A DNA stretch of 64,000 nucleotides, taken from assembly GCF_019977735.1 (NCBI RefSeq), contig NZ_AP025018.1, positions 1,364,001 through 1,428,000 on the forward strand. Direction: 5' to 3'. The stretch comes from Calothrix sp. PCC 7716. Its GTDB lineage: Bacteria; Cyanobacteriota; Cyanobacteriia; Cyanobacteriales; Nostocaceae. A model generated the notes under the pieces. That model searched no databases. It was not told where the DNA came from and was given only the letters and a program-made list of their open reading frames with translations. Position 1 is the first letter of the stretch. Each line of letters begins with the position of its first letter. Positions 1 through 64,000 of this stretch are shown here, in pieces. The translations under genes and the position numbers were made by a program.

Positions 1-1
1 T

Positions 2-2194
2 GACTTAACTGGGGCAATTGAATTCCACAAGCAGCAAAAGTCAAAGGCTACTTTGATATTAACGCGCGTTCCAAACCCTATCGAATTTGGTGTTGTAATT
101 ACCGACAAAGACGGTCGAATCAACCGATTTTTAGAAAAACCTTCGACGAGCGAAATTTTTTCCGATACTGTTAATACTGGTACATATATTCTAGAGCCAG
201 AAGTTTTAGATTATTTGCCAGAGAATACCGAATCTGATTTCTCTTCATTTTTATTTCCTTTACTTCTAGCAAAGGGTGAACCGATGTATGGTTACATTGC
301 CCAAGGGTATTGGTGCGATGTCGGTCACTTAGATGCTTATCGTGAGTCACAGTACGATGCACTTGACCGTAAAGTCAAGTTAGATGTTGCCTATAACGAA
401 GTATCACCAGGATTATGGGTGGGTCAAAATACTTACATTGACCAATCTGCTAAAATTGAGCCTCCTGTTGTGATTGGTGATAATTGCCGAATTGGCGCCC
501 GCGTTCAAATAGAGGCTGGTTCAGTAGTTGGTGATAATGTCACAATCGGCGCCGATGCTAGTCTCAAACGTCCAATTGTCTGGAATGGCGCAATACTTGG
601 TGATGAAGCTCACTTAAGTGCCTGCGTAATAGCACGAGGAACACGAGTAGACCGTCGCGCCCATGTACTCGAAGGGGCAGTGGTAGGTTCGCTATCGACT
701 GTTGGAGAAGAGGCACAAATTAGCCCGTTTGTTAGAGTTTGGCCCAGTAAAAAAATTGAATCAGGCGCCACTTTAAATCTGAATTTAATTTGGGGCAACA
801 CTGCACAGCGCAATTTATTCGGACAGCGTGGAGTTCAAGGGTTAGCAAATATTGATATAACCCCTGAATTTGCCGTCAAGTTAGGCGCCGCATACGGTTC
901 TACACTCAAACCTGGTTCAAAAGTCACAGTATCGCGTGACCAACGTAACATTTCACGCATGGTAACACGGTCATTAATTGCGGGCTTAATGTCGGTAGGT
1001 ATTGACATTCAAAACCTTGATGCAACCGCTATTCCAATTACACGCACTGTTATTCCTACAATGGGTGTAGCAGGTGGTATTCATGTGCGCGTACACCCCG
1101 ACCGTGCGGACTACATCCTAATTGAATTTATGGATGATAAAGGTATCAACCTTTCTAAACCCAAAGAAAAGAAAATTGAAGGGGCATTTTTTAAGGAAGA
1201 TATGCGACGTGCCCTAATTCACGAAGTTGGGGATGTGGCATACCCTAGCCAAGTTGCTGACATTTATTGTATGGCTTTTGAAAAATTTCTACATATTGAC
1301 ACAATTCGTAATAGTCGAGCCAAAGTTGTAATTGACTATGTTTACGCAGTGTCTGGTGCAGTACTACCCCAAATGCTCGACCAATTTGGCGCCGATGCAG
1401 TAGTACTAAATGCGAGTTTGAACAAAAGCGCAATGTCGGCAATGAACCGCGAAGCATTGTTAACGCAGTTAGGACATGTTGTCGAAGCTTTAAAAGCTAA
1501 CTTTGGTATTCAAGTATCAGCAAACGGTGAACAGCTAATTTTAGTTGATGAGTCTGGAATGCCTATCCGTGGTGAAATATTAACCGCGCTAATGGTTGAC
1601 ATGGTGTTAACCTCACATCCACGCGGCGCCGTTGTAGTTCCTGTTCATGCTTCGAGCGCCGTTGAACAAATAGCTCGGCGCCATGACGGTAAAGTTATCC
1701 GCACCAAAGCTAACCCAACCGCGTTAATGGAAGCATGTAACAAAAATCCAAATGTTATGCTCGGTGGCAGTGGCGATACAGGCTTTATTTTCCCTGAACT
1801 ACATCCTGGTTTTGACGCCATGTTCTGTATTGCCAAAATCATTGAAATGCTGACAATTCAAGAACGTTCGTTAGCATCGGTACGTTCGGAATTACCCCGT
1901 GTTATCCACAAAACTTATACGGTTCGCTGTCCTTGGACTGTTAAAGGCGCCTTGATGCGGTATTTAGTCGAAACTCACCCAGCACAAAACCTAGAACTGA
2001 TTGACGGTGTAAAAATCTGTCAGCCTTACGATGATAGCTGGATATTAGTACTACCTGATGCGTCAGAACCTTTAGTACATCTTTATATCAATAGCAATGA
2101 CCGCGACTGGGTAGATAGCACTCTCAGAGATTATCGCGCGCGCGTACAAATGTTCATTGAGAGAGAAGAAGAAGCTGTAGTAGCTGAAGTTTAA
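2..2194 (+). CDS. Nucleotidyltransferase / hexapeptide / phosphomannomutase-like fusion (5' partial)
   Basis: The reading frame is open from base 2, so the start and most of the nucleotidyltransferase domain lie outside the window; about 730 residues are visible. The first ~110 are the end of a sugar-phosphate nucleotidyltransferase (FLEKP, NTGTYILEPEVLDYL and GYWCDVGHLDAY motifs). Next is a left-handed beta-helix of hexapeptide repeats (VVIGDNCRIG, SVVGDNVTIGADA). The last ~440 residues resemble phosphomannomutase/phosphoglucomutase. Cyanobacterial proteins of this build are usually annotated mannose-1-phosphate guanylyltransferase. The mutase half looks degenerate: where the family has the phosphoserine loop TASHNP this protein reads GGIHVRVHPDRADY, so the catalytic serine seems absent. 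That half is more likely regulatory than a working mutase. Family assignment is strong; substrate (GDP-mannose or another NDP-sugar) is inferred. Confidence 0.85.
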   Translation, partial: DLTGAIEFHKQQKSKATLILTRVPNPIEFGVVITDKDGRINRFLEKPSTSEIFSDTVNTGTYILEPEVLDYLPENTESDFSSFLFPLLLAKGEPMYGYIAQGYWCDVGHLDAYRESQYDALDRKVKLDVAYNEVSPGLWVGQNTYIDQSAKIEPPVVIGDNCRIGARVQIEAGSVVGDNVTIGADASLKRPIVWNGAILGDEAHLSACVIARGTRVDRRAHVLEGAVVGSLSTVGEEAQISPFVRVWPSKKIESGATLNLNLIWGNTAQRNLFGQRGVQGLANIDITPEFAVKLGAAYGSTLKPGSKVTVSRDQRNISRMVTRSLIAGLMSVGIDIQNLDATAIPITRTVIPTMGVAGGIHVRVHPDRADYILIEFMDDKGINLSKPKEKKIEGAFFKEDMRRALIHEVGDVAYPSQVADIYCMAFEKFLHIDTIRNSRAKVVIDYVYAVSGAVLPQMLDQFGADAVVLNASLNKSAMSAMNREALLTQLGHVVEALKANFGIQVSANGEQLILVDESGMPIRGEILTALMVDMVLTSHPRGAVVVPVHASSAVEQIARRHDGKVIRTKANPTALMEACNKNPNVMLGGSGDTGFIFPELHPGFDAMFCIAKIIEMLTIQERSLASVRSELPRVIHKTYTVRCPWTVKGALMRYLVETHPAQNLELIDGVKICQPYDDSWILVLPDASEPLVHLYINSNDRDWVDSTLRDYRARVQMFIEREEEAVVAEV

Positions 2195-2199
2195 ATTTA

Positions 2200-2281
2200 A
2201 TCCCCCCTAACCCCCCTTAATAAGGGGGGAACAAGAGAGACGCTTCTTAACCCCCCTTAATAAGGGGGGCAGGGGGGATCA
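2200..2281. repeat. Two C6/G6 palindromes between genes
   Basis: Two copies of the palindrome CCCCCCTTAATAAGGGGGG (2211-2229 and 2251-2269) lie in the gap after the fusion gene. Each can form a GC-rich hairpin with a TTAATAA centre. No T-run follows, so these look like dispersed repeats that may also slow transcription rather than classical terminators. Confidence 0.7.
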
Positions 2282-2375
2282 AAGGTTTATAATATTTTTC
2301 TCTCTTGGGTAGGCAAAATGATAAGTTAGTAAATGAGCTGATATCATCGCATTACACAGGAAAGAAGGAACTAAG

Positions 2376-3554
2376 TTGAGCTACCAGAAACAAGCCATTG
2401 CCCCCCACGGTGGAGAGTTGGTTAACCGCCGAGCCACTCCTGCACAGAAAGAAGAATTTCTTTCAAAGGCTGATTATTTACCACGAGTCCAACTCGACGA
2501 GCGTGCGGTGTCTGACTTGGAAATGATAGCCATTGGCGGTTTTAGTCCGCTAACAGGATTTTTAAACCAAGCAGACTATAACAGTGTTGTTGATAACATG
2601 CGGCTTGAATCGGGCGCCGCTTGGTCAATTCCAGTTACATTATCAGTATCAGAAGAAGTTGCTGCGTCTTTAACTGAGGGCAGCTATATCCGTTTAGATA
2701 ACCGCGAAGGTAAGTATATTGGTGTATTGCTACTAACCGAAAAATATACTTATAACAAAGAACGCGAAGCTATTAAAGTCTACCGTACTGATGATGAAAA
2801 GCACCCAGGTGTAAAAGTTCTGTACAGCCAAGACCCAGTACATTTAGCTGGGGATGTGTGGCTTTTAGAACGGAATGCTCACCCATTATTTCCAAAATAT
2901 CAAATAGACCCAGCAGCATCACGCCAAATGTTCTTAGAAAAAGGTTGGCGAACTATTGTTGGTTTTCAAACTCGTAACCCTATCCACCGCGCACACGAAT
3001 ATATTCAAAAGTGTGCAATGGAAACTGTAGATGGTTTGTTTCTGCATCCTCTAGTGGGAGCAACGAAAGAAGATGATATCCCCGCTGACGTGCGGATGCG
3101 TTGCTACGAAATTTTGCTCGAAAATCACTACCCCAAAGACAGAGTGATTTTAGCAATTAACCCAGCAGCAATGCGCTACGCAGGTCCTAGAGAAGCAATA
3201 TTCCATGCTTTAATTCGCAAAAACTATGGTTGTACCCACTTTATCGTTGGACGCGACCATGCAGGAGTTGGTGACTATTACGGTACCTACGATGCACAGT
3301 ATATTTTTGACGAGTTCAAACCTAAAGAACTTGGCATTACCCCAATGATGTTTGAACATGCTTTTTATTGTTTGCGTACAAAGCAAATGGCGACAACCAA
3401 AACAAGTCCCAGCACTCCCAGCGAACGAGTTCACCTGTCAGGTACAAAAGTCAGAGAAATGTTACGTCGTGGAGAATTACCACCACCTGAGTTTTCGCGT
3501 CCAGAAGTTGCTGCGGAGCTAGCTAGAGCAATGCAAGTCCCGGTGAATGCTTAA
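2376..3554 (+). CDS. sat: Sulfate adenylyltransferase (ATP sulfurylase)
   Basis: It makes adenosine 5'-phosphosulfate and pyrophosphate from ATP and sulfate, the first step of assimilatory sulfate reduction in the cytoplasm. The 392-residue protein matches the single-domain bacterial/cyanobacterial type. It carries the [12 protein letters not shown] segment (QxRN plus HxxH nucleotide-binding motifs, about residues 197-208) and GRDHAG near residue 292. The start is TTG at 2376: it gives the expected N-terminus ([18 protein letters not shown]), a purine-rich AGGAAAGAAGGAA lies just upstream, and no nearby in-frame ATG would preserve the conserved start. It stands alone, without other sulfur genes beside it. 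Confidence 0.95.
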
Positions 3555-3593
3555 AGGGTAAAGGGGAAAGGTCTTTTTTACCCTTTACCCTTT
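3553..3593. terminator. Inverted repeat at the 3' end of sat
   Basis: AAAGGGTAAAGGG (3553-3565) pairs perfectly with CCCTTTACCCTTT (3581-3593) around a 15-base loop rich in T, starting at the sat stop codon. There is no long T-run after the stem, so it is either an imperfect terminator or an RNA-stabilising 3' hairpin. Confidence 0.55.
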
Positions 3594-3700
3594 CCTACAT
3601 ACAGTATTTATTTTTAAAAAACAGTATTTGCTGAAGCTTTACAATCAGGATTTTAGCCCTTTAATCTGTTATCTGATATAGAATGGGGCTGAGGTGTCGA

Positions 3701-5878
3701 ATGATGAAACGGCGAACTTTTTTGCAGCATATTGGCGGCTTTCTCGCAGTATTGGGAATAACTGAAGCTGAGTGGCTGAGTTTGGGAAATAATTACTATC
3801 AAGCTTTGGCTCAAACAAGTTCGCGTAAGTTGGCTTTGCTGGTAGGCATTAATAACTACTCTCAGTTTCCGACTTTGAATGGCTGCTTGACAGATGTCGA
3901 ATTACAAAAGCAACTCTTAATTCATCGCTTTGGTTTTCAACTGTCTGATATTTTATGTTTAACTGATGAGCAAGCTAGTAAGAGTTTAATTCAGAAAGCT
4001 TTTAATGATTTGAACAGTCAAGTTCAACCTGGTGATGTAGTTTATTTTCACTTCAGTGGTTACTCGACTTATGTTAAGTCACAAAAAGCACTGATATTAT
4101 TTGACGATAGTCTTGAAAAGAAAGGTGAAGCTAATTATTTATTAGAAGAAACACTGCAACTAATTTTACACGCACTCAAAACAGAAAATGTAATTGCTGT
4201 ACTTGATACTGGTTATAATATTAATCACAGCAAAAATTGTGGTTTAAAAGTTCGCACGGTTAAAATACCTGATAATATTAATATCGCTAACGATGAATTA
4301 GAGTACCAAAAACAACTTAAAAGTCAAGCAATTACCACACCTCCTGCTTTAATATTATCTGCAACCTCAAACCCTAATCAGTCAGCTAGAGAGCTACAAA
4401 TGTCAGGGTTTAGTACTGGTTTATTTACTTATGCTTTGACGCAATACCTTTGGGAAAATAGCTTAACAACTACAGTGCAATTCGGTTTGCAAAAAGTTAA
4501 TTCAACCGTACAGCAACTAGGCAGCAATCAACAGTCAACTTTAATAAACAGTAAAAAAATTCAGCAGTTAGGGACATTTGCCAGTAATTTCGGTATAGGC
4601 GCCGATATTAATATTCAGTCAGAATATTCAGGTGGCGCCGAAGGTGCTATTACTAGTGTAGAAGAAGATGGTAAAGCAGTACAGCTTTGGTTGGGAGGTG
4701 TACCAGCACATGTACTAGAATATATGGGCGCCAACTCTAGGTTTGCTGTGATCTCAAATTCAGCTTCATCACCAAATTTGGTATTGCGTGTACGCTCTGG
4801 GTTAACGGCAAAAGCTTCACTTCGTACTGACTCTAGTACAGAAACTTCAATTAGTTTACAGGTTGGACAATTAATTCAAGAAGTGGTGCGCGTTATTCCA
4901 AAAAACATCCACCTTAATATAGGATTAGATAAATTAGAACGTATCGAACGTGTTGACGCAACTAGTGCTTTTGCAACACTCAATCATATTTCGAGTACAG
5001 CCGCAGAACAACCCACAGATTATATATTTGGTAAATTGCTAGATAAACCTCAAGAAACTGGTGCAATGGTATCATCTAGTCGTTATGGTTTATTTAGCCT
5101 TAGTGGAGAATTAATTGCCAACACATCGGGTGAGGTTGGAGAAGCGGTAAAAGTTGCAGCGCAAAGACTGGCGCCAAAATTACAAACTTTACTTGCCGCA
5201 AAATTATGGCGCATTACCGAAAACGAAGCTTCATCACTGCTAAATGTCAAAGTTACACTCGAAACAGTAGTAGCTTCTCACGCTGGCGCCAGTTCGCAAC
5301 CAATAATGATTAGGGAAAGTTTTAGAGGTCGAGCGTTTAGCACTAAAGTGCTTACAACGACAACGACAACGACGACGATGGAATTAAACAAACTTTCTAT
5401 AGGGAATCGTATTCAATATAAAGTTGAAAATAAATCGAATCAAACTCTTTATTTAATGCTGCTAGGGTTAGATAGTAGCAAAAATGCCTTTGCATTATAC
5501 GCTTGGCATAACAAGAGTGAAGATGCACCACCATTACCATCACTGCAAAATATCACTATTGAACCTGGCGCCACTACTACCGTTCCCCAAACTAACCCAG
5601 GCTTTGAGTGGATTATACAAGGACTTAGCGACTCTATTGAAGTTCAGCTAATTCTTAGCACGGCGCCTTTCACTCAAACCCTTGCTGCACTATCTGTAAC
5701 AAAAGTGGCAAGAGTAGAGCAACAGCGAATTGTGCCTGTATCGAATCCTAGCGAAGTTGCAGTTGCGCTTTTGCAAGATTTACATGATGCATATAAAGAC
5801 AAAAAAGATACGAGTGATGCTTACGTATGGAATGTTAATAATTGGGCAAGTTTTAGTTTTGTTTTTCAAGCCCAATAA
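3701..5878 (+). CDS. Caspase-fold (peptidase C14, orthocaspase-like) protein lacking the catalytic His/Cys
   Basis: About 725 residues from the ATG at 3701; the frame opens at 3683, but MMKRRTFLQHIGGFLAVLGI reads as a twin-arginine-like or secretory N-terminus and suggests this start. The p20 caspase-like domain spans roughly residues 40-260 (LALLVGINNYSQFPTLNGC, the usual first strand and helix). The catalytic positions are changed: HFSGYS replaces HFSGHG, so His is Tyr, and the Cys strand reads VLDTGYN instead of DCCHSG. Catalytically altered orthocaspases are known in cyanobacteria, so this is probably a non-proteolytic, possibly exported or periplasmic scaffold. The C-terminal ~400 residues contain a DUF4384-like beta-rich segment (LSIGNRIQYKVENKSNQTLY). 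A run of threonine codons (TTTTTTT) occurs near residue 555. Confidence 0.8.
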   Translation: MMKRRTFLQHIGGFLAVLGITEAEWLSLGNNYYQALAQTSSRKLALLVGINNYSQFPTLNGCLTDVELQKQLLIHRFGFQLSDILCLTDEQASKSLIQKAFNDLNSQVQPGDVVYFHFSGYSTYVKSQKALILFDDSLEKKGEANYLLEETLQLILHALKTENVIAVLDTGYNINHSKNCGLKVRTVKIPDNINIANDELEYQKQLKSQAITTPPALILSATSNPNQSARELQMSGFSTGLFTYALTQYLWENSLTTTVQFGLQKVNSTVQQLGSNQQSTLINSKKIQQLGTFASNFGIGADINIQSEYSGGAEGAITSVEEDGKAVQLWLGGVPAHVLEYMGANSRFAVISNSASSPNLVLRVRSGLTAKASLRTDSSTETSISLQVGQLIQEVVRVIPKNIHLNIGLDKLERIERVDATSAFATLNHISSTAAEQPTDYIFGKLLDKPQETGAMVSSSRYGLFSLSGELIANTSGEVGEAVKVAAQRLAPKLQTLLAAKLWRITENEASSLLNVKVTLETVVASHAGASSQPIMIRESFRGRAFSTKVLTTTTTTTTMELNKLSIGNRIQYKVENKSNQTLYLMLLGLDSSKNAFALYAWHNKSEDAPPLPSLQNITIEPGATTTVPQTNPGFEWIIQGLSDSIEVQLILSTAPFTQTLAALSVTKVARVEQQRIVPVSNPSEVAVALLQDLHDAYKDKKDTSDAYVWNVNNWASFSFVFQAQ

Positions 5879-5884
5879 TTGTTT

Positions 5885-5902
5885 TAAGCACTGAAGTGCT
5901 TA
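5885..5902. repeat. Short perfect hairpin between convergent genes
   Basis: TAAGCACTGAAGTGCTTA forms an 8-bp stem with a 2-base loop in the 36-base gap between the convergent caspase-like gene and mtnP. It may act as a weak two-way stop; there is no T-run. Confidence 0.4.
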
Positions 5903-5914
5903 TTACCAGCTCTT

Positions 5915-6787
5915 TCACATGTATTTTTTTAAAATTAATTCTAGCTTTTGCTTTGTTGCATCTGGTATTTGATCTAACGAAGTTAAAATTGCATATTTCA
6001 ATGCTGAATGCGCTTCACTCACAATAGCGGACTCACTTAGGCGCCGTACTGCTTCTGTAATAACTTTTTGTGCGTTGACAGCGTTGCGCTGTAAGTTTGC
6101 TACCACCATCTCTACTGTTACGCTGTCGTGGTCTGGATGCCAACAATCGTAGTCTGTTACTAATGCCATTGTCGCATACGCAATTTCTGCTTCGCGCGCT
6201 AGTTTTGCTTCTTGTAAATTCGTCATTCCTATTACCGTGGCGCCCCAACTACGATAAAGATTTGATTCCGCTTTTGTTGAAAATGCTGGCCCTTCCATGC
6301 AAACATAAGTACCACCACTGTGCAAAGTTACATCAGCTAAGTTTGAAGCAGTAATCGAATCACTAACAATTTTAGCTAGATGTTGACAAACAGGGTCACC
6401 GAATGTAATGTGTGCAACAATACCCTCACCGAAGAATGTAGATACTCGATTTCTTGTTCTGTCTATAAACTGGTCTGGAACCACCATATCTAATGGTTTT
6501 ACTTCTTCTTTCAATGAACCTACCGCACTCGCTGAGATTATATACTCAACACCAAGCTTTTTCATCGCGTAGATGTTGGCACGAAATGGTAACTCTGTTG
6601 GCAATAATGTGTGGTTCCGACCGTGACGCGCAAGAAATGCAACTTGTGTACCGTCAAGCTTTCCTAAAATCAATGCGTCTGATGGTAAACCGAATGGTGT
6701 ATCAATTTGCACCTCTTCAACTTCTTTTAATGCGTCCATTTTGTATAGACCGCTACCACCTATTATGCCAATTTTAGTTTCTGCCAT
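5915..6787 (-). CDS. mtnP: S-methyl-5'-thioadenosine phosphorylase
   Basis: It splits 5'-methylthioadenosine with phosphate into adenine and methylthioribose-1-phosphate, in methionine salvage and polyamine by-product recycling. The 290-residue protein begins with the phosphate-binding GIIGGSGLY of the PNP/MTAP family. It carries [18 protein letters not shown], the substrate-site [11 protein letters not shown] and [18 protein letters not shown] (about residue 190), and TDYDCWH (the Asp that binds the base). Length is normal for MtnP. It is a single gene converging on the caspase-like gene. Confidence 0.93.
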
Positions 6788-7279
6788 TGTTTTTACTCAC
6801 TTAACCAAAAATATTAGCTTGCTGTTTGCCAAGTATTGTACCCCGCAGTACCTCCATCACACCTAATATTATTTCTACTTATTCTTCATCGAATTTTTAT
6901 AAGAACTACTATTAGTTAAAAATTCATCATTCCTTGGCAATTGATACCACCTCTTTCAAGCGCGTCTAATCATCTGAAACACTAGTATTCATACAGTGTA
7001 AGCATGATTCCCTAGATGGCGCCTGTGTACGTTAAGTAGTTTCAACCTATACATGTGTATAAGTTTTTGTTAGTCTCATGTTAGTGTTAATAAAAAAGGT
7101 GTTTCACTTGCTTTGACTCTCTCATCTCGGTTTCTATTCTCATTCTCCTTAATTGGTTTAACCAAAATTATTGTGGGAAGGCGCCATGATTAGGGAGTAT
7201 TAAGTATTAAAGAACCAAAAATGATTTAAATAACGCCAAAAATATCAAAACCTAATGTTTTACTATAGTAGCGGCTACC
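6788..7279. other. Intergenic region between divergent mtnP and the GGDEF-EAL gene
   Basis: About 490 bases without an ORF. It should hold both divergent promoters. Two GGCGCC hexamers occur (about 7019 and 7181). No tRNA or recognised riboswitch was seen. Confidence 0.6.
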
Positions 7280-9226
7280 ATGATGTGCTTAATGGTTGGT
7301 TTACTTGCTCACTTAAAAGCAAAAATAGTCTCGCTCTTGTTTCCATTATTGCTGTTGCCAAGGTCAAAAAGCTTGCAACCACAAGGTATAGCTTTTGCAA
7401 GTCTTGCCAATAACGACAAAGAATCAGAAACTCATGAGACTTTTTCACCTTTAAAAACGTTGCCTATTGACTCTGTATGTGATAATCGTTTTAATCAGAT
7501 ACAAATAGAGTTAGAGAAATCACGTTCGTTACACCAAGCAACTTTGGAGTCAACGGCGGATGGTATCTTGGTTGTAGATAATGACGGACAAATCACAGGA
7601 TTCAATCAGAAGTTTGTGCAAATGTGGGGAATTTCTGAAGCTCTCCTTACTTCTGGTTCAGATCGAGAAGCTCTGAAAGCTGCACTTAGTCAGTTAGAAG
7701 ACCCGAAAGATTATGTTGCGACAATCAGAAAATTGTGCGCGCTTCCTTCTTCACAAGTTTATGACGCGATTACCTTCAAAGACGGTAGAATTTTTGAGCG
7801 GTATTCACAACCTCAGTATGTAGGTGGCAAAATTGTCGGTAGAGTATGGAGTTTCCGTGATATCACTGCACAAAAAACTGCGGAAGCAAAAATTCGTCAT
7901 CAATCTTTACACGATTTATTAACTGATTTACCCAATCGCGTCTTATTTAATGAGTTATTGGTCTTGGCTTTGAAACAAGCTAGTGAGAATCAAGAAAAGC
8001 TTGCTGTATGTTTTTTAGATTTAGACCGTTTTAAAACGATTAACGATACATTAGGTCATGCAGTTGGTGACCAGTTACTCAAAAGTGTTACTCAACGTTT
8101 AACGCAGTGTTTACGAGAAGGAGATATTATTGCTCGTTGGGGTGGTGACGAGTTTACTATACTTTTGCCTAAAATTCGTGATGTCAAAGATGCTGTAAAT
8201 ATACAAGAGCGGATATTAGCAGCTTTAAACCCTACATTTGATATACAAGGTAATCAACTACACGTTAGTGCCAGTATTGGAACTGCGCTTTATCCTTTAC
8301 ACGGTGATGATGCAGAAACTTTAATTAAACATGCTGATGCTGCATTAAATCGTGCAAAATCTCAGGGTAGAAATAAATATCAGTTTTACAATTCTGGTAT
8401 TACTACGCAAACTACAGAGCTATTTATATTAGAGAATAGTTTATATTATGCGTTAGAGAAGGAAGAATTTTCTGTTTATTATCAACCGCAAGTAAATATT
8501 ACTACTGGTAAAATTACTAAAATGGAAGCTTTGCTACGTTGGGAGCATAGTGGGTTAGGAGCTATTTCTCCAACCAAGTTTATTCCATTAGCTGAGGAAA
8601 CAGGACAAATTATACCAATTGGCGAATGGGTGCTTCGGACTGCTTGTATTCAAACTAAGTATTGGCAGAAAGCTTTGGCAATACCATCGCTTTCGGTAGC
8701 GGTAAATTTATCTGCACGTCAATTTCAGCAACCAAATTTAGTAGATATGGTGCAGCAAATACTTATAGAAACCGAATTGGCGCCAGAGTGTTTAGAATTA
8801 GAGATAACTGAAGGTATTGCCATGCAAAATATGGATTTAACAAAAGACATATTAAATGATTTGCATCGCATGGGTGTGTCTATATCTATAGATGATTTTG
8901 GGACTGGGTATTGTTCGCTAGCGTATCTTAAAAATTTTCCAATACATACTCTAAAAATCGACAAGTCTTTTGTGCGTGATTTAGCGACAAACACGCATGA
9001 TGCTGCAATTACCACTGCTATAATTGCTTTAGCACATGGTTTACATATGGATGTAGTTGCTGAAGGAGTTGAAACTGAGGAACAGCGAAGACTATTACAA
9101 ATTCTTGACTGCGAATTAATGCAAGGATTCTTATTTAGTAGTGCTATTTCCGCAGAAGATGCAACCAAATTACTACGTAAGTATAAACGCCGAAAAGTTA
9201 ATAATCAACCTTTTTTAGTTGCTTAG
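7280..9226 (+). CDS. PAS-GGDEF-EAL c-di-GMP turnover protein
   Basis: The 648-residue protein combines a sensor with both c-di-GMP enzymes. A short hydrophobic N-terminus (residues 1-28) precedes a PAS domain (about 85-195, ending SFRDITAQKTAEAK). The GGDEF diguanylate cyclase domain (about 205-375) has an intact active site (RWGGDEF, residues 287-292) and an intact inhibitory I-site RxxD (REGD, 279-282). The EAL phosphodiesterase domain (about 390-640) keeps MEALLRW, NLSARQF, LELEITEG, DDFGTGYCSL, KIDKSFV and AEGVETEEQ, so both activities look possible. The exact start is uncertain because several Met codons lie close together. Its 3' end overlaps the pentapeptide gene on the other strand by 29 bases. 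Confidence 0.9.
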   Translation: MMCLMVGLLAHLKAKIVSLLFPLLLLPRSKSLQPQGIAFASLANNDKESETHETFSPLKTLPIDSVCDNRFNQIQIELEKSRSLHQATLESTADGILVVDNDGQITGFNQKFVQMWGISEALLTSGSDREALKAALSQLEDPKDYVATIRKLCALPSSQVYDAITFKDGRIFERYSQPQYVGGKIVGRVWSFRDITAQKTAEAKIRHQSLHDLLTDLPNRVLFNELLVLALKQASENQEKLAVCFLDLDRFKTINDTLGHAVGDQLLKSVTQRLTQCLREGDIIARWGGDEFTILLPKIRDVKDAVNIQERILAALNPTFDIQGNQLHVSASIGTALYPLHGDDAETLIKHADAALNRAKSQGRNKYQFYNSGITTQTTELFILENSLYYALEKEEFSVYYQPQVNITTGKITKMEALLRWEHSGLGAISPTKFIPLAEETGQIIPIGEWVLRTACIQTKYWQKALAIPSLSVAVNLSARQFQQPNLVDMVQQILIETELAPECLELEITEGIAMQNMDLTKDILNDLHRMGVSISIDDFGTGYCSLAYLKNFPIHTLKIDKSFVRDLATNTHDAAITTAIIALAHGLHMDVVAEGVETEEQRRLLQILDCELMQGFLFSSAISAEDATKLLRKYKRRKVNNQPFLVA

Positions 9227-9935
9227 TTATTTTATTTATAAATTCTTCATCATAGTCTGCGTTTTCCCAGTTAAGCGCGGATTGAATTTGATGAATAGAT
9301 AAATTAATAGCGAGTTTCAAATTTGCATTTTTCAGGTTTGCATTAACTAAATTTGCTCCTTTAAAATTAACTCCTTTTAGATTTGCATTACTTAAGTTAG
9401 CTTTTTCAAGGTTCGAGAAAGCTAAATTCGCTCCACTTAGATTTGTTCGTCTTAGGTCAGCACTGTTTAAGTTAGCTGTGCTGAGATTTGCGCGCGATAA
9501 TAAAGCGTGACCGAGGTGAGCATTTTGGAGATTCGCTTTATAAAAATTTGCTTTGTAAAAATATACTCCTATTGCTTCTGCTTCATATAAGTTGGCTTCA
9601 CTTAAATCTGCTGAGATACAGTTTGCTGAAATTAAATTGGCATTTATCAGATTTGCGCGTTTTAAATTTGCTTCGCTTAAATCCGCATCTCTAAGATTAG
9701 CGTTTTGTAAGTTTGTTGCTATCAAGTTTGTATTTAACATTAAAGCATTTCTCAGGTTTGAGTTGCTTAAGTCGGCGCCAATGAGGTTTGCATAGCTTAA
9801 GTTGGAATTTGCAAGTTGGGCGCCATTTAGGTTCGCTAGACTTAAGTCTGGTTCTATATCAGAATTTTGTTGTCTCCATTTTACCCAGGTTAATGCACCT
9901 GCTCTTAGTAAAGTCAGATGCTCGAAATTTGCCAT
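9198..9935 (-). CDS. Pentapeptide-repeat protein
   Basis: The 245-residue protein is almost entirely A(N/D)LXX pentapeptides from about residue 35 to 215 (LANLNGAQLANSNLSYANLI and onward), predicting a right-handed quadrilateral beta-helix. Such proteins are very common in cyanobacteria and mostly of unknown function; a few elsewhere mimic DNA and protect gyrase. There is no clear signal peptide or membrane segment, so it is probably cytoplasmic. It lies 57 bases downstream of ccmP on the same strand and may be co-transcribed with it. Its stop lies inside the convergent GGDEF-EAL gene. Confidence 0.88.
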   Translation of the reverse strand: MANFEHLTLLRAGALTWVKWRQQNSDIEPDLSLANLNGAQLANSNLSYANLIGADLSNSNLRNALMLNTNLIATNLQNANLRDADLSEANLKRANLINANLISANCISADLSEANLYEAEAIGVYFYKANFYKANLQNAHLGHALLSRANLSTANLNSADLRRTNLSGANLAFSNLEKANLSNANLKGVNFKGANLVNANLKNANLKLAINLSIHQIQSALNWENADYDEEFINKITKQLKKVDY

Positions 9936-9961
9936 AGTTTAATAATCCTAATTGCTGTTTG

Positions 9962-9980
9962 CGGGGGTTGGGGGGCGGGG
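9962..9980 (+). other. G-rich tract between ccmP and the pentapeptide gene
   Basis: The plus strand reads GCGGGGGTTGGGGGGCGGGG, three runs of 4-6 G separated by 1-2 bases. It could fold as a G-quadruplex if the middle run is shared. It stands out in an AT-rich background and lies in the 57-base gap between two minus-strand genes, so the transcript there is C-rich. Confidence 0.4.
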
Positions 9981-9992
9981 TTTACGGTATCA

Positions 9993-10631
9993 TCATTCTT
10001 GACGACCAATGGTTTGGGTTCTACCTGCTACACTTTCGATGGCGGCTTTGGCGCCAGCTGCTCCTGCTAGAATATCGCGTTCTTGCCCTCCTAGGTATAG
10101 GCGCCCAAAACTACCTACTGCTTGGACTTCTAAAATATTGATGGATGCTGCTTTCTCTGCTTCGTTTGCTGCCAGTGCTGCGTAAGCTGCTGGTTCGACT
10201 TCGAGAACATACAGTGTTTCCCCTGCTAATAGTAATTGTCCTCTACGAGTACGGTTGATAAGCTGGGTTTGGTAAGCATCGATATTACGAATAATTTGGC
10301 TGGAGACTACACGCGGTTTAATACATTCTTCGCGCTTAACTCCTAAAAAGGCTAAAATAGCTTGACCCGCAGCGCGTGTTTCACCCTGCGAACCCGAATG
10401 AACTTCGAGTAAACCATATAATCTCTCAACTACTTGCACCCCTGGACGCACTGAAGCAGATTTTAATGCGACATCGGTAATGCGATTAATTTCTATGCCA
10501 GGAGAAATTTCAATCCATAGCGATGTGTCCCCTGGTAATGGCAAGAAACCTTGGGCAACAGTTCCTATGTATGCTGCATGTTGCGGTTGTAAGTTGTCGA
10601 GAAATACAAAACTGCGTAGTTCGATACCCAA
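9993..10631 (-). CDS. ccmP: Carboxysome shell protein CcmP (tandem BMC domain)
   Basis: The 212-residue protein has the length of CcmP and begins [20 protein letters not shown] as CcmP does. Two bacterial microcompartment domains in tandem can be read (about 1-100 and 105-205, with [17 protein letters not shown] and [20 protein letters not shown]). CcmP forms pseudohexameric trimers that stack as double layers with gated pores in the beta-carboxysome shell, thought to pass larger metabolites. As in other cyanobacteria it lies apart from a ccmKLMNO cluster, none of which is in this window. The next gene downstream on this strand encodes a pentapeptide-repeat protein. Confidence 0.92.
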
Positions 10632-11102
10632 GGATGTTCTCCAGTCGTAATGTTAATCAAAAAGTGCGTGCGTAAATCCAACGTATCATAAGCGCGGGAC
10701 CTTGAAATTCCTTCTTTGGGTTCTTTTCCGAAAAATCTTACTTCAATCGTGTATGTATATGTCTATGCATCTCGTGTCATGCTGAGGAACGTTAACGCAG
10801 TTTTCCCGCAGGGTAGCATCTCGTGTCATGCTGAGGAGCGTAAAGGTAAACAAAGTTTTCCCGTTATCCGTAAACGGAGTTTTCCCTTTACTGGTAGGAT
10901 ATCCGCTTATGGTAAGGTAGCATCTTAAAAGATTTTAATTTTATTTAAAAGTAAAGTTACAATCCGTTATTAGTATAACGTAGGGTGTGTGGCGCCATGA
11001 AAAAACTTCATCGTAATGATAACACTTATAGCGTCACGCACCAATTCAATTGATTGAAACTTATTAAACCCTCTGTGTACTCTGTATCTCTGTGGTAATA
11101 AA
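10632..11102. other. Intergenic region with short direct repeats
   Basis: About 470 bases upstream of ccmP and downstream of the DUF1003 gene. It contains two direct copies of GCATCTCGTGTCATGCTGAGG-type sequence (about 10768-10785 and 10817-10835) and repeated GTTTTCCC-containing blocks. A short plus-strand ORF over them looks repeat-derived and not genuine. Confidence 0.5.
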
Positions 11103-11690
11103 TTATTCCACCTCAACAACTTCAGGTTCAGTAACAACTACTTGTTTGAGGTTTTCTTGCAAAATATCTAAAACAACTTGGGGATCGGTTCTTTGCTGCA
11201 TTACCTCAGCTTCTGGGTCATGACGGTTTTGCACGTTAGGTAAGTCACTTCGTAACTCTTCCACTAATGCAATTAGCTTGGCAACTTTTTGCTCTGTAAG
11301 TAGATTAAGTTGTAACATTAAATGAGAGTTTTTAGTACTCATTTCTTCTTGACGAGCTTGATATATCAGTACACCTGTGGAAATTAAGAGTGAAGCAACA
11401 TCAATTCCTTGTTCGTGTAAATCGAATCTAGGAAATTCCCATGTTAAAGCACCGATATCTGCCAGATGACTACAAATACCCCAAGCAGTAAAAAAAATAA
11501 TTTCGGCATATAGAAACCACGCTTTACCAAAGGTAGCGGCAATTTTTTCTAAAATACGTTGATGAGTTGGAACACTTTCTTCGTAATGAGCATGAAGAGC
11601 GATAATTGCCTCTATATTTTTTAATACATGTTCTGGTGCTTCCGTATCTTGAATGCTCAAATCAGTTTGTTGTTTAGTTTTAATGTTCAT
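11103..11690 (-). CDS. DUF1003 membrane protein
   Basis: The 195-residue protein has the DUF1003 core: two hydrophobic segments (about 72-92, FLYAEIIFFTAWGICSHLAD, and 110-130, IDVASLLISTGVLIYQARQ) linked by FPRFDLHEQGIDVASLL, followed by a charged coiled-coil-like tail (NSHLMLQLNLLTEQKVAKL). DUF1003 proteins are inner-membrane proteins of unknown function. It is a single gene with no obvious partner; the next gene upstream points away. Confidence 0.8.
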   Translation of the reverse strand: MNIKTKQQTDLSIQDTEAPEHVLKNIEAIIALHAHYEESVPTHQRILEKIAATFGKAWFLYAEIIFFTAWGICSHLADIGALTWEFPRFDLHEQGIDVASLLISTGVLIYQARQEEMSTKNSHLMLQLNLLTEQKVAKLIALVEELRSDLPNVQNRHDPEAEVMQQRTDPQVVLDILQENLKQVVVTEPEVVEVE

Positions 11691-12003
11691 ATTCTAAAAG
11701 TGTATTTTAATTCAAGTCGTCATTCAAACTAAGCAAATACAGTTAGCAATAATAATAAATTCATATGTTATCTCAAAGAAACCCGGTTTCTATGATTCTA
11801 TTGTTTCATTAACATTATTAAACGCAATGCTGCAAATGTACCTATACCGTGCGGTAGAAATAAATTAACTTCTGAGCGTAAAATAGACGTTTTAGGGGGT
11901 TTCAGGTTCCTTCATGAAAATTTGACACTTCTCAGAATCAAAATCAGAAATCATGCGTCAGTTAATTTATCAATCTAGTAATATTCCCTTTATAAGGTGA
12001 CTT
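11691..12003. other. Divergent intergenic region with a 15-base palindromic repeat
   Basis: About 310 bases between the divergent DUF1003 and COP23 genes. It holds one AGAAACCCGGTTTCT palindrome at 11777-11791, a dispersed repeat seen at other places in the window. Promoters for both genes are expected here but none could be fixed. Confidence 0.6.
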
Positions 12004-12810
12004 ATGTCTAAGCATTCTATTAAATTTTTGGTGTTTGGAGCTTTTGGTTTATCTTTGTTTGCAGGAAGTTTACCTGCATTAGCTCAGTATAATGGCAATG
12101 GTGATGTCGTAGTACCCACAACAGGTAGTGGTGGTAGTGTTGGTGGTTCGACTGATTCCTCTGTTTACTCTGGCGACAGATATCCATCCGGAGGTTCTGT
12201 AAACACAAGCGCACGGTTTGTTTGTCAACAGTTTAATGGTCAAAATACTGTGATGTATCAACCGCAAAGCCAACCAGGACAATATTTTGCTTGGGCAACT
12301 CCTCGCACTTTGGGTGGTGGTTGGGATACCGCACGTCGCTGCCAAGCTATAGCTCAACGTTTAGAATCATACCGTGGTGACGGTCTGCTCGAACTCCAAA
12401 CAAGTGTAATGAATGGAGAAAATGTTGTATGTGTTACTACTGAAGCAAACCCTTCTTGCCGTATTGTTTTCACCGTACCACGTGACAAAGACCCCTATAT
12501 TGTTCGTAACAGTGTATTTGAAAACTTAGCATCTGCCGACGACGGACAACAAACAACCGCTATCAATACATATCGTGATAGAAATGGTAATCAAATCGAA
12601 CAGATTTATCGTACTATCGTGGGTGGAAATAACGGTAGAAGTATTAGTAATAATCGTTCTCCAAAATCTCCAATTGCTTTAAAACCATTTTTAGATAGAG
12701 CAGATGGTGGTACCGGACAAGGATTGAGAAACGGCGCCAAAATTGGGCGTCAACCAAACACGAGACAGCAACCAGGCACCCGTCTTAACCCAAATAGATT
12801 TAAAAGATAG
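12004..12810 (+). CDS. COP23-domain protein
   Basis: The 268-residue protein starts with a signal peptide (FLVFGAFGLSLFAGSLPALA, cleavage near residue 27), so it should be exported. A glycine/serine-rich linker precedes the COP23 (circadian oscillating polypeptide) domain at about residues 62-185, starting RFVCQQFNGQNTVMYQ and including GGWDTARRCQAIAQRLE and four cysteines spaced as usual. The C-terminus is basic and low in complexity (RQPNTRQQPGTRLNPNRFKR). COP23 was described in a unicellular cyanobacterium as a rhythmically abundant membrane-associated protein; its function is not settled. It is a single gene. Confidence 0.82.
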   Translation: MSKHSIKFLVFGAFGLSLFAGSLPALAQYNGNGDVVVPTTGSGGSVGGSTDSSVYSGDRYPSGGSVNTSARFVCQQFNGQNTVMYQPQSQPGQYFAWATPRTLGGGWDTARRCQAIAQRLESYRGDGLLELQTSVMNGENVVCVTTEANPSCRIVFTVPRDKDPYIVRNSVFENLASADDGQQTTAINTYRDRNGNQIEQIYRTIVGGNNGRSISNNRSPKSPIALKPFLDRADGGTGQGLRNGAKIGRQPNTRQQPGTRLNPNRFKR

Positions 12811-12950
12811 GCTCAACAAACAATTGAGAGAAGAAACTTTTGTCTTCTGCTCAAATATAAATTGTAGAGGCGCCTTACGAACGGTTACATTAATTGCGTC
12901 TCTACATTTTTCAATACCCGCTTTTTAATTACACGCGCAAGAACACCTAC

Positions 12951-13079
12951 TTAAACTGAGTAAGGGGCAATAAGTTTTGCCTCAATATGGACAAGTACTA
13001 CATATAAAGCAGCAAGTCCACGTAAACCATCTAAATAATGAAGACGCAACCGAGACAATTTTTCTATAGGTTTATTCAT
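12951..13079 (-). pseudogene. Acyltransferase-3 family N-terminal remnant
   Basis: A 42-codon ORF reads MNKPIEKLSRLRLHYLDGLR followed by GLAALYVVLVHIEAKLIAPY, then stops. RLHYLDGLRGLAALYVVLVH is the characteristic first membrane helix of acyltransferase-3 (OafA/YrhL) enzymes, which are about 350-400 residues long. Only the first tenth remains, so this is a decayed copy. An intact member of the same family lies 2.3 kb away (15411-16568). Confidence 0.6.
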
Positions 13080-13154
13080 TGATTAATTTTCCAACGAATT
13101 GGTAGCTAGTCAGGTAGATACAACATACATCTTTACGCTCATCTAATAATTTTA

Positions 13155-13436
13155 TTAAAGACTTTCTGGGCAACCAGCAAACTTTTCTAACAGTTCATCA
13201 ATTATTTTGCAGCCTGAGTCTCTCCAAATCTCAAGAATGTGCTTTTGTAACCAAGTGGAATTAATGGTTCTATTTTCATGATATCGACATGTCAATACTC
13301 TATTTTCTGGTGGTTCTACTTCTATTAATTGGGGGTTATCTTCACGCGAAGAAGTGCCTTTTTTCCATCCGTCAGGAGTTAGGTGCCACTCAGTCCATTC
13401 ATTTATACTACTTGATTTTGGAAAGTAGACATTCAT
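13155..13436 (-). CDS. Hypothetical protein, 93 aa
   Basis: I do not recognise this family. The start is supported by GAGGATAATAT just before the ATG. The protein is soluble and hydrophilic (MNVYFPKSSSINEWTEWHLT). It has three cysteines and a tryptophan-rich first half, with a helical C-terminal segment (HILEIWRDSGCKIIDELLEK). The WTEWHLTPDGWKKG segment suggests a small beta-rich fold. It sits between the acyltransferase remnant and the hexapeptide acetyltransferase gene, same strand, with gaps of 75 and 168 bases. Confidence 0.6.
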   Translation of the reverse strand: MNVYFPKSSSINEWTEWHLTPDGWKKGTSSREDNPQLIEVEPPENRVLTCRYHENRTINSTWLQKHILEIWRDSGCKIIDELLEKFAGCPESL

Positions 13437-13604
13437 ATATTATCCTCGCTAAAAAACTTATACGGTAATCTTTAAGATGAATTTATTATGATTGATTCAT
13501 AATGTGTTTAGTTCCATTTGTACTTGATAAAGTCAATTCTTGATTTGCTGTGTAGACTACCTCTTAAAATGCATTTAAATAACTCATTTTTCCGAAAACT
13601 TATC

Positions 13605-14282
13605 TTAATCTTTTTGTTTGCTTTTAATCACTCTTGCTGGTATACCTGCTACATTCGAGTAGGGTGGAATATCTTCGGCAACAACTGAATTGGCGCCTAT
13701 AATGCTACCTTTACCAATAGTAACTCCGTTTAGAATCGTTACTCCGTGACCAAGCCAACAATTATCTTCAATCACAATTCCTTTGCGAGTCATATCATTA
13801 TTCGGAATATTTTGATTGATATTGTTAAAAACATTTCTGGAAGCAAATATTCCGGAATTATCCCCTATAACACAATCTTGACCAATTTTGATATTTCCTA
13901 GCCCAATTACATAAACATCATTACCAATGAATGTACGTTCATCAATGTAAATATCAGTAGCATCTAGTGCCCTAATATTAACTCCTTTATTCAAAATAAC
14001 TCCATCTCTTATATCAATATGGTTATCTATGCCCCTGCCATCAATACAAACTTCTTTAAAAATATGTACAAACTTACCAATTTCAATGCATCTAGTACCA
14101 AAAAAATAGGCGCCTTCTTCAATGTAAACTGAATTATCAATTCGCTTAAAAAGACTCTTATAAATAAAATTCCGTATTTCTAAACCTAAGCAGTGAGTTG
14201 GAATTTTACCAAAAAGATTAGTTAGTACTAGTTCTTTCAATCGTTCAATTATTGTTTGATTATGATATATCATAAAACCCAC
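13605..14282 (-). CDS. Hexapeptide-repeat (left-handed beta-helix) acyltransferase
   Basis: The 225-residue protein belongs to the serine acetyltransferase/maltose acetyltransferase-like family that moves acetyl groups from acetyl-CoA to sugars or amino sugars. Imperfect hexapeptides run from about residue 55 to 205 (VYIEEGAYFFGTRCIEIG, TFIGNDVYVIGLGNIKIGQ), ending in the typical GVTILNGVTIGKGSIIGANS and VVAEDIPPYSNVAGIPARVI. The loop CWLGHGVTIL holds the usual catalytic His (GHGV). The acceptor is unknown; O-antigen or exopolysaccharide acetylation is likely given the acyltransferase-3 genes around it. Confidence 0.85.
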   Translation of the reverse strand: MGFMIYHNQTIIERLKELVLTNLFGKIPTHCLGLEIRNFIYKSLFKRIDNSVYIEEGAYFFGTRCIEIGKFVHIFKEVCIDGRGIDNHIDIRDGVILNKGVNIRALDATDIYIDERTFIGNDVYVIGLGNIKIGQDCVIGDNSGIFASRNVFNNINQNIPNNDMTRKGIVIEDNCWLGHGVTILNGVTIGKGSIIGANSVVAEDIPPYSNVAGIPARVIKSKQKD

Positions 14283-15410
14283 ATTTACTAAACCTTATTT
14301 GCAAATATATAACTCTTTTGTTCTTAATTATTTGATTTATTTTTACTACTCTTGGCAAATCTCGGTCAAATTCAAAATTTGCCACAAAAGCACTAGATAC
14401 TTGTATAAAAATTGCCAGTATCTATATATATTTGATTTGCAATAAACTCATTGAGTAGTACAAAAATCACTTATAAATGTACTTAACTTAATTCTTAAGT
14501 TAGTCACACACTGAATATACTGATTTGATTTTGACAACTTGCTAACAAATTGCTATCAGCTAATCCTTAATAGCACTAATGCTATCACTAGTTAATTGCG
14601 TGAATTTTAGCTCTCGTATAGTAATTTAATACTAGCAAAATTATTATATGCAAGCACAAAAAACAAACTTATACAAAAGTGTTATCAGTATCAGTAAAAT
14701 TCGTAAATTTGAATACAAGTATATCTATATAGACCCGTTAGACATACATTTTTCAATTACAAATCACTTTCAGTGTCAAACTTCCTAATTATCAAGTCAG
14801 ATATTTCAAGTAGCAATTAGCAACTTGATGAACAAAGATGTTAAAAAAGCTACATTTAAATGAGTATCTGAGAACTTTAATTATGTCAAAATTATTAAGG
14901 TGGAGTTTCGCCTACTTCAGCCAGTACGTTGAAGTTTACCATTGGCGCAAATATATAAGCACTCCCCCGGTTTCGATGGCGCCTTTGCTGTATGTAGTTT
15001 TCAGAGGCTGTTAGTATAATCATAGCAATCACGGTGGGTCAGACCTTTGAGCTACCTTTGTGCCCTTGAATAGTAGCGAGTTTACATTTATTCCTGTAGT
15101 TAACACTAACACAGACTTTTTAAAGTAAGTGTGAATTATGCAAAATATTTATAAAGCTTGTATGAAATTACATTATGTTGATTATGGCAATCTTTGATTT
15201 TCTAGTTTAATTCCATCTGCTGCAACTCGCCAAATTACGCGGAATGATTGGAATAATTCCTATAAAATTCGTTCTTCAGCCAAAGTTATACAAATCTTAT
15301 TATTAGAGTATAAAGGTAAAAACTTTCTCATCAACAGAGCAAAGTTATGAGCATCCAGTCGCAATTCTCAAACACTTAGGTTGATTCCAATACCATGAGT
15401 TAAGAATTGA
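14283..15410. other. Long AT-rich noncoding stretch
   Basis: Over 1.1 kb without a credible ORF on either strand. The part near 15300-15405 contains a short open frame ending YEHPVAILKHLG that reads like the tail of a decayed gene, but I cannot name it. One GGCGCC occurs near 14978. No tRNA or hairpin with a T-run was seen. It probably contains remnants of former surface-polysaccharide genes. Confidence 0.45.
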
Positions 15411-16568
15411 TTAATTAAACTTTATCCCAAACAAGAAGCGCATTAAATTAAAACGTTTAATTGATTTATAAAAAATTAGAATACTCAAGAATGAAGCGAA
15501 AGTAACAAACATAAACTTAAATATTATATTTATATCCCATTGAACCGTATAAAAGCCAATAATAATAATAAAATTCATATGAACTATATAAACTGGATAA
15601 GACGCTTGATTGAAATAAACAACAAATCGATTACTCCAATTCAGGTATTGTTTAGCGAAATTTAATAAAACAATTAACCAACAAAAACTATTTATGCTCA
15701 AAATTAGTTGAATTAACACATTTATAAGAGTAAAGTTATAAACTAAGTGAAACTCGCTAATATCCAAAAATGATAAAAATATCGTTAATGTCAAAACAAA
15801 ACTCAATGCAATTGTATTACTTTGCTCAATTATGATTTCAATCTGCTGATTAAATATAAATAAATAGCCGAGTATGAAAAATAGAAAATAGTAAATAGGA
15901 TTGTAATATACTAAGCAAGTCATTCTTGCTAAAGTCAATGGAATTACATATAAAAAAATTATGACTTTCGGTTGGTGTGATAAAGAGGTTATGGCTTTTA
16001 TCAAATTCTGACCGTTGCTTGTCTTTAAATAGTCAGAGAAAGGTAGAAGAATAAAAGAAAAGCCAATCAGATACAGAATAAACCAGAAGTGTCCAGGTGT
16101 AAATGTACCAGTAAAACCATTAATATGTTTATAATCAATCTTGAAAAAAAGCGGGTAATACTGCAAAAATGATATCTTGACATTCTGATGGTGATTAAGG
16201 AATGTAAAATAACCAATGGGTGGTAGCAATACAAATATACCAAATAGAAACGGAATCAATAATCGCTTTAACCGTTCAAAACAATATTCTTGCTTACTTC
16301 TACTATCTAAAGAATACTTTGCTGCGGCGCCAGCGATAAAAAAGAATAGTGGCATAAACCACTGATTAACAAATCTGATAAAAAGCTCAAAGCCGGGATG
16401 AGTAGTACTATTCTCAAGATAATAAGAATATATAACATGAGGTTTAAAAATAAGCGCGCTATGGTAAGGAATCAGTAGTAAAGTTGCTACAATTCTTAGC
16501 CAGTCTAAATAGTAGCGTCTTTCCTTACCTTCTTTGAGCGTAGACACAATTATACCCTGCTGCAACAA
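15411..16568 (-). CDS. Acyltransferase-3 family membrane protein
   Basis: The 385-residue protein has about ten hydrophobic segments and the acyltransferase-3 signature: RRYYLDWLRIVATLLLIPYH near the start (with the family's conserved His), FFFIAGAAAKYSL and LKRLLIPFLFG. These integral membrane enzymes transfer acetyl or other acyl groups to extracytoplasmic carbohydrates. Length is normal. The substrate cannot be read from sequence. The start region lies directly beside a 20-base tandem repeat, so upstream control signals may have been rearranged. A truncated family member lies at 12951-13079. Confidence 0.85.
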   Translation of the reverse strand: MLQQGIIVSTLKEGKERRYYLDWLRIVATLLLIPYHSALIFKPHVIYSYYLENSTTHPGFELFIRFVNQWFMPLFFFIAGAAAKYSLDSRSKQEYCFERLKRLLIPFLFGIFVLLPPIGYFTFLNHHQNVKISFLQYYPLFFKIDYKHINGFTGTFTPGHFWFILYLIGFSFILLPFSDYLKTSNGQNLIKAITSLSHQPKVIIFLYVIPLTLARMTCLVYYNPIYYFLFFILGYLFIFNQQIEIIIEQSNTIALSFVLTLTIFLSFLDISEFHLVYNFTLINVLIQLILSINSFCWLIVLLNFAKQYLNWSNRFVVYFNQASYPVYIVHMNFIIIIGFYTVQWDINIIFKFMFVTFASFLSILIFYKSIKRFNLMRFLFGIKFN

Positions 16569-16569
16569 T

Positions 16570-16629
16570 ATATATGTTACTTCATCTTGATATATGTTAC
16601 TTCATCTTGATATATGTTACTTCATCTTG
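16570..16629. repeat. 20-base tandem repeat, three exact copies
   Basis: Three exact copies of ATATATGTTACTTCATCTTG (16570-16589, 16590-16609, 16610-16629) lie right upstream of the acyltransferase-3 start codon, in its promoter/leader region on the minus strand. Copy number could vary between isolates. Confidence 0.9.
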
Positions 16630-16731
16630 TGGAATGGGCATCCTTGCCCGTTCCAAGCATAAGGCGGTTGTTGTTCATATTTTTTGTTTAATAATTTTAT
16701 GACTGCACAGGCAGGGATGCCTGTGCCACAA
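16627..16731. repeat. Dispersed GGGCATCCCTGCCC-type repeat pair
   Basis: Two arms of a dispersed repeat face each other: CTTGTGGAATGGGCATCCTT at 16627 onward, and GGCAGGGATGCCTGTGCCAC ending near 16731. The second arm includes an 8-bp stem CACAGGCA/TGCCTGTG (16706-16725) just past the EF-G stop and may end that transcript. Confidence 0.65.
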
Positions 16732-16732
16732 T

Positions 16733-18739
16733 CTATAGTTTAGTTTGGTAGCTGGCAAATTCCATTGTGAAGGTTGCCATACCGGAAGTGATTGACCTGA
16801 GTGCGGTTGAGTAGCCAAACATTTTGAAGAGTGGAACTTCTGCTTGAATGACTGAGTAACCCTGCATTGTTTGTGACCCTAATAGCAAACCTCTTCGTGA
16901 TGACAAGTCACCTTGTACTCTTCCTACATATTCGTTGGGTGTTTCTACCTCAACATGCATGATAGGTTCGAGTAAGTGGGGGTCTGCTTGGGTAAATGCT
17001 GTTTCAAATGCTTGTTTTGCTGCCATTCGGAATGCAAACTCGTTTGAGTCTACTTGGTGATATGAACCACCATTTAGCACTATTTTGGCGCCAACTACAG
17101 GATAACCATCTATTTTTCCAGCTTGCATAGCTTCGATGAAACCTTTTTCGCAAGCTGTAATAAATGTACTAGGAATGGCGCCTCCAACTACACGATTAAT
17201 AAATACGAATGGTTCGTCGCACGGTTCAATCCAACCAGTGACGTGAGCATATTGACCTGGTCCTCCTGATTGTTTCTTTAATCGATAGTCAAAGGTAACT
17301 TTTTTACCAATAGTTTCGCGATAAGCAACGGCAGGTTTACCAACATACATTTCAGCATTATACTCACGCTTAATACGCTCAATATATATTTCTAAGTGCA
17401 GTTCACCCATTCCTGATATCAAAGTTTCACCGGTTTCTGCATCAACACTGACGCGGAAAGTTGGGTCTTCTTTTTGGAAACGATTGAGCGCTTTAGATAA
17501 TTTATCGCTGTCTTCTTGTTTCTTGGGTACTACCGAAAGCGATATTACAGGTTCTGGAACGAACATTGCTTCTAAAGAAACAGGCGCCTCCCCGGTATAG
17601 AAAGTATCACCGCTTGCACAATCAACTCCTAAAAGTGCAACAATATCTCCAGCTACAGCAATCTTTACTTCCTCGCGTTTGTTAGCGTGCATTCGTAGTA
17701 ATCTACCAATTTGCACCCGCTGTTTTGTACGAGCGTTGTATACTATATCACCAGGCTTCAAGGCGCCAGAATAAATACGTGTGTAAGTTAATTGCCCAAA
17801 TGATTCTAGTGTCAGTTTAAATGCTAACGCCACTAAAGGCGCCTCAACGTCAGCATACACACTTATGTTGTCAGATGTCTTTACTACCTCACGCTCAACA
17901 GGAGACGGAAGATAGCGTGCGACAGCATCAAGCAAGTTTTGCACACCTTTATTTTTAAACGCAGAACCAAGTAGTACAGGAACTAATTCCAGATTCTTTG
18001 TAGCATTACCAATAGTCTCCCAAATCAATTCGTTTTCAACTTCTTCACCAGCTAAAAGCTTTTCAGTCATTGGTTCAGAAAACAGCGACAATGCATCAAG
18101 CATTTTCTCACGCGCTTCTGACGCTTCGTGCATAAGCGATTCAGGAATTTCTGTTTTCACCCAGTTTTCACCAGCTTCACCTTCATAAAAATTTGCAATC
18201 ATTTCTACAAGGTCAATAACTCCCTGAAATTCGTTTTCTTTACCAATTGGATATTGAACGAGTAACGGATTCAGTTGTAATTTATCGCGTATCGCTTGCA
18301 CCACTGTAAACGGATTGGCGCCCGTTCTATCCATCTTGTTAATAAACGCAATTCTCGGTACACGATAACGCTTCATTTGCCTATCTACCGTTATTGACTG
18401 CGACTGCACACCCGCAACCGCACATAACACCATCACTGCACCATCTAATACACGCAGCGCACGCTCAACTTCGATAGTAAAATCGACGTGTCCAGGTGTA
18501 TCTATCAGATTAATTTGGGTATCGTGCCACATACAAGTAGTTGCAGCAGATGTAATTGTGATACCGTGCGCTTTTTCTTCTGGCATGTAATCCATAGTGG
18601 CGCCTTTTCCACCACCACGAACTTCTTCAATCGCGTGAATTCTACCCGTGTAATAAAGAATCCGCTCGCTAATTGTTGTTTTACCAGAATCGATATGTGC
18701 AGAAATACCGATGTTACGGACACGGGGTCGGGGAATCAT
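16733..18739 (-). CDS. fusA: Elongation factor G paralogue
   Basis: A translational GTPase of 668 residues, about 25 shorter than main EF-G and similar in size to the third EF-G-like copy known in some cyanobacteria. G-domain motifs are complete: AHIDSGKTT (P-loop, residue ~16), DTPGHVDF, NKMD and GSAFKN. Domains II-V follow (SGMGELHLEIYIERIKREY, RRGLLLGSQ, GYSTALRS). The switch-I area reads EEKAHGITITSAAT where main EF-G has EQERGITIT, and the insert GGGKGATMDY is typical of EF-G. It is not next to tufA, rpsG or rpsL, which supports a secondary copy (EF-G2 type) with a possible special role such as ribosome recycling or stress. The symbol is the family name only. Confidence 0.85.
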   Translation of the reverse strand: MIPRPRVRNIGISAHIDSGKTTISERILYYTGRIHAIEEVRGGGKGATMDYMPEEKAHGITITSAATTCMWHDTQINLIDTPGHVDFTIEVERALRVLDGAVMVLCAVAGVQSQSITVDRQMKRYRVPRIAFINKMDRTGANPFTVVQAIRDKLQLNPLLVQYPIGKENEFQGVIDLVEMIANFYEGEAGENWVKTEIPESLMHEASEAREKMLDALSLFSEPMTEKLLAGEEVENELIWETIGNATKNLELVPVLLGSAFKNKGVQNLLDAVARYLPSPVEREVVKTSDNISVYADVEAPLVALAFKLTLESFGQLTYTRIYSGALKPGDIVYNARTKQRVQIGRLLRMHANKREEVKIAVAGDIVALLGVDCASGDTFYTGEAPVSLEAMFVPEPVISLSVVPKKQEDSDKLSKALNRFQKEDPTFRVSVDAETGETLISGMGELHLEIYIERIKREYNAEMYVGKPAVAYRETIGKKVTFDYRLKKQSGGPGQYAHVTGWIEPCDEPFVFINRVVGGAIPSTFITACEKGFIEAMQAGKIDGYPVVGAKIVLNGGSYHQVDSNEFAFRMAAKQAFETAFTQADPHLLEPIMHVEVETPNEYVGRVQGDLSSRRGLLLGSQTMQGYSVIQAEVPLFKMFGYSTALRSITSGMATFTMEFASYQTKL

Positions 18740-19130
18740 AACAACTTGACCTTATTTTTTAATTTTCTGAATTGTTGACAATCTTGTGGAACACTCTTGT
18801 GGAACAGGCATCCCTGCCTGTCTCTTAATAATCTCTAGGCGGGCAAGGATGCCCACCCCACTCTTAGGGTGCTATTAACACAAGAGGGTGCTATTAAATT
18901 GTGGTAATAGCTATATATAGAGAGGGGATGTAATTCTTACTTGTGGACGGGCATTGTGCCTCACAATCATCCTGTTCTTCAGGTACTCTCTATTTAATTT
19001 TTATGCCCGCGTACTAAACTCATGACTTTGGACTCCTCGTAGAGCTATGATATCGCCTCTGCGTGAGCAGCTTTTTTGATTATATGCTACAAATCATAAT
19101 ACAGCAAGGGGTATTTTGGCAAGGGCACCT
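18740..19130. other. Intergenic region with dispersed inverted repeats
   Basis: About 390 bases upstream of the EF-G gene. It holds CTTGTGGAACAGGCATCCCT (about 18793-18820) facing GGCGGGCAAGGATGCCCACC (about 18838-18857), another pair of the dispersed repeat. No ORF or RNA gene was recognised. Confidence 0.6.
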
Positions 19131-19643
19131 CTACATAACAGCATGTTTCCAAAATTGGTAGCTGCGCGGGTCAATACTACCTTTCTCAACATTATAGATT
19201 TGCTCCAAACATCTAAAAAACGCTTGGGCATATTGTTCTAACCCTAACAACTTCAAACTTTTCAAAATTCTAGTGATTCGCAAATGGTTATGGTCTCCCC
19301 ACTGCAACCACTCTTGTTTGCGTACTTCAAACGTATCTGCTAATTTAATTTCTATATTATTATCATTCTCAATGCATTGTAAGCCATAAAAGCCAAGCAT
19401 GATTTTAAACGAAGTGAGTAATTGACCCTTGAGTTTATCACTTACTCGAAATTGCTCAATATCAGACTCTGTAAGAATTGGCGCCTTACTATTAAAGTTA
19501 CTAGCATCGGTTAAAGGAAATAACCATTGGATATAATCATGGACATATTCAAGTTCCGAGTAGTCCCAAGACCATATTTGCTCTATTTTACGTCCCTCTG
19601 CATCAGGAACGGCACCTAAATAAAATTCTACTATCCTTGACAT
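19131..19643 (-). CDS. Opioid growth factor receptor (OGFr)-domain protein
   Basis: The 170-residue protein matches the OGFr conserved region named from an animal receptor but widespread in bacteria: YVHDYIQWLFPLTDASNFN (about residues 32-50) is its hallmark, followed by LLTSFKIMLGFYGL and the conserved HNHLRITRILKSLKLLGLE. Its bacterial function is unknown. The protein is soluble, helical and of the usual bacterial length. The start (MSRIVEFYLG) fits homologues. A short coding remnant ends 15 bases upstream on the same strand. Confidence 0.8.
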   Translation of the reverse strand: MSRIVEFYLGAVPDAEGRKIEQIWSWDYSELEYVHDYIQWLFPLTDASNFNSKAPILTESDIEQFRVSDKLKGQLLTSFKIMLGFYGLQCIENDNNIEIKLADTFEVRKQEWLQWGDHNHLRITRILKSLKLLGLEQYAQAFFRCLEQIYNVEKGSIDPRSYQFWKHAVM

Positions 19644-19657
19644 AGCTTTATCTCCAA

Positions 19658-19798
19658 TTATGCGGCGCCAAATTTAACATCAGCACCTTTATTGAATTCA
19701 CTTACAATTGTAATAATTCCTTCAATATCCGCATCATTGTTAAACATTCCATCTAACCGCTTATAAAAATCTAGGAAAATATTGTTAAAAGTTAATAC
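19658..19798 (-). pseudogene. Short C-terminal coding remnant upstream of the OGFr gene
   Basis: A 46-codon open stretch ends LDFYKRLDGMFNNDADIEGI then ITIVSEFNKGADVKFGAA and a stop, 15 bases before the OGFr start. Composition is protein-like, but the frame is closed by a stop just upstream and no good start exists. It looks like the tail of a broken gene. The family is not recognised. A very small intact gene starting at the internal Met is a less likely reading. Confidence 0.35.
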
Positions 19799-19848
19799 TT
19801 ATATTATTGTCATCACCACGACTATGATAACTGTAGTCGTGGTTTTGT

Positions 19849-19983
19849 TTATTGGTTACTTAGCCCTTTGAGGTGTTCCAGAATACTGCTGTTTTCAGTT
19901 TGTAGACCAAGGATGGTTTGCCTGAATAACTGATGTTCCGCTTGGTTCGCTTCTATAGATTGTTGCTGGGAAGTTACTACGTT
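19849..19983 (-). pseudogene. C-terminal tail of a gene truncated by the IS element
   Basis: A minus-strand frame runs out of the IS left end and reads SQQQSIEANQAEHQLFRQTI then LGLQTENSSILEHLKGLSNQ and a stop. The helical, coiled-coil-like composition suggests a real C-terminus cut off by the insertion. No continuation of this frame appears at the other side of the element. The protein family cannot be told. Confidence 0.4.
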
Positions 19984-20045
19984 ATACCAATTTAATATGA
20001 AGTCGCATATAATAGTGTTGTAACCTGCATCTACCTTAAGTACTT

Positions 20046-20549
20046 ATGAGCCGCCCATTTAAAATAGAGATAACAGAGAGTGAAGAGGAGTTAAAGAAAC
20101 GGCTACAAACAGCTAGACTCGCAGACCAAAAAGAGAAACTTCAAATGCTATGGTGGCTTGAAAGTGGTCAAATAAGCGAGCAACAGGAAATAGGAGAACG
20201 TCTTGGTAGAGATACCTCAACCATAACAAGATGGCTACAAAAATATCGTTCGGGCGGATTAGCTAGTTTGTTGGAAATAAAAAAGGCGCCAGGTGCGACC
20301 CCCAAAATGAATGAAGAAATAATCGCAGCGCTAAAGCGGGAACTAGAAACAGGGGAAGGTTTTACTAGTTATGGCGCCATCGTTGAGTGGTTAGAAAAAG
20401 AACATGGACTTAATATGGAGTATGGAACAGTTTATGCATGGGTAAGATATCGATTTGGAGCAAAACTTAAAGCTCCACGCCCTAAAAGTCACAAGCAAGA
20501 CGAAGAAGTAGTACAAGGCTTTAAAAAAAACTTGGTACGGTGCTGTTGA
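20046..20549 (+). CDS. IS630 transposase, upstream frame (DNA-binding part)
   Basis: The 167-residue frame holds the N-terminal helix-turn-helix region of the transposase (GERLGRDTSTITRWLQKYRS, about residues 57-76) and a second winged helix segment (YGAIVEWLEKEHGLNMEYGT). It ends in a poly-A tract, and the catalytic part continues in the -1 frame. A full-length enzyme would come from -1 slippage; without it only the DNA-binding part is made, which could act as an inhibitor. Confidence 0.85.
   Translation: MSRPFKIEITESEEELKKRLQTARLADQKEKLQMLWWLESGQISEQQEIGERLGRDTSTITRWLQKYRSGGLASLLEIKKAPGATPKMNEEIIAALKRELETGEGFTSYGAIVEWLEKEHGLNMEYGTVYAWVRYRFGAKLKAPRPKSHKQDEEVVQGFKKNLVRCC
20523..20530 (+). 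other. A8 slippery site for -1 frameshift
   Basis: GGC TTT AAA AAA AAC of the first frame contains eight consecutive A. Slipping back one base joins GFKKK to LGTVLLSLETLLAQ, giving one continuous IS630 transposase. The two frames overlap only from 20540 to 20549. Programmed -1 slippage at A-runs is known for this IS family. Confidence 0.65.
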
Positions 20550-21106
20550 GCCTGGAAACCCTTCTAGCACAAGGCAGATGCATTCGTTATTTTTGTCAAG
20601 ATGAAACCAGACTTGGTTTGAAAACACAGACAGGTAAAGTTATTACCGCTCCTGGAATAAAACCGACTGTACCTGTTGCATGGGGACGAGACAATTTTTG
20701 GATATATGGCGCCATCGAACCCTTAACGGGAGAACATTATTTATACGAGTCTCCTAAACTCAATGGTGAATACTTTCAAGAGTTCTTGGATTGGCTATCT
20801 CACGAATTAGGCTCCGATTATGCAATTTTACAGATTGACCAGGCGCCTGCCCATACAAGTTCTGCAATTCGTTGGCCTGAAAATATTATCCCTCTGCTCC
20901 AACCGCCACATTCCCCTGAACTTAATCCAATTGAAAGACTTTGGGAATTACTTAAAAAACCACTTAAAAATAAACTGTTTTCTTCGTTGCAAGATTTACG
21001 TAATTGCATCCAAGAGTTGTTTGACCAACTTACACTTGAACAGGTTATGTCTGTCTCCTCTTACAACTTTATTTTAGAAGCGCTTTTCTATGCAGCTTCA
21101 TATTAA
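20540..21106 (+). CDS. IS630 transposase, downstream frame (DDE catalytic part)
   Basis: The 188-residue frame has the three acidic catalytic residues in context: YFCQDETRLGL (first Asp), LQIDQAPAHTS (second Asp) and HSPELNPIERLWELLK (Glu). No internal stop or deletion is seen, so the element may still be active if the frameshift works. The listed start is the first codon open in this frame; the natural product is the fusion with the upstream frame. Confidence 0.85.
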   Translation: MLLSLETLLAQGRCIRYFCQDETRLGLKTQTGKVITAPGIKPTVPVAWGRDNFWIYGAIEPLTGEHYLYESPKLNGEYFQEFLDWLSHELGSDYAILQIDQAPAHTSSAIRWPENIIPLLQPPHSPELNPIERLWELLKKPLKNKLFSSLQDLRNCIQELFDQLTLEQVMSVSSYNFILEALFYAASY

Positions 21107-21116
21107 ATTGGTATTA

Positions 21117-21380
21117 GAAAACGAGTTTTGGGAAGATTTTCAGAAATTAGAACAGGAGCGTACAATGACTTATATTACTTCTTTTGAGCGTATTGGCCAA
21201 CTTAACCATGCAAAGTCGTCTGTTTTACGACTGTTAACTAAGCGCATAGGGGAAGTGTCAGAACAAAATCGCACTACTATCGAGTCTCTGACGCTTGAAA
21301 AGCTTGATGCATTAAGCGAAGCCTTATTAGATTTTACCTCTACCGACGATTTATTACACTGGTTGCAAGAAAATCAGTAA
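21117..21380 (+). pseudogene. DUF4351 C-terminal remnant of an Rpn/PD-(D/E)XK-type nuclease gene
   Basis: The frame running out of the IS right end reads ENEFWEDFQKLEQERTMTYI, then FERIGQLNHAKSSVLRLLTK and ends in a DUF4351 domain (TIESLTLEKLDALSEALLDF). In cyanobacteria these segments normally follow an N-terminal recombination-promoting nuclease domain of about 200 residues. That part is missing: the IS abuts the tail and the sequence on its other side belongs to an unrelated minus-strand gene. An ORF could start at an ATG in the IS end (21090), so a short protein might still be made. Confidence 0.65.
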
Positions 21381-21492
21381 CCCTAGATGGCGCCGTGTCC
21401 AGCCTAAAAATTACGGCGCCTCGACCCAATAACCAGGGCGCCTGCGCTCAGAGACGTGATTATTAAGAGCGGGACACTACGTGAACACGTCT

Positions 21493-23517
21493 TTACACTA
21501 TATGTTTTATTGCGTTATAAGCTGCGGCTCTAACTATTTGGTTTGCATCTGAAGTTAGTTCATTTAGGATGTGTTTGGGGGTGTTGGGATTTTGAGCTAT
21601 AGCGTATCTTTCTAACCAGGACTCGGAACGATAATTTTTGATTAATGCTTGTTGCGGCGCCTGAGCATGTAAAAATACAATAAATCGACTAAATGATGGT
21701 ACTAATGTTTTGGCTATTCTTTCTAATGTAATTTTTGCAAACTGTTCTGTAGGCATTTTAGGGTTGTTTGCTGCTCGGTGACGCACGTGATATTTTCTAT
21801 CGCGGGCTAATATTTCTAAAGTTTCTAGGGGTGTATTTGTATTTGCTGCTATTAGCGCACGAACTGACTGGTCTGGATGTTTTGCTAATTCTATCAGAAT
21901 ATTCGCAGGAGTTGCTAAGTTTTGAGCTATTTGTTGAGGAAATTCTTGAATTAATTCTTCATTAATTAAGTTTTGTGGGGTGTTCGAGTTATTTGCCAAT
22001 GCTAAACGAATATCGCGATATTGAGATAAGGCTAATTCTTGCAGTAAATATGTAGGAGTATTTGGGTTAGAAGCAACTGCTTGACGAACTAAATAATTTT
22101 CATCTTTAGCTAATATTTTTAGTAGGCTAGTTGGTGTATTACTATTTCGTGCTACAGCATGACGAATGTAATAGCTTTTTTCTGTGGCTAAAGCTGAAAG
22201 TAAATCTACTGTTATATTGGGATTTTTTGCAACATTACAACGTATCCACTCGTTTTCATCTTGTGCAAGAAGAGATAGCACGCTTTTAGGAGTATTTGGG
22301 TGACTTGCAATTTGATGACGAATGTTACTGCCTTTATCTTGAGCTAAAATTTGTAGTAAATTTGCAGGCATCTTTATATTTCCCCCTACACTAAAACGTA
22401 TCCAGTTATCTTGGTCTACGCATAGCTTTTTTAATGAATTTATAGAGGTATTAGGATTTGTTGCTACGCACGAACGTACATATGTATTTTTAGAATTTGC
22501 TAAGAAGTCTAGTAATTTAACGGGGGTATTTAGATTCGCTGCAACGCGCGCATGTATAAAGTCAGATGGATATTGGTATAATTTTTCTATTAAGTGAATC
22601 GGTGTATTTGGGTTACTAACAATAGCACCAAAAACTTGTTCAGCGTATCTTTTAATATAAGATTCTGGTTCTGCGGCAGCTTCAGAATATACTTTATTAT
22701 AATATTCAGCTACACTTTCTATTAAATTTACTGGAATATTTGGATTTGATACAACATACTCATGAATACTGCTATAGAAGTTCTTACCACATAATATTTT
22801 GAGTACGTGAGTAGGTGTATTTGGATGCAGTGCGATTGTATATAAAATTTTATTATGCAAATTTGGAAGCAAAAAATCTGGAATTAACTGAGCAATTGCT
22901 AAATCTTCTTGATTAACTTCATATGTAAATACTGGATTAAAATTTAATATTACTTGTTGTGCAACTTCTTTTGTATCTAACTCTATTTCTTTAACTAAAT
23001 TTACATGCAGTTTTGCAACTTCTTGGACTTTTGCGTAATGGCTTTGAGATAAGTGTTCTAAAGCTGTTTTAGAAGTGTTAATATGTGATGCTACTAGTAT
23101 TAATATATCTTCATTATGATGTTTGGATGCAGCATTAAGAATATAATCTGGTACTTGTTCTTGTTTTAGAAGGCTGATTAGTGTATTTAATGGTATATTT
23201 TCTACTAAATTAGGATTTTCTAATAATAAAAGTGGTAAAATTGGATTACTGAGTAATTGTTTTGGAAATTTGGCGCCTAATTTTAATAAAACATCTGTAG
23301 GGGTATTCGGGTTTGCCGCGACTCTCTCACATACAGCTTTGCTAGATACTGCTAACTCGCGTAATAGCTCTGGTGGCGCCGCATTATTTTCTGCCACTCT
23401 GAGCATTAATGTTTTACTTGTATAAGCTAGTTCGCGCAATTGCTCTGGTGATGTGTCTTGTGATGCTGCTTGTTGTTTTTGCTGTAATAATATAGATGTT
23501 TTAGATTGATTGGGCAT
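21493..23517 (-). CDS. Leucine-rich repeat variant (LRV) protein
   Basis: The 674-residue protein is built from about 20 repeats of roughly 24 residues with the consensus NPNTPxxLLxxLAxDxxxxVR, e.g. SNPNTPTYLLQELALSQYRD. This is the LRV repeat, an alpha/3-10-helix solenoid related to HEAT repeats. Repeats are regular from about 40 to 115 and 225 to 670, with a diverged section between. No signal peptide, catalytic domain or iron-sulfur cysteine cluster is visible (such a cluster is known from an Azotobacter LRV protein), so the role is probably protein binding. It is the second gene after the methyltransferase on this strand, with a 75-base gap. Confidence 0.85.
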   Translation of the reverse strand: MPNQSKTSILLQQKQQAASQDTSPEQLRELAYTSKTLMLRVAENNAAPPELLRELAVSSKAVCERVAANPNTPTDVLLKLGAKFPKQLLSNPILPLLLLENPNLVENIPLNTLISLLKQEQVPDYILNAASKHHNEDILILVASHINTSKTALEHLSQSHYAKVQEVAKLHVNLVKEIELDTKEVAQQVILNFNPVFTYEVNQEDLAIAQLIPDFLLPNLHNKILYTIALHPNTPTHVLKILCGKNFYSSIHEYVVSNPNIPVNLIESVAEYYNKVYSEAAAEPESYIKRYAEQVFGAIVSNPNTPIHLIEKLYQYPSDFIHARVAANLNTPVKLLDFLANSKNTYVRSCVATNPNTSINSLKKLCVDQDNWIRFSVGGNIKMPANLLQILAQDKGSNIRHQIASHPNTPKSVLSLLAQDENEWIRCNVAKNPNITVDLLSALATEKSYYIRHAVARNSNTPTSLLKILAKDENYLVRQAVASNPNTPTYLLQELALSQYRDIRLALANNSNTPQNLINEELIQEFPQQIAQNLATPANILIELAKHPDQSVRALIAANTNTPLETLEILARDRKYHVRHRAANNPKMPTEQFAKITLERIAKTLVPSFSRFIVFLHAQAPQQALIKNYRSESWLERYAIAQNPNTPKHILNELTSDANQIVRAAAYNAIKHIV

Positions 23518-23592
23518 ACGTTGCTATGTGTCTTGTGGAACAGGCATTATTGCCTGTCCCTATAACTACATAAATTGTAATTCAACCCGCCC

Positions 23593-24492
23593 CTACAGGT
23601 TTGTCGTATATGCGCTGTATCCGTATGCCATTGGTTCGCGCATTGACTCTACGGGTTTGATGCTCCGGTTGATAGATTGGGCAAATGGTATTTTTATGCC
23701 TTTGATGGTTTCTGGTACAATGGAATACTCGTTTGTTGGTTCAACGCTGTATTGGGGACATTTGGCTTTCATTCCCGCTTCTACTAGCATTTCGTCTATT
23801 TCGGCTGCGGTAAACTGTCTCAAATAAATTTCGTTTTTACCTGCTGGGTTTAATCGACGTATCCAGTTGTGGATGATGTGGGAAGGACAAACTTTATTAT
23901 GGAATGAGTGGTTGAATATAAATGTTCCACCTGGTTTAAGTACACGCACCATTTCTGCCATCAGTTTACGCAGTTGCGCTTCGGGGATGTGCATAAAGAC
24001 ACAGTTGGAAATTAGTAAATCTATTGAGTTATCTTCTAACGGTAGAATTTCGGCTGAGTTACAAATCACGTTAAACTCGGCGCCTGGAAAGAAATTATAC
24101 TCTTGCTTACACTTGAGTAGGCGCCGTAATAAAGGTTCAGAGATATCTAGACCGTAATATTTTGAAGTGCGAAGATTTTTATCTAACGACAGAAATAAAG
24201 GAATGCGTCCATAACCGCAGCCAATCTCTAATATACTGTCAACAGTCTTATTTTTAGGAAACTTGCTCCAAACACCCGAAGGCGTCCCAGTTAAAAGCTT
24301 ATAGTCTTTTTTGATAGCGGCGCCAGCTTCAGCTTGTTCAATTTGCTGCGAACCATAGTACGTCTTACCGATTTCATCCCACAATTGCTTGTGTCCGGTA
24401 TTATTTAAATTTTCATAATCTTTAGGCAGGTAAACACCATCCCGAAGCTGATACTCATTCAGGTTGGGTTTTACGCTCATCGCTTGACTCAT
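23593..24492 (-). CDS. Class I SAM-dependent methyltransferase
   Basis: The 299-residue protein has a Rossmann methyltransferase domain at about residues 80-215. SILEIGCGYGRIPLFLSLD is motif I binding S-adenosylmethionine, YYGLDIS is motif II, and DLLISNCVFMHIPEAQLRKL and VLKPGGTFIFNHSF are the motif III-post I regions. The domain type is Methyltransf_11/25. The substrate cannot be told. It may be co-transcribed with the LRV gene downstream, though a short dispersed inverted repeat lies between them. Confidence 0.85.
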   Translation of the reverse strand: MSQAMSVKPNLNEYQLRDGVYLPKDYENLNNTGHKQLWDEIGKTYYGSQQIEQAEAGAAIKKDYKLLTGTPSGVWSKFPKNKTVDSILEIGCGYGRIPLFLSLDKNLRTSKYYGLDISEPLLRRLLKCKQEYNFFPGAEFNVICNSAEILPLEDNSIDLLISNCVFMHIPEAQLRKLMAEMVRVLKPGGTFIFNHSFHNKVCPSHIIHNWIRRLNPAGKNEIYLRQFTAAEIDEMLVEAGMKAKCPQYSVEPTNEYSIVPETIKGIKIPFAQSINRSIKPVESMREPMAYGYSAYTTNL

Positions 24493-25230
24493 AAAAGTAA
24501 TTGCTCTTGAGTATTATATGTTTTCGGTTATACGCGCAATCTATAGTAAACCGCAATTGTTAGATTTGCGGGTATATAAAGACATTCTCCTTCATTTTAT
24601 AAGTATTTTTCCCGAAACATATAGCAATCCCCCCGTTATAACGACTCGTTATAAAGACTCGTTGTAAGGACTTCAGTCCTTAACACCCAAGTGCCACACA
24701 AAAAAAGTTTGATGACAAAAGTTATTATTTATCGTGTCATACACCCAAAAATCCCTTCTAGCTTGATTCATTCTCAAAAATCAACTAATTAACTTTATAT
24801 ATTTTTATATTGTCAATCAAATTTAGTAATGATGTAAAACTAATAACCTGCATTCCGCACTTAAAGTATTCATATCTACTTGCAATAAACGAATTGATTA
24901 TCCCAACCCCTCTTAACAAGAGAGGTTAGGGAAGTTAGGGGGATTATCATGACAAACTATTGCATTAACTCTCTTCAAAACAACACTAAAATTACACAAA
25001 GATAAAATCTATTAAAATTTAGGTAATAATCACTTATTGAAGCAATTTTGCATTTACATAAAAACAAACAATCCTTATCTGACAAAGATTTGACCCTATT
25101 ATCATTACGCCTTTACAAGATATTGCAAACACTAAAACATTATTGCTAATGTTATCTAAGGAACTCAACTCATATCTGATAAATTTAAATTTAAACTTTA
25201 TTTACTCTCCATATCTCGCGCGTAAGGCTA
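24493..25230. other. Intergenic region between divergent methyltransferase and ATPase genes
   Basis: About 740 bases, strongly AT-rich. It contains a small hairpin AAGGACTTCAGTCCTT (24666-24681), a repeated ACTCGTTATAAAG/ACTCGTTGTAAGG tract just before it, and a C-rich/G-rich pair around 24902-24945 like those near 2200. No gene was recognised. Confidence 0.55.
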
Positions 25231-27399
25231 ATGACGATTATGTACACCATCACATCAGGGGCAAAGCAAAAAGTTGTGCTGCACATACCAAACACAACTT
25301 TCAAAGTAAACTATCAAATAGTCCATGCAATTCCAGGAAGAATTCGGTTTCGTATTCCACTACTTGCTCTAGACCAAAGTTATGCTTTGCGTTTAGAAAA
25401 TTTGCTGAATAACGAAACTCATATAACCAAAGTTCGGATTAATCGTAATGCAGGTTCAATAGCTATTCATTACCGACCAACACAAAATAATCTAATACCT
25501 TCACTACCGCAACTAATTCAAGATGCAACTTGCTCTCTTGCAATAGAACACCACCATCACGAACATCATCACCATCATGGTGAGGATGGATTTAAAGTTC
25601 CTGCTTTTGCGACATTGATGGCACTGTTAAAGTTAGCATTTCCAATTCCAACAGCTTTGGTTGCTTCAACGGTAGCAGTTGCTGCATTGCCTGTTTTCAA
25701 ACGCGCGATGGCAAGTATTACACGTCAACGTAAATTAAATATAGATTGTTTAGATTTCTTGGCAATCGTTTTGACTTCATTTCAAGGTAACTTACTGGCG
25801 CCAGCTTTACTAATGACGTTACACGAAGTTGGAGACACAATTCGTACACGTACTGCTCAAGTTTCAGATGAAGGTACATCTGACTTATTAGAGTCATTGG
25901 GTAGTTTTGCTTGGGTAGAACAAGATGGTGAAAAAGTGCGCGTTCTTGCTACTTCCGTTCAACCAGGAGATAAAGTATTTGTTTACCCAGGTGAACAGAT
26001 ACCTGTTGATGGAAAGATATTGTCTGGTGAGGCATTAATTGACCAACAAAAGCTTACAGGTGAATCAATGCCAGTTACACGTTCAGTTGGTGAATATGTA
26101 TATGCTTCAACTTTAGTACGTGAAGGTACAATCTCGATTAATGCTGAACGAGTGGGTAGTGATACTCGTGCAGGCGCCAGTATTCGATTGATACAACAGG
26201 CGCCTGTATATGATACACGCATGGTAAATCATGCCGCCCAAATCGCTGATAAAACGATTGTTCCAGCATTAATATTTGCAGGCATAGTATTTGCTGCTAC
26301 CCGTAACCCAGTACGCGCCGCCTCAATTTTAACGCTCGATTTTATGACGGGCATTCGTGTATCGTTACCAACATGTTATTTAGCTGCTCTCAAACACGCA
26401 ACTCGACACGGTGTACTAATTCGTAGCGGTCGAGCATTAGAAAAATTAGCACAAGTAGATACGTTAGTGTTTGACAAAACAGGAACACTAACAAAAGGTG
26501 ATATTGAAGTTATTGAAATAGAAACAGTATCAAACGGAATATCATCTCAAAAATTATTAGAACTCGCAGCAGCAGCAGAACAGCGATTAACACATCCAGT
26601 CGCTCAAGCTATAATGCGTTATGCACGAGAGCAAGACGTGCGAATATTACCGCGCGGTAAATGGAACTACGAAATTGGTTTGGGAGTTGAAGCATTCATA
26701 GAACATACACATGTTTTAGTTGGAAGCGCACGGTGGATGGAACGCAATAATATTAATGTTTCTGTGAATTCAAGCTATATATATGATTCACGAATGTATG
26801 TAGCAGTAAACGGAGAATTCCAAGGAGCAATTGTATACACCGACCCATTACGCTTAGAAAGTTCAGAAGTAATTCGTAAACTACAAGATAAATACGGTAT
26901 GTCAGTTCACCTGCTTACAGGAGACAATAAACATCGAGCAATTGCCGTAGCTTCAAACCTAGGAATACCATTACAAAACGTGTACGCGGAAGCATTCCCT
27001 GAACAAAAAGCCGAAATTATTCGTAACTTACATTCGCAAGGAAAAACAGTAGCATTTACAGGAGACGGAATAAACGACTCTGCCGCACTAGCATACGCTG
27101 ACGTATCAATATCTTTTGGTAACGCTTCCCAAGTCGCGCGCGAAACTGCTGATGTAGTGTTAATGGAAAATAACTTAGAAAACCTACTCGAAGCTATCGC
27201 TATTGCCCAAGAAACAAAACAAGTAATCAACCAAAACATCGGTTTAGCTGTAATTCCTAATTTAGCTGCATTAGGACTTGCCGCTATAGTTGGTATACAT
27301 CCTTTAGCTGCCACCACAATCCATAATGGTTCAGCAATTGCCGCAGGTTTAAACGGTTTACGCCCTTTAATGCATAAAGACCCAGCAGTGGTAATGTAA
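25231..27399 (+). CDS. Heavy-metal-type P-type ATPase with atypical membrane motif
   Basis: The 722-residue protein has P1B-like order. An HMA-like ferredoxin-fold domain without a CxxC motif (about 25-85) comes first, then a histidine cluster HHHHEHHHHH (107-116), two or more membrane helices, and the actuator domain with TGES (276-279). The phosphorylation site DKTGTLTKG follows (Asp415), then the P1B-specific HP dipeptide (RLTHPVAQ) and GDGINDSAA. The membrane motif that normally reads CPC, SPC or CPH is here TGIRVSLPTCYLA (374-386), so the transported ion is unclear. The His cluster suggests a transition metal such as Ni, Zn or Co. The next gene starts six bases after the stop, so the two are surely co-transcribed. 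Confidence 0.88.
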   Translation: MTIMYTITSGAKQKVVLHIPNTTFKVNYQIVHAIPGRIRFRIPLLALDQSYALRLENLLNNETHITKVRINRNAGSIAIHYRPTQNNLIPSLPQLIQDATCSLAIEHHHHEHHHHHGEDGFKVPAFATLMALLKLAFPIPTALVASTVAVAALPVFKRAMASITRQRKLNIDCLDFLAIVLTSFQGNLLAPALLMTLHEVGDTIRTRTAQVSDEGTSDLLESLGSFAWVEQDGEKVRVLATSVQPGDKVFVYPGEQIPVDGKILSGEALIDQQKLTGESMPVTRSVGEYVYASTLVREGTISINAERVGSDTRAGASIRLIQQAPVYDTRMVNHAAQIADKTIVPALIFAGIVFAATRNPVRAASILTLDFMTGIRVSLPTCYLAALKHATRHGVLIRSGRALEKLAQVDTLVFDKTGTLTKGDIEVIEIETVSNGISSQKLLELAAAAEQRLTHPVAQAIMRYAREQDVRILPRGKWNYEIGLGVEAFIEHTHVLVGSARWMERNNINVSVNSSYIYDSRMYVAVNGEFQGAIVYTDPLRLESSEVIRKLQDKYGMSVHLLTGDNKHRAIAVASNLGIPLQNVYAEAFPEQKAEIIRNLHSQGKTVAFTGDGINDSAALAYADVSISFGNASQVARETADVVLMENNLENLLEAIAIAQETKQVINQNIGLAVIPNLAALGLAAIVGIHPLAATTIHNGSAIAAGLNGLRPLMHKDPAVVM

Positions 27400-27404
27400 T
27401 ATAG

Positions 27405-28940
27405 ATGAACCGTGAACAATCAAAAGCTACTATGTCAATTGCGTCACATCATAAAAAAGTAGTCGTTGTCGGCGCCGGGTGGGCAGGGTTAGGCGCCGCG
27501 TATCATCTTGCCAAACAAGGGTACGATGTGACACTGTTAGAAGCAGGCGCCTATCCAGGTGGGTTAGTGGCAGGTTGGAAAACTCCAGGTGGACGTTCAG
27601 TAGAAGCAGGTATTCACGGGTTTTGGTATCCTTACCGCAACATATTCTCGCTCACCAACGAATTAGAAATAAACCCTTTTACTCATTGGACACGTTCATC
27701 GCAATATTCCCCCAACGGTTTAGAAGTTGAATCTCCAATATTTCAAGATTTACCCAGACTGCCAACTCCCCTAGGCACATTCGTTTACACACAGTTTAAA
27801 CGCTTACCATTAATCGACCGCATCAGCGCTTTACCTTTGCTATATGCTATCGTTGACTTTGATAACTCCGATGAAGCTTGGCGCCGTTACGACTCAATAA
27901 CAGCACGCGAACTATTCAAACAATTTGGAGTTTCTGCGCGTTTATACCGCGAATCATTTGAACCAATGTTATTAGTAGGATTATTTGCCCCTGGTGAACA
28001 ATGTTCTGCGGCTGCTACATTGGGAATGTTATATTATTTTATTCTTGCTCATCAACCTGACTTTGATGTAGTTTGGTGTCGCGGTACTGTCGGAGAAAAA
28101 ATCTTCCGTCCTTGGGTAGAACATATCGAAAAACTAGGCGCCAAAGTCTTAGCTAACCGTCGCGTTACTGATGTAATTACTCAAAATAATAAAGCTACAG
28201 GTGTAGTTTGTGGTGACGAGGTATTCGATGCTGATGCCGTAATTTTTTCAGTGGGAATTACGGGAATGAAAAAGATTGTCGCAAATAGTCCCACCCTACA
28301 AACTCGTAGCGAATTTAGAAACTTGACAAACTTAGGCGCCGTTGATGTACTCGCCGTGCGTTTATGGTTTGATAGAAAAATAAATATTCCACTTCCTTCT
28401 AACGCTTGCTTTGGTTTCGATGCCACAACCGGATGGACGTTCTTTGATTTAAATGCTTTACACGATGAATACCGTGACGAACCAGGAACAGTTGTAGAAG
28501 TCGATTTTTATCACGCTAACCAATTTATACCGCTCAACGACGAAGAAATTATTCCAATTGTCCAGAAATATCTACAATCTTGTGTACCAGCATTTGGTGG
28601 CGCCAAAATAATTGATAGCAGCGTAATACGATTACCACAAGCCGTGTCACACTTCGCACCAGGTAGTTATCGACATATGCTACCAGCCACAACAAGTTTT
28701 TCCAACATATTTATGAGTGGTGACTGGATAATTACTCGTCATGGTTCATGGTCACAAGAAAAAGCATACGTAACAGGTTTAGAAGCAGCTAACTTAGTAA
28801 TTTCCCAATTAGGTGAAGGTACATATGCAAATGTACTACCTATTGAACAAGATGAAGCGCATATCCAAACCCTTAGACAAGTTAATCGAAATTGGCGCCA
28901 GTTCAGTAAATCTATTTTGCCCGACTTTTGGCTACCCTAA
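27405..28940 (+). CDS. FAD-dependent carotenoid-desaturase-like oxidoreductase
   Basis: The 511-residue protein opens with the dinucleotide-binding VVVVGAGWAGLGAAYHLAKQ and the FAD motif EAGAYPGGLVAGW typical of phytoene/zeta-carotene desaturase and related amine-oxidase-fold enzymes. It ends with the conserved FMSGDWIITRHGSWSQEKAY that closes the FAD site in cyanobacterial desaturases. It is not the canonical crtP or crtQ by what I can recall; a paralogue acting on another isoprenoid or lipid is likely. It follows the P-type ATPase gene by five bases and shares its transcript, so a common process is probable though none is known. Confidence 0.82.
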   Translation: MNREQSKATMSIASHHKKVVVVGAGWAGLGAAYHLAKQGYDVTLLEAGAYPGGLVAGWKTPGGRSVEAGIHGFWYPYRNIFSLTNELEINPFTHWTRSSQYSPNGLEVESPIFQDLPRLPTPLGTFVYTQFKRLPLIDRISALPLLYAIVDFDNSDEAWRRYDSITARELFKQFGVSARLYRESFEPMLLVGLFAPGEQCSAAATLGMLYYFILAHQPDFDVVWCRGTVGEKIFRPWVEHIEKLGAKVLANRRVTDVITQNNKATGVVCGDEVFDADAVIFSVGITGMKKIVANSPTLQTRSEFRNLTNLGAVDVLAVRLWFDRKINIPLPSNACFGFDATTGWTFFDLNALHDEYRDEPGTVVEVDFYHANQFIPLNDEEIIPIVQKYLQSCVPAFGGAKIIDSSVIRLPQAVSHFAPGSYRHMLPATTSFSNIFMSGDWIITRHGSWSQEKAYVTGLEAANLVISQLGEGTYANVLPIEQDEAHIQTLRQVNRNWRQFSKSILPDFWLP

Positions 28941-28946
28941 AAACTC

Positions 28947-29013
28947 AGAAACCCGGTTTCTTCATCACTGAACATGAATATCATCAAATAAAACGAAAAG
29001 AAACCGGGTTTCT
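28947..29013. repeat. AGAAACC(C/G)GGTTTCT palindromes, two copies
   Basis: AGAAACCCGGTTTCT (28947-28961) and AGAAACCGGGTTTCT (28999-29013) lie 37 bases apart after the desaturase-like gene, with a partial third copy near 29025. Each is a 15-base near-palindrome; together they could form a larger hairpin that ends the ATPase-desaturase transcript. Confidence 0.8.
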
Positions 29014-29100
29014 CACTGCAAACGAGAAACCCAACATAAACAATTTTTTGTTATTAATAATATGGTAAATTAAAACTACTACAATAAAATAAAGTAGATT

Positions 29101-29274
29101 ATGAAGAAAGAAGATTTACTTGAATCAGATACAAAAACGCTTGAGAACGAATATATTCCACAAACACCCTTAGCGAAGAAGCTATGGGAAATCCGTACTA
29201 GAGCAATTGCTTCTGGAATGCAGTTACTTAACGAAGAGGAAATTGAGCGAGAACTTGCTGAACGTCGAGGTTGA
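29101..29274 (+). CDS. Small antitoxin-like protein, 57 aa
   Basis: A 57-codon ORF reads MKKEDLLESDTKTLENEYIP, then QTPLAKKLWEIRTRAIASGM and ends EEEIERELAERRG. It is highly charged and helical. Small proteins with PLAKKLWEIRxRAIA...LLNxEExExELAERRG are common in cyanobacteria and sit in toxin-antitoxin-like contexts; the antitoxin role is inference from size, charge and position. The stop is 13 bases before xisH, so the three genes likely form one operon. Confidence 0.65.
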   Translation: MKKEDLLESDTKTLENEYIPQTPLAKKLWEIRTRAIASGMQLLNEEEIERELAERRG

Positions 29275-29287
29275 ATATTAGGGTAAT

Positions 29288-29704
29288 ATGCCAGCAAAAG
29301 ATGCTATTCATGATTTTGTAAAGAATGCGCTTATCAAAGATGGGTGGACAATTACTTCAGAAAATTACACTATTAGATACGAAGAAATTAAATTGTTTGC
29401 GGACTTAACCGCAGAGCGCCCATTGGTAGCTGAACGCTCTGGGCAAAAAATTATTGTAGAAATCAAAAGTTTTCTTGGTACATCACCTATGCGTGATTTA
29501 GAGGAAGCTGTCGGGCAGTATATTATATATCGAAACCTGCTGGAAGCTTTAGAGAGCGATTATGATATATATTTAGCGATAAATCAACGTGTATATATTA
29601 CCTTTTTTGAAAAGAAAGCAATTCAATTAATAGTTCAACAAAACCAAATACGTTTAATAGTCGTAGATATAGAAAATGAGGTAATTACGCAATGGATAAG
29701 TTAG
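29288..29704 (+). CDS. xisH: XisH family protein
   Basis: The 138-residue protein matches XisH, named as a factor needed with XisF and XisI for excision of the fdxN element in heterocysts of Anabaena, but found widely in cyanobacteria lacking that element. It has a PD-(D/E)XK nuclease-like core: Asp39 in LFADLTAERP and the E-x-K pair in IIVEIKSF (58-60). The start MPAKDAIHD fits homologues. The gene overlaps xisI by 13 bases, and the small antitoxin-like ORF is just upstream. No xisF recombinase or fdxN junction is seen here. Confidence 0.93.
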   Translation: MPAKDAIHDFVKNALIKDGWTITSENYTIRYEEIKLFADLTAERPLVAERSGQKIIVEIKSFLGTSPMRDLEEAVGQYIIYRNLLEALESDYDIYLAINQRVYITFFEKKAIQLIVQQNQIRLIVVDIENEVITQWIS

Positions 29705-30033
29705 TTGAATACCGTACATTAATTAAAAGTATTTTGACTCATTATGACCAATTAGCAAGTACCCCCGTAACACCTGGGGTTGAAACTTTATTATCTTTTG
29801 ATGAGGAACGCGACCAATATCTTTGGTTTCAGGTTGGCTGGACTCCAAAAGAACGGGTAAGAGGAATTACAATTCACGTTCGCATTAAAAATAATAAAAT
29901 ATGGGTTGAGGAAGATTGGACGGATGAAGGAATTGCCAATGCTTTGATTGAAGCAGGTGTTCCTCAGACTGATATTGTATTAGCTTTTCATCCTCCAGAA
30001 CTACGAGCTAATACTAATTTTGCTGTTGCTTAA
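29692..30033 (+). CDS. xisI: XisI family protein
   Basis: The 113-residue protein matches XisI, the usual partner of XisH: MDKLVEYRTLIKSILTHYDQ, ERDQYLWFQVGWTPKERVRG, and the ending FHPPELRANTNFAVA. Its biochemical role is unknown; the constant pairing suggests a complex that controls XisH. Its ATG lies inside the end of xisH, so translation is probably coupled. Confidence 0.93.
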   Translation: MDKLVEYRTLIKSILTHYDQLASTPVTPGVETLLSFDEERDQYLWFQVGWTPKERVRGITIHVRIKNNKIWVEEDWTDEGIANALIEAGVPQTDIVLAFHPPELRANTNFAVA

Positions 30034-30060
30034 AGAACTTTCTTAAAATATCCAAAATTT

Positions 30061-30138
30061 TCTTGTGGGGTGGGCATCATTGCCCGCCTTTTATATAGAA
30101 CTGCTAATGGGACGGGCAGGGATGCCCGTTCCACAAGA
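30061..30138. repeat. Facing pair of dispersed repeat after xisI
   Basis: TCTTGTGGGGTGGGCATCAT (30061 onward) faces CGGGCAGGGATGCCCGTTCC (30113 onward). The arms can form a long imperfect hairpin 28 bases after the xisI stop and could end that operon. Confidence 0.7.
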
Positions 30139-30304
30139 GGGATATTTCCATAAAATGCATAAGTTTAATTCTGCCAGGAATAGTAAGTAAGTGTAGCCTT
30201 ATGTGGCAAATTACTGATTTAACTGTTAATTTGGAGTAATTTCAGCGATTTTCGTTGTGTAATTGCTATATTCCGGGTTTTTGTGCATAAACGGGGAATC
30301 TCAA

Positions 30305-30970
30305 ATGACTACTGATAATAAAACTGGTATCTGGTGGAGATATTTACTTTTACTTGTGATAATCGTATTTGCAAGACCCGCAACGTATTTTGCTAGTCAA
30401 GCGCTGCGTGGACATCCAGTTGACCCGAACTATTTTTGGACGGAGTGGTCGCCATTTGGTTTGTTCGGTGGGCGTTTATATAATGGTAAAGGTGGCGCCA
30501 ACTGGAAAATAGGCGAAGCAAAAGCTAATATTCTCAATGCAGACGAACTGCGTAAACTGTCCGAAGTGCGGCAATTTGCCCTAGAATTAGTCAACCGCGA
30601 CCGCAATATTAATACACTAGGTTCAATAGTCACCGACCCAGTATTAAATGATGCTGCACAACGTCACGCCGAGGATATGGCACGACGTAACTACTTTGAC
30701 CACAAGTCACCTGAAGGAAAAACTCCACGTGACCGTTTTATTAATGCTGGTGGTAGTCAGTACAACGGTGTTGGTGAAAATATCGCTTTTCGAGGTATAA
30801 CCAACAGTCTTGGTTTAACTTATGGTGTTGCTGAAGAACTACAACGTGGTTGGATGTATAGCAATGGACACCGTGAAAACCTTCTAACTCCTGAATATAA
30901 AAAATTCGGCTACGGCATTGCAGTTAGTCCTGATGGGCGCCTCTATGCAGTACAAATGTTTTCTAATTAG
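30305..30970 (+). CDS. CAP/SCP-domain secreted protein
   Basis: About 221 residues from the ATG at 30305; the frame opens at 30263, but this start gives a clean N-terminus. A membrane anchor or signal segment (WWRYLLLLVIIVFARPATYF) is followed by the CAP domain at about residues 95-220. It carries the features of bacterial SCP/PR-1-like proteins: LVNRDRN, AAQRHAEDMARRNYFDHKSP, GVGENIAF and MYSNGHRENLLTPEYKKFGY. The His and Glu residues that form the CAP cavity are present. These proteins act outside the cytoplasm; the function is unknown. Confidence 0.85.
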   Translation: MTTDNKTGIWWRYLLLLVIIVFARPATYFASQALRGHPVDPNYFWTEWSPFGLFGGRLYNGKGGANWKIGEAKANILNADELRKLSEVRQFALELVNRDRNINTLGSIVTDPVLNDAAQRHAEDMARRNYFDHKSPEGKTPRDRFINAGGSQYNGVGENIAFRGITNSLGLTYGVAEELQRGWMYSNGHRENLLTPEYKKFGYGIAVSPDGRLYAVQMFSN

Positions 30971-30974
30971 TAGA

Positions 30975-31075
30975 AAGTGCTGAGTGCTGAGGAACGGAGT
31001 TAGGAGTTAGGAGTTAGGAGTTAGGAGTTAGGAGTTAGGAGTTCATACTCAGCACTCAGCACTCATTACTCATCA
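30975..31075. repeat. Composite heptamer repeat array
   Basis: GTGCTGA units (30978-30992), then six copies of GGAGTTA/TTAGGAG (about 30997-31043), then the inverted ACTCAGCACTCAGCACTCAT (about 31046-31066). The forward and inverted GTGCTGA blocks can pair into a hairpin around the GGAGTTA tract. Confidence 0.85.
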
Positions 31076-31106
31076 CTCTTAAGATATGCTGGAGGTGATT
31101 GGAAAT

Positions 31107-31127
31107 ATGCCAAATACAGTAAAGTAA
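31107..31127 (+). CDS. Six-codon leader ORF before aspC
   Basis: GGAGGTGAT (31091-31099) is the strongest Shine-Dalgarno in this area, seven bases before ATG CCA AAT ACA GTA AAG TAA (MPNTVK). The stop lies two bases before the aspC start, and aspC has no good ribosome site of its own. The arrangement fits translational coupling. The two starts are 23 bases apart and out of frame, so it is not an N-terminal extension. Confidence 0.5.
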
Positions 31128-31129
31128 CG

Positions 31130-32296
31130 ATGAAACTGGCACAAAGAGTTAGTCAGGTAACACCTTCTATTACCTTGGCTATCGCAGCGAAAGCTAAAGC
31201 GATGAAGGCAGAAGGTATTGACGTTTGTAGTTTTAGCGCTGGCGAACCGGACTTTGATACTCCAGCACATATCAAAGCCGCAGCAGCTAAAGCGTTAGAA
31301 GATGGTAAAACTAAATATGGCGCCGCGTCGGGTGAGCCAGGTTTGCGTGATGCTATCGCTCGTAAGTTGCAACGCGAAAATAAGCTTGATTTTAAACCCG
31401 AAAACATCATCGTTACCAATGGTGGTAAGCATTCGCTATATAACTTGATACTTGCTTTGATTGAACCAGGTGATGAAGTTATTATTCCGGCGCCATATTG
31501 GTTAAGTTATCCAGAAATGGTTACTTTAGCTGGTGGTAAATCAGTTATTGTACATACCGATGCTGCAAACGGCTATAAAATAACACCCAAACAGCTACGC
31601 GCATCGATAACCCCCAATACTAAATTATTCATCCTCAATTCACCATCCAACCCTACCGGGATGGTATATACTCCTGAAGAAATCAAAGCAATTGCTGATG
31701 TCATTGTTGAAAAAGACATTTTAGTTGTCTCCGATGAAATTTACGAAAAAATTATCTACGACGGCGCCAAACATGTCAGCATCGGTTCATTAGGAGCAGA
31801 AATTTTTGCGCGCACCATTATTAGTAACGGTTTTGCTAAGGGTTACTCAATGACAGGTTGGCGTATTGGTTATCTCGCTGGCCCCGACGATTTAATCAAA
31901 GCTACAATTACCATTCAAAGCCACAGCGTATCAAACGTTTGTACCTTCGCTCAATATGGCGCCATTGCTGCATTAAATGGTGAGCAAGATTGTGTCGAAG
32001 AAATGCGTCTCGCTTTTGCAAAACGTCGCGAAGTCATGTACGACCGTCTCAATGCTATCCCAGGTCTAAGCTGTCCCAAACCTGATGGCGCCTTTTATTT
32101 ACTACCCGATATCAAAAAAACCGGGCTAAAGTCCTTAGATTTTTGTAACAAACTTCTTGAACAACATCAAGTAGCTGTTATTCCTGGTACCGCATTTGGC
32201 GCCGATGATACAGTACGTTTATCTTACGCGACTGATATGGCAACAATTGAAAAAGGAATGGACAGGTTAGAAAAGTTCGTTAAGTCACTAATTTAA
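31130..32296 (+). CDS. aspC: Aspartate/prephenate-type aminotransferase (class I)
   Basis: The 388-residue PLP enzyme is of the class I alpha family common in cyanobacteria and annotated as aspartate aminotransferase; some members also use prephenate. The start [20 protein letters not shown] matches homologues. [57 protein letters not shown] and the PLP-lysine motif [16 protein letters not shown] (Lys near 237) are all present, and FYLLPDIK and RLSYATD close the active site. The gene is flanked on both sides by heptamer repeat arrays. Translation probably depends on the six-codon leader ORF. Confidence 0.93.
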
Positions 32297-32525
32297 GTGC
32301 TGAGTGCTGAGTACTGAGTGCTGAGTGCTGAGTGCTGAGTACTGAGTGCTGAGTGCTGAGTACTGAGTACTGAGTGCTGAGTACTGAGTGCTGAGTGCTG
32401 AGTGCTGAGTGCTGAGTACTGAGTGCTGAGTGCTGATATAAAATCCTAATTCCTAATTCCTAACTTCCAACTCCTAACTCTTCACTTCTGATTTACTCAG
32501 CACTCAGCACTTTCTACTCAGCACT
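32297..32525. repeat. Large GTGCTGA heptamer array with inverted end
   Basis: About 18-19 tandem heptamers of AGTGCTG/AGTACTG type run from 32297 to about 32432. They are followed by TTCCTAA/CTCCTAA units (32443-32481) and an inverted CTCAGCACTCAGCAC block (about 32496-32525), reaching the stop of the convergent glycosyltransferase gene. It fills the entire gap between aspC and that gene. Confidence 0.9.
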
Positions 32526-32526
32526 A

Positions 32527-33714
32527 TTAAATCAGTCCCATTTCTTGTAGACCCTGACGTAAGCGTAATGCTTCGATAGGGTTATCTTGTTCATGGAGGG
32601 AAATTGCTTTGTTAAATGCTGCTAAACTGGCTTTTTGATTTCCCACTTTTAACCATACGACACCCAAATTTTGATATGCCGATGCGTATTTTGGGTCTAG
32701 TTGAACCGCGCGTTGGTATGATGATATTGCTTCTGTAAATTTACCCATTGCTTTTAGTGTCATTCCTAAGTTGTAGTGTCCGACAGCAAAGTTTGGGTCA
32801 ATACGAGTTGTCATCTCATAGGCACTTTTAGCGCTTTGTAAGTCTCCTAAGCTTTTAAGTAAACTTCCTAAGTTATTATAGGCGCCTAATTTTAATATCG
32901 GAATCACGACTTGTTTAATAGCTGCTTGATAATGCGATACTGCTTTTCTGATGTCTCCTGCACGGGTATATCCAATCCCTAAATGGTAGTGCAATTCATA
33001 CATTAAATCTATATTGGCTTGTTTCGATGCTATCCCACGCTGCAATAATTCTATTCCTTCAGAGAGTTTTCCATTTTCAATATATAAACCTCCAAGCTTG
33101 CTACATACATAAGGGTCATTAGGATGATGTACTATAAACCCTTCCATTGCAGTTTGTGCTTTTGTTGTTTTGTTCTCTTGCTTAATAGCTGATAAAGTAT
33201 ACCCTTCGTGTAATATTGCAACTTCACTCAAATGTCCAATTTGCCAATCTGGCTCTTTTTGTAATATTTCAATTACGCTGTCGTCTATTATTGCATGATA
33301 TGGACGCGAAAATTTGATATCTGGATGCTTACGGAATAACCTTGATACCATTGAATATGGTGATTGAGCGGCGCCTATTTCATGACGCAGCAAATTTACC
33401 ATAATATATTCTTGCATGGAAATTGTCTGTTGAATATGCGATTTTATTTTCGGTGTTAACCTCTCGTCTGCGTCTAACACTAATACCCAATCTCCTGTTA
33501 CATATCTTAATGCTTCATTACGTGCGGCACTAAAATCATTATTCCACTCATATCTATAGACTTTTGCCCCTAATTTCTCAGCAATTCCTACTGTTTTATC
33601 TATGGAGCCTGTATCTAATACTACAACTTCATCAACAATGCTTGTGGCGCTTCTAATGCATTTAGCCAGTGTGGACTCTTCGTTTTTGGCAATTATGCAG
33701 AGACTGAGTTTCAT
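32527..33714 (-). CDS. Family-2 glycosyltransferase with TPR repeats
   Basis: The 395-residue protein begins with a GT-A glycosyltransferase domain: MKLSLCIIAKNEESTLAKCI, DTGSIDKTVGIAEKLGAKVY and WVLVLDADERLTP, whose DxD is the metal/nucleotide-sugar site. Family resemblance is to SunS/WaaE-like glycosyltransferases. From about residue 195 it carries five or more tetratricopeptide repeats (AVGHYNLGMTLKAMGKFTEA, SAYQNLGVVWLKVGNQKASL) for protein contacts. No membrane segment is seen. The acceptor is unknown. Its 3' end abuts the heptamer array. Confidence 0.88.
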   Translation of the reverse strand: MKLSLCIIAKNEESTLAKCIRSATSIVDEVVVLDTGSIDKTVGIAEKLGAKVYRYEWNNDFSAARNEALRYVTGDWVLVLDADERLTPKIKSHIQQTISMQEYIMVNLLRHEIGAAQSPYSMVSRLFRKHPDIKFSRPYHAIIDDSVIEILQKEPDWQIGHLSEVAILHEGYTLSAIKQENKTTKAQTAMEGFIVHHPNDPYVCSKLGGLYIENGKLSEGIELLQRGIASKQANIDLMYELHYHLGIGYTRAGDIRKAVSHYQAAIKQVVIPILKLGAYNNLGSLLKSLGDLQSAKSAYEMTTRIDPNFAVGHYNLGMTLKAMGKFTEAISSYQRAVQLDPKYASAYQNLGVVWLKVGNQKASLAAFNKAISLHEQDNPIEALRLRQGLQEMGLI

Positions 33715-33770
33715 AATTTACTTGTATAATAAAATATAGACTAAAATTTTTAAGTATTTTCTTAAATTAG

Positions 33771-34130
33771 AATGGTAGGCTCAGAACAACAGAAGTTCAA
33801 GATATTAAACTCCATCTCAAATCAGCAAGCATTACTATTAATCGGTATAGTACGCTTGCAGACAATAAAGCATTCGAGTTGGAATATACTGCAAAAGAGA
33901 GAAATAAACTCACCAAGTACTGTAAAAAATCAACTTTGTATAATAAAAAAGTTTACAAAATAACTAATGCCGCCAATGTCGCTGATTACAATAAGTATTT
34001 GCCGACAGTGGAGCTTATGGCACAATCATTTGAAATTAAATCCACTCTTGTTGGCGCCTTTATTGTACCAACCCCGCACGCAAAGCACGTACAGCAGCTT
34101 GAGTACGGTCGGCAACACAAAGTTTACTAA
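33771..34130 (+). pseudogene. PsbP/DUF1795-like C-terminal remnant
   Basis: An open plus-strand frame without an N-terminal domain reads KAFELEYTAKERNKLTKYCK and NKKVYKITNAANVADYNKYL before PTVELMAQSFEI. This resembles the last ~60 residues of PsbP-like lipoproteins (YT...V.NNKAYVITYTA...F.KFLPTVE.M..SFEI). The frame then runs into the 3' end of the response-regulator gene on the other strand before stopping at 34130. No start or lipobox is present, so this is a fragment of a lost gene. The similarity is from memory of the family pattern only. Confidence 0.45.
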
Positions 34131-34773
34131 GAATACCGCGAACGTGAGTTTTGACGGTACCAACAGTTAGGTAAAGCTTGCCAGCAATTTCTGCGTTATC
34201 GCATCCTGCAACAATCAACTCTAGTACTTCTTTTTCCCTTTGAGTTAACGGGTAAGCTACTATTGTTCTCTCAATATCTGGGTCAATACCCTGAATTACA
34301 ACTCGTTTACCACTATCGGAACTGCCATCTACATCTTGTCGTAATTGACGCAGCACAATATCCGCTATTACCGAGTCTATCCACGAAGTACCATTCGCTG
34401 TAGTTTTTACTGCTTTGATTAAATTCTCGCTTTCAATATCCTTCATACAGTAAGAATCTGCCCCTGCCGCAAAAGCAGCCAAAACAGTATCCTCATTGTC
34501 CTGCATCGTCAACATCAGTACTTTTGTATGATTATCGTCGTTTTCGGCTTGAAAATGTCTAAATAGACGTGTCAACTCAACACCATCCATATCAGGCAAA
34601 CCGATATCAATGGTCGCAACATCTGGCTTGAGCGTTTTCAGAAGCTGTAACCCCTGCTTTGCATTGGCAGCTTCACCCACTATCTCGATTGCGGTATCAG
34701 CCTTTAAAGCTGCCCTCAAACCCATTCTGGTAAGGTTGTGGTCTTCAATTATGAGAACCTTGACATCGCTCAT
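34060..34773 (-). CDS. NarL/FixJ-type response regulator
   Basis: The 237-residue protein has a receiver domain (about 4-125: VLIIEDHNLTRMGL, phospho-acceptor Asp in VATIDIGLPDMDG, switch Thr/Lys in MLTMQDNED and YCMKDIESENL). Its C-terminal LuxR helix-turn-helix (about 175-237) reads LTQREKEVLELIVAGCDNAE and VGTVKTHVRGILSKL. It should be a DNA-binding transcription factor activated by phosphorylation. No cognate kinase is adjacent. The receiver has a longer spacer to the HTH than usual. Confidence 0.92.
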   Translation of the reverse strand: MSDVKVLIIEDHNLTRMGLRAALKADTAIEIVGEAANAKQGLQLLKTLKPDVATIDIGLPDMDGVELTRLFRHFQAENDDNHTKVLMLTMQDNEDTVLAAFAAGADSYCMKDIESENLIKAVKTTANGTSWIDSVIADIVLRQLRQDVDGSSDSGKRVVIQGIDPDIERTIVAYPLTQREKEVLELIVAGCDNAEIAGKLYLTVGTVKTHVRGILSKLCVADRTQAAVRALRAGLVQ

Positions 34774-35148
34774 GGCTGTCTCTTCTTTACCTAACTTTTT
34801 CTAATGTAATTTAATTTAGCTATTTTAATCAAATCCTTATGTAAATAGAAAGGTGACAAATAACTTCATCTATCGCAAGCTGCAATATAAGGTGGCATAC
34901 GAATTTCGTGAGAGAGGTCTGAATACACATCTCACACTATAAAGCTAATTTTCACATCTTTCCGCAGAGAGATTATAGCAGCTAAATCGATTATTACATA
35001 TAAGTATTTGTAATGTCTCATTATACGCCATGCCGATAGTCAAATACAAAAAATCCCGATATCGATCAGATACCGGGACTATATTACCTCACAAAACCTA
35101 TGACAACTAGAGGTGCAAAACTTAAAAGACTGAAAATTGAAAAGAAAA
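34774..35148. other. Intergenic region upstream of the response regulator
   Basis: About 375 bases. Apart from the csbD terminator at 35048-35078 no gene or RNA was recognised. The promoter of the response regulator should be here. Confidence 0.5.
35048..35078 (-). terminator. Intrinsic terminator downstream of csbD-like gene
   Basis: On the minus strand TCCCGGTATC and GATATCGGGA pair around a TGATC loop and are followed by TTTTTT, a textbook Rho-independent terminator about 70 bases after the CsbD-family stop codon. Confidence 0.85.
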
Positions 35149-35331
35149 TTAGTTAATAGTTTTCTTCACTTCATCCTTAAGGTTTTCTGCGGTATGACGA
35201 ACTTGCGCTTCGGCTTGTTTCGCTTTACCTTCAGCTTTATCATTAGGGTTGCCAGTAACTTCACCAACTACTTCTTGAATTTTGCCTTCGATATTTTTAG
35301 CTACTGCTTCTACACGATTTTCAATGCTCAT
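35149..35331 (-). CDS. CsbD-family stress protein
   Basis: About 60 residues from the ATG at 35331, chosen because GGAGAAGATT lies just before it; an earlier in-frame start at 35343 lacks such a site. The sequence MSIENRVEAVAKNIEGKIQE, then VVGEVTGNPNDKAEGKAKQA, has the CsbD pattern (EGKxxExxGxxTxxxxxxxEGKxxQ). CsbD proteins are small, helical and general-stress induced; the molecular role is unknown. It is monocistronic with its own terminator. Confidence 0.88.
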   Translation of the reverse strand: MSIENRVEAVAKNIEGKIQEVVGEVTGNPNDKAEGKAKQAEAQVRHTAENLKDEVKKTIN

Positions 35332-35343
35332 AATCTTCTCCAA

Positions 35344-35943
35344 CTAAATAATTTTAAAATTCAGAAACCTGGTTTCTAGGTTTCTTAAGCTCGTTAATCA
35401 AACTTATAACATTCATATTAATGAGTTTTATTCTTTAACACTTCTACCTTCAGGATATTATTAAAATTTTAACTTTTATCCATCGTATATAGTTTTAGTC
35501 ATAATATATTCAACTTTAAGATATTATTAATGAATCTTTGGTTATAGCAATTCAAGTTAATTCTTCTTACACACGGCTAATTTTTTTATATCCAATGGTG
35601 GATAATTTTCATTTTAACAATATGGTATGTTAAAAAGCTTTGTAATCACTTATACACTTTATTTCTTTAGACATATATCTTTTGACTTTATCCAAATTAA
35701 CTTTCTTAAGGCTTTTAATGTAAGGAAACAAGAGCAAATAAACCTGGTTTCTGATTTAACATTTATTTACAGTCGAATTAAATGGTCATAGGTTATACGT
35801 CCCTAAGTAAATGATTAAACACAATAAAGTATCGCAAGATTTTTGATATTATTTCGTTAGATAGAACAACATATTTTCAATCTGGTTTTTAATAAGTATT
35901 AACAAAAGCGCTTAAAACTTTATTTCAAAAAGGAGACATTCAA
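35344..35943. other. Intergenic region between csbD-like and GlsB-like genes
   Basis: About 600 AT-rich bases between two divergent stress genes. It contains degenerate copies of the AGAAACC-GGTTTCT repeat (about 35361-35375 and near 35737). Both promoters should lie here; no ORF was seen. Confidence 0.55.
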
Positions 35944-36222
35944 ATGGGCGGTATTATTGCATGGTTAGTATTAGGCTTAATTGCAGGCGCCTTAGCTAAA
36001 GCTTTTTATCCAGGAAATCAAGGTGGCGGTATTTTCTCTACAATTGCACTAGGTATTTTAGGCGCCATGCTCGGTGGTTACTTAGGTCAAACATTATTGG
36101 GAAGTAGTGGAGCAGCAGCAGCATCAGTAGGAGCATTATCAATAGGAAGCATCATCTTTGCTGTACTTGGTGCAATGCTATTAATTTTCATTTGGGGTTT
36201 GTTAACTCGTAGAACTGCATAA
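35944..36222 (+). CDS. GlsB/YeaQ/YmgE-family membrane protein
   Basis: The 92-residue protein has three hydrophobic helices (GGIIAWLVLGLIAGALAKAF, ALGILGAMLGGYLGQTLLG, SIIFAVLGAMLLIFIWGLL) with the GxxxG-rich pattern of transglycosylase-associated/GlsB proteins. These are small inner-membrane proteins linked to envelope or general stress in other bacteria. AAAAGGAGAC precedes the ATG. It is single, followed directly by a heptamer repeat array. Confidence 0.88.
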   Translation: MGGIIAWLVLGLIAGALAKAFYPGNQGGGIFSTIALGILGAMLGGYLGQTLLGSSGAAAASVGALSIGSIIFAVLGAMLLIFIWGLLTRRTA

Positions 36223-36226
36223 GTAG

Positions 36227-36362
36227 TGCTGAGTAGAAAGTGCTGAGTGCTGAGTGCTGAGTAGAAAGTGCTGAGTGCTGAGTGCTGAGTAGAAAGTGCT
36301 GAGTGCTGAGTGCTGAGTAGAAAGTGCTGAGTGCTGAGTAGAAAGTGCTGAGTGCTGAGTAA
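36227..36362. repeat. GTGCTGAGT array with AGAAA interruptions
   Basis: About a dozen GTGCTGA heptamers in groups of two or three, separated by GTAGAAA units, fill the space right after the GlsB-like stop codon. They are followed by one copy of the CTTGTGGGATGGGCATCCTT repeat (about 36373-36400). Confidence 0.88.
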
Positions 36363-36454
36363 AAGTTGAATCTTGTGGGATGGGCATCCTTGCCCGTCCT
36401 AATCTCAAAATAATATATATATATAGATAAACCAAATATTTGATAAAAACCCCA

Positions 36455-36865
36455 ATGACTGCTGACCCCAAATACAACGTCATCTATGACGGCAACTGCA
36501 ACCTGTGCGTCACCCTAGTACAACTATTAGAAAATTTAGACCAAGGAAAACTATTTAGTTACACCCCCATGCAAGATATTCAAACCCTTACACAATGGGG
36601 AATTACACCCCAAGACTGTGAAATGGGAATGATTTTAATAGACGCAAATACACCCACACGACGCTGGCAAGGTAGCAACGCAGCAGAAGAAATTGGGCGC
36701 CTTATGCCAATGGGCAGTATATTCGTAGATGCATACCGCGCATTACCTGGTGTGAAATGGGCAGGAGATAAATTTTACGAACAAATCCGCGATAACCGCT
36801 ATACAATCTTTGGCAAACGCGACAGCACGTATAAATCTCAGTTTTGTACAGAATGCGGAAGTTAA
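36455..36865 (+). CDS. DCC-family (DUF393) thiol-disulfide oxidoreductase-like protein
   Basis: About 136 residues from the ATG at 36455. The N-terminus VIYDGNCNLCVTLVQLLENL holds the DGxCxxC redox motif that defines the DCC family, a thioredoxin-like fold. AAEEIGRLMPMGSIFVDAYR and DNRYTIFGKRD match the rest. A C-terminal FCTECGS adds two more cysteines. The in vivo substrate is unknown. It converges on the adenosine deaminase gene. Confidence 0.85.
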   Translation: MTADPKYNVIYDGNCNLCVTLVQLLENLDQGKLFSYTPMQDIQTLTQWGITPQDCEMGMILIDANTPTRRWQGSNAAEEIGRLMPMGSIFVDAYRALPGVKWAGDKFYEQIRDNRYTIFGKRDSTYKSQFCTECGS

Positions 36866-36992
36866 ATTACCTGTAAAAAAATTCAAAATCATTCAAAGCT
36901 TTCAAGCGTGCAAATATAGGTGTAAGCACTGTGCCAAAATACTGTTACTTACATGTATGTCAAGGTTTTGGTCGGCGCCACCTTACAAATTC

Positions 36993-38450
36993 CTAGATTT
37001 TTTCAAATGCAGCAATTTGGGTTTGCCAATTTTGAATTAACTTAGCTTTTGTAGTCTCATCAACAAAAGCATATTCTAAACTATTGCGTGCTAACTGCTT
37101 GACCTCATCCCAGGTTATATCAGGATGTGATAATACCGCGCGTGTAAATTCTTCGGTTATATCACTGCCAAATATCCCCGCATCGTCTGTATTTAAAGAA
37201 ACGGGAATTCCCATTCGCATCCATTTTAAAAATGGGTGTTTTTCTAAAGGTAATTTTAATAGTAAATAATTACTAATAGGACAAGCTTCTATCAATATTT
37301 TACGGCGCCGCATTAAAGTAACTTCTGGAGCGTTGGGTTGGGGGGAAGCTTCTAAGTTAACACCATGTCCAATACGTTCGGCGCCCATTAATATAGAATC
37401 ACGAATATGCCAGTCCCATTTAGTACGTTCACCTGAATGTATTGATAAACGTACAGCTGGATATAGGCGCCGTAAAGTCGAAATATAATCATCAACTGCT
37501 GATGGTGCAGCTATTTCTTGACCGACTTGCACATCTGAGGAATATTCGTTACCTACTAAATTTATTCCAGCGATGGCATTTCCGACAGCATCGTTTGCTG
37601 CTGCTAGTTCAAATGCTATGGGTAGTTGAGTAAATAATTTAGCGCTTGTGCGTCGAAACGACAGCATAAACCGTAATTCCACCCTTTCGTTTTCTGGTAG
37701 CTCAAGGGAAGCACTTTGCACTGCTGCAAGTAAATTACTCATATGCTCGCGTGCTGCCGTTAAGTTTAACACTTTATATTCATCAGCTTTACTTGCACCA
37801 ACAGGAGTATTGGGAAACGGTGATAGCATAACTTCAACGTAACTCAAATTGTGGCGCCGTGCATTCTTAACTGTTTGAGTTAACATTTGACGAATAATTT
37901 CAGGGTTCCCCGTTAGTGCATCACCACGAGCAAACACCGCGTTGAAAAATACATTATTAGGATTCGGCTCGTTTACCGCTATCATTTGAGAACTTAGATA
38001 CATTGCGCGCTGTTTACGCTCAAGTTCTGTACGAGGGTTAACAAGATTTGCAACAGCTACAAAAGTCGCATTATTATCTGGGTCTGGAGCAGTTTTTTCT
38101 AAAGGTACAGCGATAAATTTATATGCGTTTGCATCATCACTTGCAAAGCTTTGTTTTGGTACGCGAATAAAATAACGATATTGTTTTGACTGTGCAGCTA
38201 GTTCAAGTAAACGTTCGGGAGCGATGCTGCCACTTAGGTGCGTGTGTAGTTCTCCACCTTTGGGCATTTTTTGCAAGAACGCACGTAGTTGCTTTGTATC
38301 ACGTTTTATATTGGCAAACTGTTTACTATATTGAGATGGAACAGGTTGTTTACTCGTGGCAGTTTGCAAAAAACTTCCGCCAAAGGCAATGCTACCAAAT
38401 ATTCCTAACCCAACTGCAAAAGCAATCAGGCGCCTGTAAAATTGTTTCAT
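36993..38450 (-). CDS. Adenosine deaminase, exported (ADGF-like)
   Basis: About 485 residues. MKQFYRRLIAFAVGLGIFGS is a signal peptide or anchor, so the enzyme should act outside the cytoplasm, and the length fits exported ADGF-like enzymes rather than the ~340-residue cytosolic ones. The zinc and catalytic motifs of adenosine/AMP deaminases are intact: GELHTHLSGS (metal HxH), SIHSGERTKW, RIGHGVNL, EACPISNYLL and SLNTDDAGIFGSD. It would convert adenosine to inosine. Single gene; the start at 38450 is preferred over a GTG at 38462. Confidence 0.9.
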   Translation of the reverse strand: MKQFYRRLIAFAVGLGIFGSIAFGGSFLQTATSKQPVPSQYSKQFANIKRDTKQLRAFLQKMPKGGELHTHLSGSIAPERLLELAAQSKQYRYFIRVPKQSFASDDANAYKFIAVPLEKTAPDPDNNATFVAVANLVNPRTELERKQRAMYLSSQMIAVNEPNPNNVFFNAVFARGDALTGNPEIIRQMLTQTVKNARRHNLSYVEVMLSPFPNTPVGASKADEYKVLNLTAAREHMSNLLAAVQSASLELPENERVELRFMLSFRRTSAKLFTQLPIAFELAAANDAVGNAIAGINLVGNEYSSDVQVGQEIAAPSAVDDYISTLRRLYPAVRLSIHSGERTKWDWHIRDSILMGAERIGHGVNLEASPQPNAPEVTLMRRRKILIEACPISNYLLLKLPLEKHPFLKWMRMGIPVSLNTDDAGIFGSDITEEFTRAVLSHPDITWDEVKQLARNSLEYAFVDETTKAKLIQNWQTQIAAFEKI

Positions 38451-38462
38451 TCCGCGCACCAC

Positions 38463-38775
38463 TTCAAAATTCTCACATTAATAATACGTGATTATAACCA
38501 TAGTTGTAGAGACACTCACATGTAACGTCTCTACCCATAGGCAATACAACGTCTCTACTCATGGGCGATGTTTGTGCGGCGCCGAACAAGTACACTACAA
38601 GTATTTACATTTGGCGAGAATATTCGAGTCACAAATCTTATGTAAATTCTAATTTAAATATCAAGCCAAAAGTATCCTAATTGACAGTAATTTTATGTCA
38701 GTCTGCCAAAATCCGTAAAAATATACTTACAAACTGTAGCTATATATTACAGTTTTCAACCTATTGGAGACATTT
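38463..38775. other. Intergenic region with GTAGAGACG-type repeat
   Basis: About 310 bases between divergent genes. Copies of the GTAGAGAC...GTCTCTAC repeat family occur around 38506-38560. A GGCGCC lies near 38579. No gene was seen. Confidence 0.5.
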
Positions 38776-38976
38776 ATGAGTGACAATTTGAGTGGTCAAA
38801 TGACCTGGAAAGTACCTGGTGCTACTGATTGCAGTTTGCACCTTCGTTACAAAGATACCGAACCTTGGCGCCCTTACGAAGATTTTCCTGAATACTTTTT
38901 GCCTGACCCATCAGGATTTTCACAAGGGTACGCAACATTTCTCGCATTGTTAAACAAGAATTGGCAGTCAGTGTAA
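38776..38976 (+). CDS. Small conserved-looking hypothetical protein, 66 aa
   Basis: ATG at 38776 follows TTGGAGACATTT, a good ribosome site; a TTG at 38764 is less likely. The protein reads MSDNLSGQMTWKVPGATDCS then LHLRYKDTEPWRPYEDFPEY. It is acidic and aromatic-rich, with no membrane segment. I do not recognise the family. It lies 170 bases before the bilin lyase gene on the same strand. Confidence 0.6.
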   Translation: MSDNLSGQMTWKVPGATDCSLHLRYKDTEPWRPYEDFPEYFLPDPSGFSQGYATFLALLNKNWQSV

Positions 38977-39147
38977 ACAAGCTTTAAAATCCACATAAAC
39001 TGCAAATTCCACTAAAGCTTATAGTTCTTCACTAGCAATATATACAGAATTAAACATTTTTTAATGTTAAGATATGTAAACTAATTTTGAAAGAGCTTGA
39101 CCAAACGTCAAGGATATGATGGTGTAATCGTGAAAGAGGTATTAACT

Positions 39148-39684
39148 ATGATAACTTCCGTACAGACCGCGCAGTATACGTTAGAAGCATTAGCAGACAA
39201 ATTTTTTGAGCAATCAGAAGGTAACTGGCACTCAGAACGTCGTTACTACACCCTAAAGAACGGGCAAATAGAAGAAGTCGTTAGTCACATAACAGTTAGG
39301 TATTTAGAAAAAGGCAACGAAGAATTGTTAGAGCTTGCCCAAATGCACGAATTAGAAGACGCGAACGCAATAATTTGTGGCAGCAGAATTACATGGGAAA
39401 GTAACTATTCAGAACCAGGACGTAAACCCACCACAGGTTCAACAATATTTGGTATTCAAGGAAATATTTTGTATCGTGACCGTGGTTTTGCTACACCCAA
39501 ACCAGTTACAGCTATATACACTATGCGTGACCCCAAAACGCTGCATTTAAGAACCGAGTACAACGGTTCTGCATTCGAGGAAGAAATTAAACTTATTGGT
39601 GCAAGCCATCGCACCCGCCAAACTATTATCTCGCGCGCAGGTGAAGAAATTATGATTGGACAGTATCTAGAAAGAAGAATTTAA
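39148..39684 (+). CDS. cpcS: CpcS/CpeS-family phycobiliprotein lyase
   Basis: About 178 residues from the ATG at 39148 (upstream in-frame GTG at 39130 and TTG at 39097 are less likely). The sequence has the lipocalin-like lyase pattern: DKFFEQSEGNWHSERRYYTL, CGSRITWES, GNILYRDRGFATPKPVTA, LRTEYNGSAFEEEIKLIG and RTRQTIISRAGEEIMIGQYL. These enzymes attach phycocyanobilin to Cys82/84 of phycobiliprotein subunits, mostly beta subunits and allophycocyanin. Position upstream of the phycocyanin operon fits attachment at CpcB Cys82. Whether it needs a CpcU partner cannot be told. Confidence 0.85.
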   Translation: MITSVQTAQYTLEALADKFFEQSEGNWHSERRYYTLKNGQIEEVVSHITVRYLEKGNEELLELAQMHELEDANAIICGSRITWESNYSEPGRKPTTGSTIFGIQGNILYRDRGFATPKPVTAIYTMRDPKTLHLRTEYNGSAFEEEIKLIGASHRTRQTIISRAGEEIMIGQYLERRI

Positions 39685-40553
39685 AAAAGTTAGGAGTAGA
39701 GACGCGATTAATCCCTACCCTTCGGGATATCCTTCGGATAACGGGAAATCCTCCGGATAACACGTCTGTACAGGAGTTATGAATTGTAATTTCTAGCTTT
39801 TAACTATTTAAACTTTTGTGCGGCGCCTTTTAAATTGGCGCCTTTTAAATTGCATCAATAACTTTAATATTAATCATTTTTATATTACAAATTATAACTA
39901 TTTCCTTTTTTTCTTTGTAGTTAATTTTCTTTTGTATTCTTTTAAATGAAAAATTTTGATTTAATAAACTTTTCACGCACTGCGATAGTTCAAAGTAGTG
40001 GTGTGTTCCCTCTTCTTTCTTCTTTACTTTGTGTACGAGCGTGTCCTTTGTGTCTTTGTGGTTCAATCCTCTTAACACCCTTCCTGATATAAGAATGCGT
40101 GTTCGACCTGGGGAGAAAACTGGCAACGCTAACTCTTAGGGCGTAGGTGTGACTCTTCCATAAGGCTGAAACCCAAGCCTAGACTGACTATGAGCATTTA
40201 TGTAAAGTTGTGTAACGGTTTGACACGACATCATAATAATTTGTAACGAAATTTAGGGCAAAGGCATTGTATAAATTAAATTTGGAAGGGTAAAAAGCAG
40301 AACGAGGTTGACCAAAGTCTTGCTCCCAAGTGCTTTTATGCTTTTCAGCCGAAGATTAAGTTTTGTTAAAAAGTTTTAATCTTTTGGCACAAGGACTACT
40401 AAACTGTATAACAGATGTCCTTTTTACCGATCCTTCGCTGCTATTGCAGCCTGACATCAGCCAGAAACTGAGAGACTCAAGAGTGAGTGCTTAAGTTATT
40501 CAGTTTTGAAGCAAAGTTAAAGTCGAAAATCAAGCAGATAGGAGATTGAATCG
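39685..40553. promoter_or_regulatory. Long leader and promoter region of the cpc operon
   Basis: About 870 bases before cpcB. The first part has a GTAGAGACG-type repeat (39700-39780) and a direct repeat GGCGCCTTTTAAATT at about 39823 and 39838. A minus-strand ORF here looks spurious. The last ~400 bases probably hold the promoter: candidate elements are TTGACA at 40220-40225 and TATAAA at 40270-40275, but their spacing does not make one good sigma-70 site. The long untranslated leader is typical of phycocyanin operons. AGGAG precedes the cpcB ATG. Confidence 0.45.
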
Positions 40554-41072
40554 ATGTTAGATGCGTTTGCTAAAGTAGTATCCCAAGCTGATGCTCGCGG
40601 TGAGTACCTAAGCGGCTCACAATTAGACGCTTTGATGAACATGGTTCGTGATGGCAACAAGCGCATGGACACAGTAAACCGCATCACCAGCAACGGTTCA
40701 GCAATTGTTGCTAACGCGGCTCGTGCATTGTTTGCAGAACAGCCTCAGCTAATCGCACCTGGTGGAAACGCTTACACCAGCCGTCGTATGGCTGCTTGCT
40801 TACGCGACATGGAAATCATTTTGCGCTATGTAACCTACGCAATTTTCTCTGGTGACGCTAGCGTTCTCGATGACCGTTGTTTGAACGGTTTACGCGAAAC
40901 CTACTTGGCTTTAGGAACCCCCGGAGCTTCAGTAGCAGTTGGCGTTCAAAAGATGAAAGAAGCTGCATTAGCAATTGCTGGCGACCCCAACAATATCACC
41001 AAAGGTGATTGCAGCGCATTGATGTCTGAAGTATCTAGCTACTTCGACCGTGCAGCATCTGCTGTAGCGTAA
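40554..41072 (+). CDS. cpcB: C-phycocyanin beta subunit
   Basis: The 172-residue globin-like phycobiliprotein forms (alpha-beta) trimers and hexamers in phycobilisome rods. Both chromophore cysteines are present: Cys82 ([12 protein letters not shown]) and Cys153 (TKGDCSALM). Asn72 in [10 protein letters not shown] is the residue methylated in this family. The sequence is phycocyanin-like rather than phycoerythrocyanin, and the lyases downstream are CpcE/F, not PecE/F. It is first in the operon, with cpcA 105 bases on. Cys82 would be loaded by a CpcS-type lyase and Cys153 by CpcT, which is not in this window. Confidence 0.95.
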
Positions 41073-41177
41073 GCTTACGCATAACTATAGTGCTACCGCA
41101 CCGCAATCGCTGACTATATAGTCAGTTCGACATAAACTACTTTAAACAAAATTTTGTAAAAGGGAGATACTGGACCG

Positions 41178-41666
41178 ATGAAAACTCCTCTTACCGAAGC
41201 AGTAGCAGCTGCTGATTCACAAGGACGTTTCCTAAGCAGCACCGAAATGCAAACCGCTTTTGGTCGCTATCGTCAAGCAACAGCAAGCTTAGAAGCTGCT
41301 AAAGCATTGACCAGCAACGCACAACGTTTGGCAGAAGGTGCAGCAAATGCTGTATACCAAAAGTTCCCTTACACCACTCAAATGCAAGGGCCAAACTACG
41401 CTTCTACCCAAACAGGTAGAGAAAAGTGTGTACGTGACATTGGTTACTACTTGCGAATGGTTACCTACTGCTTAGTTGTTGGTGGAACTGGTCCAATGGA
41501 CGACTACCTCATCGCTGGTTTGGCAGAAATCAACAAAACATTTGATTTGTCTCCCAGCTGGTACGTAGAAGCTCTCAAGCACATCAAGAGCAACCACGGT
41601 TTAAGTGGTGACCCTGCTGTAGAAGCTAATTCATACATCGATTACGCAATTAACGTCCTAAGCTAA
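41178..41666 (+). CDS. cpcA: C-phycocyanin alpha subunit
   Basis: The 162-residue partner of CpcB carries one phycocyanobilin at Cys84 ([16 protein letters not shown]). [20 protein letters not shown] and [20 protein letters not shown] are typical CpcA; a few positions ([12 protein letters not shown]) are shared with PecA. AAAGGGAGATACTGG gives a strong ribosome site. Bilin attachment should be by the CpcE/CpcF lyase encoded downstream. A strong hairpin just after the stop probably sets higher cpcBA than linker mRNA. Confidence 0.95.
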
Positions 41667-41680
41667 GACGCGGGACTCTT

Positions 41681-41750
41681 TGCCCGGAAGGTTGAGCGGC
41701 TCAACTGGCCATAAAGCTAGGAGTTGTTTAGCTTTCCGGGCAGTTTTAAT
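41681..41750 (+). terminator. Multi-stem hairpin after cpcA (partial terminator)
   Basis: TGCCCGGAA (41681-41689) pairs with TTCCGGGCA (41734-41742) and is followed by GTTTTAATTTT. Inside lies a second stem in GTTGAGCGGCTCAAC (41691-41705). It starts 14 bases past the cpcA stop. Such a structure would end or process most transcripts and let a fraction read through to the linkers, matching the need for far more subunits than linkers. Confidence 0.8.
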
Positions 41751-42090
41751 TTTAAAAAGATTTGTAACAACGAAACGACTTTCAAGTAAGAGCGCGTTAG
41801 CTTTCGTAATGGATATTCGCGCTCATGGGAAATAGAAAAGAAGGGTATTTGAAGAAAAAAATCTTGTTTCCCATGAATAGTAAATTCAAGACTCTAATTC
41901 ACTTAACTTTACTCAAGTGATTCTGAATTTTTGTTTTTGATCAAATTGAATACGATATTATAGAAAGCTTTGCCGATAGTGTCTACTCTCAGGCATTCTT
42001 TGGCGTATATAAGCGCGTGTTGATTTGATGTAGTCGGTCGTTACTTACATAGGTGAATACAACACTATAGTGTAAGGGAGGCTAGGTAAT
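41751..42090. other. Spacer between cpcA hairpin and first rod linker
   Basis: About 340 bases without an ORF. A strong ribosome site (AAGGGAGG) precedes the linker ATG. A separate promoter for the linker genes could sit here but none could be fixed by eye. Confidence 0.5.
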
Positions 42091-42873
42091 ATGACCGCGA
42101 TAGTTGCAGAAACTCCAATCATTGAGTTACGTTCTGACCGAAGCGACGACGATATTGAAATAGTAATTCGGGCAGTTTATCGTCAAATATTGGGTAATTC
42201 TTATTTGATGGATAGCGACCGTCTTCTCACTTCTGAGTCATTATTACGTAACGGTAGCATTACAGTCAAAGAATTTGTACGTGCTGTTGCAGTTTCAGAA
42301 CTGTACCGCGATAAATACTTCCATAGCAACTCGCAAGTCAGATTCATCGAACTTAACTACAAACACTTACTTGGACGGGCGCCTGAAGATGAATCAGAAA
42401 TAGCTTACCACGTAGACCTATATAATGCAGAAGGCTACGAAGCGGATATTGATTCATATATCGACTCACCAGAGTACGAAAATAACTTTGGCGAAAATAT
42501 CGTTCCATACCATCGAGGTTTCAAAAGCCAAGTTGGTCAAAAGAACATTGGATATAGCCGAATGTTTCAATTGTATCGAGGCTACGCTTCTAGTGACCTC
42601 GCCCAAGGATACAAGAACGGACGGTTAACTTGGGAAGTCGCAAAAAATCTTGCCTCACCAATACACCCAGCATCAACTAATGCATTAGCAGGAGCAGCAA
42701 GTGGTTCTAGAGGTGAAGTCTACCGAATTCGTTTAATGAGTTCTGCTTCACCCAAATCAACGGTAGTACGTAGAGTAACCACCGAAATACTAGTACCTTA
42801 CGAACAACTCTCCTCGAAATTGCAGCAGTTGAACCGCAAGGGCAATAAAGTGATGAGCATAACAAGAGCGTAA
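42091..42873 (+). CDS. cpcC: Phycobilisome rod linker, first copy (CpcC/CpcH type)
   Basis: The 260-residue protein has a phycobilisome linker (Pfam PBS_linker) domain at about residues 18-150 ([60 protein letters not shown]). A C-terminal CpcD-like domain lies at about 208-258 ([32 protein letters not shown]). It joins phycocyanin hexamers in the rod and tunes their absorbance. The central segment is shorter than in the next gene. In Calothrix and Arthrospira operons with two such genes they are called cpcH and cpcI; which is which is not decided here. Confidence 0.9.
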
Positions 42874-42950
42874 ATTGCTTTTTTTTGCTTTTTTTACATT
42901 AAATTCAACCAACTTGTTCAAAATCTATAAAGTCTAAAAAGGTCTAATAC

Positions 42951-43823
42951 ATGGCAGTCACAACCGCAGCATCACGTCTAGGAACCGAAGCTTATACTGA
43001 TGTAACTCCAGTTGAGATACGTCAACGCCCAACAAAAGATGAAATTGAATTCGCAATTTCAGCAGTTTACCGTCAACTTTTAGGTAACGACTACCTAATG
43101 AAGTCACAGCGTTTAATTAGTGCTGAATCACTCTTACGTGACGGTAAAATTACAGTTCGTGACTTTGTACGTCAAGTTGCAAAATCCGAGCTATACAAAG
43201 AAAAATTCTTTTACAACAACTTTCAAACTCGTACCATTGAGTTAAATTACAAACACCTCCTAGGACGCGCACCTTACGACGAGTCCGAAGTTGTTTTTCA
43301 CTTAGACATGTATCAAAACCAAGGTTACGATGCTGACATTGATTCATTCATCGATTCAGAAGAATATGAAGAAAACTTCGGTGAAAACATCGTTCCTTAC
43401 TACCGTGGTTTCAAAACCCAAACTGGTCAAAAAACTGTTGGTTTCAACCGCATGTTCCAGTTGTATCGTGGTTATGCAAATAGTGACCGCGCACAACTTA
43501 GAGGCGCCACTCCACACCTAGCAGTTGAATTAGGTCGCAATAGCGCTAGTGCAGTAGTTCCTCCTAGCGGTAACGGTAGCGAAGGATTTGCATACGTTGC
43601 ACCAGGTCGTGGTGTCACACCTAGCAGTACATTTGGTGGCGCCGGAACCTTTGGAAAAGAAGGTAGAATGTTCCGCGTTGAAGCCGCAAAAGTATTTGGT
43701 TCTGGTTATCCCAGCACTCGCCGTGTTAACCAAGCAGTAGTAATTCCTTACGAAGAATTATCTAGCTACATCCAAAGAGTTCTAAAACAAGGCGGCAAAA
43801 TCGCCAGCGTAACCCCCCTCTAA
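42951..43823 (+). CDS. cpcC: Phycobilisome rod linker, second copy (CpcC/CpcI type)
   Basis: The 290-residue protein starts [20 protein letters not shown] like classical CpcC. The PBS_linker domain covers about 25-165 ([40 protein letters not shown]) and the CpcD-like domain about 237-288 ([40 protein letters not shown]). A glycine/serine-rich linker connects them. It starts 77 bases after the first linker gene and is clearly a paralogue of it. After its stop lies a large inverted repeat before cpcD. Confidence 0.92.
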
Positions 43824-43829
43824 TCCCTC

Positions 43830-43893
43830 TTGTGGAGCGGGCATCCCTGCCCGCCCCTTAATACATGAACGGGCAAGGATGCCCATTTCACAA
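43830..43893. repeat. Dispersed repeat pair forming an inverted repeat inside the cpc operon
   Basis: TTGTGGAGCGGGCATCCCTG (arm 43830-43853) faces CGGGCAAGGATGCCCATTTC (arm 43870-43893). The 24-base arms pair with few mismatches around a 16-base loop, between the second rod linker and cpcD. It could reduce or process the downstream mRNA. Confidence 0.8.
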
Positions 43894-43911
43894 CACCACA
43901 ACACTAAATAT

Positions 43912-44187
43912 ATGCTTGGTCAAATCGCACCCAACAAACAATCAGCAGCACGTTACTTTCGCTACGAAGTAACAGGAATACGCCAAAACGAAGAAACTGA
44001 TAAGACCGATTATCAAATTCGTTCAAGTGCTAGCACCTTTATAACCGTTCCTTATAACCGAATGAATTCAGAAATGCAGCGTATTACCCGTATGGGTGGC
44101 AAAATAGTAAACATTGAGCCTTTATATAGTGAAGGCGCCCAATCAGATACTAATGCCGACGACGCTTTTAAAAATGAATTCCAATAA
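43912..44187 (+). CDS. cpcD: Phycobilisome rod-capping linker CpcD
   Basis: About 91 residues from the ATG at 43912 (MLGQIAPNKQSAARYFRYEV); an earlier in-frame ATG lies in the repeat and gives an untypical N-terminus. The CpcD domain reads YFRYEVTGIRQNEETDKTDY, FITVPYNRMNSEMQRITRMG and GKIVNIEPL. CpcD caps the core-distal end of the rod and limits its length. The last ~16 residues (DTNADDAFKNEFQ) are an acidic extension beyond the usual end. The stop overlaps the cpcE start by 14 bases. Confidence 0.9.
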   Translation: MLGQIAPNKQSAARYFRYEVTGIRQNEETDKTDYQIRSSASTFITVPYNRMNSEMQRITRMGGKIVNIEPLYSEGAQSDTNADDAFKNEFQ

Positions 44188-45034
44188 GGATAACTTTCAA
44201 CCCTCATCATCGTCAGAAACACCTGGCGGTGGTGAATCATTAACAATAGAAACTGCAATCGCAAATCTAGAAGGTACAGATTCTGGTTTGCGATTTTATG
44301 CTGCTTGGTGGTTAGGTCGATTTAAAGTTAACGAACCACGAGCTATTGCCCTTTTAATTGAAGCACTCGCAGATGAGCTTGATAGAACACCCGAAGGTGG
44401 TTATCCACTGCGACGCAATGCAGCCCGCGCGTTAGGTAAACTAAATGATAAAAGCGCAGTACCTGGTTTAGTTAAAAGTTTAGAATGTTCTGATTATTAC
44501 GTGCGCGAAGCAGCCGCCGAATCATTAGGAATGTTATCAGATGCAAGCGCAATTCCTGTTTTACATAATTTATTAATTACAGGATTAATTACTGGATTAA
44601 CAGGTGAAGAATTAATTATCGAATCTACCCCAAGTCAGCCGTATGATGCAATATTAGAAGCTTTAGGCAATCTTGGCGCCACCAATTCTGTACCACAAAT
44701 TGAACTATTTTTAAAGCATCCAGTCGAACGAGTGCAGTACTCAGCAGCACGTGCAATGTACCAACTAACAAAAAATTCTTTATATGGAGAACGGTTAGTA
44801 AAAGCCTTAGCAGGAAGTAACCTACAACTACGACGCACCGCACTCGCAGACTTAGGTGCAATAGGATACTTTGAAGCCGCAGACGCAATTGCTCAAACTC
44901 TTGCAGAAAACAGTTTAAAATTAATCGCACTGAAAGGATTACTAGAATACCAGGTAAGAGAGTTAACACCCCCCACCCCCACTTTATCTGACGGTGCTAT
45001 AAAAGTCATGAAATTAATGGACTCTCTACTTTAA
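44174..45034 (+). CDS. cpcE: Phycocyanobilin lyase subunit alpha CpcE
   Basis: About 286 residues from the ATG at 44174 inside the end of cpcD; longer frames upstream only read the cpcD sequence. HEAT-like repeats of the E/F lyase family: LRFYAAWWLGRFKVNEPRAI, ALADELDRTPEGGYPLRRNA, AARALGKLNDKSAVPGLVKS and YYVREAAAESLGML. With CpcF it attaches phycocyanobilin to CpcA Cys84. The overlap suggests coupled translation with cpcD. The segment after residue 140 has a short insertion (LLITGLITGLTGEELIIEST). Confidence 0.92.
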   Translation: MNSNKDNFQPSSSSETPGGGESLTIETAIANLEGTDSGLRFYAAWWLGRFKVNEPRAIALLIEALADELDRTPEGGYPLRRNAARALGKLNDKSAVPGLVKSLECSDYYVREAAAESLGMLSDASAIPVLHNLLITGLITGLTGEELIIESTPSQPYDAILEALGNLGATNSVPQIELFLKHPVERVQYSAARAMYQLTKNSLYGERLVKALAGSNLQLRRTALADLGAIGYFEAADAIAQTLAENSLKLIALKGLLEYQVRELTPPTPTLSDGAIKVMKLMDSLL

Positions 45035-45209
45035 TTAAGTTAGGAGTGAGGAATGAGGAGTTAGGAGTTGTAAGAAATTATGAGTGCTGAGTGCTGAGTG
45101 CTGAGTAGAAAGAAGTTTTAATTCCTAACTCCTAACTCCTAACTCCTAACTCCTAACTCCTAACTCCTAACTCCTAACTCCTAACTCCTAACTCCTAACT
45201 CCTAACTTT
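45035..45209. repeat. Heptamer repeat array between cpcE and cpcF
   Basis: GGAGTTA-type and GTGCTGA-type units (about 45042-45110) are followed by about 12 tandem CTCCTAA units (about 45121-45205) that end four bases before the cpcF ATG, so the repeat itself replaces the normal ribosome-binding region. No Shine-Dalgarno of usual form is present for cpcF. Confidence 0.88.
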
Positions 45210-45926
45210 ATGAATAGTGTTCAACAATTAATTAGTGCAGTAGAAGAAGCTGATTCTTCAGCGAAATTAGTCGAAGCTGTACAAAATTTAGCATCTTCTG
45301 GTTCAGAAGATGCCGTACCAACATTGATTGCAGCTCTCGGATATAACAACCCTGGCGCCGCAGTTGCAGCAGTTGATGGGTTAATAGAAATAGGGGAAAA
45401 ATCTGTTAAACCTCTATTGCAATTACTCGATAACTATAACTATGGAGCGCGTGCTTGGGCAGTACGTGCATTAGCAGGTATTGGTGACCCCAGAGGATTT
45501 AATACTTTACTCGATGCTGCCAAAAATGACTTTGCTTTGAGTGTACGTAGAGCAGCAGCACGGGGTTTAGGAACAATTCACTGGCAGCAAATGCCATCTG
45601 AACAGCGCTCAACCTCCCAACAACAAGCACTCGAAACCTTAATTCAAGTTTGTCGTGACCCAGAATGGGTAGTGCGCTATGCAGCAGTAACTGGACTAGA
45701 AGCACTTGCAAATGCTGCGAGTGAAACTCAACCAGATAAATTACCACAAATTACGGCGCCGCTTTTAGAAATGGCAAACAACGACGAAGAAGTCGCAATT
45801 AGAGCGCGTGCTTGGATGGCAATACATCAGCACCATAGTCAAATAGAAATGCCTAACATGAAAAAGCTCGCAGAATCTGACGACGAAAAAGAAGTACCAA
45901 GTCGCGGCAGTGGCAGAAGATCGTAA
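45210..45926 (+). CDS. cpcF: Phycocyanobilin lyase subunit beta CpcF
   Basis: The 238-residue HEAT-repeat protein pairs with CpcE: AVPTLIAALGYNNPGAAVAA, LDNYNYGARAWAVRALAGIG and VRYAAVTGLEALANA are typical. The isomerase motif of PecF is absent, supporting a plain phycocyanin lyase. The C-terminal tail is charged (SDDEKEVPSRGSGRRS). It is separated from cpcE by the heptamer array and may be less expressed or differently translated because of it. Confidence 0.92.
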   Translation: MNSVQQLISAVEEADSSAKLVEAVQNLASSGSEDAVPTLIAALGYNNPGAAVAAVDGLIEIGEKSVKPLLQLLDNYNYGARAWAVRALAGIGDPRGFNTLLDAAKNDFALSVRRAAARGLGTIHWQQMPSEQRSTSQQQALETLIQVCRDPEWVVRYAAVTGLEALANAASETQPDKLPQITAPLLEMANNDEEVAIRARAWMAIHQHHSQIEMPNMKKLAESDDEKEVPSRGSGRRS

Positions 45927-45954
45927 AATTCTCTCAGAACGTGTGTATTATTAA

Positions 45955-45984
45955 TGTAGAGACGTGACATGTCACGTCTCCACC
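45955..45984. repeat. GTAGAGACGTGACATGTCACGTCTC palindrome upstream of recJ
   Basis: TGTAGAGACGTGACATGTCA (45955 onward) continues as a near-perfect 30-base palindrome between cpcF and recJ. A second, perfect copy lies inside recJ (47875-47904). It may end the cpc operon transcript. Confidence 0.85.
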
Positions 45985-46026
45985 ACGTGTGAATCCAACA
46001 ATCAAATTCCAAAAAACCCTCCTGCA

Positions 46027-48360
46027 ATGTTATCTCAACCGCAGTGGAATTTAATCACAACCGAACAACCACCGCAGTGGTTCACCGAAGCAGTCAAACG
46101 CTACACACCAAATTCGAGCGGTAAATTTGCCGCAAGCTTATTATGGCAGCGAGGAATTAATCAAGTCGAACAACTAGAAGCATTTATTAACCCAGAAATA
46201 TATAAATCTAAATCAGCAAGTCCATTTGAATTTGGACAAGAAATGCAGTTAGCCATAGCACGGTTAACTGCAGCACGTGCCAACCATGAAAAAGTCGCAA
46301 TTTGGGGAGATTTCGACGCCGATGGTATTACATCAACAGCAGTATTATGGGATGGGTTAGGACAATTTTTTACCCAGGACACCAAATTAATTTATTACAT
46401 TCCCAATCGCATCACCGAATCGCATGGACTCAATATAAAAGGCATTGAAACGCTTATCAAACAAGGATGTAAGCTGATAGTTACTTGTGACACAGGTAGC
46501 ACAAACATCCAAGAAATTGCTTACGCAAACAAGTATGGTGTAGATGTCATAGTTACAGACCATCATACTTTACCAACCGAACGCCCAAACGTCACAGCAA
46601 TAATTAACCCACGTTATTTACCGTTATTACATCCGTTATATAATTTATCTGGAGTCGCAGTAGCTTATAAATTAGTCGAAGCACTATATACAGCTTTGCC
46701 TAACATTGCACAGCAACCACTCGAAGATTTACTAGATTTAGTTGCAATTGGACTTATTGCTGACTTAGTACAACTTAGCGGAGACTGTCGTTATTTAGCG
46801 CAGCGAGGAATTCAGCGTTTACAAACCGATTTTCAACAACCACCCGCACTACGTCGGCGCCCAGGAGTAGGTAGACTATTAGAACTGTGTCAAAAAAGTG
46901 GCGACAGACCAACAGATATATCCTTTGGTTTAGGACCACGCATCAACGCAGTTAGTCGTATTCAAGGTGACGCGAGGTTTTGCGTAGAATTACTAACAAG
47001 TCGCGACCAAACGCGCGTTAGTCAACTGGCAGAAGAAACCGAACTAGCAAACGCGCGTCGTAAATCTCTGCAAAAAGATATTACACAACAAGTCAATCAA
47101 AAGCTTTCTCAAACAGATTTATCGACAACAAACGTTATAGTTCTCTCAGACCCACAATGGTCAGCAGGAGTATTAGGACTCGTAGCAGGGCAAGTAGCAC
47201 AAGAAACAGGGCGCCCAACTATTTTACTAAGTACAGAACATTCTCCTAGCAACCTTGCCCGTGGTTCTGCACGTTCGATAAATTCCGTAGACTTATATCA
47301 ACTCGTTAAAGACCAAGCACATTTACTACATAAATTCGGTGGACATCCATTTGCAGCAGGTTTAAGTTTACCTGTAGAAAATATTCCCTTATTTAGCGAA
47401 GCCATAAATCAGCAACTACGACAAACCATAGGTACTACAATATTGGCGCCAACAATACAAGCTGATATAAAAGTTCAAGTAGCAGACTTAAGCAAAGAAT
47501 TATTTTTAGAGTTTAAACTACTAGAACCCTGCGGAATGGGCAACCCAGTACCCAAACTGTTGATTCAAAACTGTTGGTTTAAAAACGCTTGGCATCGTAA
47601 TCAACAAGATACGCAAGGTAAAAAAATACAATATATCAAAACTGAGTTTGATATTCTCGATAACTCCACCGTCAACCCATTCCCAGGTATATGGTGGGGA
47701 CATTATAAAGAAGAACTACCTGAAGGTAAATGTGATTGTATCGCCGAACTCGACTACAACAGCTTTAAAAAACGCTACGAAATTCGTCTTATCGCAGTTA
47801 GACCTAGCACTAACTCACAACTTAACGCTCAAAAAATCTCTAATTCTATATTAGACTGGCGCCATTCACCAAATTGTAGAGACGTGACATGTCACGTCTC
47901 TACATTATTGTTAGAAGAATGTCCATCATCTTGGGATGAAATCCGCACGTGGATTAAAAAGTCATACCACCTCAACCAACCTTTAGCGTTAGCTTGGTCA
48001 AAACCACAAAATCAATCACCACAGGATGTTTGGTATAAACTAGCAGGACTTGCCAAATACCTTGCGCGTACTCAAGAACCAGTTACCCGTATTCAACTAC
48101 GAGAAAAACTAGGTATTGGCGACCAACCCTTACACTTAGGATTAAAAGCTTTACGGAATTTAGGTATCAAAAGTACTTTCAGTGACCGTAATTTAATATT
48201 TGTCGAGAGTTCTAAGCATCAATCAAAGTTAGCATCAGCACAATCTGCGCTGGAACAATTTTTAGCAGCAGTTCAAGAAGAACAGTTTCAACGCGCGTAT
48301 TTTGCTGATGTTCCACTATCTGCTGTCAACGCATTGGCAAGTCGAATTTTTGATTCATAA
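46027..48360 (+). CDS. recJ: Single-stranded-DNA-specific exonuclease RecJ
   Basis: About 777 residues from the ATG at 46027 (MLSQPQWNLITTEQPPQWFT); the frame opens at 45964 but that part only reads the palindromic repeat. RecJ degrades single-stranded DNA 5' to 3' in recombination and mismatch repair. DHH-domain motifs are intact: WGDFDADGITSTA, VTCDTGSTN and VTDHHTLP. The DHHA1 motif GGHPFAAGLS lies near residue 445 and an OB-like domain follows. A cyanobacterial C-terminal extension of about 150 residues follows. Residues 617-626 (CRDVTCHVST) are encoded by a perfect 30-base palindromic repeat. Confidence 0.93.
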   Translation: MLSQPQWNLITTEQPPQWFTEAVKRYTPNSSGKFAASLLWQRGINQVEQLEAFINPEIYKSKSASPFEFGQEMQLAIARLTAARANHEKVAIWGDFDADGITSTAVLWDGLGQFFTQDTKLIYYIPNRITESHGLNIKGIETLIKQGCKLIVTCDTGSTNIQEIAYANKYGVDVIVTDHHTLPTERPNVTAIINPRYLPLLHPLYNLSGVAVAYKLVEALYTALPNIAQQPLEDLLDLVAIGLIADLVQLSGDCRYLAQRGIQRLQTDFQQPPALRRRPGVGRLLELCQKSGDRPTDISFGLGPRINAVSRIQGDARFCVELLTSRDQTRVSQLAEETELANARRKSLQKDITQQVNQKLSQTDLSTTNVIVLSDPQWSAGVLGLVAGQVAQETGRPTILLSTEHSPSNLARGSARSINSVDLYQLVKDQAHLLHKFGGHPFAAGLSLPVENIPLFSEAINQQLRQTIGTTILAPTIQADIKVQVADLSKELFLEFKLLEPCGMGNPVPKLLIQNCWFKNAWHRNQQDTQGKKIQYIKTEFDILDNSTVNPFPGIWWGHYKEELPEGKCDCIAELDYNSFKKRYEIRLIAVRPSTNSQLNAQKISNSILDWRHSPNCRDVTCHVSTLLLEECPSSWDEIRTWIKKSYHLNQPLALAWSKPQNQSPQDVWYKLAGLAKYLARTQEPVTRIQLREKLGIGDQPLHLGLKALRNLGIKSTFSDRNLIFVESSKHQSKLASAQSALEQFLAAVQEEQFQRAYFADVPLSAVNALASRIFDS
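47875..47904. repeat. Perfect 30-base palindrome inside recJ
   Basis: The left half is TGTAGAGACGTGACA and the right half its exact reverse complement. It is codon-aligned in recJ and adds ten residues without breaking the frame. Same family as 45955-45984. Confidence 0.95.
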
Positions 48361-48449
48361 TTCAGCCTTTTAAAGCATCCAGTTTCAACAAAAAATTAAG
48401 ATTATTATGTATGGTAGTGTAGTCTGACTATTCAGAGCATATTTTAGTG

Positions 48450-51400
48450 ATGAAAAGTGACGAAGTAGAATTTCTGAATGGCGGTGGCGAGATGGGGGAG
48501 CGGATACGCTCATTTGACTGGTCTGTGACTCCGCTTGGTGACGTTAAAAACTTTCCTCAAAGCTTGCGGAGTGCCATCAGTATTTTGCTGCCTTCTAAAT
48601 CGCAGATTGCGCTATTCTGGGGTCAAGACTTTATTAAGTTATATAACGATGCTTTTAGTTTGGTGTTAGGCGCCAAGCATCCTTATGTATTGGGAACACC
48701 TGCGCGCTTATGCTGGAGCGAGATTTGGGAAACTTTAGAACCTTTGTTAAACGGTGTGGTCGAAACAGGTGAAGCGTTTTGGGCACAAGATTATTTATTT
48801 TTAATCGACCGTAGTGGCTATATTGAGGAAACTTATTTTGATATTTCTTACGACCCTGTACGTGATGAAAGCGGTGGAGTAGGTGGTATTTTCTGTATAG
48901 TGAGAGAAAATACTGGGCGAGTGTTAGGTGACCGACGGTTAAAAACTTTACGTGATTTAGCAATTCAAACGGCACAAACTACCACAGCAGAAGTTGCTTG
49001 CTCACAAGCAGCAGTTGTGTTGAGTCAAAACCCATTAGATATTAGTTTTGCACTACTTTATTTATTAGATGCAGACGGCACCGCGCGGCGAGTTGGTGTA
49101 ACAGGTATAGAACCAGATTTACAATTTAGCCCATCTATAATAAACGTTGATGATGCAGTATGGATGCAATCGTCATTAGTCCAAGCGCTTAGTACTGGGC
49201 AACCACAAATTGTGACAGATTTGCAAACGCCTAAAAATGATGCAATTCCAAATGTAGTATTAGGTAACGCAACGATTCGTTGTAATACTGCAATGGTGTT
49301 ACCGTTAACGCGCGCTTCAGAACAGCGTCCGTTTGGATTTTTAATTACTGGCATTAGTCCCTTCCGAAAGCTTGATGCTGCTTATAAAGACTTTTTGGAA
49401 CTAGTAGCAAGTAGCATTACAACAGCAATAATTAACGCACGCTCAAAACAAGAAGAACGTCAAAGAGCCGAGGCACTTGCAGAACTAGACCGTGCTAAAA
49501 CTGATTTTTTTAGCAATATTAGTCATGAATTTCGTACTCCCCTGACTTTAATATTGGGGCCGTTAGCGCAAACTCTCGCTACAGCATCCGAACTCGATAA
49601 CGAACATCGTCAACAATTAGAAACTGTACAGCGCAATGGGCAGCGTTTGCTAAAGCTTGTAAATACATTATTAGACTTTTCGCGTATTGAAGCCAAGCGC
49701 GTTCAAATGAATTATGAACCAACAGATTTAGCATCCCTTACTGCTGAACTTGCTAGCTTATTTCGCTCAACAATTGAGTATGCAGGAATGCGATTAATTG
49801 TCAACTGTCCGACTTTACCAGAACCTGTATATGTAGACCGGGACTCATGGGAAAAAATAGTCTTAAATTTGCTCTCCAACGCTTTCAAATTTACATTCTC
49901 TGGAGAAATTGAAGTTTCGCTCTTATGGGCGCCGTTATCACAAGTTGAGTTAAAAGTACGTGATACCGGAATTGGCATTAAAGAGTCAGAATTACCACGC
50001 TTGTTTGAAAAATTCTATCGTGTGCAAGGGGCAAAAGGACGCAATACCGAAGGCTCAGGGATTGGATTATCATTAGTTCAAGAGTTAGTACATTTGCATG
50101 GTGGAACAATTGAGGTTAGTAGTGTGGAGTGTAAAGGAACTTGTTTTACTGTCTCAATTCCTACAAGTAATGCTCACATAAGCGAAAATCAAATTAAAAC
50201 AAGTACAGCTAACTCCACCAATGCTAGCTTTTATGTAAAAGAAGCACTGCGCTGGCTACCAACTAAAGAAGAAAGTAATAAAAATCTACTTTCGTCAGTT
50301 TCAAATATTCCGAGAATTTTGCTTGCAGATGACAACGCTGATATGCGTGCGTATATCCAACGGCTTTTAGAACCTGAATATGAAGTTGAAACAGTAACTG
50401 ATGGTAGTGCGGCATTTTTAGCAGCGTTAAAATACCCACCAGATTTGGTACTTACCGATGTAATGATGCCAAATTTGGACGGGTTTGGGCTACTGAAAGC
50501 GCTACGACACAATCCGACAACCCGTGAAATTCCGATTATTCTCTTATCAGCGAGAGCTGGAGAAGAGTCTCGAATTGAGGGATTAAATGCAGGCGCCGAT
50601 GATTATTTAGCAAAACCTTTTTCCGCACGCGAACTATTAGCACGAGTCAAAGCTAATTTAGAATTGGGACAACTTCGGCTTGAAGGACGGCGAATTAGCG
50701 AAGCACGCATGTTGTTAGCATTAGAGTCTGCTGAGTTAGGCACTTGGGATTATTATCCAATGACAGGCGTTTTAAATTGGGACGAGCGCTGCAAAGCAAT
50801 GTTTGGTTTACCCAGAGATGCTCTTGTAAATTACGACATATTCTTAGCTGGTTTGCATCCAGAAGACCGGGAGCGTACTGACAAAATAGTACAACAAGCG
50901 ATAAATCCCAACGGTAACGGTAAATATGATATTGAGTATCGTACTATTGGCATTCAAGATGGCATTGAACGGTGGATAGCAGCAAAAGGGCAAGCCTACT
51001 TCAATCGTGAGGGAGAAGTAGTAAGATTTGTGGGAACGGTTCTTGATATTAGCCAGAAAAAAATAGCAGAAGTCGAGCGTGAACAGTTATTGAAGGGCGA
51101 ACAAGCTGCACGCGAACAAGCCGAAGCCGCAAATCGAGTTAAAGATGAGTTTTTAGCAGTGTTGTCCCATGAACTAAGAACACCACTCAACCCAATTCTT
51201 GGATGGCTGAGATTACTGCAAACAAAGAAATTAGACTCTGCTAAAACTAGTGAAGCGCTTGTTATTATCGAACGCAATGCAAAATTGCAATTAAGATTAG
51301 TTGAAGACTTGCTAGATATTTCTCGCATCATGCGTGGGAAATTATCTATGACTGTGGCGCCAACAAATTTAAAATCGATAATTGTTAGTGCAGCAGAAAC

Positions 51401-51818
51401 AGTAAAGCTAGCAGCAGAAGCCAAACAAATTCAACTAGTATTACACCTTGATTCAATTGAATCAGTTTCAGGTGATGCAGCCCGTTTACAACAAATCGTC
51501 TGGAACCTGCTTACGAACGCTATAAAATTTACACCGAATGGTGGAAAAGTTACTGTCACCTTACGCATCATTGATAATTATGCCCTAATTGAAGTTATTG
51601 ATACAGGTAAGGGAATTAAACCAGACTTTATACCACATGTGTTTGAATATTTTCGACAAGAAGACAGTTCTACTACTCGTAATTTTGGCGGGTTAGGACT
51701 TGGATTAGCAATTGTGCGTCAATTAGTAGAACTGCATGGGGGAATAATTTGGGCAGAAAGTCCCGGAGAAAATCAAGGCGCCACCTTTACAGTGAAATTA
51801 CCAATAATCAAGAATTAA
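48450..51818 (+). CDS. Hybrid sensor histidine kinase with two kinase modules and an internal receiver
   Basis: About 1122 residues. In order: a PAS-like sensor (about 30-155, GWDFIK-type FWGQDFIKLYNDAFSLVLG); a GAF domain (165-335); a HisKA/HATPase kinase with H-box FFSNISHEFRTPLTLILG (His near 359), NLLSNAFKF and GIGLSLVQELVHLHGG; and a receiver domain (about 625-745) with ILLADDNADMRAY and acceptor Asp in VLTDVMMPNLDG. A second PAS/PAC follows (about 755-880), then a second kinase with DEFLAVLSHELRTPLNPILG, NLLTNAIKFTPNGG and GLGLGLAIVRQLVELHGG. No membrane helix, so cytoplasmic. The double-kinase layout suggests an internal phosphorelay; the signal is unknown. Confidence 0.92.
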   Translation: MKSDEVEFLNGGGEMGERIRSFDWSVTPLGDVKNFPQSLRSAISILLPSKSQIALFWGQDFIKLYNDAFSLVLGAKHPYVLGTPARLCWSEIWETLEPLLNGVVETGEAFWAQDYLFLIDRSGYIEETYFDISYDPVRDESGGVGGIFCIVRENTGRVLGDRRLKTLRDLAIQTAQTTTAEVACSQAAVVLSQNPLDISFALLYLLDADGTARRVGVTGIEPDLQFSPSIINVDDAVWMQSSLVQALSTGQPQIVTDLQTPKNDAIPNVVLGNATIRCNTAMVLPLTRASEQRPFGFLITGISPFRKLDAAYKDFLELVASSITTAIINARSKQEERQRAEALAELDRAKTDFFSNISHEFRTPLTLILGPLAQTLATASELDNEHRQQLETVQRNGQRLLKLVNTLLDFSRIEAKRVQMNYEPTDLASLTAELASLFRSTIEYAGMRLIVNCPTLPEPVYVDRDSWEKIVLNLLSNAFKFTFSGEIEVSLLWAPLSQVELKVRDTGIGIKESELPRLFEKFYRVQGAKGRNTEGSGIGLSLVQELVHLHGGTIEVSSVECKGTCFTVSIPTSNAHISENQIKTSTANSTNASFYVKEALRWLPTKEESNKNLLSSVSNIPRILLADDNADMRAYIQRLLEPEYEVETVTDGSAAFLAALKYPPDLVLTDVMMPNLDGFGLLKALRHNPTTREIPIILLSARAGEESRIEGLNAGADDYLAKPFSARELLARVKANLELGQLRLEGRRISEARMLLALESAELGTWDYYPMTGVLNWDERCKAMFGLPRDALVNYDIFLAGLHPEDRERTDKIVQQAINPNGNGKYDIEYRTIGIQDGIERWIAAKGQAYFNREGEVVRFVGTVLDISQKKIAEVEREQLLKGEQAAREQAEAANRVKDEFLAVLSHELRTPLNPILGWLRLLQTKKLDSAKTSEALVIIERNAKLQLRLVEDLLDISRIMRGKLSMTVAPTNLKSIIVSAAETVKLAAEAKQIQLVLHLDSIESVSGDAARLQQIVWNLLTNAIKFTPNGGKVTVTLRIIDNYALIEVIDTGKGIKPDFIPHVFEYFRQEDSSTTRNFGGLGLGLAIVRQLVELHGGIIWAESPGENQGATFTVKLPIIKN

Positions 51819-51958
51819 ATTTTACTGAATATTTCATATTATTAAAACATAATTTCTAGTCTCTGTGGTAAAAAAACATGACTAAAGTCATGGTAACAAA
51901 ATGACTTTTGCCACAATTTTTCAATAACACTAGTTGTGTATAGTAAGTGGTGTAAACT

Positions 51959-52705
51959 TTACTTTTGCTCGTCTATACTCTCAATACCCACTTGTCGTTC
52001 GCATTTATAGCCAGTTTGGCGCCAAGCGTCTAAATTTACATCTTTAAGATTTATTACATTTGCACATTGTGGATGTTGGAAATGGCTCCATAGTGCCCAA
52101 GCAAAGCTGCGAATAATATCCAACGCAGTTTTGAAGGGTGATTCTTGGTTACCGGGAACACCTTGTTCTTGCACAACGTCAAACTCTACCCAGATGCCAT
52201 GCGCTCCAAAAATAATTTGTGCCATCCATTTGGCCCGAGGTAAATGACTGTGCGAGGTAATCAACTTGATTTTACGAGCCTTCCAACTCTCCAAAATAGG
52301 CAAGCTGTAAAAAAAATTATCAAAAGTTGAATTTGCACACTTTTCTAGCCAAATATTAGCTAAAATAGCTTGTTTGCGCTTAAAAATCGACAAAATACAC
52401 GGTTCTTGCGAACCTTGCGAGATGAGAACTGGGATTTTAGCGTTTTTAGATGCAAAATCTGCGGCATAAACTTCGCGTGCAATGCTTCCACCTAACACAA
52501 AAGTGGCACTAACTGGCTTGGAAGATGAATTAATTAAGGTTATAGTGTTAAAAACCAGCCAAATACAAAGGAGAAAGCATAAACCCAAGCTGAGTTTTGG
52601 TAAAAATTGCCACCTCAACAACCGAGGCATACGGTTTGCGCGGGTGAATAGTATGTAACTTTTTGTTTTATTGTTTATCATAGAATTTAATGGAGTAATG
52701 TTCAT
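51959..52705 (-). CDS. YdcF/DUF218-family membrane-anchored protein
   Basis: About 248 residues from the ATG at 52705, chosen because GTGGGGATTTTT lies before it. A single membrane helix (PKLSLGLCFLLCIWLVFNTI, about 38-60) is followed by the DUF218 domain: ATFVLGGSIAREVYAADFAS, IPVLISQGSQEPC, IKLITSHSHLPRAKWMAQII and the C-terminal RQTGYKCERQ. DUF218 proteins bind nucleotide-like ligands and some affect envelope or antibiotic tolerance; the function here is unknown. It faces the C-terminal protease gene divergently. Confidence 0.85.
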   Translation of the reverse strand: MNITPLNSMINNKTKSYILFTRANRMPRLLRWQFLPKLSLGLCFLLCIWLVFNTITLINSSSKPVSATFVLGGSIAREVYAADFASKNAKIPVLISQGSQEPCILSIFKRKQAILANIWLEKCANSTFDNFFYSLPILESWKARKIKLITSHSHLPRAKWMAQIIFGAHGIWVEFDVVQEQGVPGNQESPFKTALDIIRSFAWALWSHFQHPQCANVINLKDVNLDAWRQTGYKCERQVGIESIDEQK

Positions 52706-52986
52706 AAAAATCCCCACATTTCAAAGATTCAAATGCTATGTTATAAACACATGACTGGGTGCTTTGTACGTGTGAAGACGTGTCATTCGATTCTAAGTTA
52801 CTTAGGGAGTAAATCGGCTCTATTAAAAAATAGATGTAGCAACAGTTACATATGTATTTCCGGATAAATTTCAGGATAAATTTCCTTTCTTTGAAGAAGC
52901 TTAAAATAGTATAAAGACTTTAATCGCTTCTTTAAAAAGCTAATTGTTAAACTGTCAACAACACATAATTATTCCAGCTAATATAC

Positions 52987-54333
52987 ATGAACCAATCTGC
53001 GAAACGTTACTCGCCGCTGCAAGTCGCTTTGATTGGTGGAGCTATTGCCTCCACAGCTATGCTTTCTGTGTTTGGTCCTGCATGGTGTCGGTCAGTCAAG
53101 GCTGCGCTACAAGATAGTCCAAAAGCGATTGTTGACCAAGTATGGCAGCTAGTAAACCGTGAATATGTAGATGGCAAATTTAATCAACAAAATTGGGTGG
53201 CTATTCGCCAAGAATTGTTGAGTAAAAACTACTCTTCGCGTGAAGAAGCATATGTTGCCATTCGTGCAGCTTTACAGAAGTTAAATGACCCCTACACTCG
53301 ATTCCTGGATCCAAAGCAATATGAAGCCCTAACTAGTCAAACTTCAGGTGAAGTATCTGGGATTGGTATCCGGATGGAGGTTAATAGTAAAACTAAGCGT
53401 TTGACGGTTGTTGAAGCGATAGAAAACTCTCCAGCTTTAAAGGCAGGTGTTAAGCCCGGTGACCAAATTGTCGCAATTGACGGCAAACTTACGCAAAACA
53501 TGAAGGTTGACGATGCCTCGAAGTTGATTCGTGGTAAAGCTGGAACACCAGTCACCTTAAGATTATTGCGTGACGGCAAAAGCGATTTTAATTTAAATTT
53601 AACACGAGCTACTATCGAAGTTCCAACTGTTCGCTACGCTTTACGTAATGAAGGTACTAAGCGTGTTGGTTATATTCGTCTACGTGAATTTAGTGCCCAT
53701 GCTGGCGACCAAATGCGAAAAGCTATTCGTGACCTTAACACAAAAGGTGCCGATAGTTACGTGTTAGATTTACGTGGCAACCCAGGTGGTTTACTACAAG
53801 CGAGTATTGAAATCGCGCGCATGTGGATGGACAATGGTTCAATTGTTCGCACCGTAGACCGTGAAGGTGTAAGCGACGAAACCTTTAAAGCCAACCGTAC
53901 AGCATTGACAAATTTACCTATGGCTGTATTAATCGATGGTAATTCTGCCAGTGCTAGTGAAATTCTTACAGGCGCCCTTAAAGATAATAAGCGTGCAGTT
54001 GTAATTGGTTCTCAAAGTTTCGGTAAAGCTCTTGTACAATCTGTACACGAACTAGCAGATGGTTCGGGTGTAGCAATTACAATTGCCCACTATTACACAC
54101 CACAAGGAACCGATATTAACCGCAAAGGTATTACCCCAGATGTGAAAATTGACCTGAGTGAGTCACAGCAACGCTACCTAGCATCAAATCCAGATTTATT
54201 AGGTACACAAAATGACCCTCAGTACGCTCGCGCGTTATCAGTGCTAACCAGCAATAACTTTGCAAAACCGTCTCCACCAAATCAAACCTCACAAAAACCC
54301 ATTAACGGACGTGCAGTTGATTTGAAACTGTAA
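52987..54333 (+). CDS. C-terminal processing protease (S41 family)
   Basis: The 448-residue protein has an N-terminal signal or anchor (VALIGGAIASTAMLSVFGPA), so it acts in the thylakoid lumen or periplasm. A PDZ domain (about 118-205, VSGIGIRMEVNSKTKRLTVV, GDQIVAIDGKL) comes next. The S41 core carries DLRGNPGGLLQ, and the Ser-Lys dyad is in DGNSASASEILTGALKDNKR and GSQSFGKALVQ. The family trims C-termini, in cyanobacteria including precursor D1 of photosystem II (CtpA). Which of the CtpA, CtpB or CtpC paralogues this is cannot be fixed by eye. Confidence 0.9.
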   Translation: MNQSAKRYSPLQVALIGGAIASTAMLSVFGPAWCRSVKAALQDSPKAIVDQVWQLVNREYVDGKFNQQNWVAIRQELLSKNYSSREEAYVAIRAALQKLNDPYTRFLDPKQYEALTSQTSGEVSGIGIRMEVNSKTKRLTVVEAIENSPALKAGVKPGDQIVAIDGKLTQNMKVDDASKLIRGKAGTPVTLRLLRDGKSDFNLNLTRATIEVPTVRYALRNEGTKRVGYIRLREFSAHAGDQMRKAIRDLNTKGADSYVLDLRGNPGGLLQASIEIARMWMDNGSIVRTVDREGVSDETFKANRTALTNLPMAVLIDGNSASASEILTGALKDNKRAVVIGSQSFGKALVQSVHELADGSGVAITIAHYYTPQGTDINRKGITPDVKIDLSESQQRYLASNPDLLGTQNDPQYARALSVLTSNNFAKPSPPNQTSQKPINGRAVDLKL

Positions 54334-54344
54334 AAAGAGTTAGG

Positions 54345-54440
54345 AGTGCTGAGTGCTGAGTGCTGAGTGCTGAGTGCTGAGTGCTGAGTGCTGAGTATTT
54401 CTACTTTACACTCAGCACTCAGCACTTTCTACTCAACACT
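54345..54440. repeat. GTGCTGA array with inverted end after the protease gene
   Basis: Eight tandem GTGCTGA units (about 54347-54402) face inverted ACTCAGCACTCAGCACTTTC (54411-54430) and can form a long stem. It lies between the protease and glycosyltransferase genes. Confidence 0.88.
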
Positions 54441-54519
54441 ATTAATAGTGATTTAGGATTTTGGATTGGGAATACTATGGACGTAAGTAGTAAATCCCAT
54501 TATTCAAAATCCTTATTTT

Positions 54520-55494
54520 ATGACTACGAAATCAGACGATACATTAAACGACAAACACATAAATTATTTACCCAAAGTTTCTGTAGTTGTGCCTATATAT
54601 AATGGTGAAGAAGATTTACGCGAGCTAATACCTTGCTTATTGGCACAAACTTATCCATCAGAACTCGTAGAATATTTACTTGTAGACAATAACAGCAGCG
54701 ACAATACCCTCAAATGTCTACAAACAGCGGCAGAACAGTGTTCAATTACAATACATCCATTAAGCGAAAGTAAAATACAAAGCTCTTACGCAGCTAGAAA
54801 TACAGGAATTCGTGCGGCAAGTGGAGAAATAGTTGCTTTTACAGATGCTGACTGTCGTCCACAACCGCAATGGTTAGAGTTATTAGTACAACCCTTCGTT
54901 AATCTCGATGTTGCTATAGTCGCGGGTGAAGTAGCTTCACTTCCTGGCAAGACATTATTAGAAAGATTCGCCGACCGTGAAGAAACATTATCACAGAAAC
55001 ATACTTTAGCACATAAGTTTCGTCCTTACGGTCAAACGGCTAATTTAGCGATTCGACGTATCGCGTTGCAAAAAGTCGGTTTATTCCGTCCTTATTTGAC
55101 GACAGGGGGTGATGCCGATATTTGCTGGCGAATTCAACAAGAGTATATTGGTAAATTAGAATTTGCGGCTCTTGCTATAGTTCAACACCGTCATCGTACT
55201 ACTTTAAAAGAACTTGCTTCCCAGTGGCGCCGTTATGGACGTTCTAATCGCTACCTGCACGAATTGTACGGTATTGATTTAATGCGGGCAATAACGCTCT
55301 CTGAATGTGGCTACAATTTGGTTCGTTGGATTGTTAAAGAAGTGCCCAAACTTAGTTTAAAAGCTGCTTTAGGTAAAGGAAATGTGATTGATATATTAAG
55401 TACTCCTATTGGATTATTTACTGCCAGAGCGCGCTATTACGGTCAAATGTCAGCAACTATGCCAGAAAATGCCTCTGATATTGATTGGTTGTAA
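54520..55494 (+). CDS. Family-2 glycosyltransferase
   Basis: The 324-residue GT-A protein opens with VSVVVPIYNGEEDLRELIPC and LLVDNNSSDN (nucleotide-sugar site). TDADCRPQPQWLE is the DxD metal site (about residue 108) and TGGDADICWRIQQ the acceptor-side ED-like motif. A short hydrophobic C-terminal section may sit on the membrane. The sugar and acceptor are unknown; envelope polysaccharide is likely. Start ATG follows repeat-rich DNA without a clear ribosome site. Confidence 0.88.
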   Translation: MTTKSDDTLNDKHINYLPKVSVVVPIYNGEEDLRELIPCLLAQTYPSELVEYLLVDNNSSDNTLKCLQTAAEQCSITIHPLSESKIQSSYAARNTGIRAASGEIVAFTDADCRPQPQWLELLVQPFVNLDVAIVAGEVASLPGKTLLERFADREETLSQKHTLAHKFRPYGQTANLAIRRIALQKVGLFRPYLTTGGDADICWRIQQEYIGKLEFAALAIVQHRHRTTLKELASQWRRYGRSNRYLHELYGIDLMRAITLSECGYNLVRWIVKEVPKLSLKAALGKGNVIDILSTPIGLFTARARYYGQMSATMPENASDIDWL

Positions 55495-55497
55495 TAA

Positions 55498-55534
55498 AGA
55501 AACCGGGTTTCTATGATAAAGAAACCCGGTTTCT
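55498..55534. repeat. Two AGAAACC(C/G)GGTTTCT palindromes after the glycosyltransferase gene
   Basis: AGAAACCGGGTTTCT (55498-55512) and AGAAACCCGGTTTCT (55520-55534) are 7 bases apart. Each folds on itself and the two also pair with each other. Confidence 0.88.
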
Positions 55535-55592
55535 GCACTGGCGCCATCAAATCGCGTTAAATTGAAGAAAAGTATGGGACAAGGATGAGTCA

Positions 55593-56288
55593 ATGTCAGC
55601 ACAATTGTTACTGGTAGATGATGAACCAGGATTGCGCGAAGCCGTAAAAGATTACTTAGAAGATAGTGGTTTCAGCGTTCAAGTTGCCAGTAATGCCCGT
55701 GAAGGGTGGGATTTGATGCAACAAAATACACCAGATTTGCTAATCTCGGATATTATGATGCCACAAGTAGATGGCTATCAATTTCTGAAGCAAGTACGTG
55801 AAGACGCCCGTTTTAAATCATTACCTGTAGTATTTTTGACAGCAAAAGGGATGACGGGCGACCGTATTCAAGGATATCAGGCAGGAGTAGATGCTTATTT
55901 ACCCAAGCCGTTTGACCCCGATGAATTGGTCGCAATTGTCGAAAATTTATTGATACGGCGTACTCCTAGTACGCAGCAATCAGGAGAAGATGGTGAAACG
56001 CCAGATATTGCCGAACTGGCAAAACAAATTGCTCAGATAAAAGCACTGTTAACCCAGAAAAATGCAATAGCGCAATCACCAGCACCATTTACCATAGATT
56101 TGACACCTAGAGAGCAAAGCGTTTTAAATCTAGTTGCCGAAGGATTGATGAATAAAGAAATAGCTCGTCGTTTAGAAACAAGCGTTCGCAACGTCGAAAA
56201 ATACGTTAGTCGTCTATTTAGTAAAACTGGTACAAATAGCCGTACTGAATTAGTACGTTTTGCACTCGAACACGGATTGGCAAAGTAG
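55593..56288 (+). CDS. Ycf29-like LuxR-type response regulator
   Basis: The 231-residue protein has a receiver (LLLVDDEPGLREAVKDYLED, Asp in LLISDIMMPQVDGYQFLK, Thr in VVFLTAKGMTGD, Lys in AYLPKPFDPDEL). A linker of about 35 residues leads to a C-terminal LuxR HTH (LTPREQSVLNLVAEGLMNKE, SVRNVEKYVSRLFSKTGTNS). The architecture and REC sequence resemble Ycf29/TctD-like regulators conserved in cyanobacteria and red algal plastids. The Ycf29 link is by resemblance only. Single gene, no adjacent kinase. Confidence 0.85.
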   Translation: MSAQLLLVDDEPGLREAVKDYLEDSGFSVQVASNAREGWDLMQQNTPDLLISDIMMPQVDGYQFLKQVREDARFKSLPVVFLTAKGMTGDRIQGYQAGVDAYLPKPFDPDELVAIVENLLIRRTPSTQQSGEDGETPDIAELAKQIAQIKALLTQKNAIAQSPAPFTIDLTPREQSVLNLVAEGLMNKEIARRLETSVRNVEKYVSRLFSKTGTNSRTELVRFALEHGLAK

Positions 56289-56832
56289 GAGTTACGGGGG
56301 GTGTCTAAAAATCCCCCCGTCTCCTAGTACAAAAATTTATGAAAACGTATTGCGGAGCGAAAAATTACCCTGGAATAATTTGGTTGTCAATCTGACCTTG
56401 TTTATAAGCAAGGAATGATTGGTTTAGTAGGCACCCAAGTATCTTGTGTAGTGCAATGGGTGAAGGCTACTGTAAACGTGACGACTTTTCTTCCGTCAAG
56501 AGCTTGTGAGGCAATCTACAATTTCCGGCTGTTACTTAATCAAAGTGAAGCGCATCGGCCGCTTGTTTATCTCCAGAGAACACCTAAAAAAAAAATCCAT
56601 TTAGTTAAAGGTTGTTCCTGCTGACCAATCGACGTGCCAAATAAAATTATAGGACTGCCTTTGAAAGCCTATACAGCATTGGAATAGAAGTTGTAGGTTT
56701 TCGTTACATAAGCCGACTTGTGCGTGCATATTGTGTACAGAGTGTGAACATAGAGTATTGCTGGCAAACTTAAAAAAATTTACCTATTTATCTATTCTAT
56801 GAACGGTATACTTAGATTAAATTATTTAAGTA
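56289..56832. other. Intergenic region, possible small RNA locus not recognised
   Basis: About 540 bases between convergent genes with no supported ORF; a short plus-strand ORF inside lacks a ribosome site and protein-like composition. A hairpin-prone stretch GACGACTTTTCTTCCGTC lies near 56478. No known RNA family was recognised. Confidence 0.4.
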
Positions 56833-57114
56833 TTATTGATTGGTTTCAGTAGAGTTACGTAAACGCATTAATTGACGACGCATTTGCGGAGAAGCCTTAA
56901 ACTCGCTTACCTCATGAGCTTTAACAGCTGTTTGCAAAGTTTGAATGAAATCATCTGAGCCATCTACTAATGCTTCTAAAAGCACTTGTAGTAATTGGTC
57001 GCGGTCGGAAAATAAACTTTTTTCCTCAACCAAACGAAACTTGAGATGGATTTCACATTCGTATACGCCAACTTCGACGCTATTAATTGGACGTGGTAAC
57101 GGTTTCGAGTTCAT
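56833..57114 (-). CDS. Hypothetical protein, 93 aa
   Basis: I do not recognise this family by name. The protein reads MNSKPLPRPINSVEVGVYEC, EIHLKFRLVEEKSLFSDRDQ and LLQVLLEALVDGSDDFIQTL, then a basic end (QMRRQLMRLRNSTETNQ). It looks like a small beta-strand followed by two helices, cytoplasmic. Composition and codon use match neighbours. The family seems limited to cyanobacteria, judged only from style of sequence. Confidence 0.6.
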   Translation of the reverse strand: MNSKPLPRPINSVEVGVYECEIHLKFRLVEEKSLFSDRDQLLQVLLEALVDGSDDFIQTLQTAVKAHEVSEFKASPQMRRQLMRLRNSTETNQ

Positions 57115-57911
57115 AATTTTCAGGATTCCTTCGGTTGTTGGGTCAGTCGTTACTAGGGAGCAGCAGTTTAAATCGCTGCTATTAGCTATATCTTTTTTAA
57201 ATCTCTCTAGTTTGAATTAAGAATTCTTGTTAGTCAATGCAATTTGTATCCCATGTTGCTCCTTTGTTTACTTTTTTTTGTACCTATACTCTTTGAGCGT
57301 CTCTCAATTTACCCAGCTACCCCCACTCCTGTGCAATTTAGGTAAACCATAACTATTATTCAATTTTTATGATTCTATACAATGAAGTTTTTGTAAGAAC
57401 TTGCTGGTGCTTTTTAAAGGTTTTTACATCAACTTGATATGAACGTCAACAACAGTTTTTGTTTTTACCTTTAATATGGTGTTTATACGTAAGTGATAAC
57501 GCTGATTTTTTTTTGATAATGTCATCCTAGAGCCAACTGCATCATTACTACGTAAAAATACTAAATGTATGATTTGTTCATTTGAACGAAAATTGATAAG
57601 AATTGGGTAAAGAAACTAAGTGTTTTTTGACAGTAAATAACTGCATCGGTATGAACGAAACTTTTTGTCGTCAGAAACCGGGTTTGTTTAGCTCGTGCAT
57701 AGAAACCCGGTTTCTAGCAGTAAATACTATTGCCGAATGACCAAAACTAAAATACTCTAGTTCCCAAAAAAATAAAGAAATCAACACAAATCTATTTTGT
57801 AGCCTCAAACACGAATGCTTTGCATCAACAAATATAGGGGCAAAGAGTTGGGGTGAGAGAGTCTACAATTATTTAGAGTGAAATTAACCCTTAAGAGAAA
57901 ACATCCTCCCT
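57115..57911. other. Intergenic region upstream of ndhM
   Basis: About 800 AT-rich bases between divergent genes. Two copies of the AGAAACC-GGTTTCT repeat (57673-57687, imperfect, and 57701-57715, perfect) lie about 200 bases before ndhM. No ORF or RNA gene was recognised. Confidence 0.55.
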
Positions 57912-58265
57912 ATGGAAGACAACGCAATGCTGCTTAAGTCAACAACCCGACACATCCGTATTTTTGCGGCAGAATTAGACGCATCTGGAGAATTAGTACC
58001 CAGCAGTCAAGTCTTAACGCTGGACGTTGACCCCGATAACGAATTTAATTGGAGCGAGGATGCCCTCCAACAGGTTTATCGCAAATTCGACGAATATGTC
58101 GAACAAAACGCAGGTAGTGACCTCACCGACTATAACCTCCGTCGCATCGGCTCAGATTTAGAACATTTAATCCGCTCACTTCTACAAAAAGGTGAAATAA
58201 GCTACAACCTAAATGCCCGTGTTGCTAACTACAGCATGGGTCTTCCCCGCGTTGAGGCACAATAA
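57912..58265 (+). CDS. ndhM: NAD(P)H-quinone oxidoreductase subunit M
   Basis: The 117-residue subunit of the cyanobacterial/plastid NDH-1 complex is one of the oxygenic-photosynthesis-specific subunits (L-O, S) of the hydrophilic arm. Recognised by [60 protein letters not shown] and [19 protein letters not shown]. The start at 57912 ([10 protein letters not shown]) or 57927 are both possible; CCTCCC precedes the first. NDH-1 serves respiration, cyclic electron flow and CO2 uptake. Single gene, as in other cyanobacteria. Confidence 0.93.
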
Positions 58266-58412
58266 AGTGGAAAGTGCTGAGTGCTGAGTGCTGAGTAAGA
58301 AGTAGTGAGTGCTGAGTAAGAAGTAGTAAGTGCTTCTGAGCGAAGTTAAAACTTACTACGTGTACTCATAACTTAAAACTTACAACTCAGCACTCAGCAC
58401 TCAGCACTAATA
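58265..58412. repeat. GTGCTGA repeat cluster after ndhM
   Basis: GTGCTGAGT units (58273-58316) interleaved with AAGAAGTAGT units face inverted ACTCAGCACTCAGCACTCAG (about 58386-58406). Same composite family as in other gaps. Confidence 0.85.
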
Positions 58413-58423
58413 ACTCTTTAACT

Positions 58424-59788
58424 ATGCTTAAATTCACCTTAACCTTAGCTGTTATTTCACTACTAAGCGTTTCGCAAGTGCAAGCTGCCGAACTTGTTGG
58501 AAGGGCAATTTTAGCGGCTGATACATTTGCTCCTGGCTCTACTAGTGGGCAGTTTAAAAAGACTCAACGTACTACCCCTTTTTTATTTGCTCAACCAGTA
58601 CAAGGATTTTCGTGTGTTGAGCTTGGGCCGAAAGAGGGCACATTTTACGTGATTTCAGATAATGGGTTCGGCGCCAAAAGTAATTCTTTAGATTATGTGC
58701 TGCGGATATACGCGGTTGAACCAGATTTTTCTACGGGCAAAGTATATCCTGTTGATTTTGAAACGGGAGAGCGACTTATGTGGTTTAGTCGTCAAAGCTT
58801 TATTGAACTCAACGACCGTAACAAAAAAGCGAATTTTTCTATTGTCGCCGAGCAAAAAAATTACCCTAATAGTAATATTGCTGTGTCTTCTCGAATCAAA
58901 ATCAATCGCTTGCTCACAGGTGGTGACTTTGACCCCGAATCTTTTCGGCGCCTAGAAGATGGTAGTTTTTGGGTAGGAGATGAGTTTGGCCCGTTTTTAC
59001 TACATTTTGATAAAACTGGTGAACTACTGGCGCCTCCCATCCCACTACCAAATTTTTCACAAAAAGGCGCCGAAGAATTTGTAAAATCTCCTGATAACCC
59101 AGAATTTGCTTCGTTTCCAGAACCGAGGCGTACAAGTGAAGCCAACTTAGGCGGTTCTAGCGGTTTTGAAGGTTTAGCGATTAATACTAGTTTTACCAAG
59201 CTGTACGCAATGTTAGAAGGGGCGTTAAAAAAAGATATGCCTACTCGTTTGTTGATTAATGAGTTTGATATAGCAAGTCAAAAATATACAGGCAGGGTTT
59301 TTGCATACAAGTTAGAAAATGCAAGTCATGCCATTGGCGAATTAACTGCGGTTAACGATGACGAATATATTGTGATTGAACGGGATAAGAATCAAGGCGA
59401 CCCCAATAATCCGGCTTTTAAAACACCTGCCTCGTTCAAGCGTCTTTACAAAATTAATCTTGACAAAGTAGATAAAGCAGGTTTTGTAGAAAAAGAATTA
59501 TTAGTAGATTTGCTGAATATTTCTGACCCCAAGGGTATTGGTACAAATGCCACTAAAAACGGTGTGTTCACATTTCCCTTTGTCACAATTGAGAGTGTGC
59601 TGCCACTTGATGCTAGAACGCTGCTGGTAATTAACGATAATAACTATGCCGATAGCATTGGGCGAATACCGAAACAAGCTGATAACGCCGAATTCATTAA
59701 AATCAGGCTAGACAAACCTTTGAACTTAACTGTTACTAGTGGCGCCACTGCTTCTATGAGACAAAATGCCTACTCCGATTCTAAATAA
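58424..59788 (+). CDS. Secreted phytase-type esterase-like protein
   Basis: The 454-residue protein has a signal peptide (LTLAVISLLSVSQVQA, cleavage near residue 21), so it is exported. The domain 'esterase-like activity of phytase' (beta-propeller) spans about residues 50-440: FSCVELGPKEGTFYVISDNG, GGDFDPESFRRLEDGSFWVG, GGSSGFEGLAINTSFTKLYA and EYIVIERDKNQGDP. Acidic residues in the DFDPES and FEGLA loops fit calcium sites. It may release phosphate from organic phosphate outside the cell. No Pho-type promoter element could be read. Confidence 0.85.
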   Translation: MLKFTLTLAVISLLSVSQVQAAELVGRAILAADTFAPGSTSGQFKKTQRTTPFLFAQPVQGFSCVELGPKEGTFYVISDNGFGAKSNSLDYVLRIYAVEPDFSTGKVYPVDFETGERLMWFSRQSFIELNDRNKKANFSIVAEQKNYPNSNIAVSSRIKINRLLTGGDFDPESFRRLEDGSFWVGDEFGPFLLHFDKTGELLAPPIPLPNFSQKGAEEFVKSPDNPEFASFPEPRRTSEANLGGSSGFEGLAINTSFTKLYAMLEGALKKDMPTRLLINEFDIASQKYTGRVFAYKLENASHAIGELTAVNDDEYIVIERDKNQGDPNNPAFKTPASFKRLYKINLDKVDKAGFVEKELLVDLLNISDPKGIGTNATKNGVFTFPFVTIESVLPLDARTLLVINDNNYADSIGRIPKQADNAEFIKIRLDKPLNLTVTSGATASMRQNAYSDSK

Positions 59789-60036
59789 TTTTTTGGTTTA
59801 AATTAAGCCTTATTTTGCTCGTATTCTTATAAACTATAACAATAGTTTCTTAATTTTTTACTGTCTAATCGTCAAAAAACCTGATTGTGACTGTGTTATA
59901 CATAATTTGTAACCAGATTCATGTAAACGAAAGTCAATGGTTGATATATATTAAAAAAACCATGCGCGGTATAGGGTGCCGCTGTTCATTGTTTTGATTA
60001 AAATTGCTAAGGTAAGCCGATCGGTCGAAGAAAACT

Positions 60037-62337
60037 ATGGAACAAGACGCGGCAACGCTCCACTGCCCAAACGAACTTTGTCAGGCAGCCAACCCGCTTA
60101 AGCACAATTATTGCCAACAGTGTTCAACGCCTCTGCCGAAGCGTTATCTTTGGGCAGTCACAGAAGGAAAAAGTCTGGGAGTCTTGGGCAACCACATCGC
60201 CGATCGCTATTTAATTATTAGCCAGTTTGTTGTTCTAGATACTAGACCCGGACTAGTCCCACAGATCCCAGACACTGAATCGCTACAAAAGTTAAGACCC
60301 TATCTCCGTTTATTTCCTTACCGCTTACACGTTCCTCAAGTGTATGGAATTATTCCTAAAAGCGATTCGTCCATGCCTTCAAACATTTTGCTTTTAGAGA
60401 AACCACCGCTTCATATAAACACAGAACTCGAAGTACATTTACATCAATCGTTGGACTCAGCATGGGGTGAGGCAACCTCAATGCGGCAGTTAAACTGGTT
60501 GTGGCAAATCGCACATATTTGGCAACCGTTCGCAAGTGAGGGGGTTGCGACTAGCTTGTTAGACCCTTTATTATTGCGACCCGAAGGCAGTTTAGTAAAA
60601 GTATTAGAATTACGCTCTGACCCTGAAGTTGCTCCTTCTATCTCGCAATTAGGTGATTTTTGGCGCGTGAATTTACTGCCAAACACAAAAAGTGCCATCA
60701 AAGAATTTTTTACCCAAGTTTGTGATGCTTTAATATCGGGTGAAATTCATTCTGGTGAGCAGTTAGTTGCTGTTTTAGACCAAGGACTAATCTCACTTGG
60801 CACCGCAAGTGGGGACACATCTCAGTATTCAGTAAAAATAGTTACAAATACTGATACAGGGCCAAGCCGTCAGAGAAATGAAGATGCATGTTATCCAGCG
60901 GCAGGCAGCATAATTAGCAAGCCACCATCACCTACAGCTTTAGCAATTGTTTGTGATGGTATTGGTGGACATGAGGGTGGTAATGTCGCCTCGAATATTG
61001 CCATAGATGTAATTCAACAGCAAGTTAGTCAGTTAGCATCAGTCCCTCGCGACCGTATCGACCCGACAGTTTTACTAGCTGACTTAGAAAAAGCGGCGGC
61101 GGCAGCAAACGATAAAATATCTGTGCGAAATGATAGCGAGGGAAGACTTGGGCGCCAACGGATGGGCACGACGTTGGTAATGGCATTACCTATTGCCCAC
61201 GAAATGTACATCACTCATGTAGGTGATAGCCGTGCGTACTTAATTACACGCAAAGGATGCTACCAAGTCACCCTAGATGATGATGTGGCATCACGAGAAG
61301 TACGACTCGGATATGCAGTTTACCGCGATGCCGTTATGCAAGGCGCCAGTGGTTCTTTAGTACAAGCTTTGGGAATGGGTAGCAGTAACTCGCTGCATCC
61401 AACGGCTCAAAGGTTTGTGCTAGATGAAGACTGTGTGTTTTTGTTATGTTCGGACGGTTTGAGCGACTTTGATAGAGTTGAACAATATTGGGAGACAGAA
61501 ATATTACCGATTTTGACCGACGGTGTAGACATTACAGAAGCAGTTAATAATTTAATCGAAATAGCGAATAAGCAAAATGGACACGATAACGTCACAATTG
61601 CACTGGTTCAGTATCAAATAAAATACACAGAACCAGAAAAAATACAGATTCCCAATATCGCTGATTTATCCACGAATTATAAGTCAGGCAGCTATTCTAC
61701 CACCAGTGCGCCGACTAATTTAGTTTCAGGACACAGAACACAAGTAATACCTGATACAGCCCAGGCAAAGAAACCGATACCTTTACATTTAATAGCACTG
61801 TTGGCTGTAGTGACAGTGGGAGGTTTGATTGGGCTATTAATACAACAAATACTTTCTCGTCAAATTCAGCTTGGGACGACGATATCAACATCACCACCAG
61901 TTGCAACATCTCCAACTTCAGTAGAAAGAGTCGCACCTCCCAAAGGTTCATTAATTAGGGTCATATCCCCAATTGAATTTAGTCGCAATAGCTCTTATCA
62001 AGTAACTGGTAGTATTCCACAGAATACAACTTTAGTGGTTATAGACTCAAAACCAACAACAGGCGCCGACCATAGCGACTTATTGCATTTGCAGGTTTGT
62101 CAAGTACCCACTCAAGTTGCAGAAGCACCCCCAGTTGCACAAAAAATAGTGCCAATTATACAAAGTGAAGAAATTTGGGTTCAAAGAGAAAAACTTCAAC
62201 CAAACAAGAACATCTTAATATCCCAACCAGAGAAAAACGTTAATTCTCCATGTGATGCAATACTCAAGGAATCTACAAGCGGCAATATAGAAAAATCTCC
62301 ATCGAAGACAGAACGTGTTCGTCCACGCAATTTATAA
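60037..62337 (+). CDS. Zinc-ribbon PP2C-type protein phosphatase
   Basis: The 766-residue protein has an N-terminal zinc ribbon (CPNELCQAANPLKHNYCQQC, residues 9-28) and a kinase-like or unknown region (40-240). Its PP2C/Stp-type Ser/Thr phosphatase domain (about 265-530) has the metal-binding acidic residues in GPSRQRNEDACYP, VCDGIGGHEGGNVASN, THVGDSRAYLI, LCSDGLSDF and GHDNVTIAL. A membrane helix follows (LHLIALLAVVTVGGLIGLLI, ~587-606) and then a proline/threonine-rich extracytoplasmic tail. It lies 86 bases upstream of the CHAT-FHA gene. A phospho-Thr reader (FHA) beside a phosphatase suggests a shared phosphorylation circuit with an unlinked Hanks-type kinase. Confidence 0.9.
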   Translation: MEQDAATLHCPNELCQAANPLKHNYCQQCSTPLPKRYLWAVTEGKSLGVLGNHIADRYLIISQFVVLDTRPGLVPQIPDTESLQKLRPYLRLFPYRLHVPQVYGIIPKSDSSMPSNILLLEKPPLHINTELEVHLHQSLDSAWGEATSMRQLNWLWQIAHIWQPFASEGVATSLLDPLLLRPEGSLVKVLELRSDPEVAPSISQLGDFWRVNLLPNTKSAIKEFFTQVCDALISGEIHSGEQLVAVLDQGLISLGTASGDTSQYSVKIVTNTDTGPSRQRNEDACYPAAGSIISKPPSPTALAIVCDGIGGHEGGNVASNIAIDVIQQQVSQLASVPRDRIDPTVLLADLEKAAAAANDKISVRNDSEGRLGRQRMGTTLVMALPIAHEMYITHVGDSRAYLITRKGCYQVTLDDDVASREVRLGYAVYRDAVMQGASGSLVQALGMGSSNSLHPTAQRFVLDEDCVFLLCSDGLSDFDRVEQYWETEILPILTDGVDITEAVNNLIEIANKQNGHDNVTIALVQYQIKYTEPEKIQIPNIADLSTNYKSGSYSTTSAPTNLVSGHRTQVIPDTAQAKKPIPLHLIALLAVVTVGGLIGLLIQQILSRQIQLGTTISTSPPVATSPTSVERVAPPKGSLIRVISPIEFSRNSSYQVTGSIPQNTTLVVIDSKPTTGADHSDLLHLQVCQVPTQVAEAPPVAQKIVPIIQSEEIWVQREKLQPNKNILISQPEKNVNSPCDAILKESTSGNIEKSPSKTERVRPRNL

Positions 62338-62422
62338 CCACTCCGTCATATAAACTAGTAGCAAACCTAAAATATTTTTATGGCGAATTCGGTTAAAACT
62401 ATAAAGAGATAGTCCCTAAAGA

Positions 62423-64000
62423 ATGCCCCTTGAAACCATGCCATCCTTAAACCTGGCGATAGCCCGTCTAGTTCATGCTGGCACCAACAATTTCGCTATT
62501 TGGGTGGTGCGCGCTCCTTACTCTAGTGGGCACGTTTTTCACGATTGCGTTTGGACACCCAACCTGACACAAGTATGGCAGGAATGGCAACAATTGTTTG
62601 CAGGTCACAGCAACCTCGATGTATCTCCCAACGCCAGCGAATCTGATAAAATTCAATCGAATTACTCCTTACCAATAGAATTACCCCAACCTGCCACAGG
62701 ACAACCAACTAACTACGCTGGGCGCCTAATGCAGTACTTTGGTAACTGTTTATGGCAATGGGTATTCGATGGACCAATTTTAAATAGCCTAGAACACAGT
62801 CGAGGAATTGCAGCAGGACAAGAAAAAAGTCTCCGTCTGCGTTTAGAAATACGCGACCCTTATTTGGTATCGGTACCTTGGGAAATTATGCAGCGTCCCG
62901 GTCAAGCTGCAATTTCTCTCAGTCAAAACGTCATATTTAGCCGTACCACCAGCGACGTTGACAAATTACCATCTTTACGTAGCGATGCTGGCTTAAATGT
63001 ATTGCTTGTACTTGGTGATGACGAAAATCTCCAACTCGAAGCTGAAGCTGAACTATTAAAGCGAACCTTAACACAAGGTACTGCAAGTGGTAGCAACTCA
63101 CGTGGTTACGCTCCATGTATTGTTACTAAACTAATTCGTCCTACCCCTGAAGAATTAATCGCAGCATTAGAAACGCGGGCATATAACGTGTTTTTTTATG
63201 CTGGTCATGGCTTGCGTGGACCAGATGGGGGCATATTAAATTTACACCCCAAAGCCACACTCAACGGCATTGAGTTGGCCCAGGTATTAACGCGCACAGG
63301 TGTAAAATTAGCTGTTTTTAATTCGTGTTGGGGCGCCCAACCTTTGGCAGTTAATCATCAACCAATACCTTACAGTAGCTTGGCAGAAGTATTAATACGA
63401 CATGGCGTACCAGCAGTACTGGGAATGCGCGATGTCATTGCCGACCGTGAAAGTCTTAGCTTTATTCAAGCTTTCTCAGAAGCACTGCGCTCACGTCGAG
63501 CTATTGATGAAGCAGTAGCCGATGCTAGGCAAAAACTACTATCTTTATATAAATTTAACCAACCTGGTTGGACACTACCCGTTCTTTATTTACATCCAGA
63601 GTTTGACGGGCAATTAATTCGCAGCTTAGACGAGAGCATTACCGAATTACCGACTTCTCTACCAGAATTTAGAAAAACATTCCCTGCTGCTTCACTGCGA
63701 CTACTTCATGATGGAACAAAACAACTACTTCCAACTCCCATCACTCGTATTGGTCGCACCACAGACAACAACATCATCATTCCCGATTTATCAGTTTCTA
63801 GGCAACATGCTCAAATTATTTGTCGAGATAGTTTTATTGACACAAAGTTAGAGCAAAGCTACTACTTACGTGATGATTCAACAGCAGGCACTTTAATATA
63901 TCAGTCTGGAGCATGGCAACGAATTCATCATGAAGAAGTACCACTAAGGTCAGGAACGCAATTAAAATTTGGTAGTAGCCGTGGTGACATTTGGGAGTTT
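62423..64000 (+). CDS. CHAT-domain protein with FHA domain (3' partial)
   Basis: The frame is open from the ATG at 62423 (MPLETMPSLNLAIARLVHAG; a second ATG at 62438 is equally possible) to the window end, 526 residues. The caspase-like CHAT domain covers about 60-400: the catalytic His is in NVFFYAGHGLRGPDGGIL and the Cys in LAVFNSCWGAQPLAVNHQ, and VPAVLGMRDVIADRESLSFI matches the fold. From about residue 430 an FHA phosphopeptide-binding domain follows (PITRIGRTTDNNIIIPDLSV with GR, SRQHAQI, then LRSGTQLKFGSSRG). Both CHAT catalytic residues are intact. The C-terminus is outside the window. Confidence 0.88.
   Translation, partial: MPLETMPSLNLAIARLVHAGTNNFAIWVVRAPYSSGHVFHDCVWTPNLTQVWQEWQQLFAGHSNLDVSPNASESDKIQSNYSLPIELPQPATGQPTNYAGRLMQYFGNCLWQWVFDGPILNSLEHSRGIAAGQEKSLRLRLEIRDPYLVSVPWEIMQRPGQAAISLSQNVIFSRTTSDVDKLPSLRSDAGLNVLLVLGDDENLQLEAEAELLKRTLTQGTASGSNSRGYAPCIVTKLIRPTPEELIAALETRAYNVFFYAGHGLRGPDGGILNLHPKATLNGIELAQVLTRTGVKLAVFNSCWGAQPLAVNHQPIPYSSLAEVLIRHGVPAVLGMRDVIADRESLSFIQAFSEALRSRRAIDEAVADARQKLLSLYKFNQPGWTLPVLYLHPEFDGQLIRSLDESITELPTSLPEFRKTFPAASLRLLHDGTKQLLPTPITRIGRTTDNNIIIPDLSVSRQHAQIICRDSFIDTKLEQSYYLRDDSTAGTLIYQSGAWQRIHHEEVPLRSGTQLKFGSSRGDIWEF

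Follow-up and report, generated by a model that had tools for sequence, protein, structure and literature searches.

Abundant GGCGCC and scarce HIP1 across a Calothrix clade that carries a HindV-type methylase without a detectable nuclease gene

The highly iterated palindrome HIP1 (GCGATCGC) occurs about once per kb in cyanobacterial genomes, in all reading frames and between genes, and its role is a long-standing open question. The locus analysed here, a window of 64,000 bases from Calothrix sp. PCC 7716 (GC 39.4%), raises the question of whether GGCGCC has taken the place of HIP1, as the original prediction proposed. An exact count gave 119 GGCGCC sites, precisely the approximate number first reported, and no HIP1. 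Base composition leads to an expectation of 3.7 sites (a 32x excess) and a first-order Markov model to one of 6.0 (20x). A maximal-order Markov model expects as many as 58, because the model already contains the GGCGCC excess. The replacement extends to the whole genome of 12.37 Mb, which holds 20,380 GGCGCC sites (one per 607 bases; 1,648 per Mb) and only 66 copies of HIP1; HIP1 is thus not abundant elsewhere in the genome.

Palindromes were further compared with a Markov expectation in a 464-kb sample, which consists of the window and 20 blocks of 20 kb, two of them (at 3.29 and 4.90 Mb) within HIP1-rich clusters. No other 6-mer exceeds its expectation as strongly as GGCGCC (674 versus 39 expected, 17x), which is far from the near-expected count that would have spoken against the prediction, and HIP1 is found at 15 per Mb, compared with 757 per Mb in outgroup loci. 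The related words GGCGTC, GACGCC and GACGTC occur 8, 6 and 3 times, respectively, against about 39 expected for each. GGCGCC therefore has three properties of a HIP in the sense of Elhai (2015): it is a palindrome far above its Markov expectation, its density lies within about 1000-2000 sites per Mb, and its abundance is accompanied by a low level of HIP1, which is not over-represented in this genome as it is in other cyanobacteria. As originally described, the sites fall in all three codon frames of the predicted ORFs (61, 20 and 20), in gaps (18 sites outside ORFs) and in an IS630-type element (four sites; Table 1).

Table 1. Features of the window referred to in the text.
Feature	Position	Strand	Remark
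GGCGCC sites, n=119	1..64000	.	Random scatter over the window, mean spacing 533 bases
IS630-type element, two ORFs	20046..21106	+	GGCGCC at 20285, 20373, 20708 and 20842; IS630 label taken from the original prediction
Stretch around recJ-like ORF	35901..58400	.	Comparison with the corresponding stretches of six congeneric genomes
recJ-like ORF	45964..48360	+	Query for fetching named relatives; putative recJ

In this genus of filamentous cyanobacteria, every one of the seven genomes sampled is rich in GGCGCC (7,475–20,380 sites per genome, 1,150–1,711 per Mb) and poor in HIP1 (31–163 per genome), whereas the remaining 210 genomes of the family contain 0–1,053 GGCGCC sites, at most 111 per Mb; 14 outgroup loci served for the composition correction within the family. 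GGCGCC abundance is therefore a clade trait of the genus and not sporadic. Independent cases were sought outside the family in 317 genomes, themselves a sample of the order, 14 of which were picked for high counts or membership of family f9; four of these were given a composition-corrected test. Only G273 is a partial case (3.75x, 74 HIP1 sites, methylase 55% identical), and its AGCGCC/GGCGCT words are enriched above GGCGCC. The counts of G377 (1.11x) and G224 (0.92x) are compositional, and G346 reaches 0.40x in its sample; the latter has 81 HIP1 sites, a homologous methylase and enriched RCCGGY-type words. The reversed word CCGCGG is avoided in many of these genomes, which makes it a misleading control.

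A cytosine methylase for GGCGCC had been part of the original prediction. The search for an orphan enzyme revealed a fitting m5C methylase of the HindV type in all seven genomes (84–100% identical), although its expected target is wider than GGCGCC and it does not suffice alone. It belongs to the m5C family (PF00145, 214 bits; TIGR00675 above cut-off), and the genus sequences are monophyletic (support 100/99) in a tree and alignment from which the rows of G045 and one G061 paralogue were left out, as no ORF was obtained for them. Its target-recognition region, with bounds set by us, shares 66–84% identity with 18 nuclease-linked alignment rows, and the protein has 55.5% identity with a methylase annotated as HindV on an E. 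coli plasmid, where it lies beside a HindVP nuclease gene. We take the HindV target to be GRCGYC, and from this sequence likeness the genus methylase is expected to recognize GRCGYC rather than GGCGCC alone. The nuclease gene that would complete a HindV restriction-modification system gave no RE_HindVP (PF09519) profile match in any of the seven genomes. It is present in 43 of 217 family genomes and lies no more than 0.3 kb from the methylase in 38 of the 39 that have both genes, some nuclease matches being fragments.

GGCGCC is rarest in those 39 genomes (median 0.7 per Mb, versus 5.1 per Mb in the 151 with neither gene; nominal p 1.7e-6), which would follow from targeting of the word by the methylase-nuclease pair. 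However, 16 relatives with the methylase and no detected RE_HindVP show a median of only 8.5 GGCGCC per Mb, and all 16 keep HIP1; the methylase alone is therefore not sufficient for the excess. A second m5C methylase group (370–398 aa) is also present in all seven genomes, and four further groups occur in five or six of them (group counts for which weak fragment matches were fetched only in part), so that an enzyme other than the HindV-type methylase could be responsible.

For the substitution and loss/gain tests, the whole window was aligned with related lineages (241 kb); the Calothrix HK-06 locus was assigned to G062 by elimination. At the centre of GGCGCC, nonsynonymous transitions are 4.2x as frequent as at other CpGs (14/1027 versus 79/24106), and synonymous ones 1.5x (42/643 versus 505/11412, nominal p 0.02). 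The synonymous excess is small against codon-matched controls (GGC before G, 28/454 versus 13/277; GCG before C, 14/189 versus 21/407). Polarised with an outgroup, centre changes run from C to T, with 36 losses and 0 gains in 27 site-lineages. This C-to-T hot spot resembles that of 5-methylcytosine and is indirect evidence for it. The outer synonymous positions, in contrast, change at 0.43x of the control rate (16/977 versus 1079/28767, nominal p 0.0002), a 2.3-fold constraint that is limited to the hexamer, as flanking synonymous sites evolve at normal rates; the codon-matched comparison at the third base of GCC has weaker significance (8/488 versus 43/1210, nominal p 0.04). In the stretch around the recJ-like ORF, 0.59–0.77 of GGCGCC sites are retained in pairs of genomes 81–86% identical, compared with 0.31–0.38 for other GC-only hexamers. 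Tip branches show 64 losses and only 17 gains, and ongoing accumulation is therefore not seen. Density is 1,726 per Mb in DNA shared with distant congeners versus 1,818–1,996 per Mb in DNA aligned to fewer genomes; it is not higher in the widely shared part, so that a reading by erosion gains no added support from it. Four genomes of genus g53, meant as a comparator for HIP1 loss and gain, were not syntenic.

These observations (site counts, spread through the clade, a methylase with no detectable nuclease, and the pattern of substitutions) lead us to consider GGCGCC the HIP of the genus instead of HIP1, with the following history. HIP1 would have been lost in the ancestor of the genus as GATC avoidance arose, and a GRCGYC-type m5C methylase would have been retained after its restriction nuclease had gone. 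Among its four putative target words, accumulation would have occurred in GGCGCC only, with the other three depleted. At present, the third base of each GGCGCC is probably methylated and would mutate rapidly to T, and a sequence-specific constraint may hold the remaining four positions. A fast centre within constrained outer positions would make the sites an old class, maintained in part and in slow erosion. We regard this scenario as a whole as reasonably probable; the 16 methylase-only relatives and G346, all without a GGCGCC excess, and the few tip gains count against it. More tentatively, and with considerable doubt, we suggest that the genus recruited an orphaned restriction methylase and thereby exchanged the word of its genome-wide, methylation-linked palindrome, GCGATCGC giving way to GGCGCC, with the new word under functional constraint. 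If this is true, it would be a natural rewiring in which the role of HIP is separable from its letters.

Two other accounts are, in our judgement, rather unlikely, one as much as the other. In the first, GGCGCC is a functionless by-product: G-5mC-directed mismatch repair converts near-miss sites to GGCGCC and halts at high density, with no selection (the ratchet of Elhai, 2015; PMC4390886). That GGCGCC alone accumulates among the four GRCGYC words while the others are depleted is as this model predicts, third-base methylation is one of its requirements and fits the hot spot, and the present net loss would suit a ratchet that has stopped. The 17 single-lineage gains include two from the rare word GACGCC and five with GGTGCC/GGCACC as the commonest other state, but they are too few for testing the route. 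The slow outer positions argue against the ratchet, since repair tracts would be expected to extend further than six bases. A second methylase copy, suggested as critical (Elhai, 2015; PMC4390886), was also rejected as the trigger: G060 and G064, both draft assemblies, show a single HindV-type copy at E<1e-60, and the second copy thus seems unneeded.

In the second account, GGCGCC is a selected chromosomal mark: as has been suggested for HIP1, a protein would recognise the word, plain or methylated, in the service of segregation, recombination or replication. The confinement of synonymous constraint to the word itself, its high retention and its persistence in all seven genomes favour such a mark. 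However, a reader would have to switch from GCGATCGC to GGCGCC, which Elhai considers too much to expect. The spacing of sites in the window is also random (CV 1.05), and losses exceed gains.

Very-short-patch repair, which acts on CCWGG in E. coli, is highly improbable as a source of the excess. A Vsr-type nuclease would turn GGTGCC into GGCGCC at methylated sites and so lift the C form; GGTGCC/GGCACC do make up 277 of the 411 one-base alternatives at aligned GGCGCC sites around the recJ-like ORF, and five of the 17 gains have them as the commonest other state. We nevertheless rejected this explanation, as the Vsr profile (PF03852) has no match in the seven genus genomes and one in the 217 of the family. 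Moreover, GGTGCC/GGCACC show no depletion (1.1x in the 464-kb sample); at 149 and 145 per Mb they exceed their level in outgroup loci (57 and 67 per Mb), which is what products of decay would do, and the polarised centre changes run the other way.

Base composition or codon usage alone has practically no chance of accounting for GGCGCC: 61 of the 101 coding sites lie in the Gly-Ala frame, but 300 synonymous-codon shuffles of the 44 predicted ORFs that hold these 101 sites yield only 5.4 +/- 2.5 (maximum 14), which rules this cause out and bears out the claim that protein coding alone is no explanation, 0.6 sites are expected outside ORFs against the 18 found, and 14 HIP1 outgroup loci with like GC reach 0.10x of expectation.

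An exchange of HIP1 for GGCGCC is already known in kind from one strain; the genus-wide spread, the nuclease-less methylase, the substitution pattern and the net recent loss are new. The genus provides a natural experiment, with an exchanged word, one orphan methylase and several related genomes, and allows an independent test of any function proposed for HIP. Exceptional HIPs have been read as sporadic and not in clades (Elhai, 2015; PMC4390886). The clade-wide GGCGCC weakens the published argument that alternate HIPs are absent from clades and that only HIP1 is hence selected. The substitution pattern also bears indirectly on the methylated base, listed as unknown in the same paper (Elhai, 2015; PMC4390886).

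Compared with HindV-type restriction-modification, the methylase is homologous over nearly its full length, including the variable region of nuclease-linked homologues, but the genus is without an RE_HindVP match, and GGCGCC, avoided in genomes with both genes, is super-abundant in it. Like HIP1, whose methylases target GATC and CGATCG (Elhai, 2015; PMC4390886), GGCGCC is a palindrome, putatively methylase-tied, that occurs at about one site per kb in all frames and between genes; unlike it, GGCGCC has a different sequence, and HIP1 itself is nearly absent in this genome. The closest precedent is Calothrix PCC 7103, genome G061 in the genus of the window, whose alternate HIP is GGCGCC (Elhai, 2015; PMC4390886). 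The two share the word, the low HIP1, the under-representation of GACGCC, GGCGTC and GACGTC and a putative GRCGYC-type methylase. In contrast to that report, the present work spans seven genomes clade-wide, tests for absence of the nuclease, and adds genomes with a single-copy methylase, a substitution spectrum and the net loss of sites.

GGCGCC is a highly iterated palindrome (HIP) of a known kind. Elhai (2015; PMC4390886), surveying 97 genomes, reports that Calothrix PCC 7103 has it as an alternate HIP, together with low HIP1 (GCGATCGC, the usual cyanobacterial HIP) and two GRCGYC-type methylases; besides that study, no paper that treats GGCGCC as a HIP of the genus is among the matches listed from the open-licence literature. 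The original prediction of about 119 GGCGCC sites and no HIP1 in the window agrees with the exact counts of 119 and 0 (64,000 bases, GC 39.4%), against GGCGCC expectations of 6.0 by a first-order Markov model and 3.7 by composition alone. As it also claimed, the sites fall in all three codon frames (61 as Gly-Ala, 20 and 20; 18 more lie outside ORFs) and in the IS630 stretch (four sites), and coding alone does not explain them: 101 coding sites compare with 5.4 ± 2.5 when the synonymous codons of the 44 predicted ORFs are shuffled (300 shuffles; highest shuffled count, 14). The sites are randomly spaced in the window, with a CV of 1.05 and a Fano factor of 1.18 per 2 kb. The whole genome (12.37 Mb, 10 contigs) contains 20,380 GGCGCC versus 66 HIP1 sites.

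The high density is shared by the genus. All seven sampled genomes carry 7,475–20,380 GGCGCC sites, in contrast to the remaining 210 of the 217 family genomes, which have 0–1,053 (≤111 per Mb). Beside the window's genome, the seven comprise Calothrix PCC 7103 (G061), Dulcicalothrix desertica PCC 7102 (G060), Calothrix NIES-4105 (G063), the MAGs Calothrix C42_A2020_038 (G064) and FI2-JRJ7 (G065), and G062. HIP1 numbers 31–163 in all seven and 1,117–8,803 in the other 210, save four genomes (30, 535, 574 and 990). Exceptional HIPs are presented by Elhai (2015) as sporadic and not in clades, which serves there as an argument for HIP1 selection; since GGCGCC is iterated in 7/7 of the genus, this premise fails for GGCGCC.

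Markov tests for the genome were based on a 464-kb sample, comprising the window and 20 blocks of 20 kb. GATC (0.19×) and GGCC (0.11×) are strongly avoided in it, and eight hexamer palindromes (ACGCGT, AGGCCT, CCATGG, CCCGGG, CCGCGG, CGTACG, GTCGAC and GTGCAC) do not occur. CGCGCG is also over-represented (5.2×), with 23 overlapping sites in the window (e.g. 2135, 27135, 47012); its density is 288–1,090 per Mb in stretches of the seven genus genomes, with the peak in NIES-4105, whereas HIP1 outgroup loci have a density of 43 per Mb. CGCGCG may be a second alternate HIP.

Codon-aware transitions at the GGCGCC centre exceed those at other CpGs 4.2-fold at nonsynonymous and 1.5-fold at synonymous positions, and the codon-matched synonymous excess is small (28/454 versus 13/277 for GGC before G; 14/189 versus 21/407 for GCG before C). 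The outer synonymous positions show 0.43× the control transition rate, and the third base of GCC within GGCGCC gives 8/488 versus 43/1210 in codon-matched controls, while flanking synonymous sites have normal rates. The simplest reading of these spectra is that the third base would be 5-methylcytosine, with constraint on the other positions. Methylation of that internal C, then unknown for any enzyme of such specificity, is needed by the model of Elhai (2015), a ratchet in which G-5mC-directed mismatch repair turns near-miss sites into GGCGCC.

For site turnover, 241.5 kb of the genome was aligned with the six other genus genomes (94–172 kb covered by each). In four syntenic regions, GGCGCC retention is 0.59–0.77 versus 0.31–0.38 for other GC-only hexamers in pairs 81–86% identical, and 0.81–0.90 versus 0.65–0.74 in pairs 93–95% identical; one-base alternatives are GGTGCC/GGCACC in 277/411 and GACGCC/GGCGTC in 9/411, the genome pairs behind these counts not being independent. 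Among five close genomes, GGCGCC is missing from only one genome 64 times and present in only one 17 times, a gain/loss ratio of 0.27 versus 1.7–2.1 in every GC-content pool; the commonest other state at the 17 gains is GGTGCC/GGCACC in five and GACGCC in two. When changes are polarised by an outgroup, 540 site-lineages show 54 losses (36 at the centre) and 89 near-miss site-lineages show no gain; a looser outgroup count gives 41 losses versus 9 gains. DNA shared with distant congeners holds GGCGCC at no higher density (1,726 per Mb) than DNA elsewhere (1,818–1,996 per Mb). Gains are too rare here for a test of the ratchet as the way in which sites first accumulated. GGCGCC as a selected mark and GGCGCC as the product of a stopped ratchet are judged about equally likely.

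PF00145 matches number 9–17 per genus genome, and two methylase ortholog groups occur in 7/7; another four are found in five or six of the seven. One of the two 7/7 groups, HindV-type by homology, shows 55.5% identity to a plasmid methylase annotated HindV, which a HindVP nuclease gene adjoins in its record. The HindV target is GRCGYC, and GRCGYC-type specificity is expected for the genus enzyme by homology; the other 7/7 group (370–398 aa) is a candidate in its place. The genus copies form one clade (support 100/99; tree of 34 rows), and their surroundings align in 5/6 other genus genomes. The exception is G062 (taken as HK-06), whose methylase (L053/L107, G062:C60) lies at a different locus, adjoining a shortened paralogue. 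It is only 85% identical, more divergent than the rest, in a genome 94.6% identical, and is probably a replaced copy. A search at E<1e-60 found one copy each in Dulcicalothrix desertica PCC 7102 and C42_A2020_038, which argues against a critical role for a second copy, a possibility raised by Elhai (2015, section 3.5).

Features of the Calothrix sp. PCC 7716 genome (contig C1)
Feature	Position	Description
HindV-type methylase	10950554-10951489	outside window; 313-335 aa in genus; one of two 7/7 groups
L195	3.26 Mb	HIP1 cluster
L196	4.84 Mb	HIP1 cluster
L089	4.90 Mb	HIP1 cluster
L197	6.41 Mb	HIP1 cluster
L198	6104001-6116000	12 kb; zero GGCGCC, HIP1, GATC, GGCC; ORFs of 1,231 aa and 352 aa (transposase-like by eye)

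Methylase homologues (E<1e-60) occur in 62/217 family genomes. The nuclease RE_HindVP (PF09519) was matched in 43/217 and in 0/7 of the genus; in 38/39 genomes with both, the matches lie ≤0.3 kb apart, some of the nuclease matches being fragments. GGCGCC density is 1,150–1,711 per Mb in the genus; elsewhere the median is 0.71 with both genes (n=39), 1.2 with a nuclease match only (n=4) and 5.1 with neither (n=151). Having the methylase but not the nuclease does not suffice: the 16 relatives outside the genus with a methylase and no detected nuclease have a median of 8.5. HIP1 is kept in all 16 (1,751–8,091), and HIP1 loss, a GRCGYC-type methylase and no nuclease found coincide only in this genus among the 217.

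The nearly HIP1-free genome contains four sampled HIP1 clusters (table), in which GATC is raised and, in 3/4, GGCGCC is lowered. These were probably acquired from HIP1 cyanobacteria, and L198 is probably a recent arrival.

Elsewhere in the order, G273 parallels the genus in part: it has 9,489 GGCGCC sites in 3.8 Mb versus 304–343 in four genus mates, 74 HIP1 sites and a GRCGYC-type methylase, with AGCGCC/GGCGCT enriched above GGCGCC. G346, with very little HIP1, is a counterexample. Its RCCGGY-type words (ACCGGC, GCCGGT, GCCGGC) are enriched 5–11×, which resembles Oscillatoria PCC 10802 as described by Elhai (2015).
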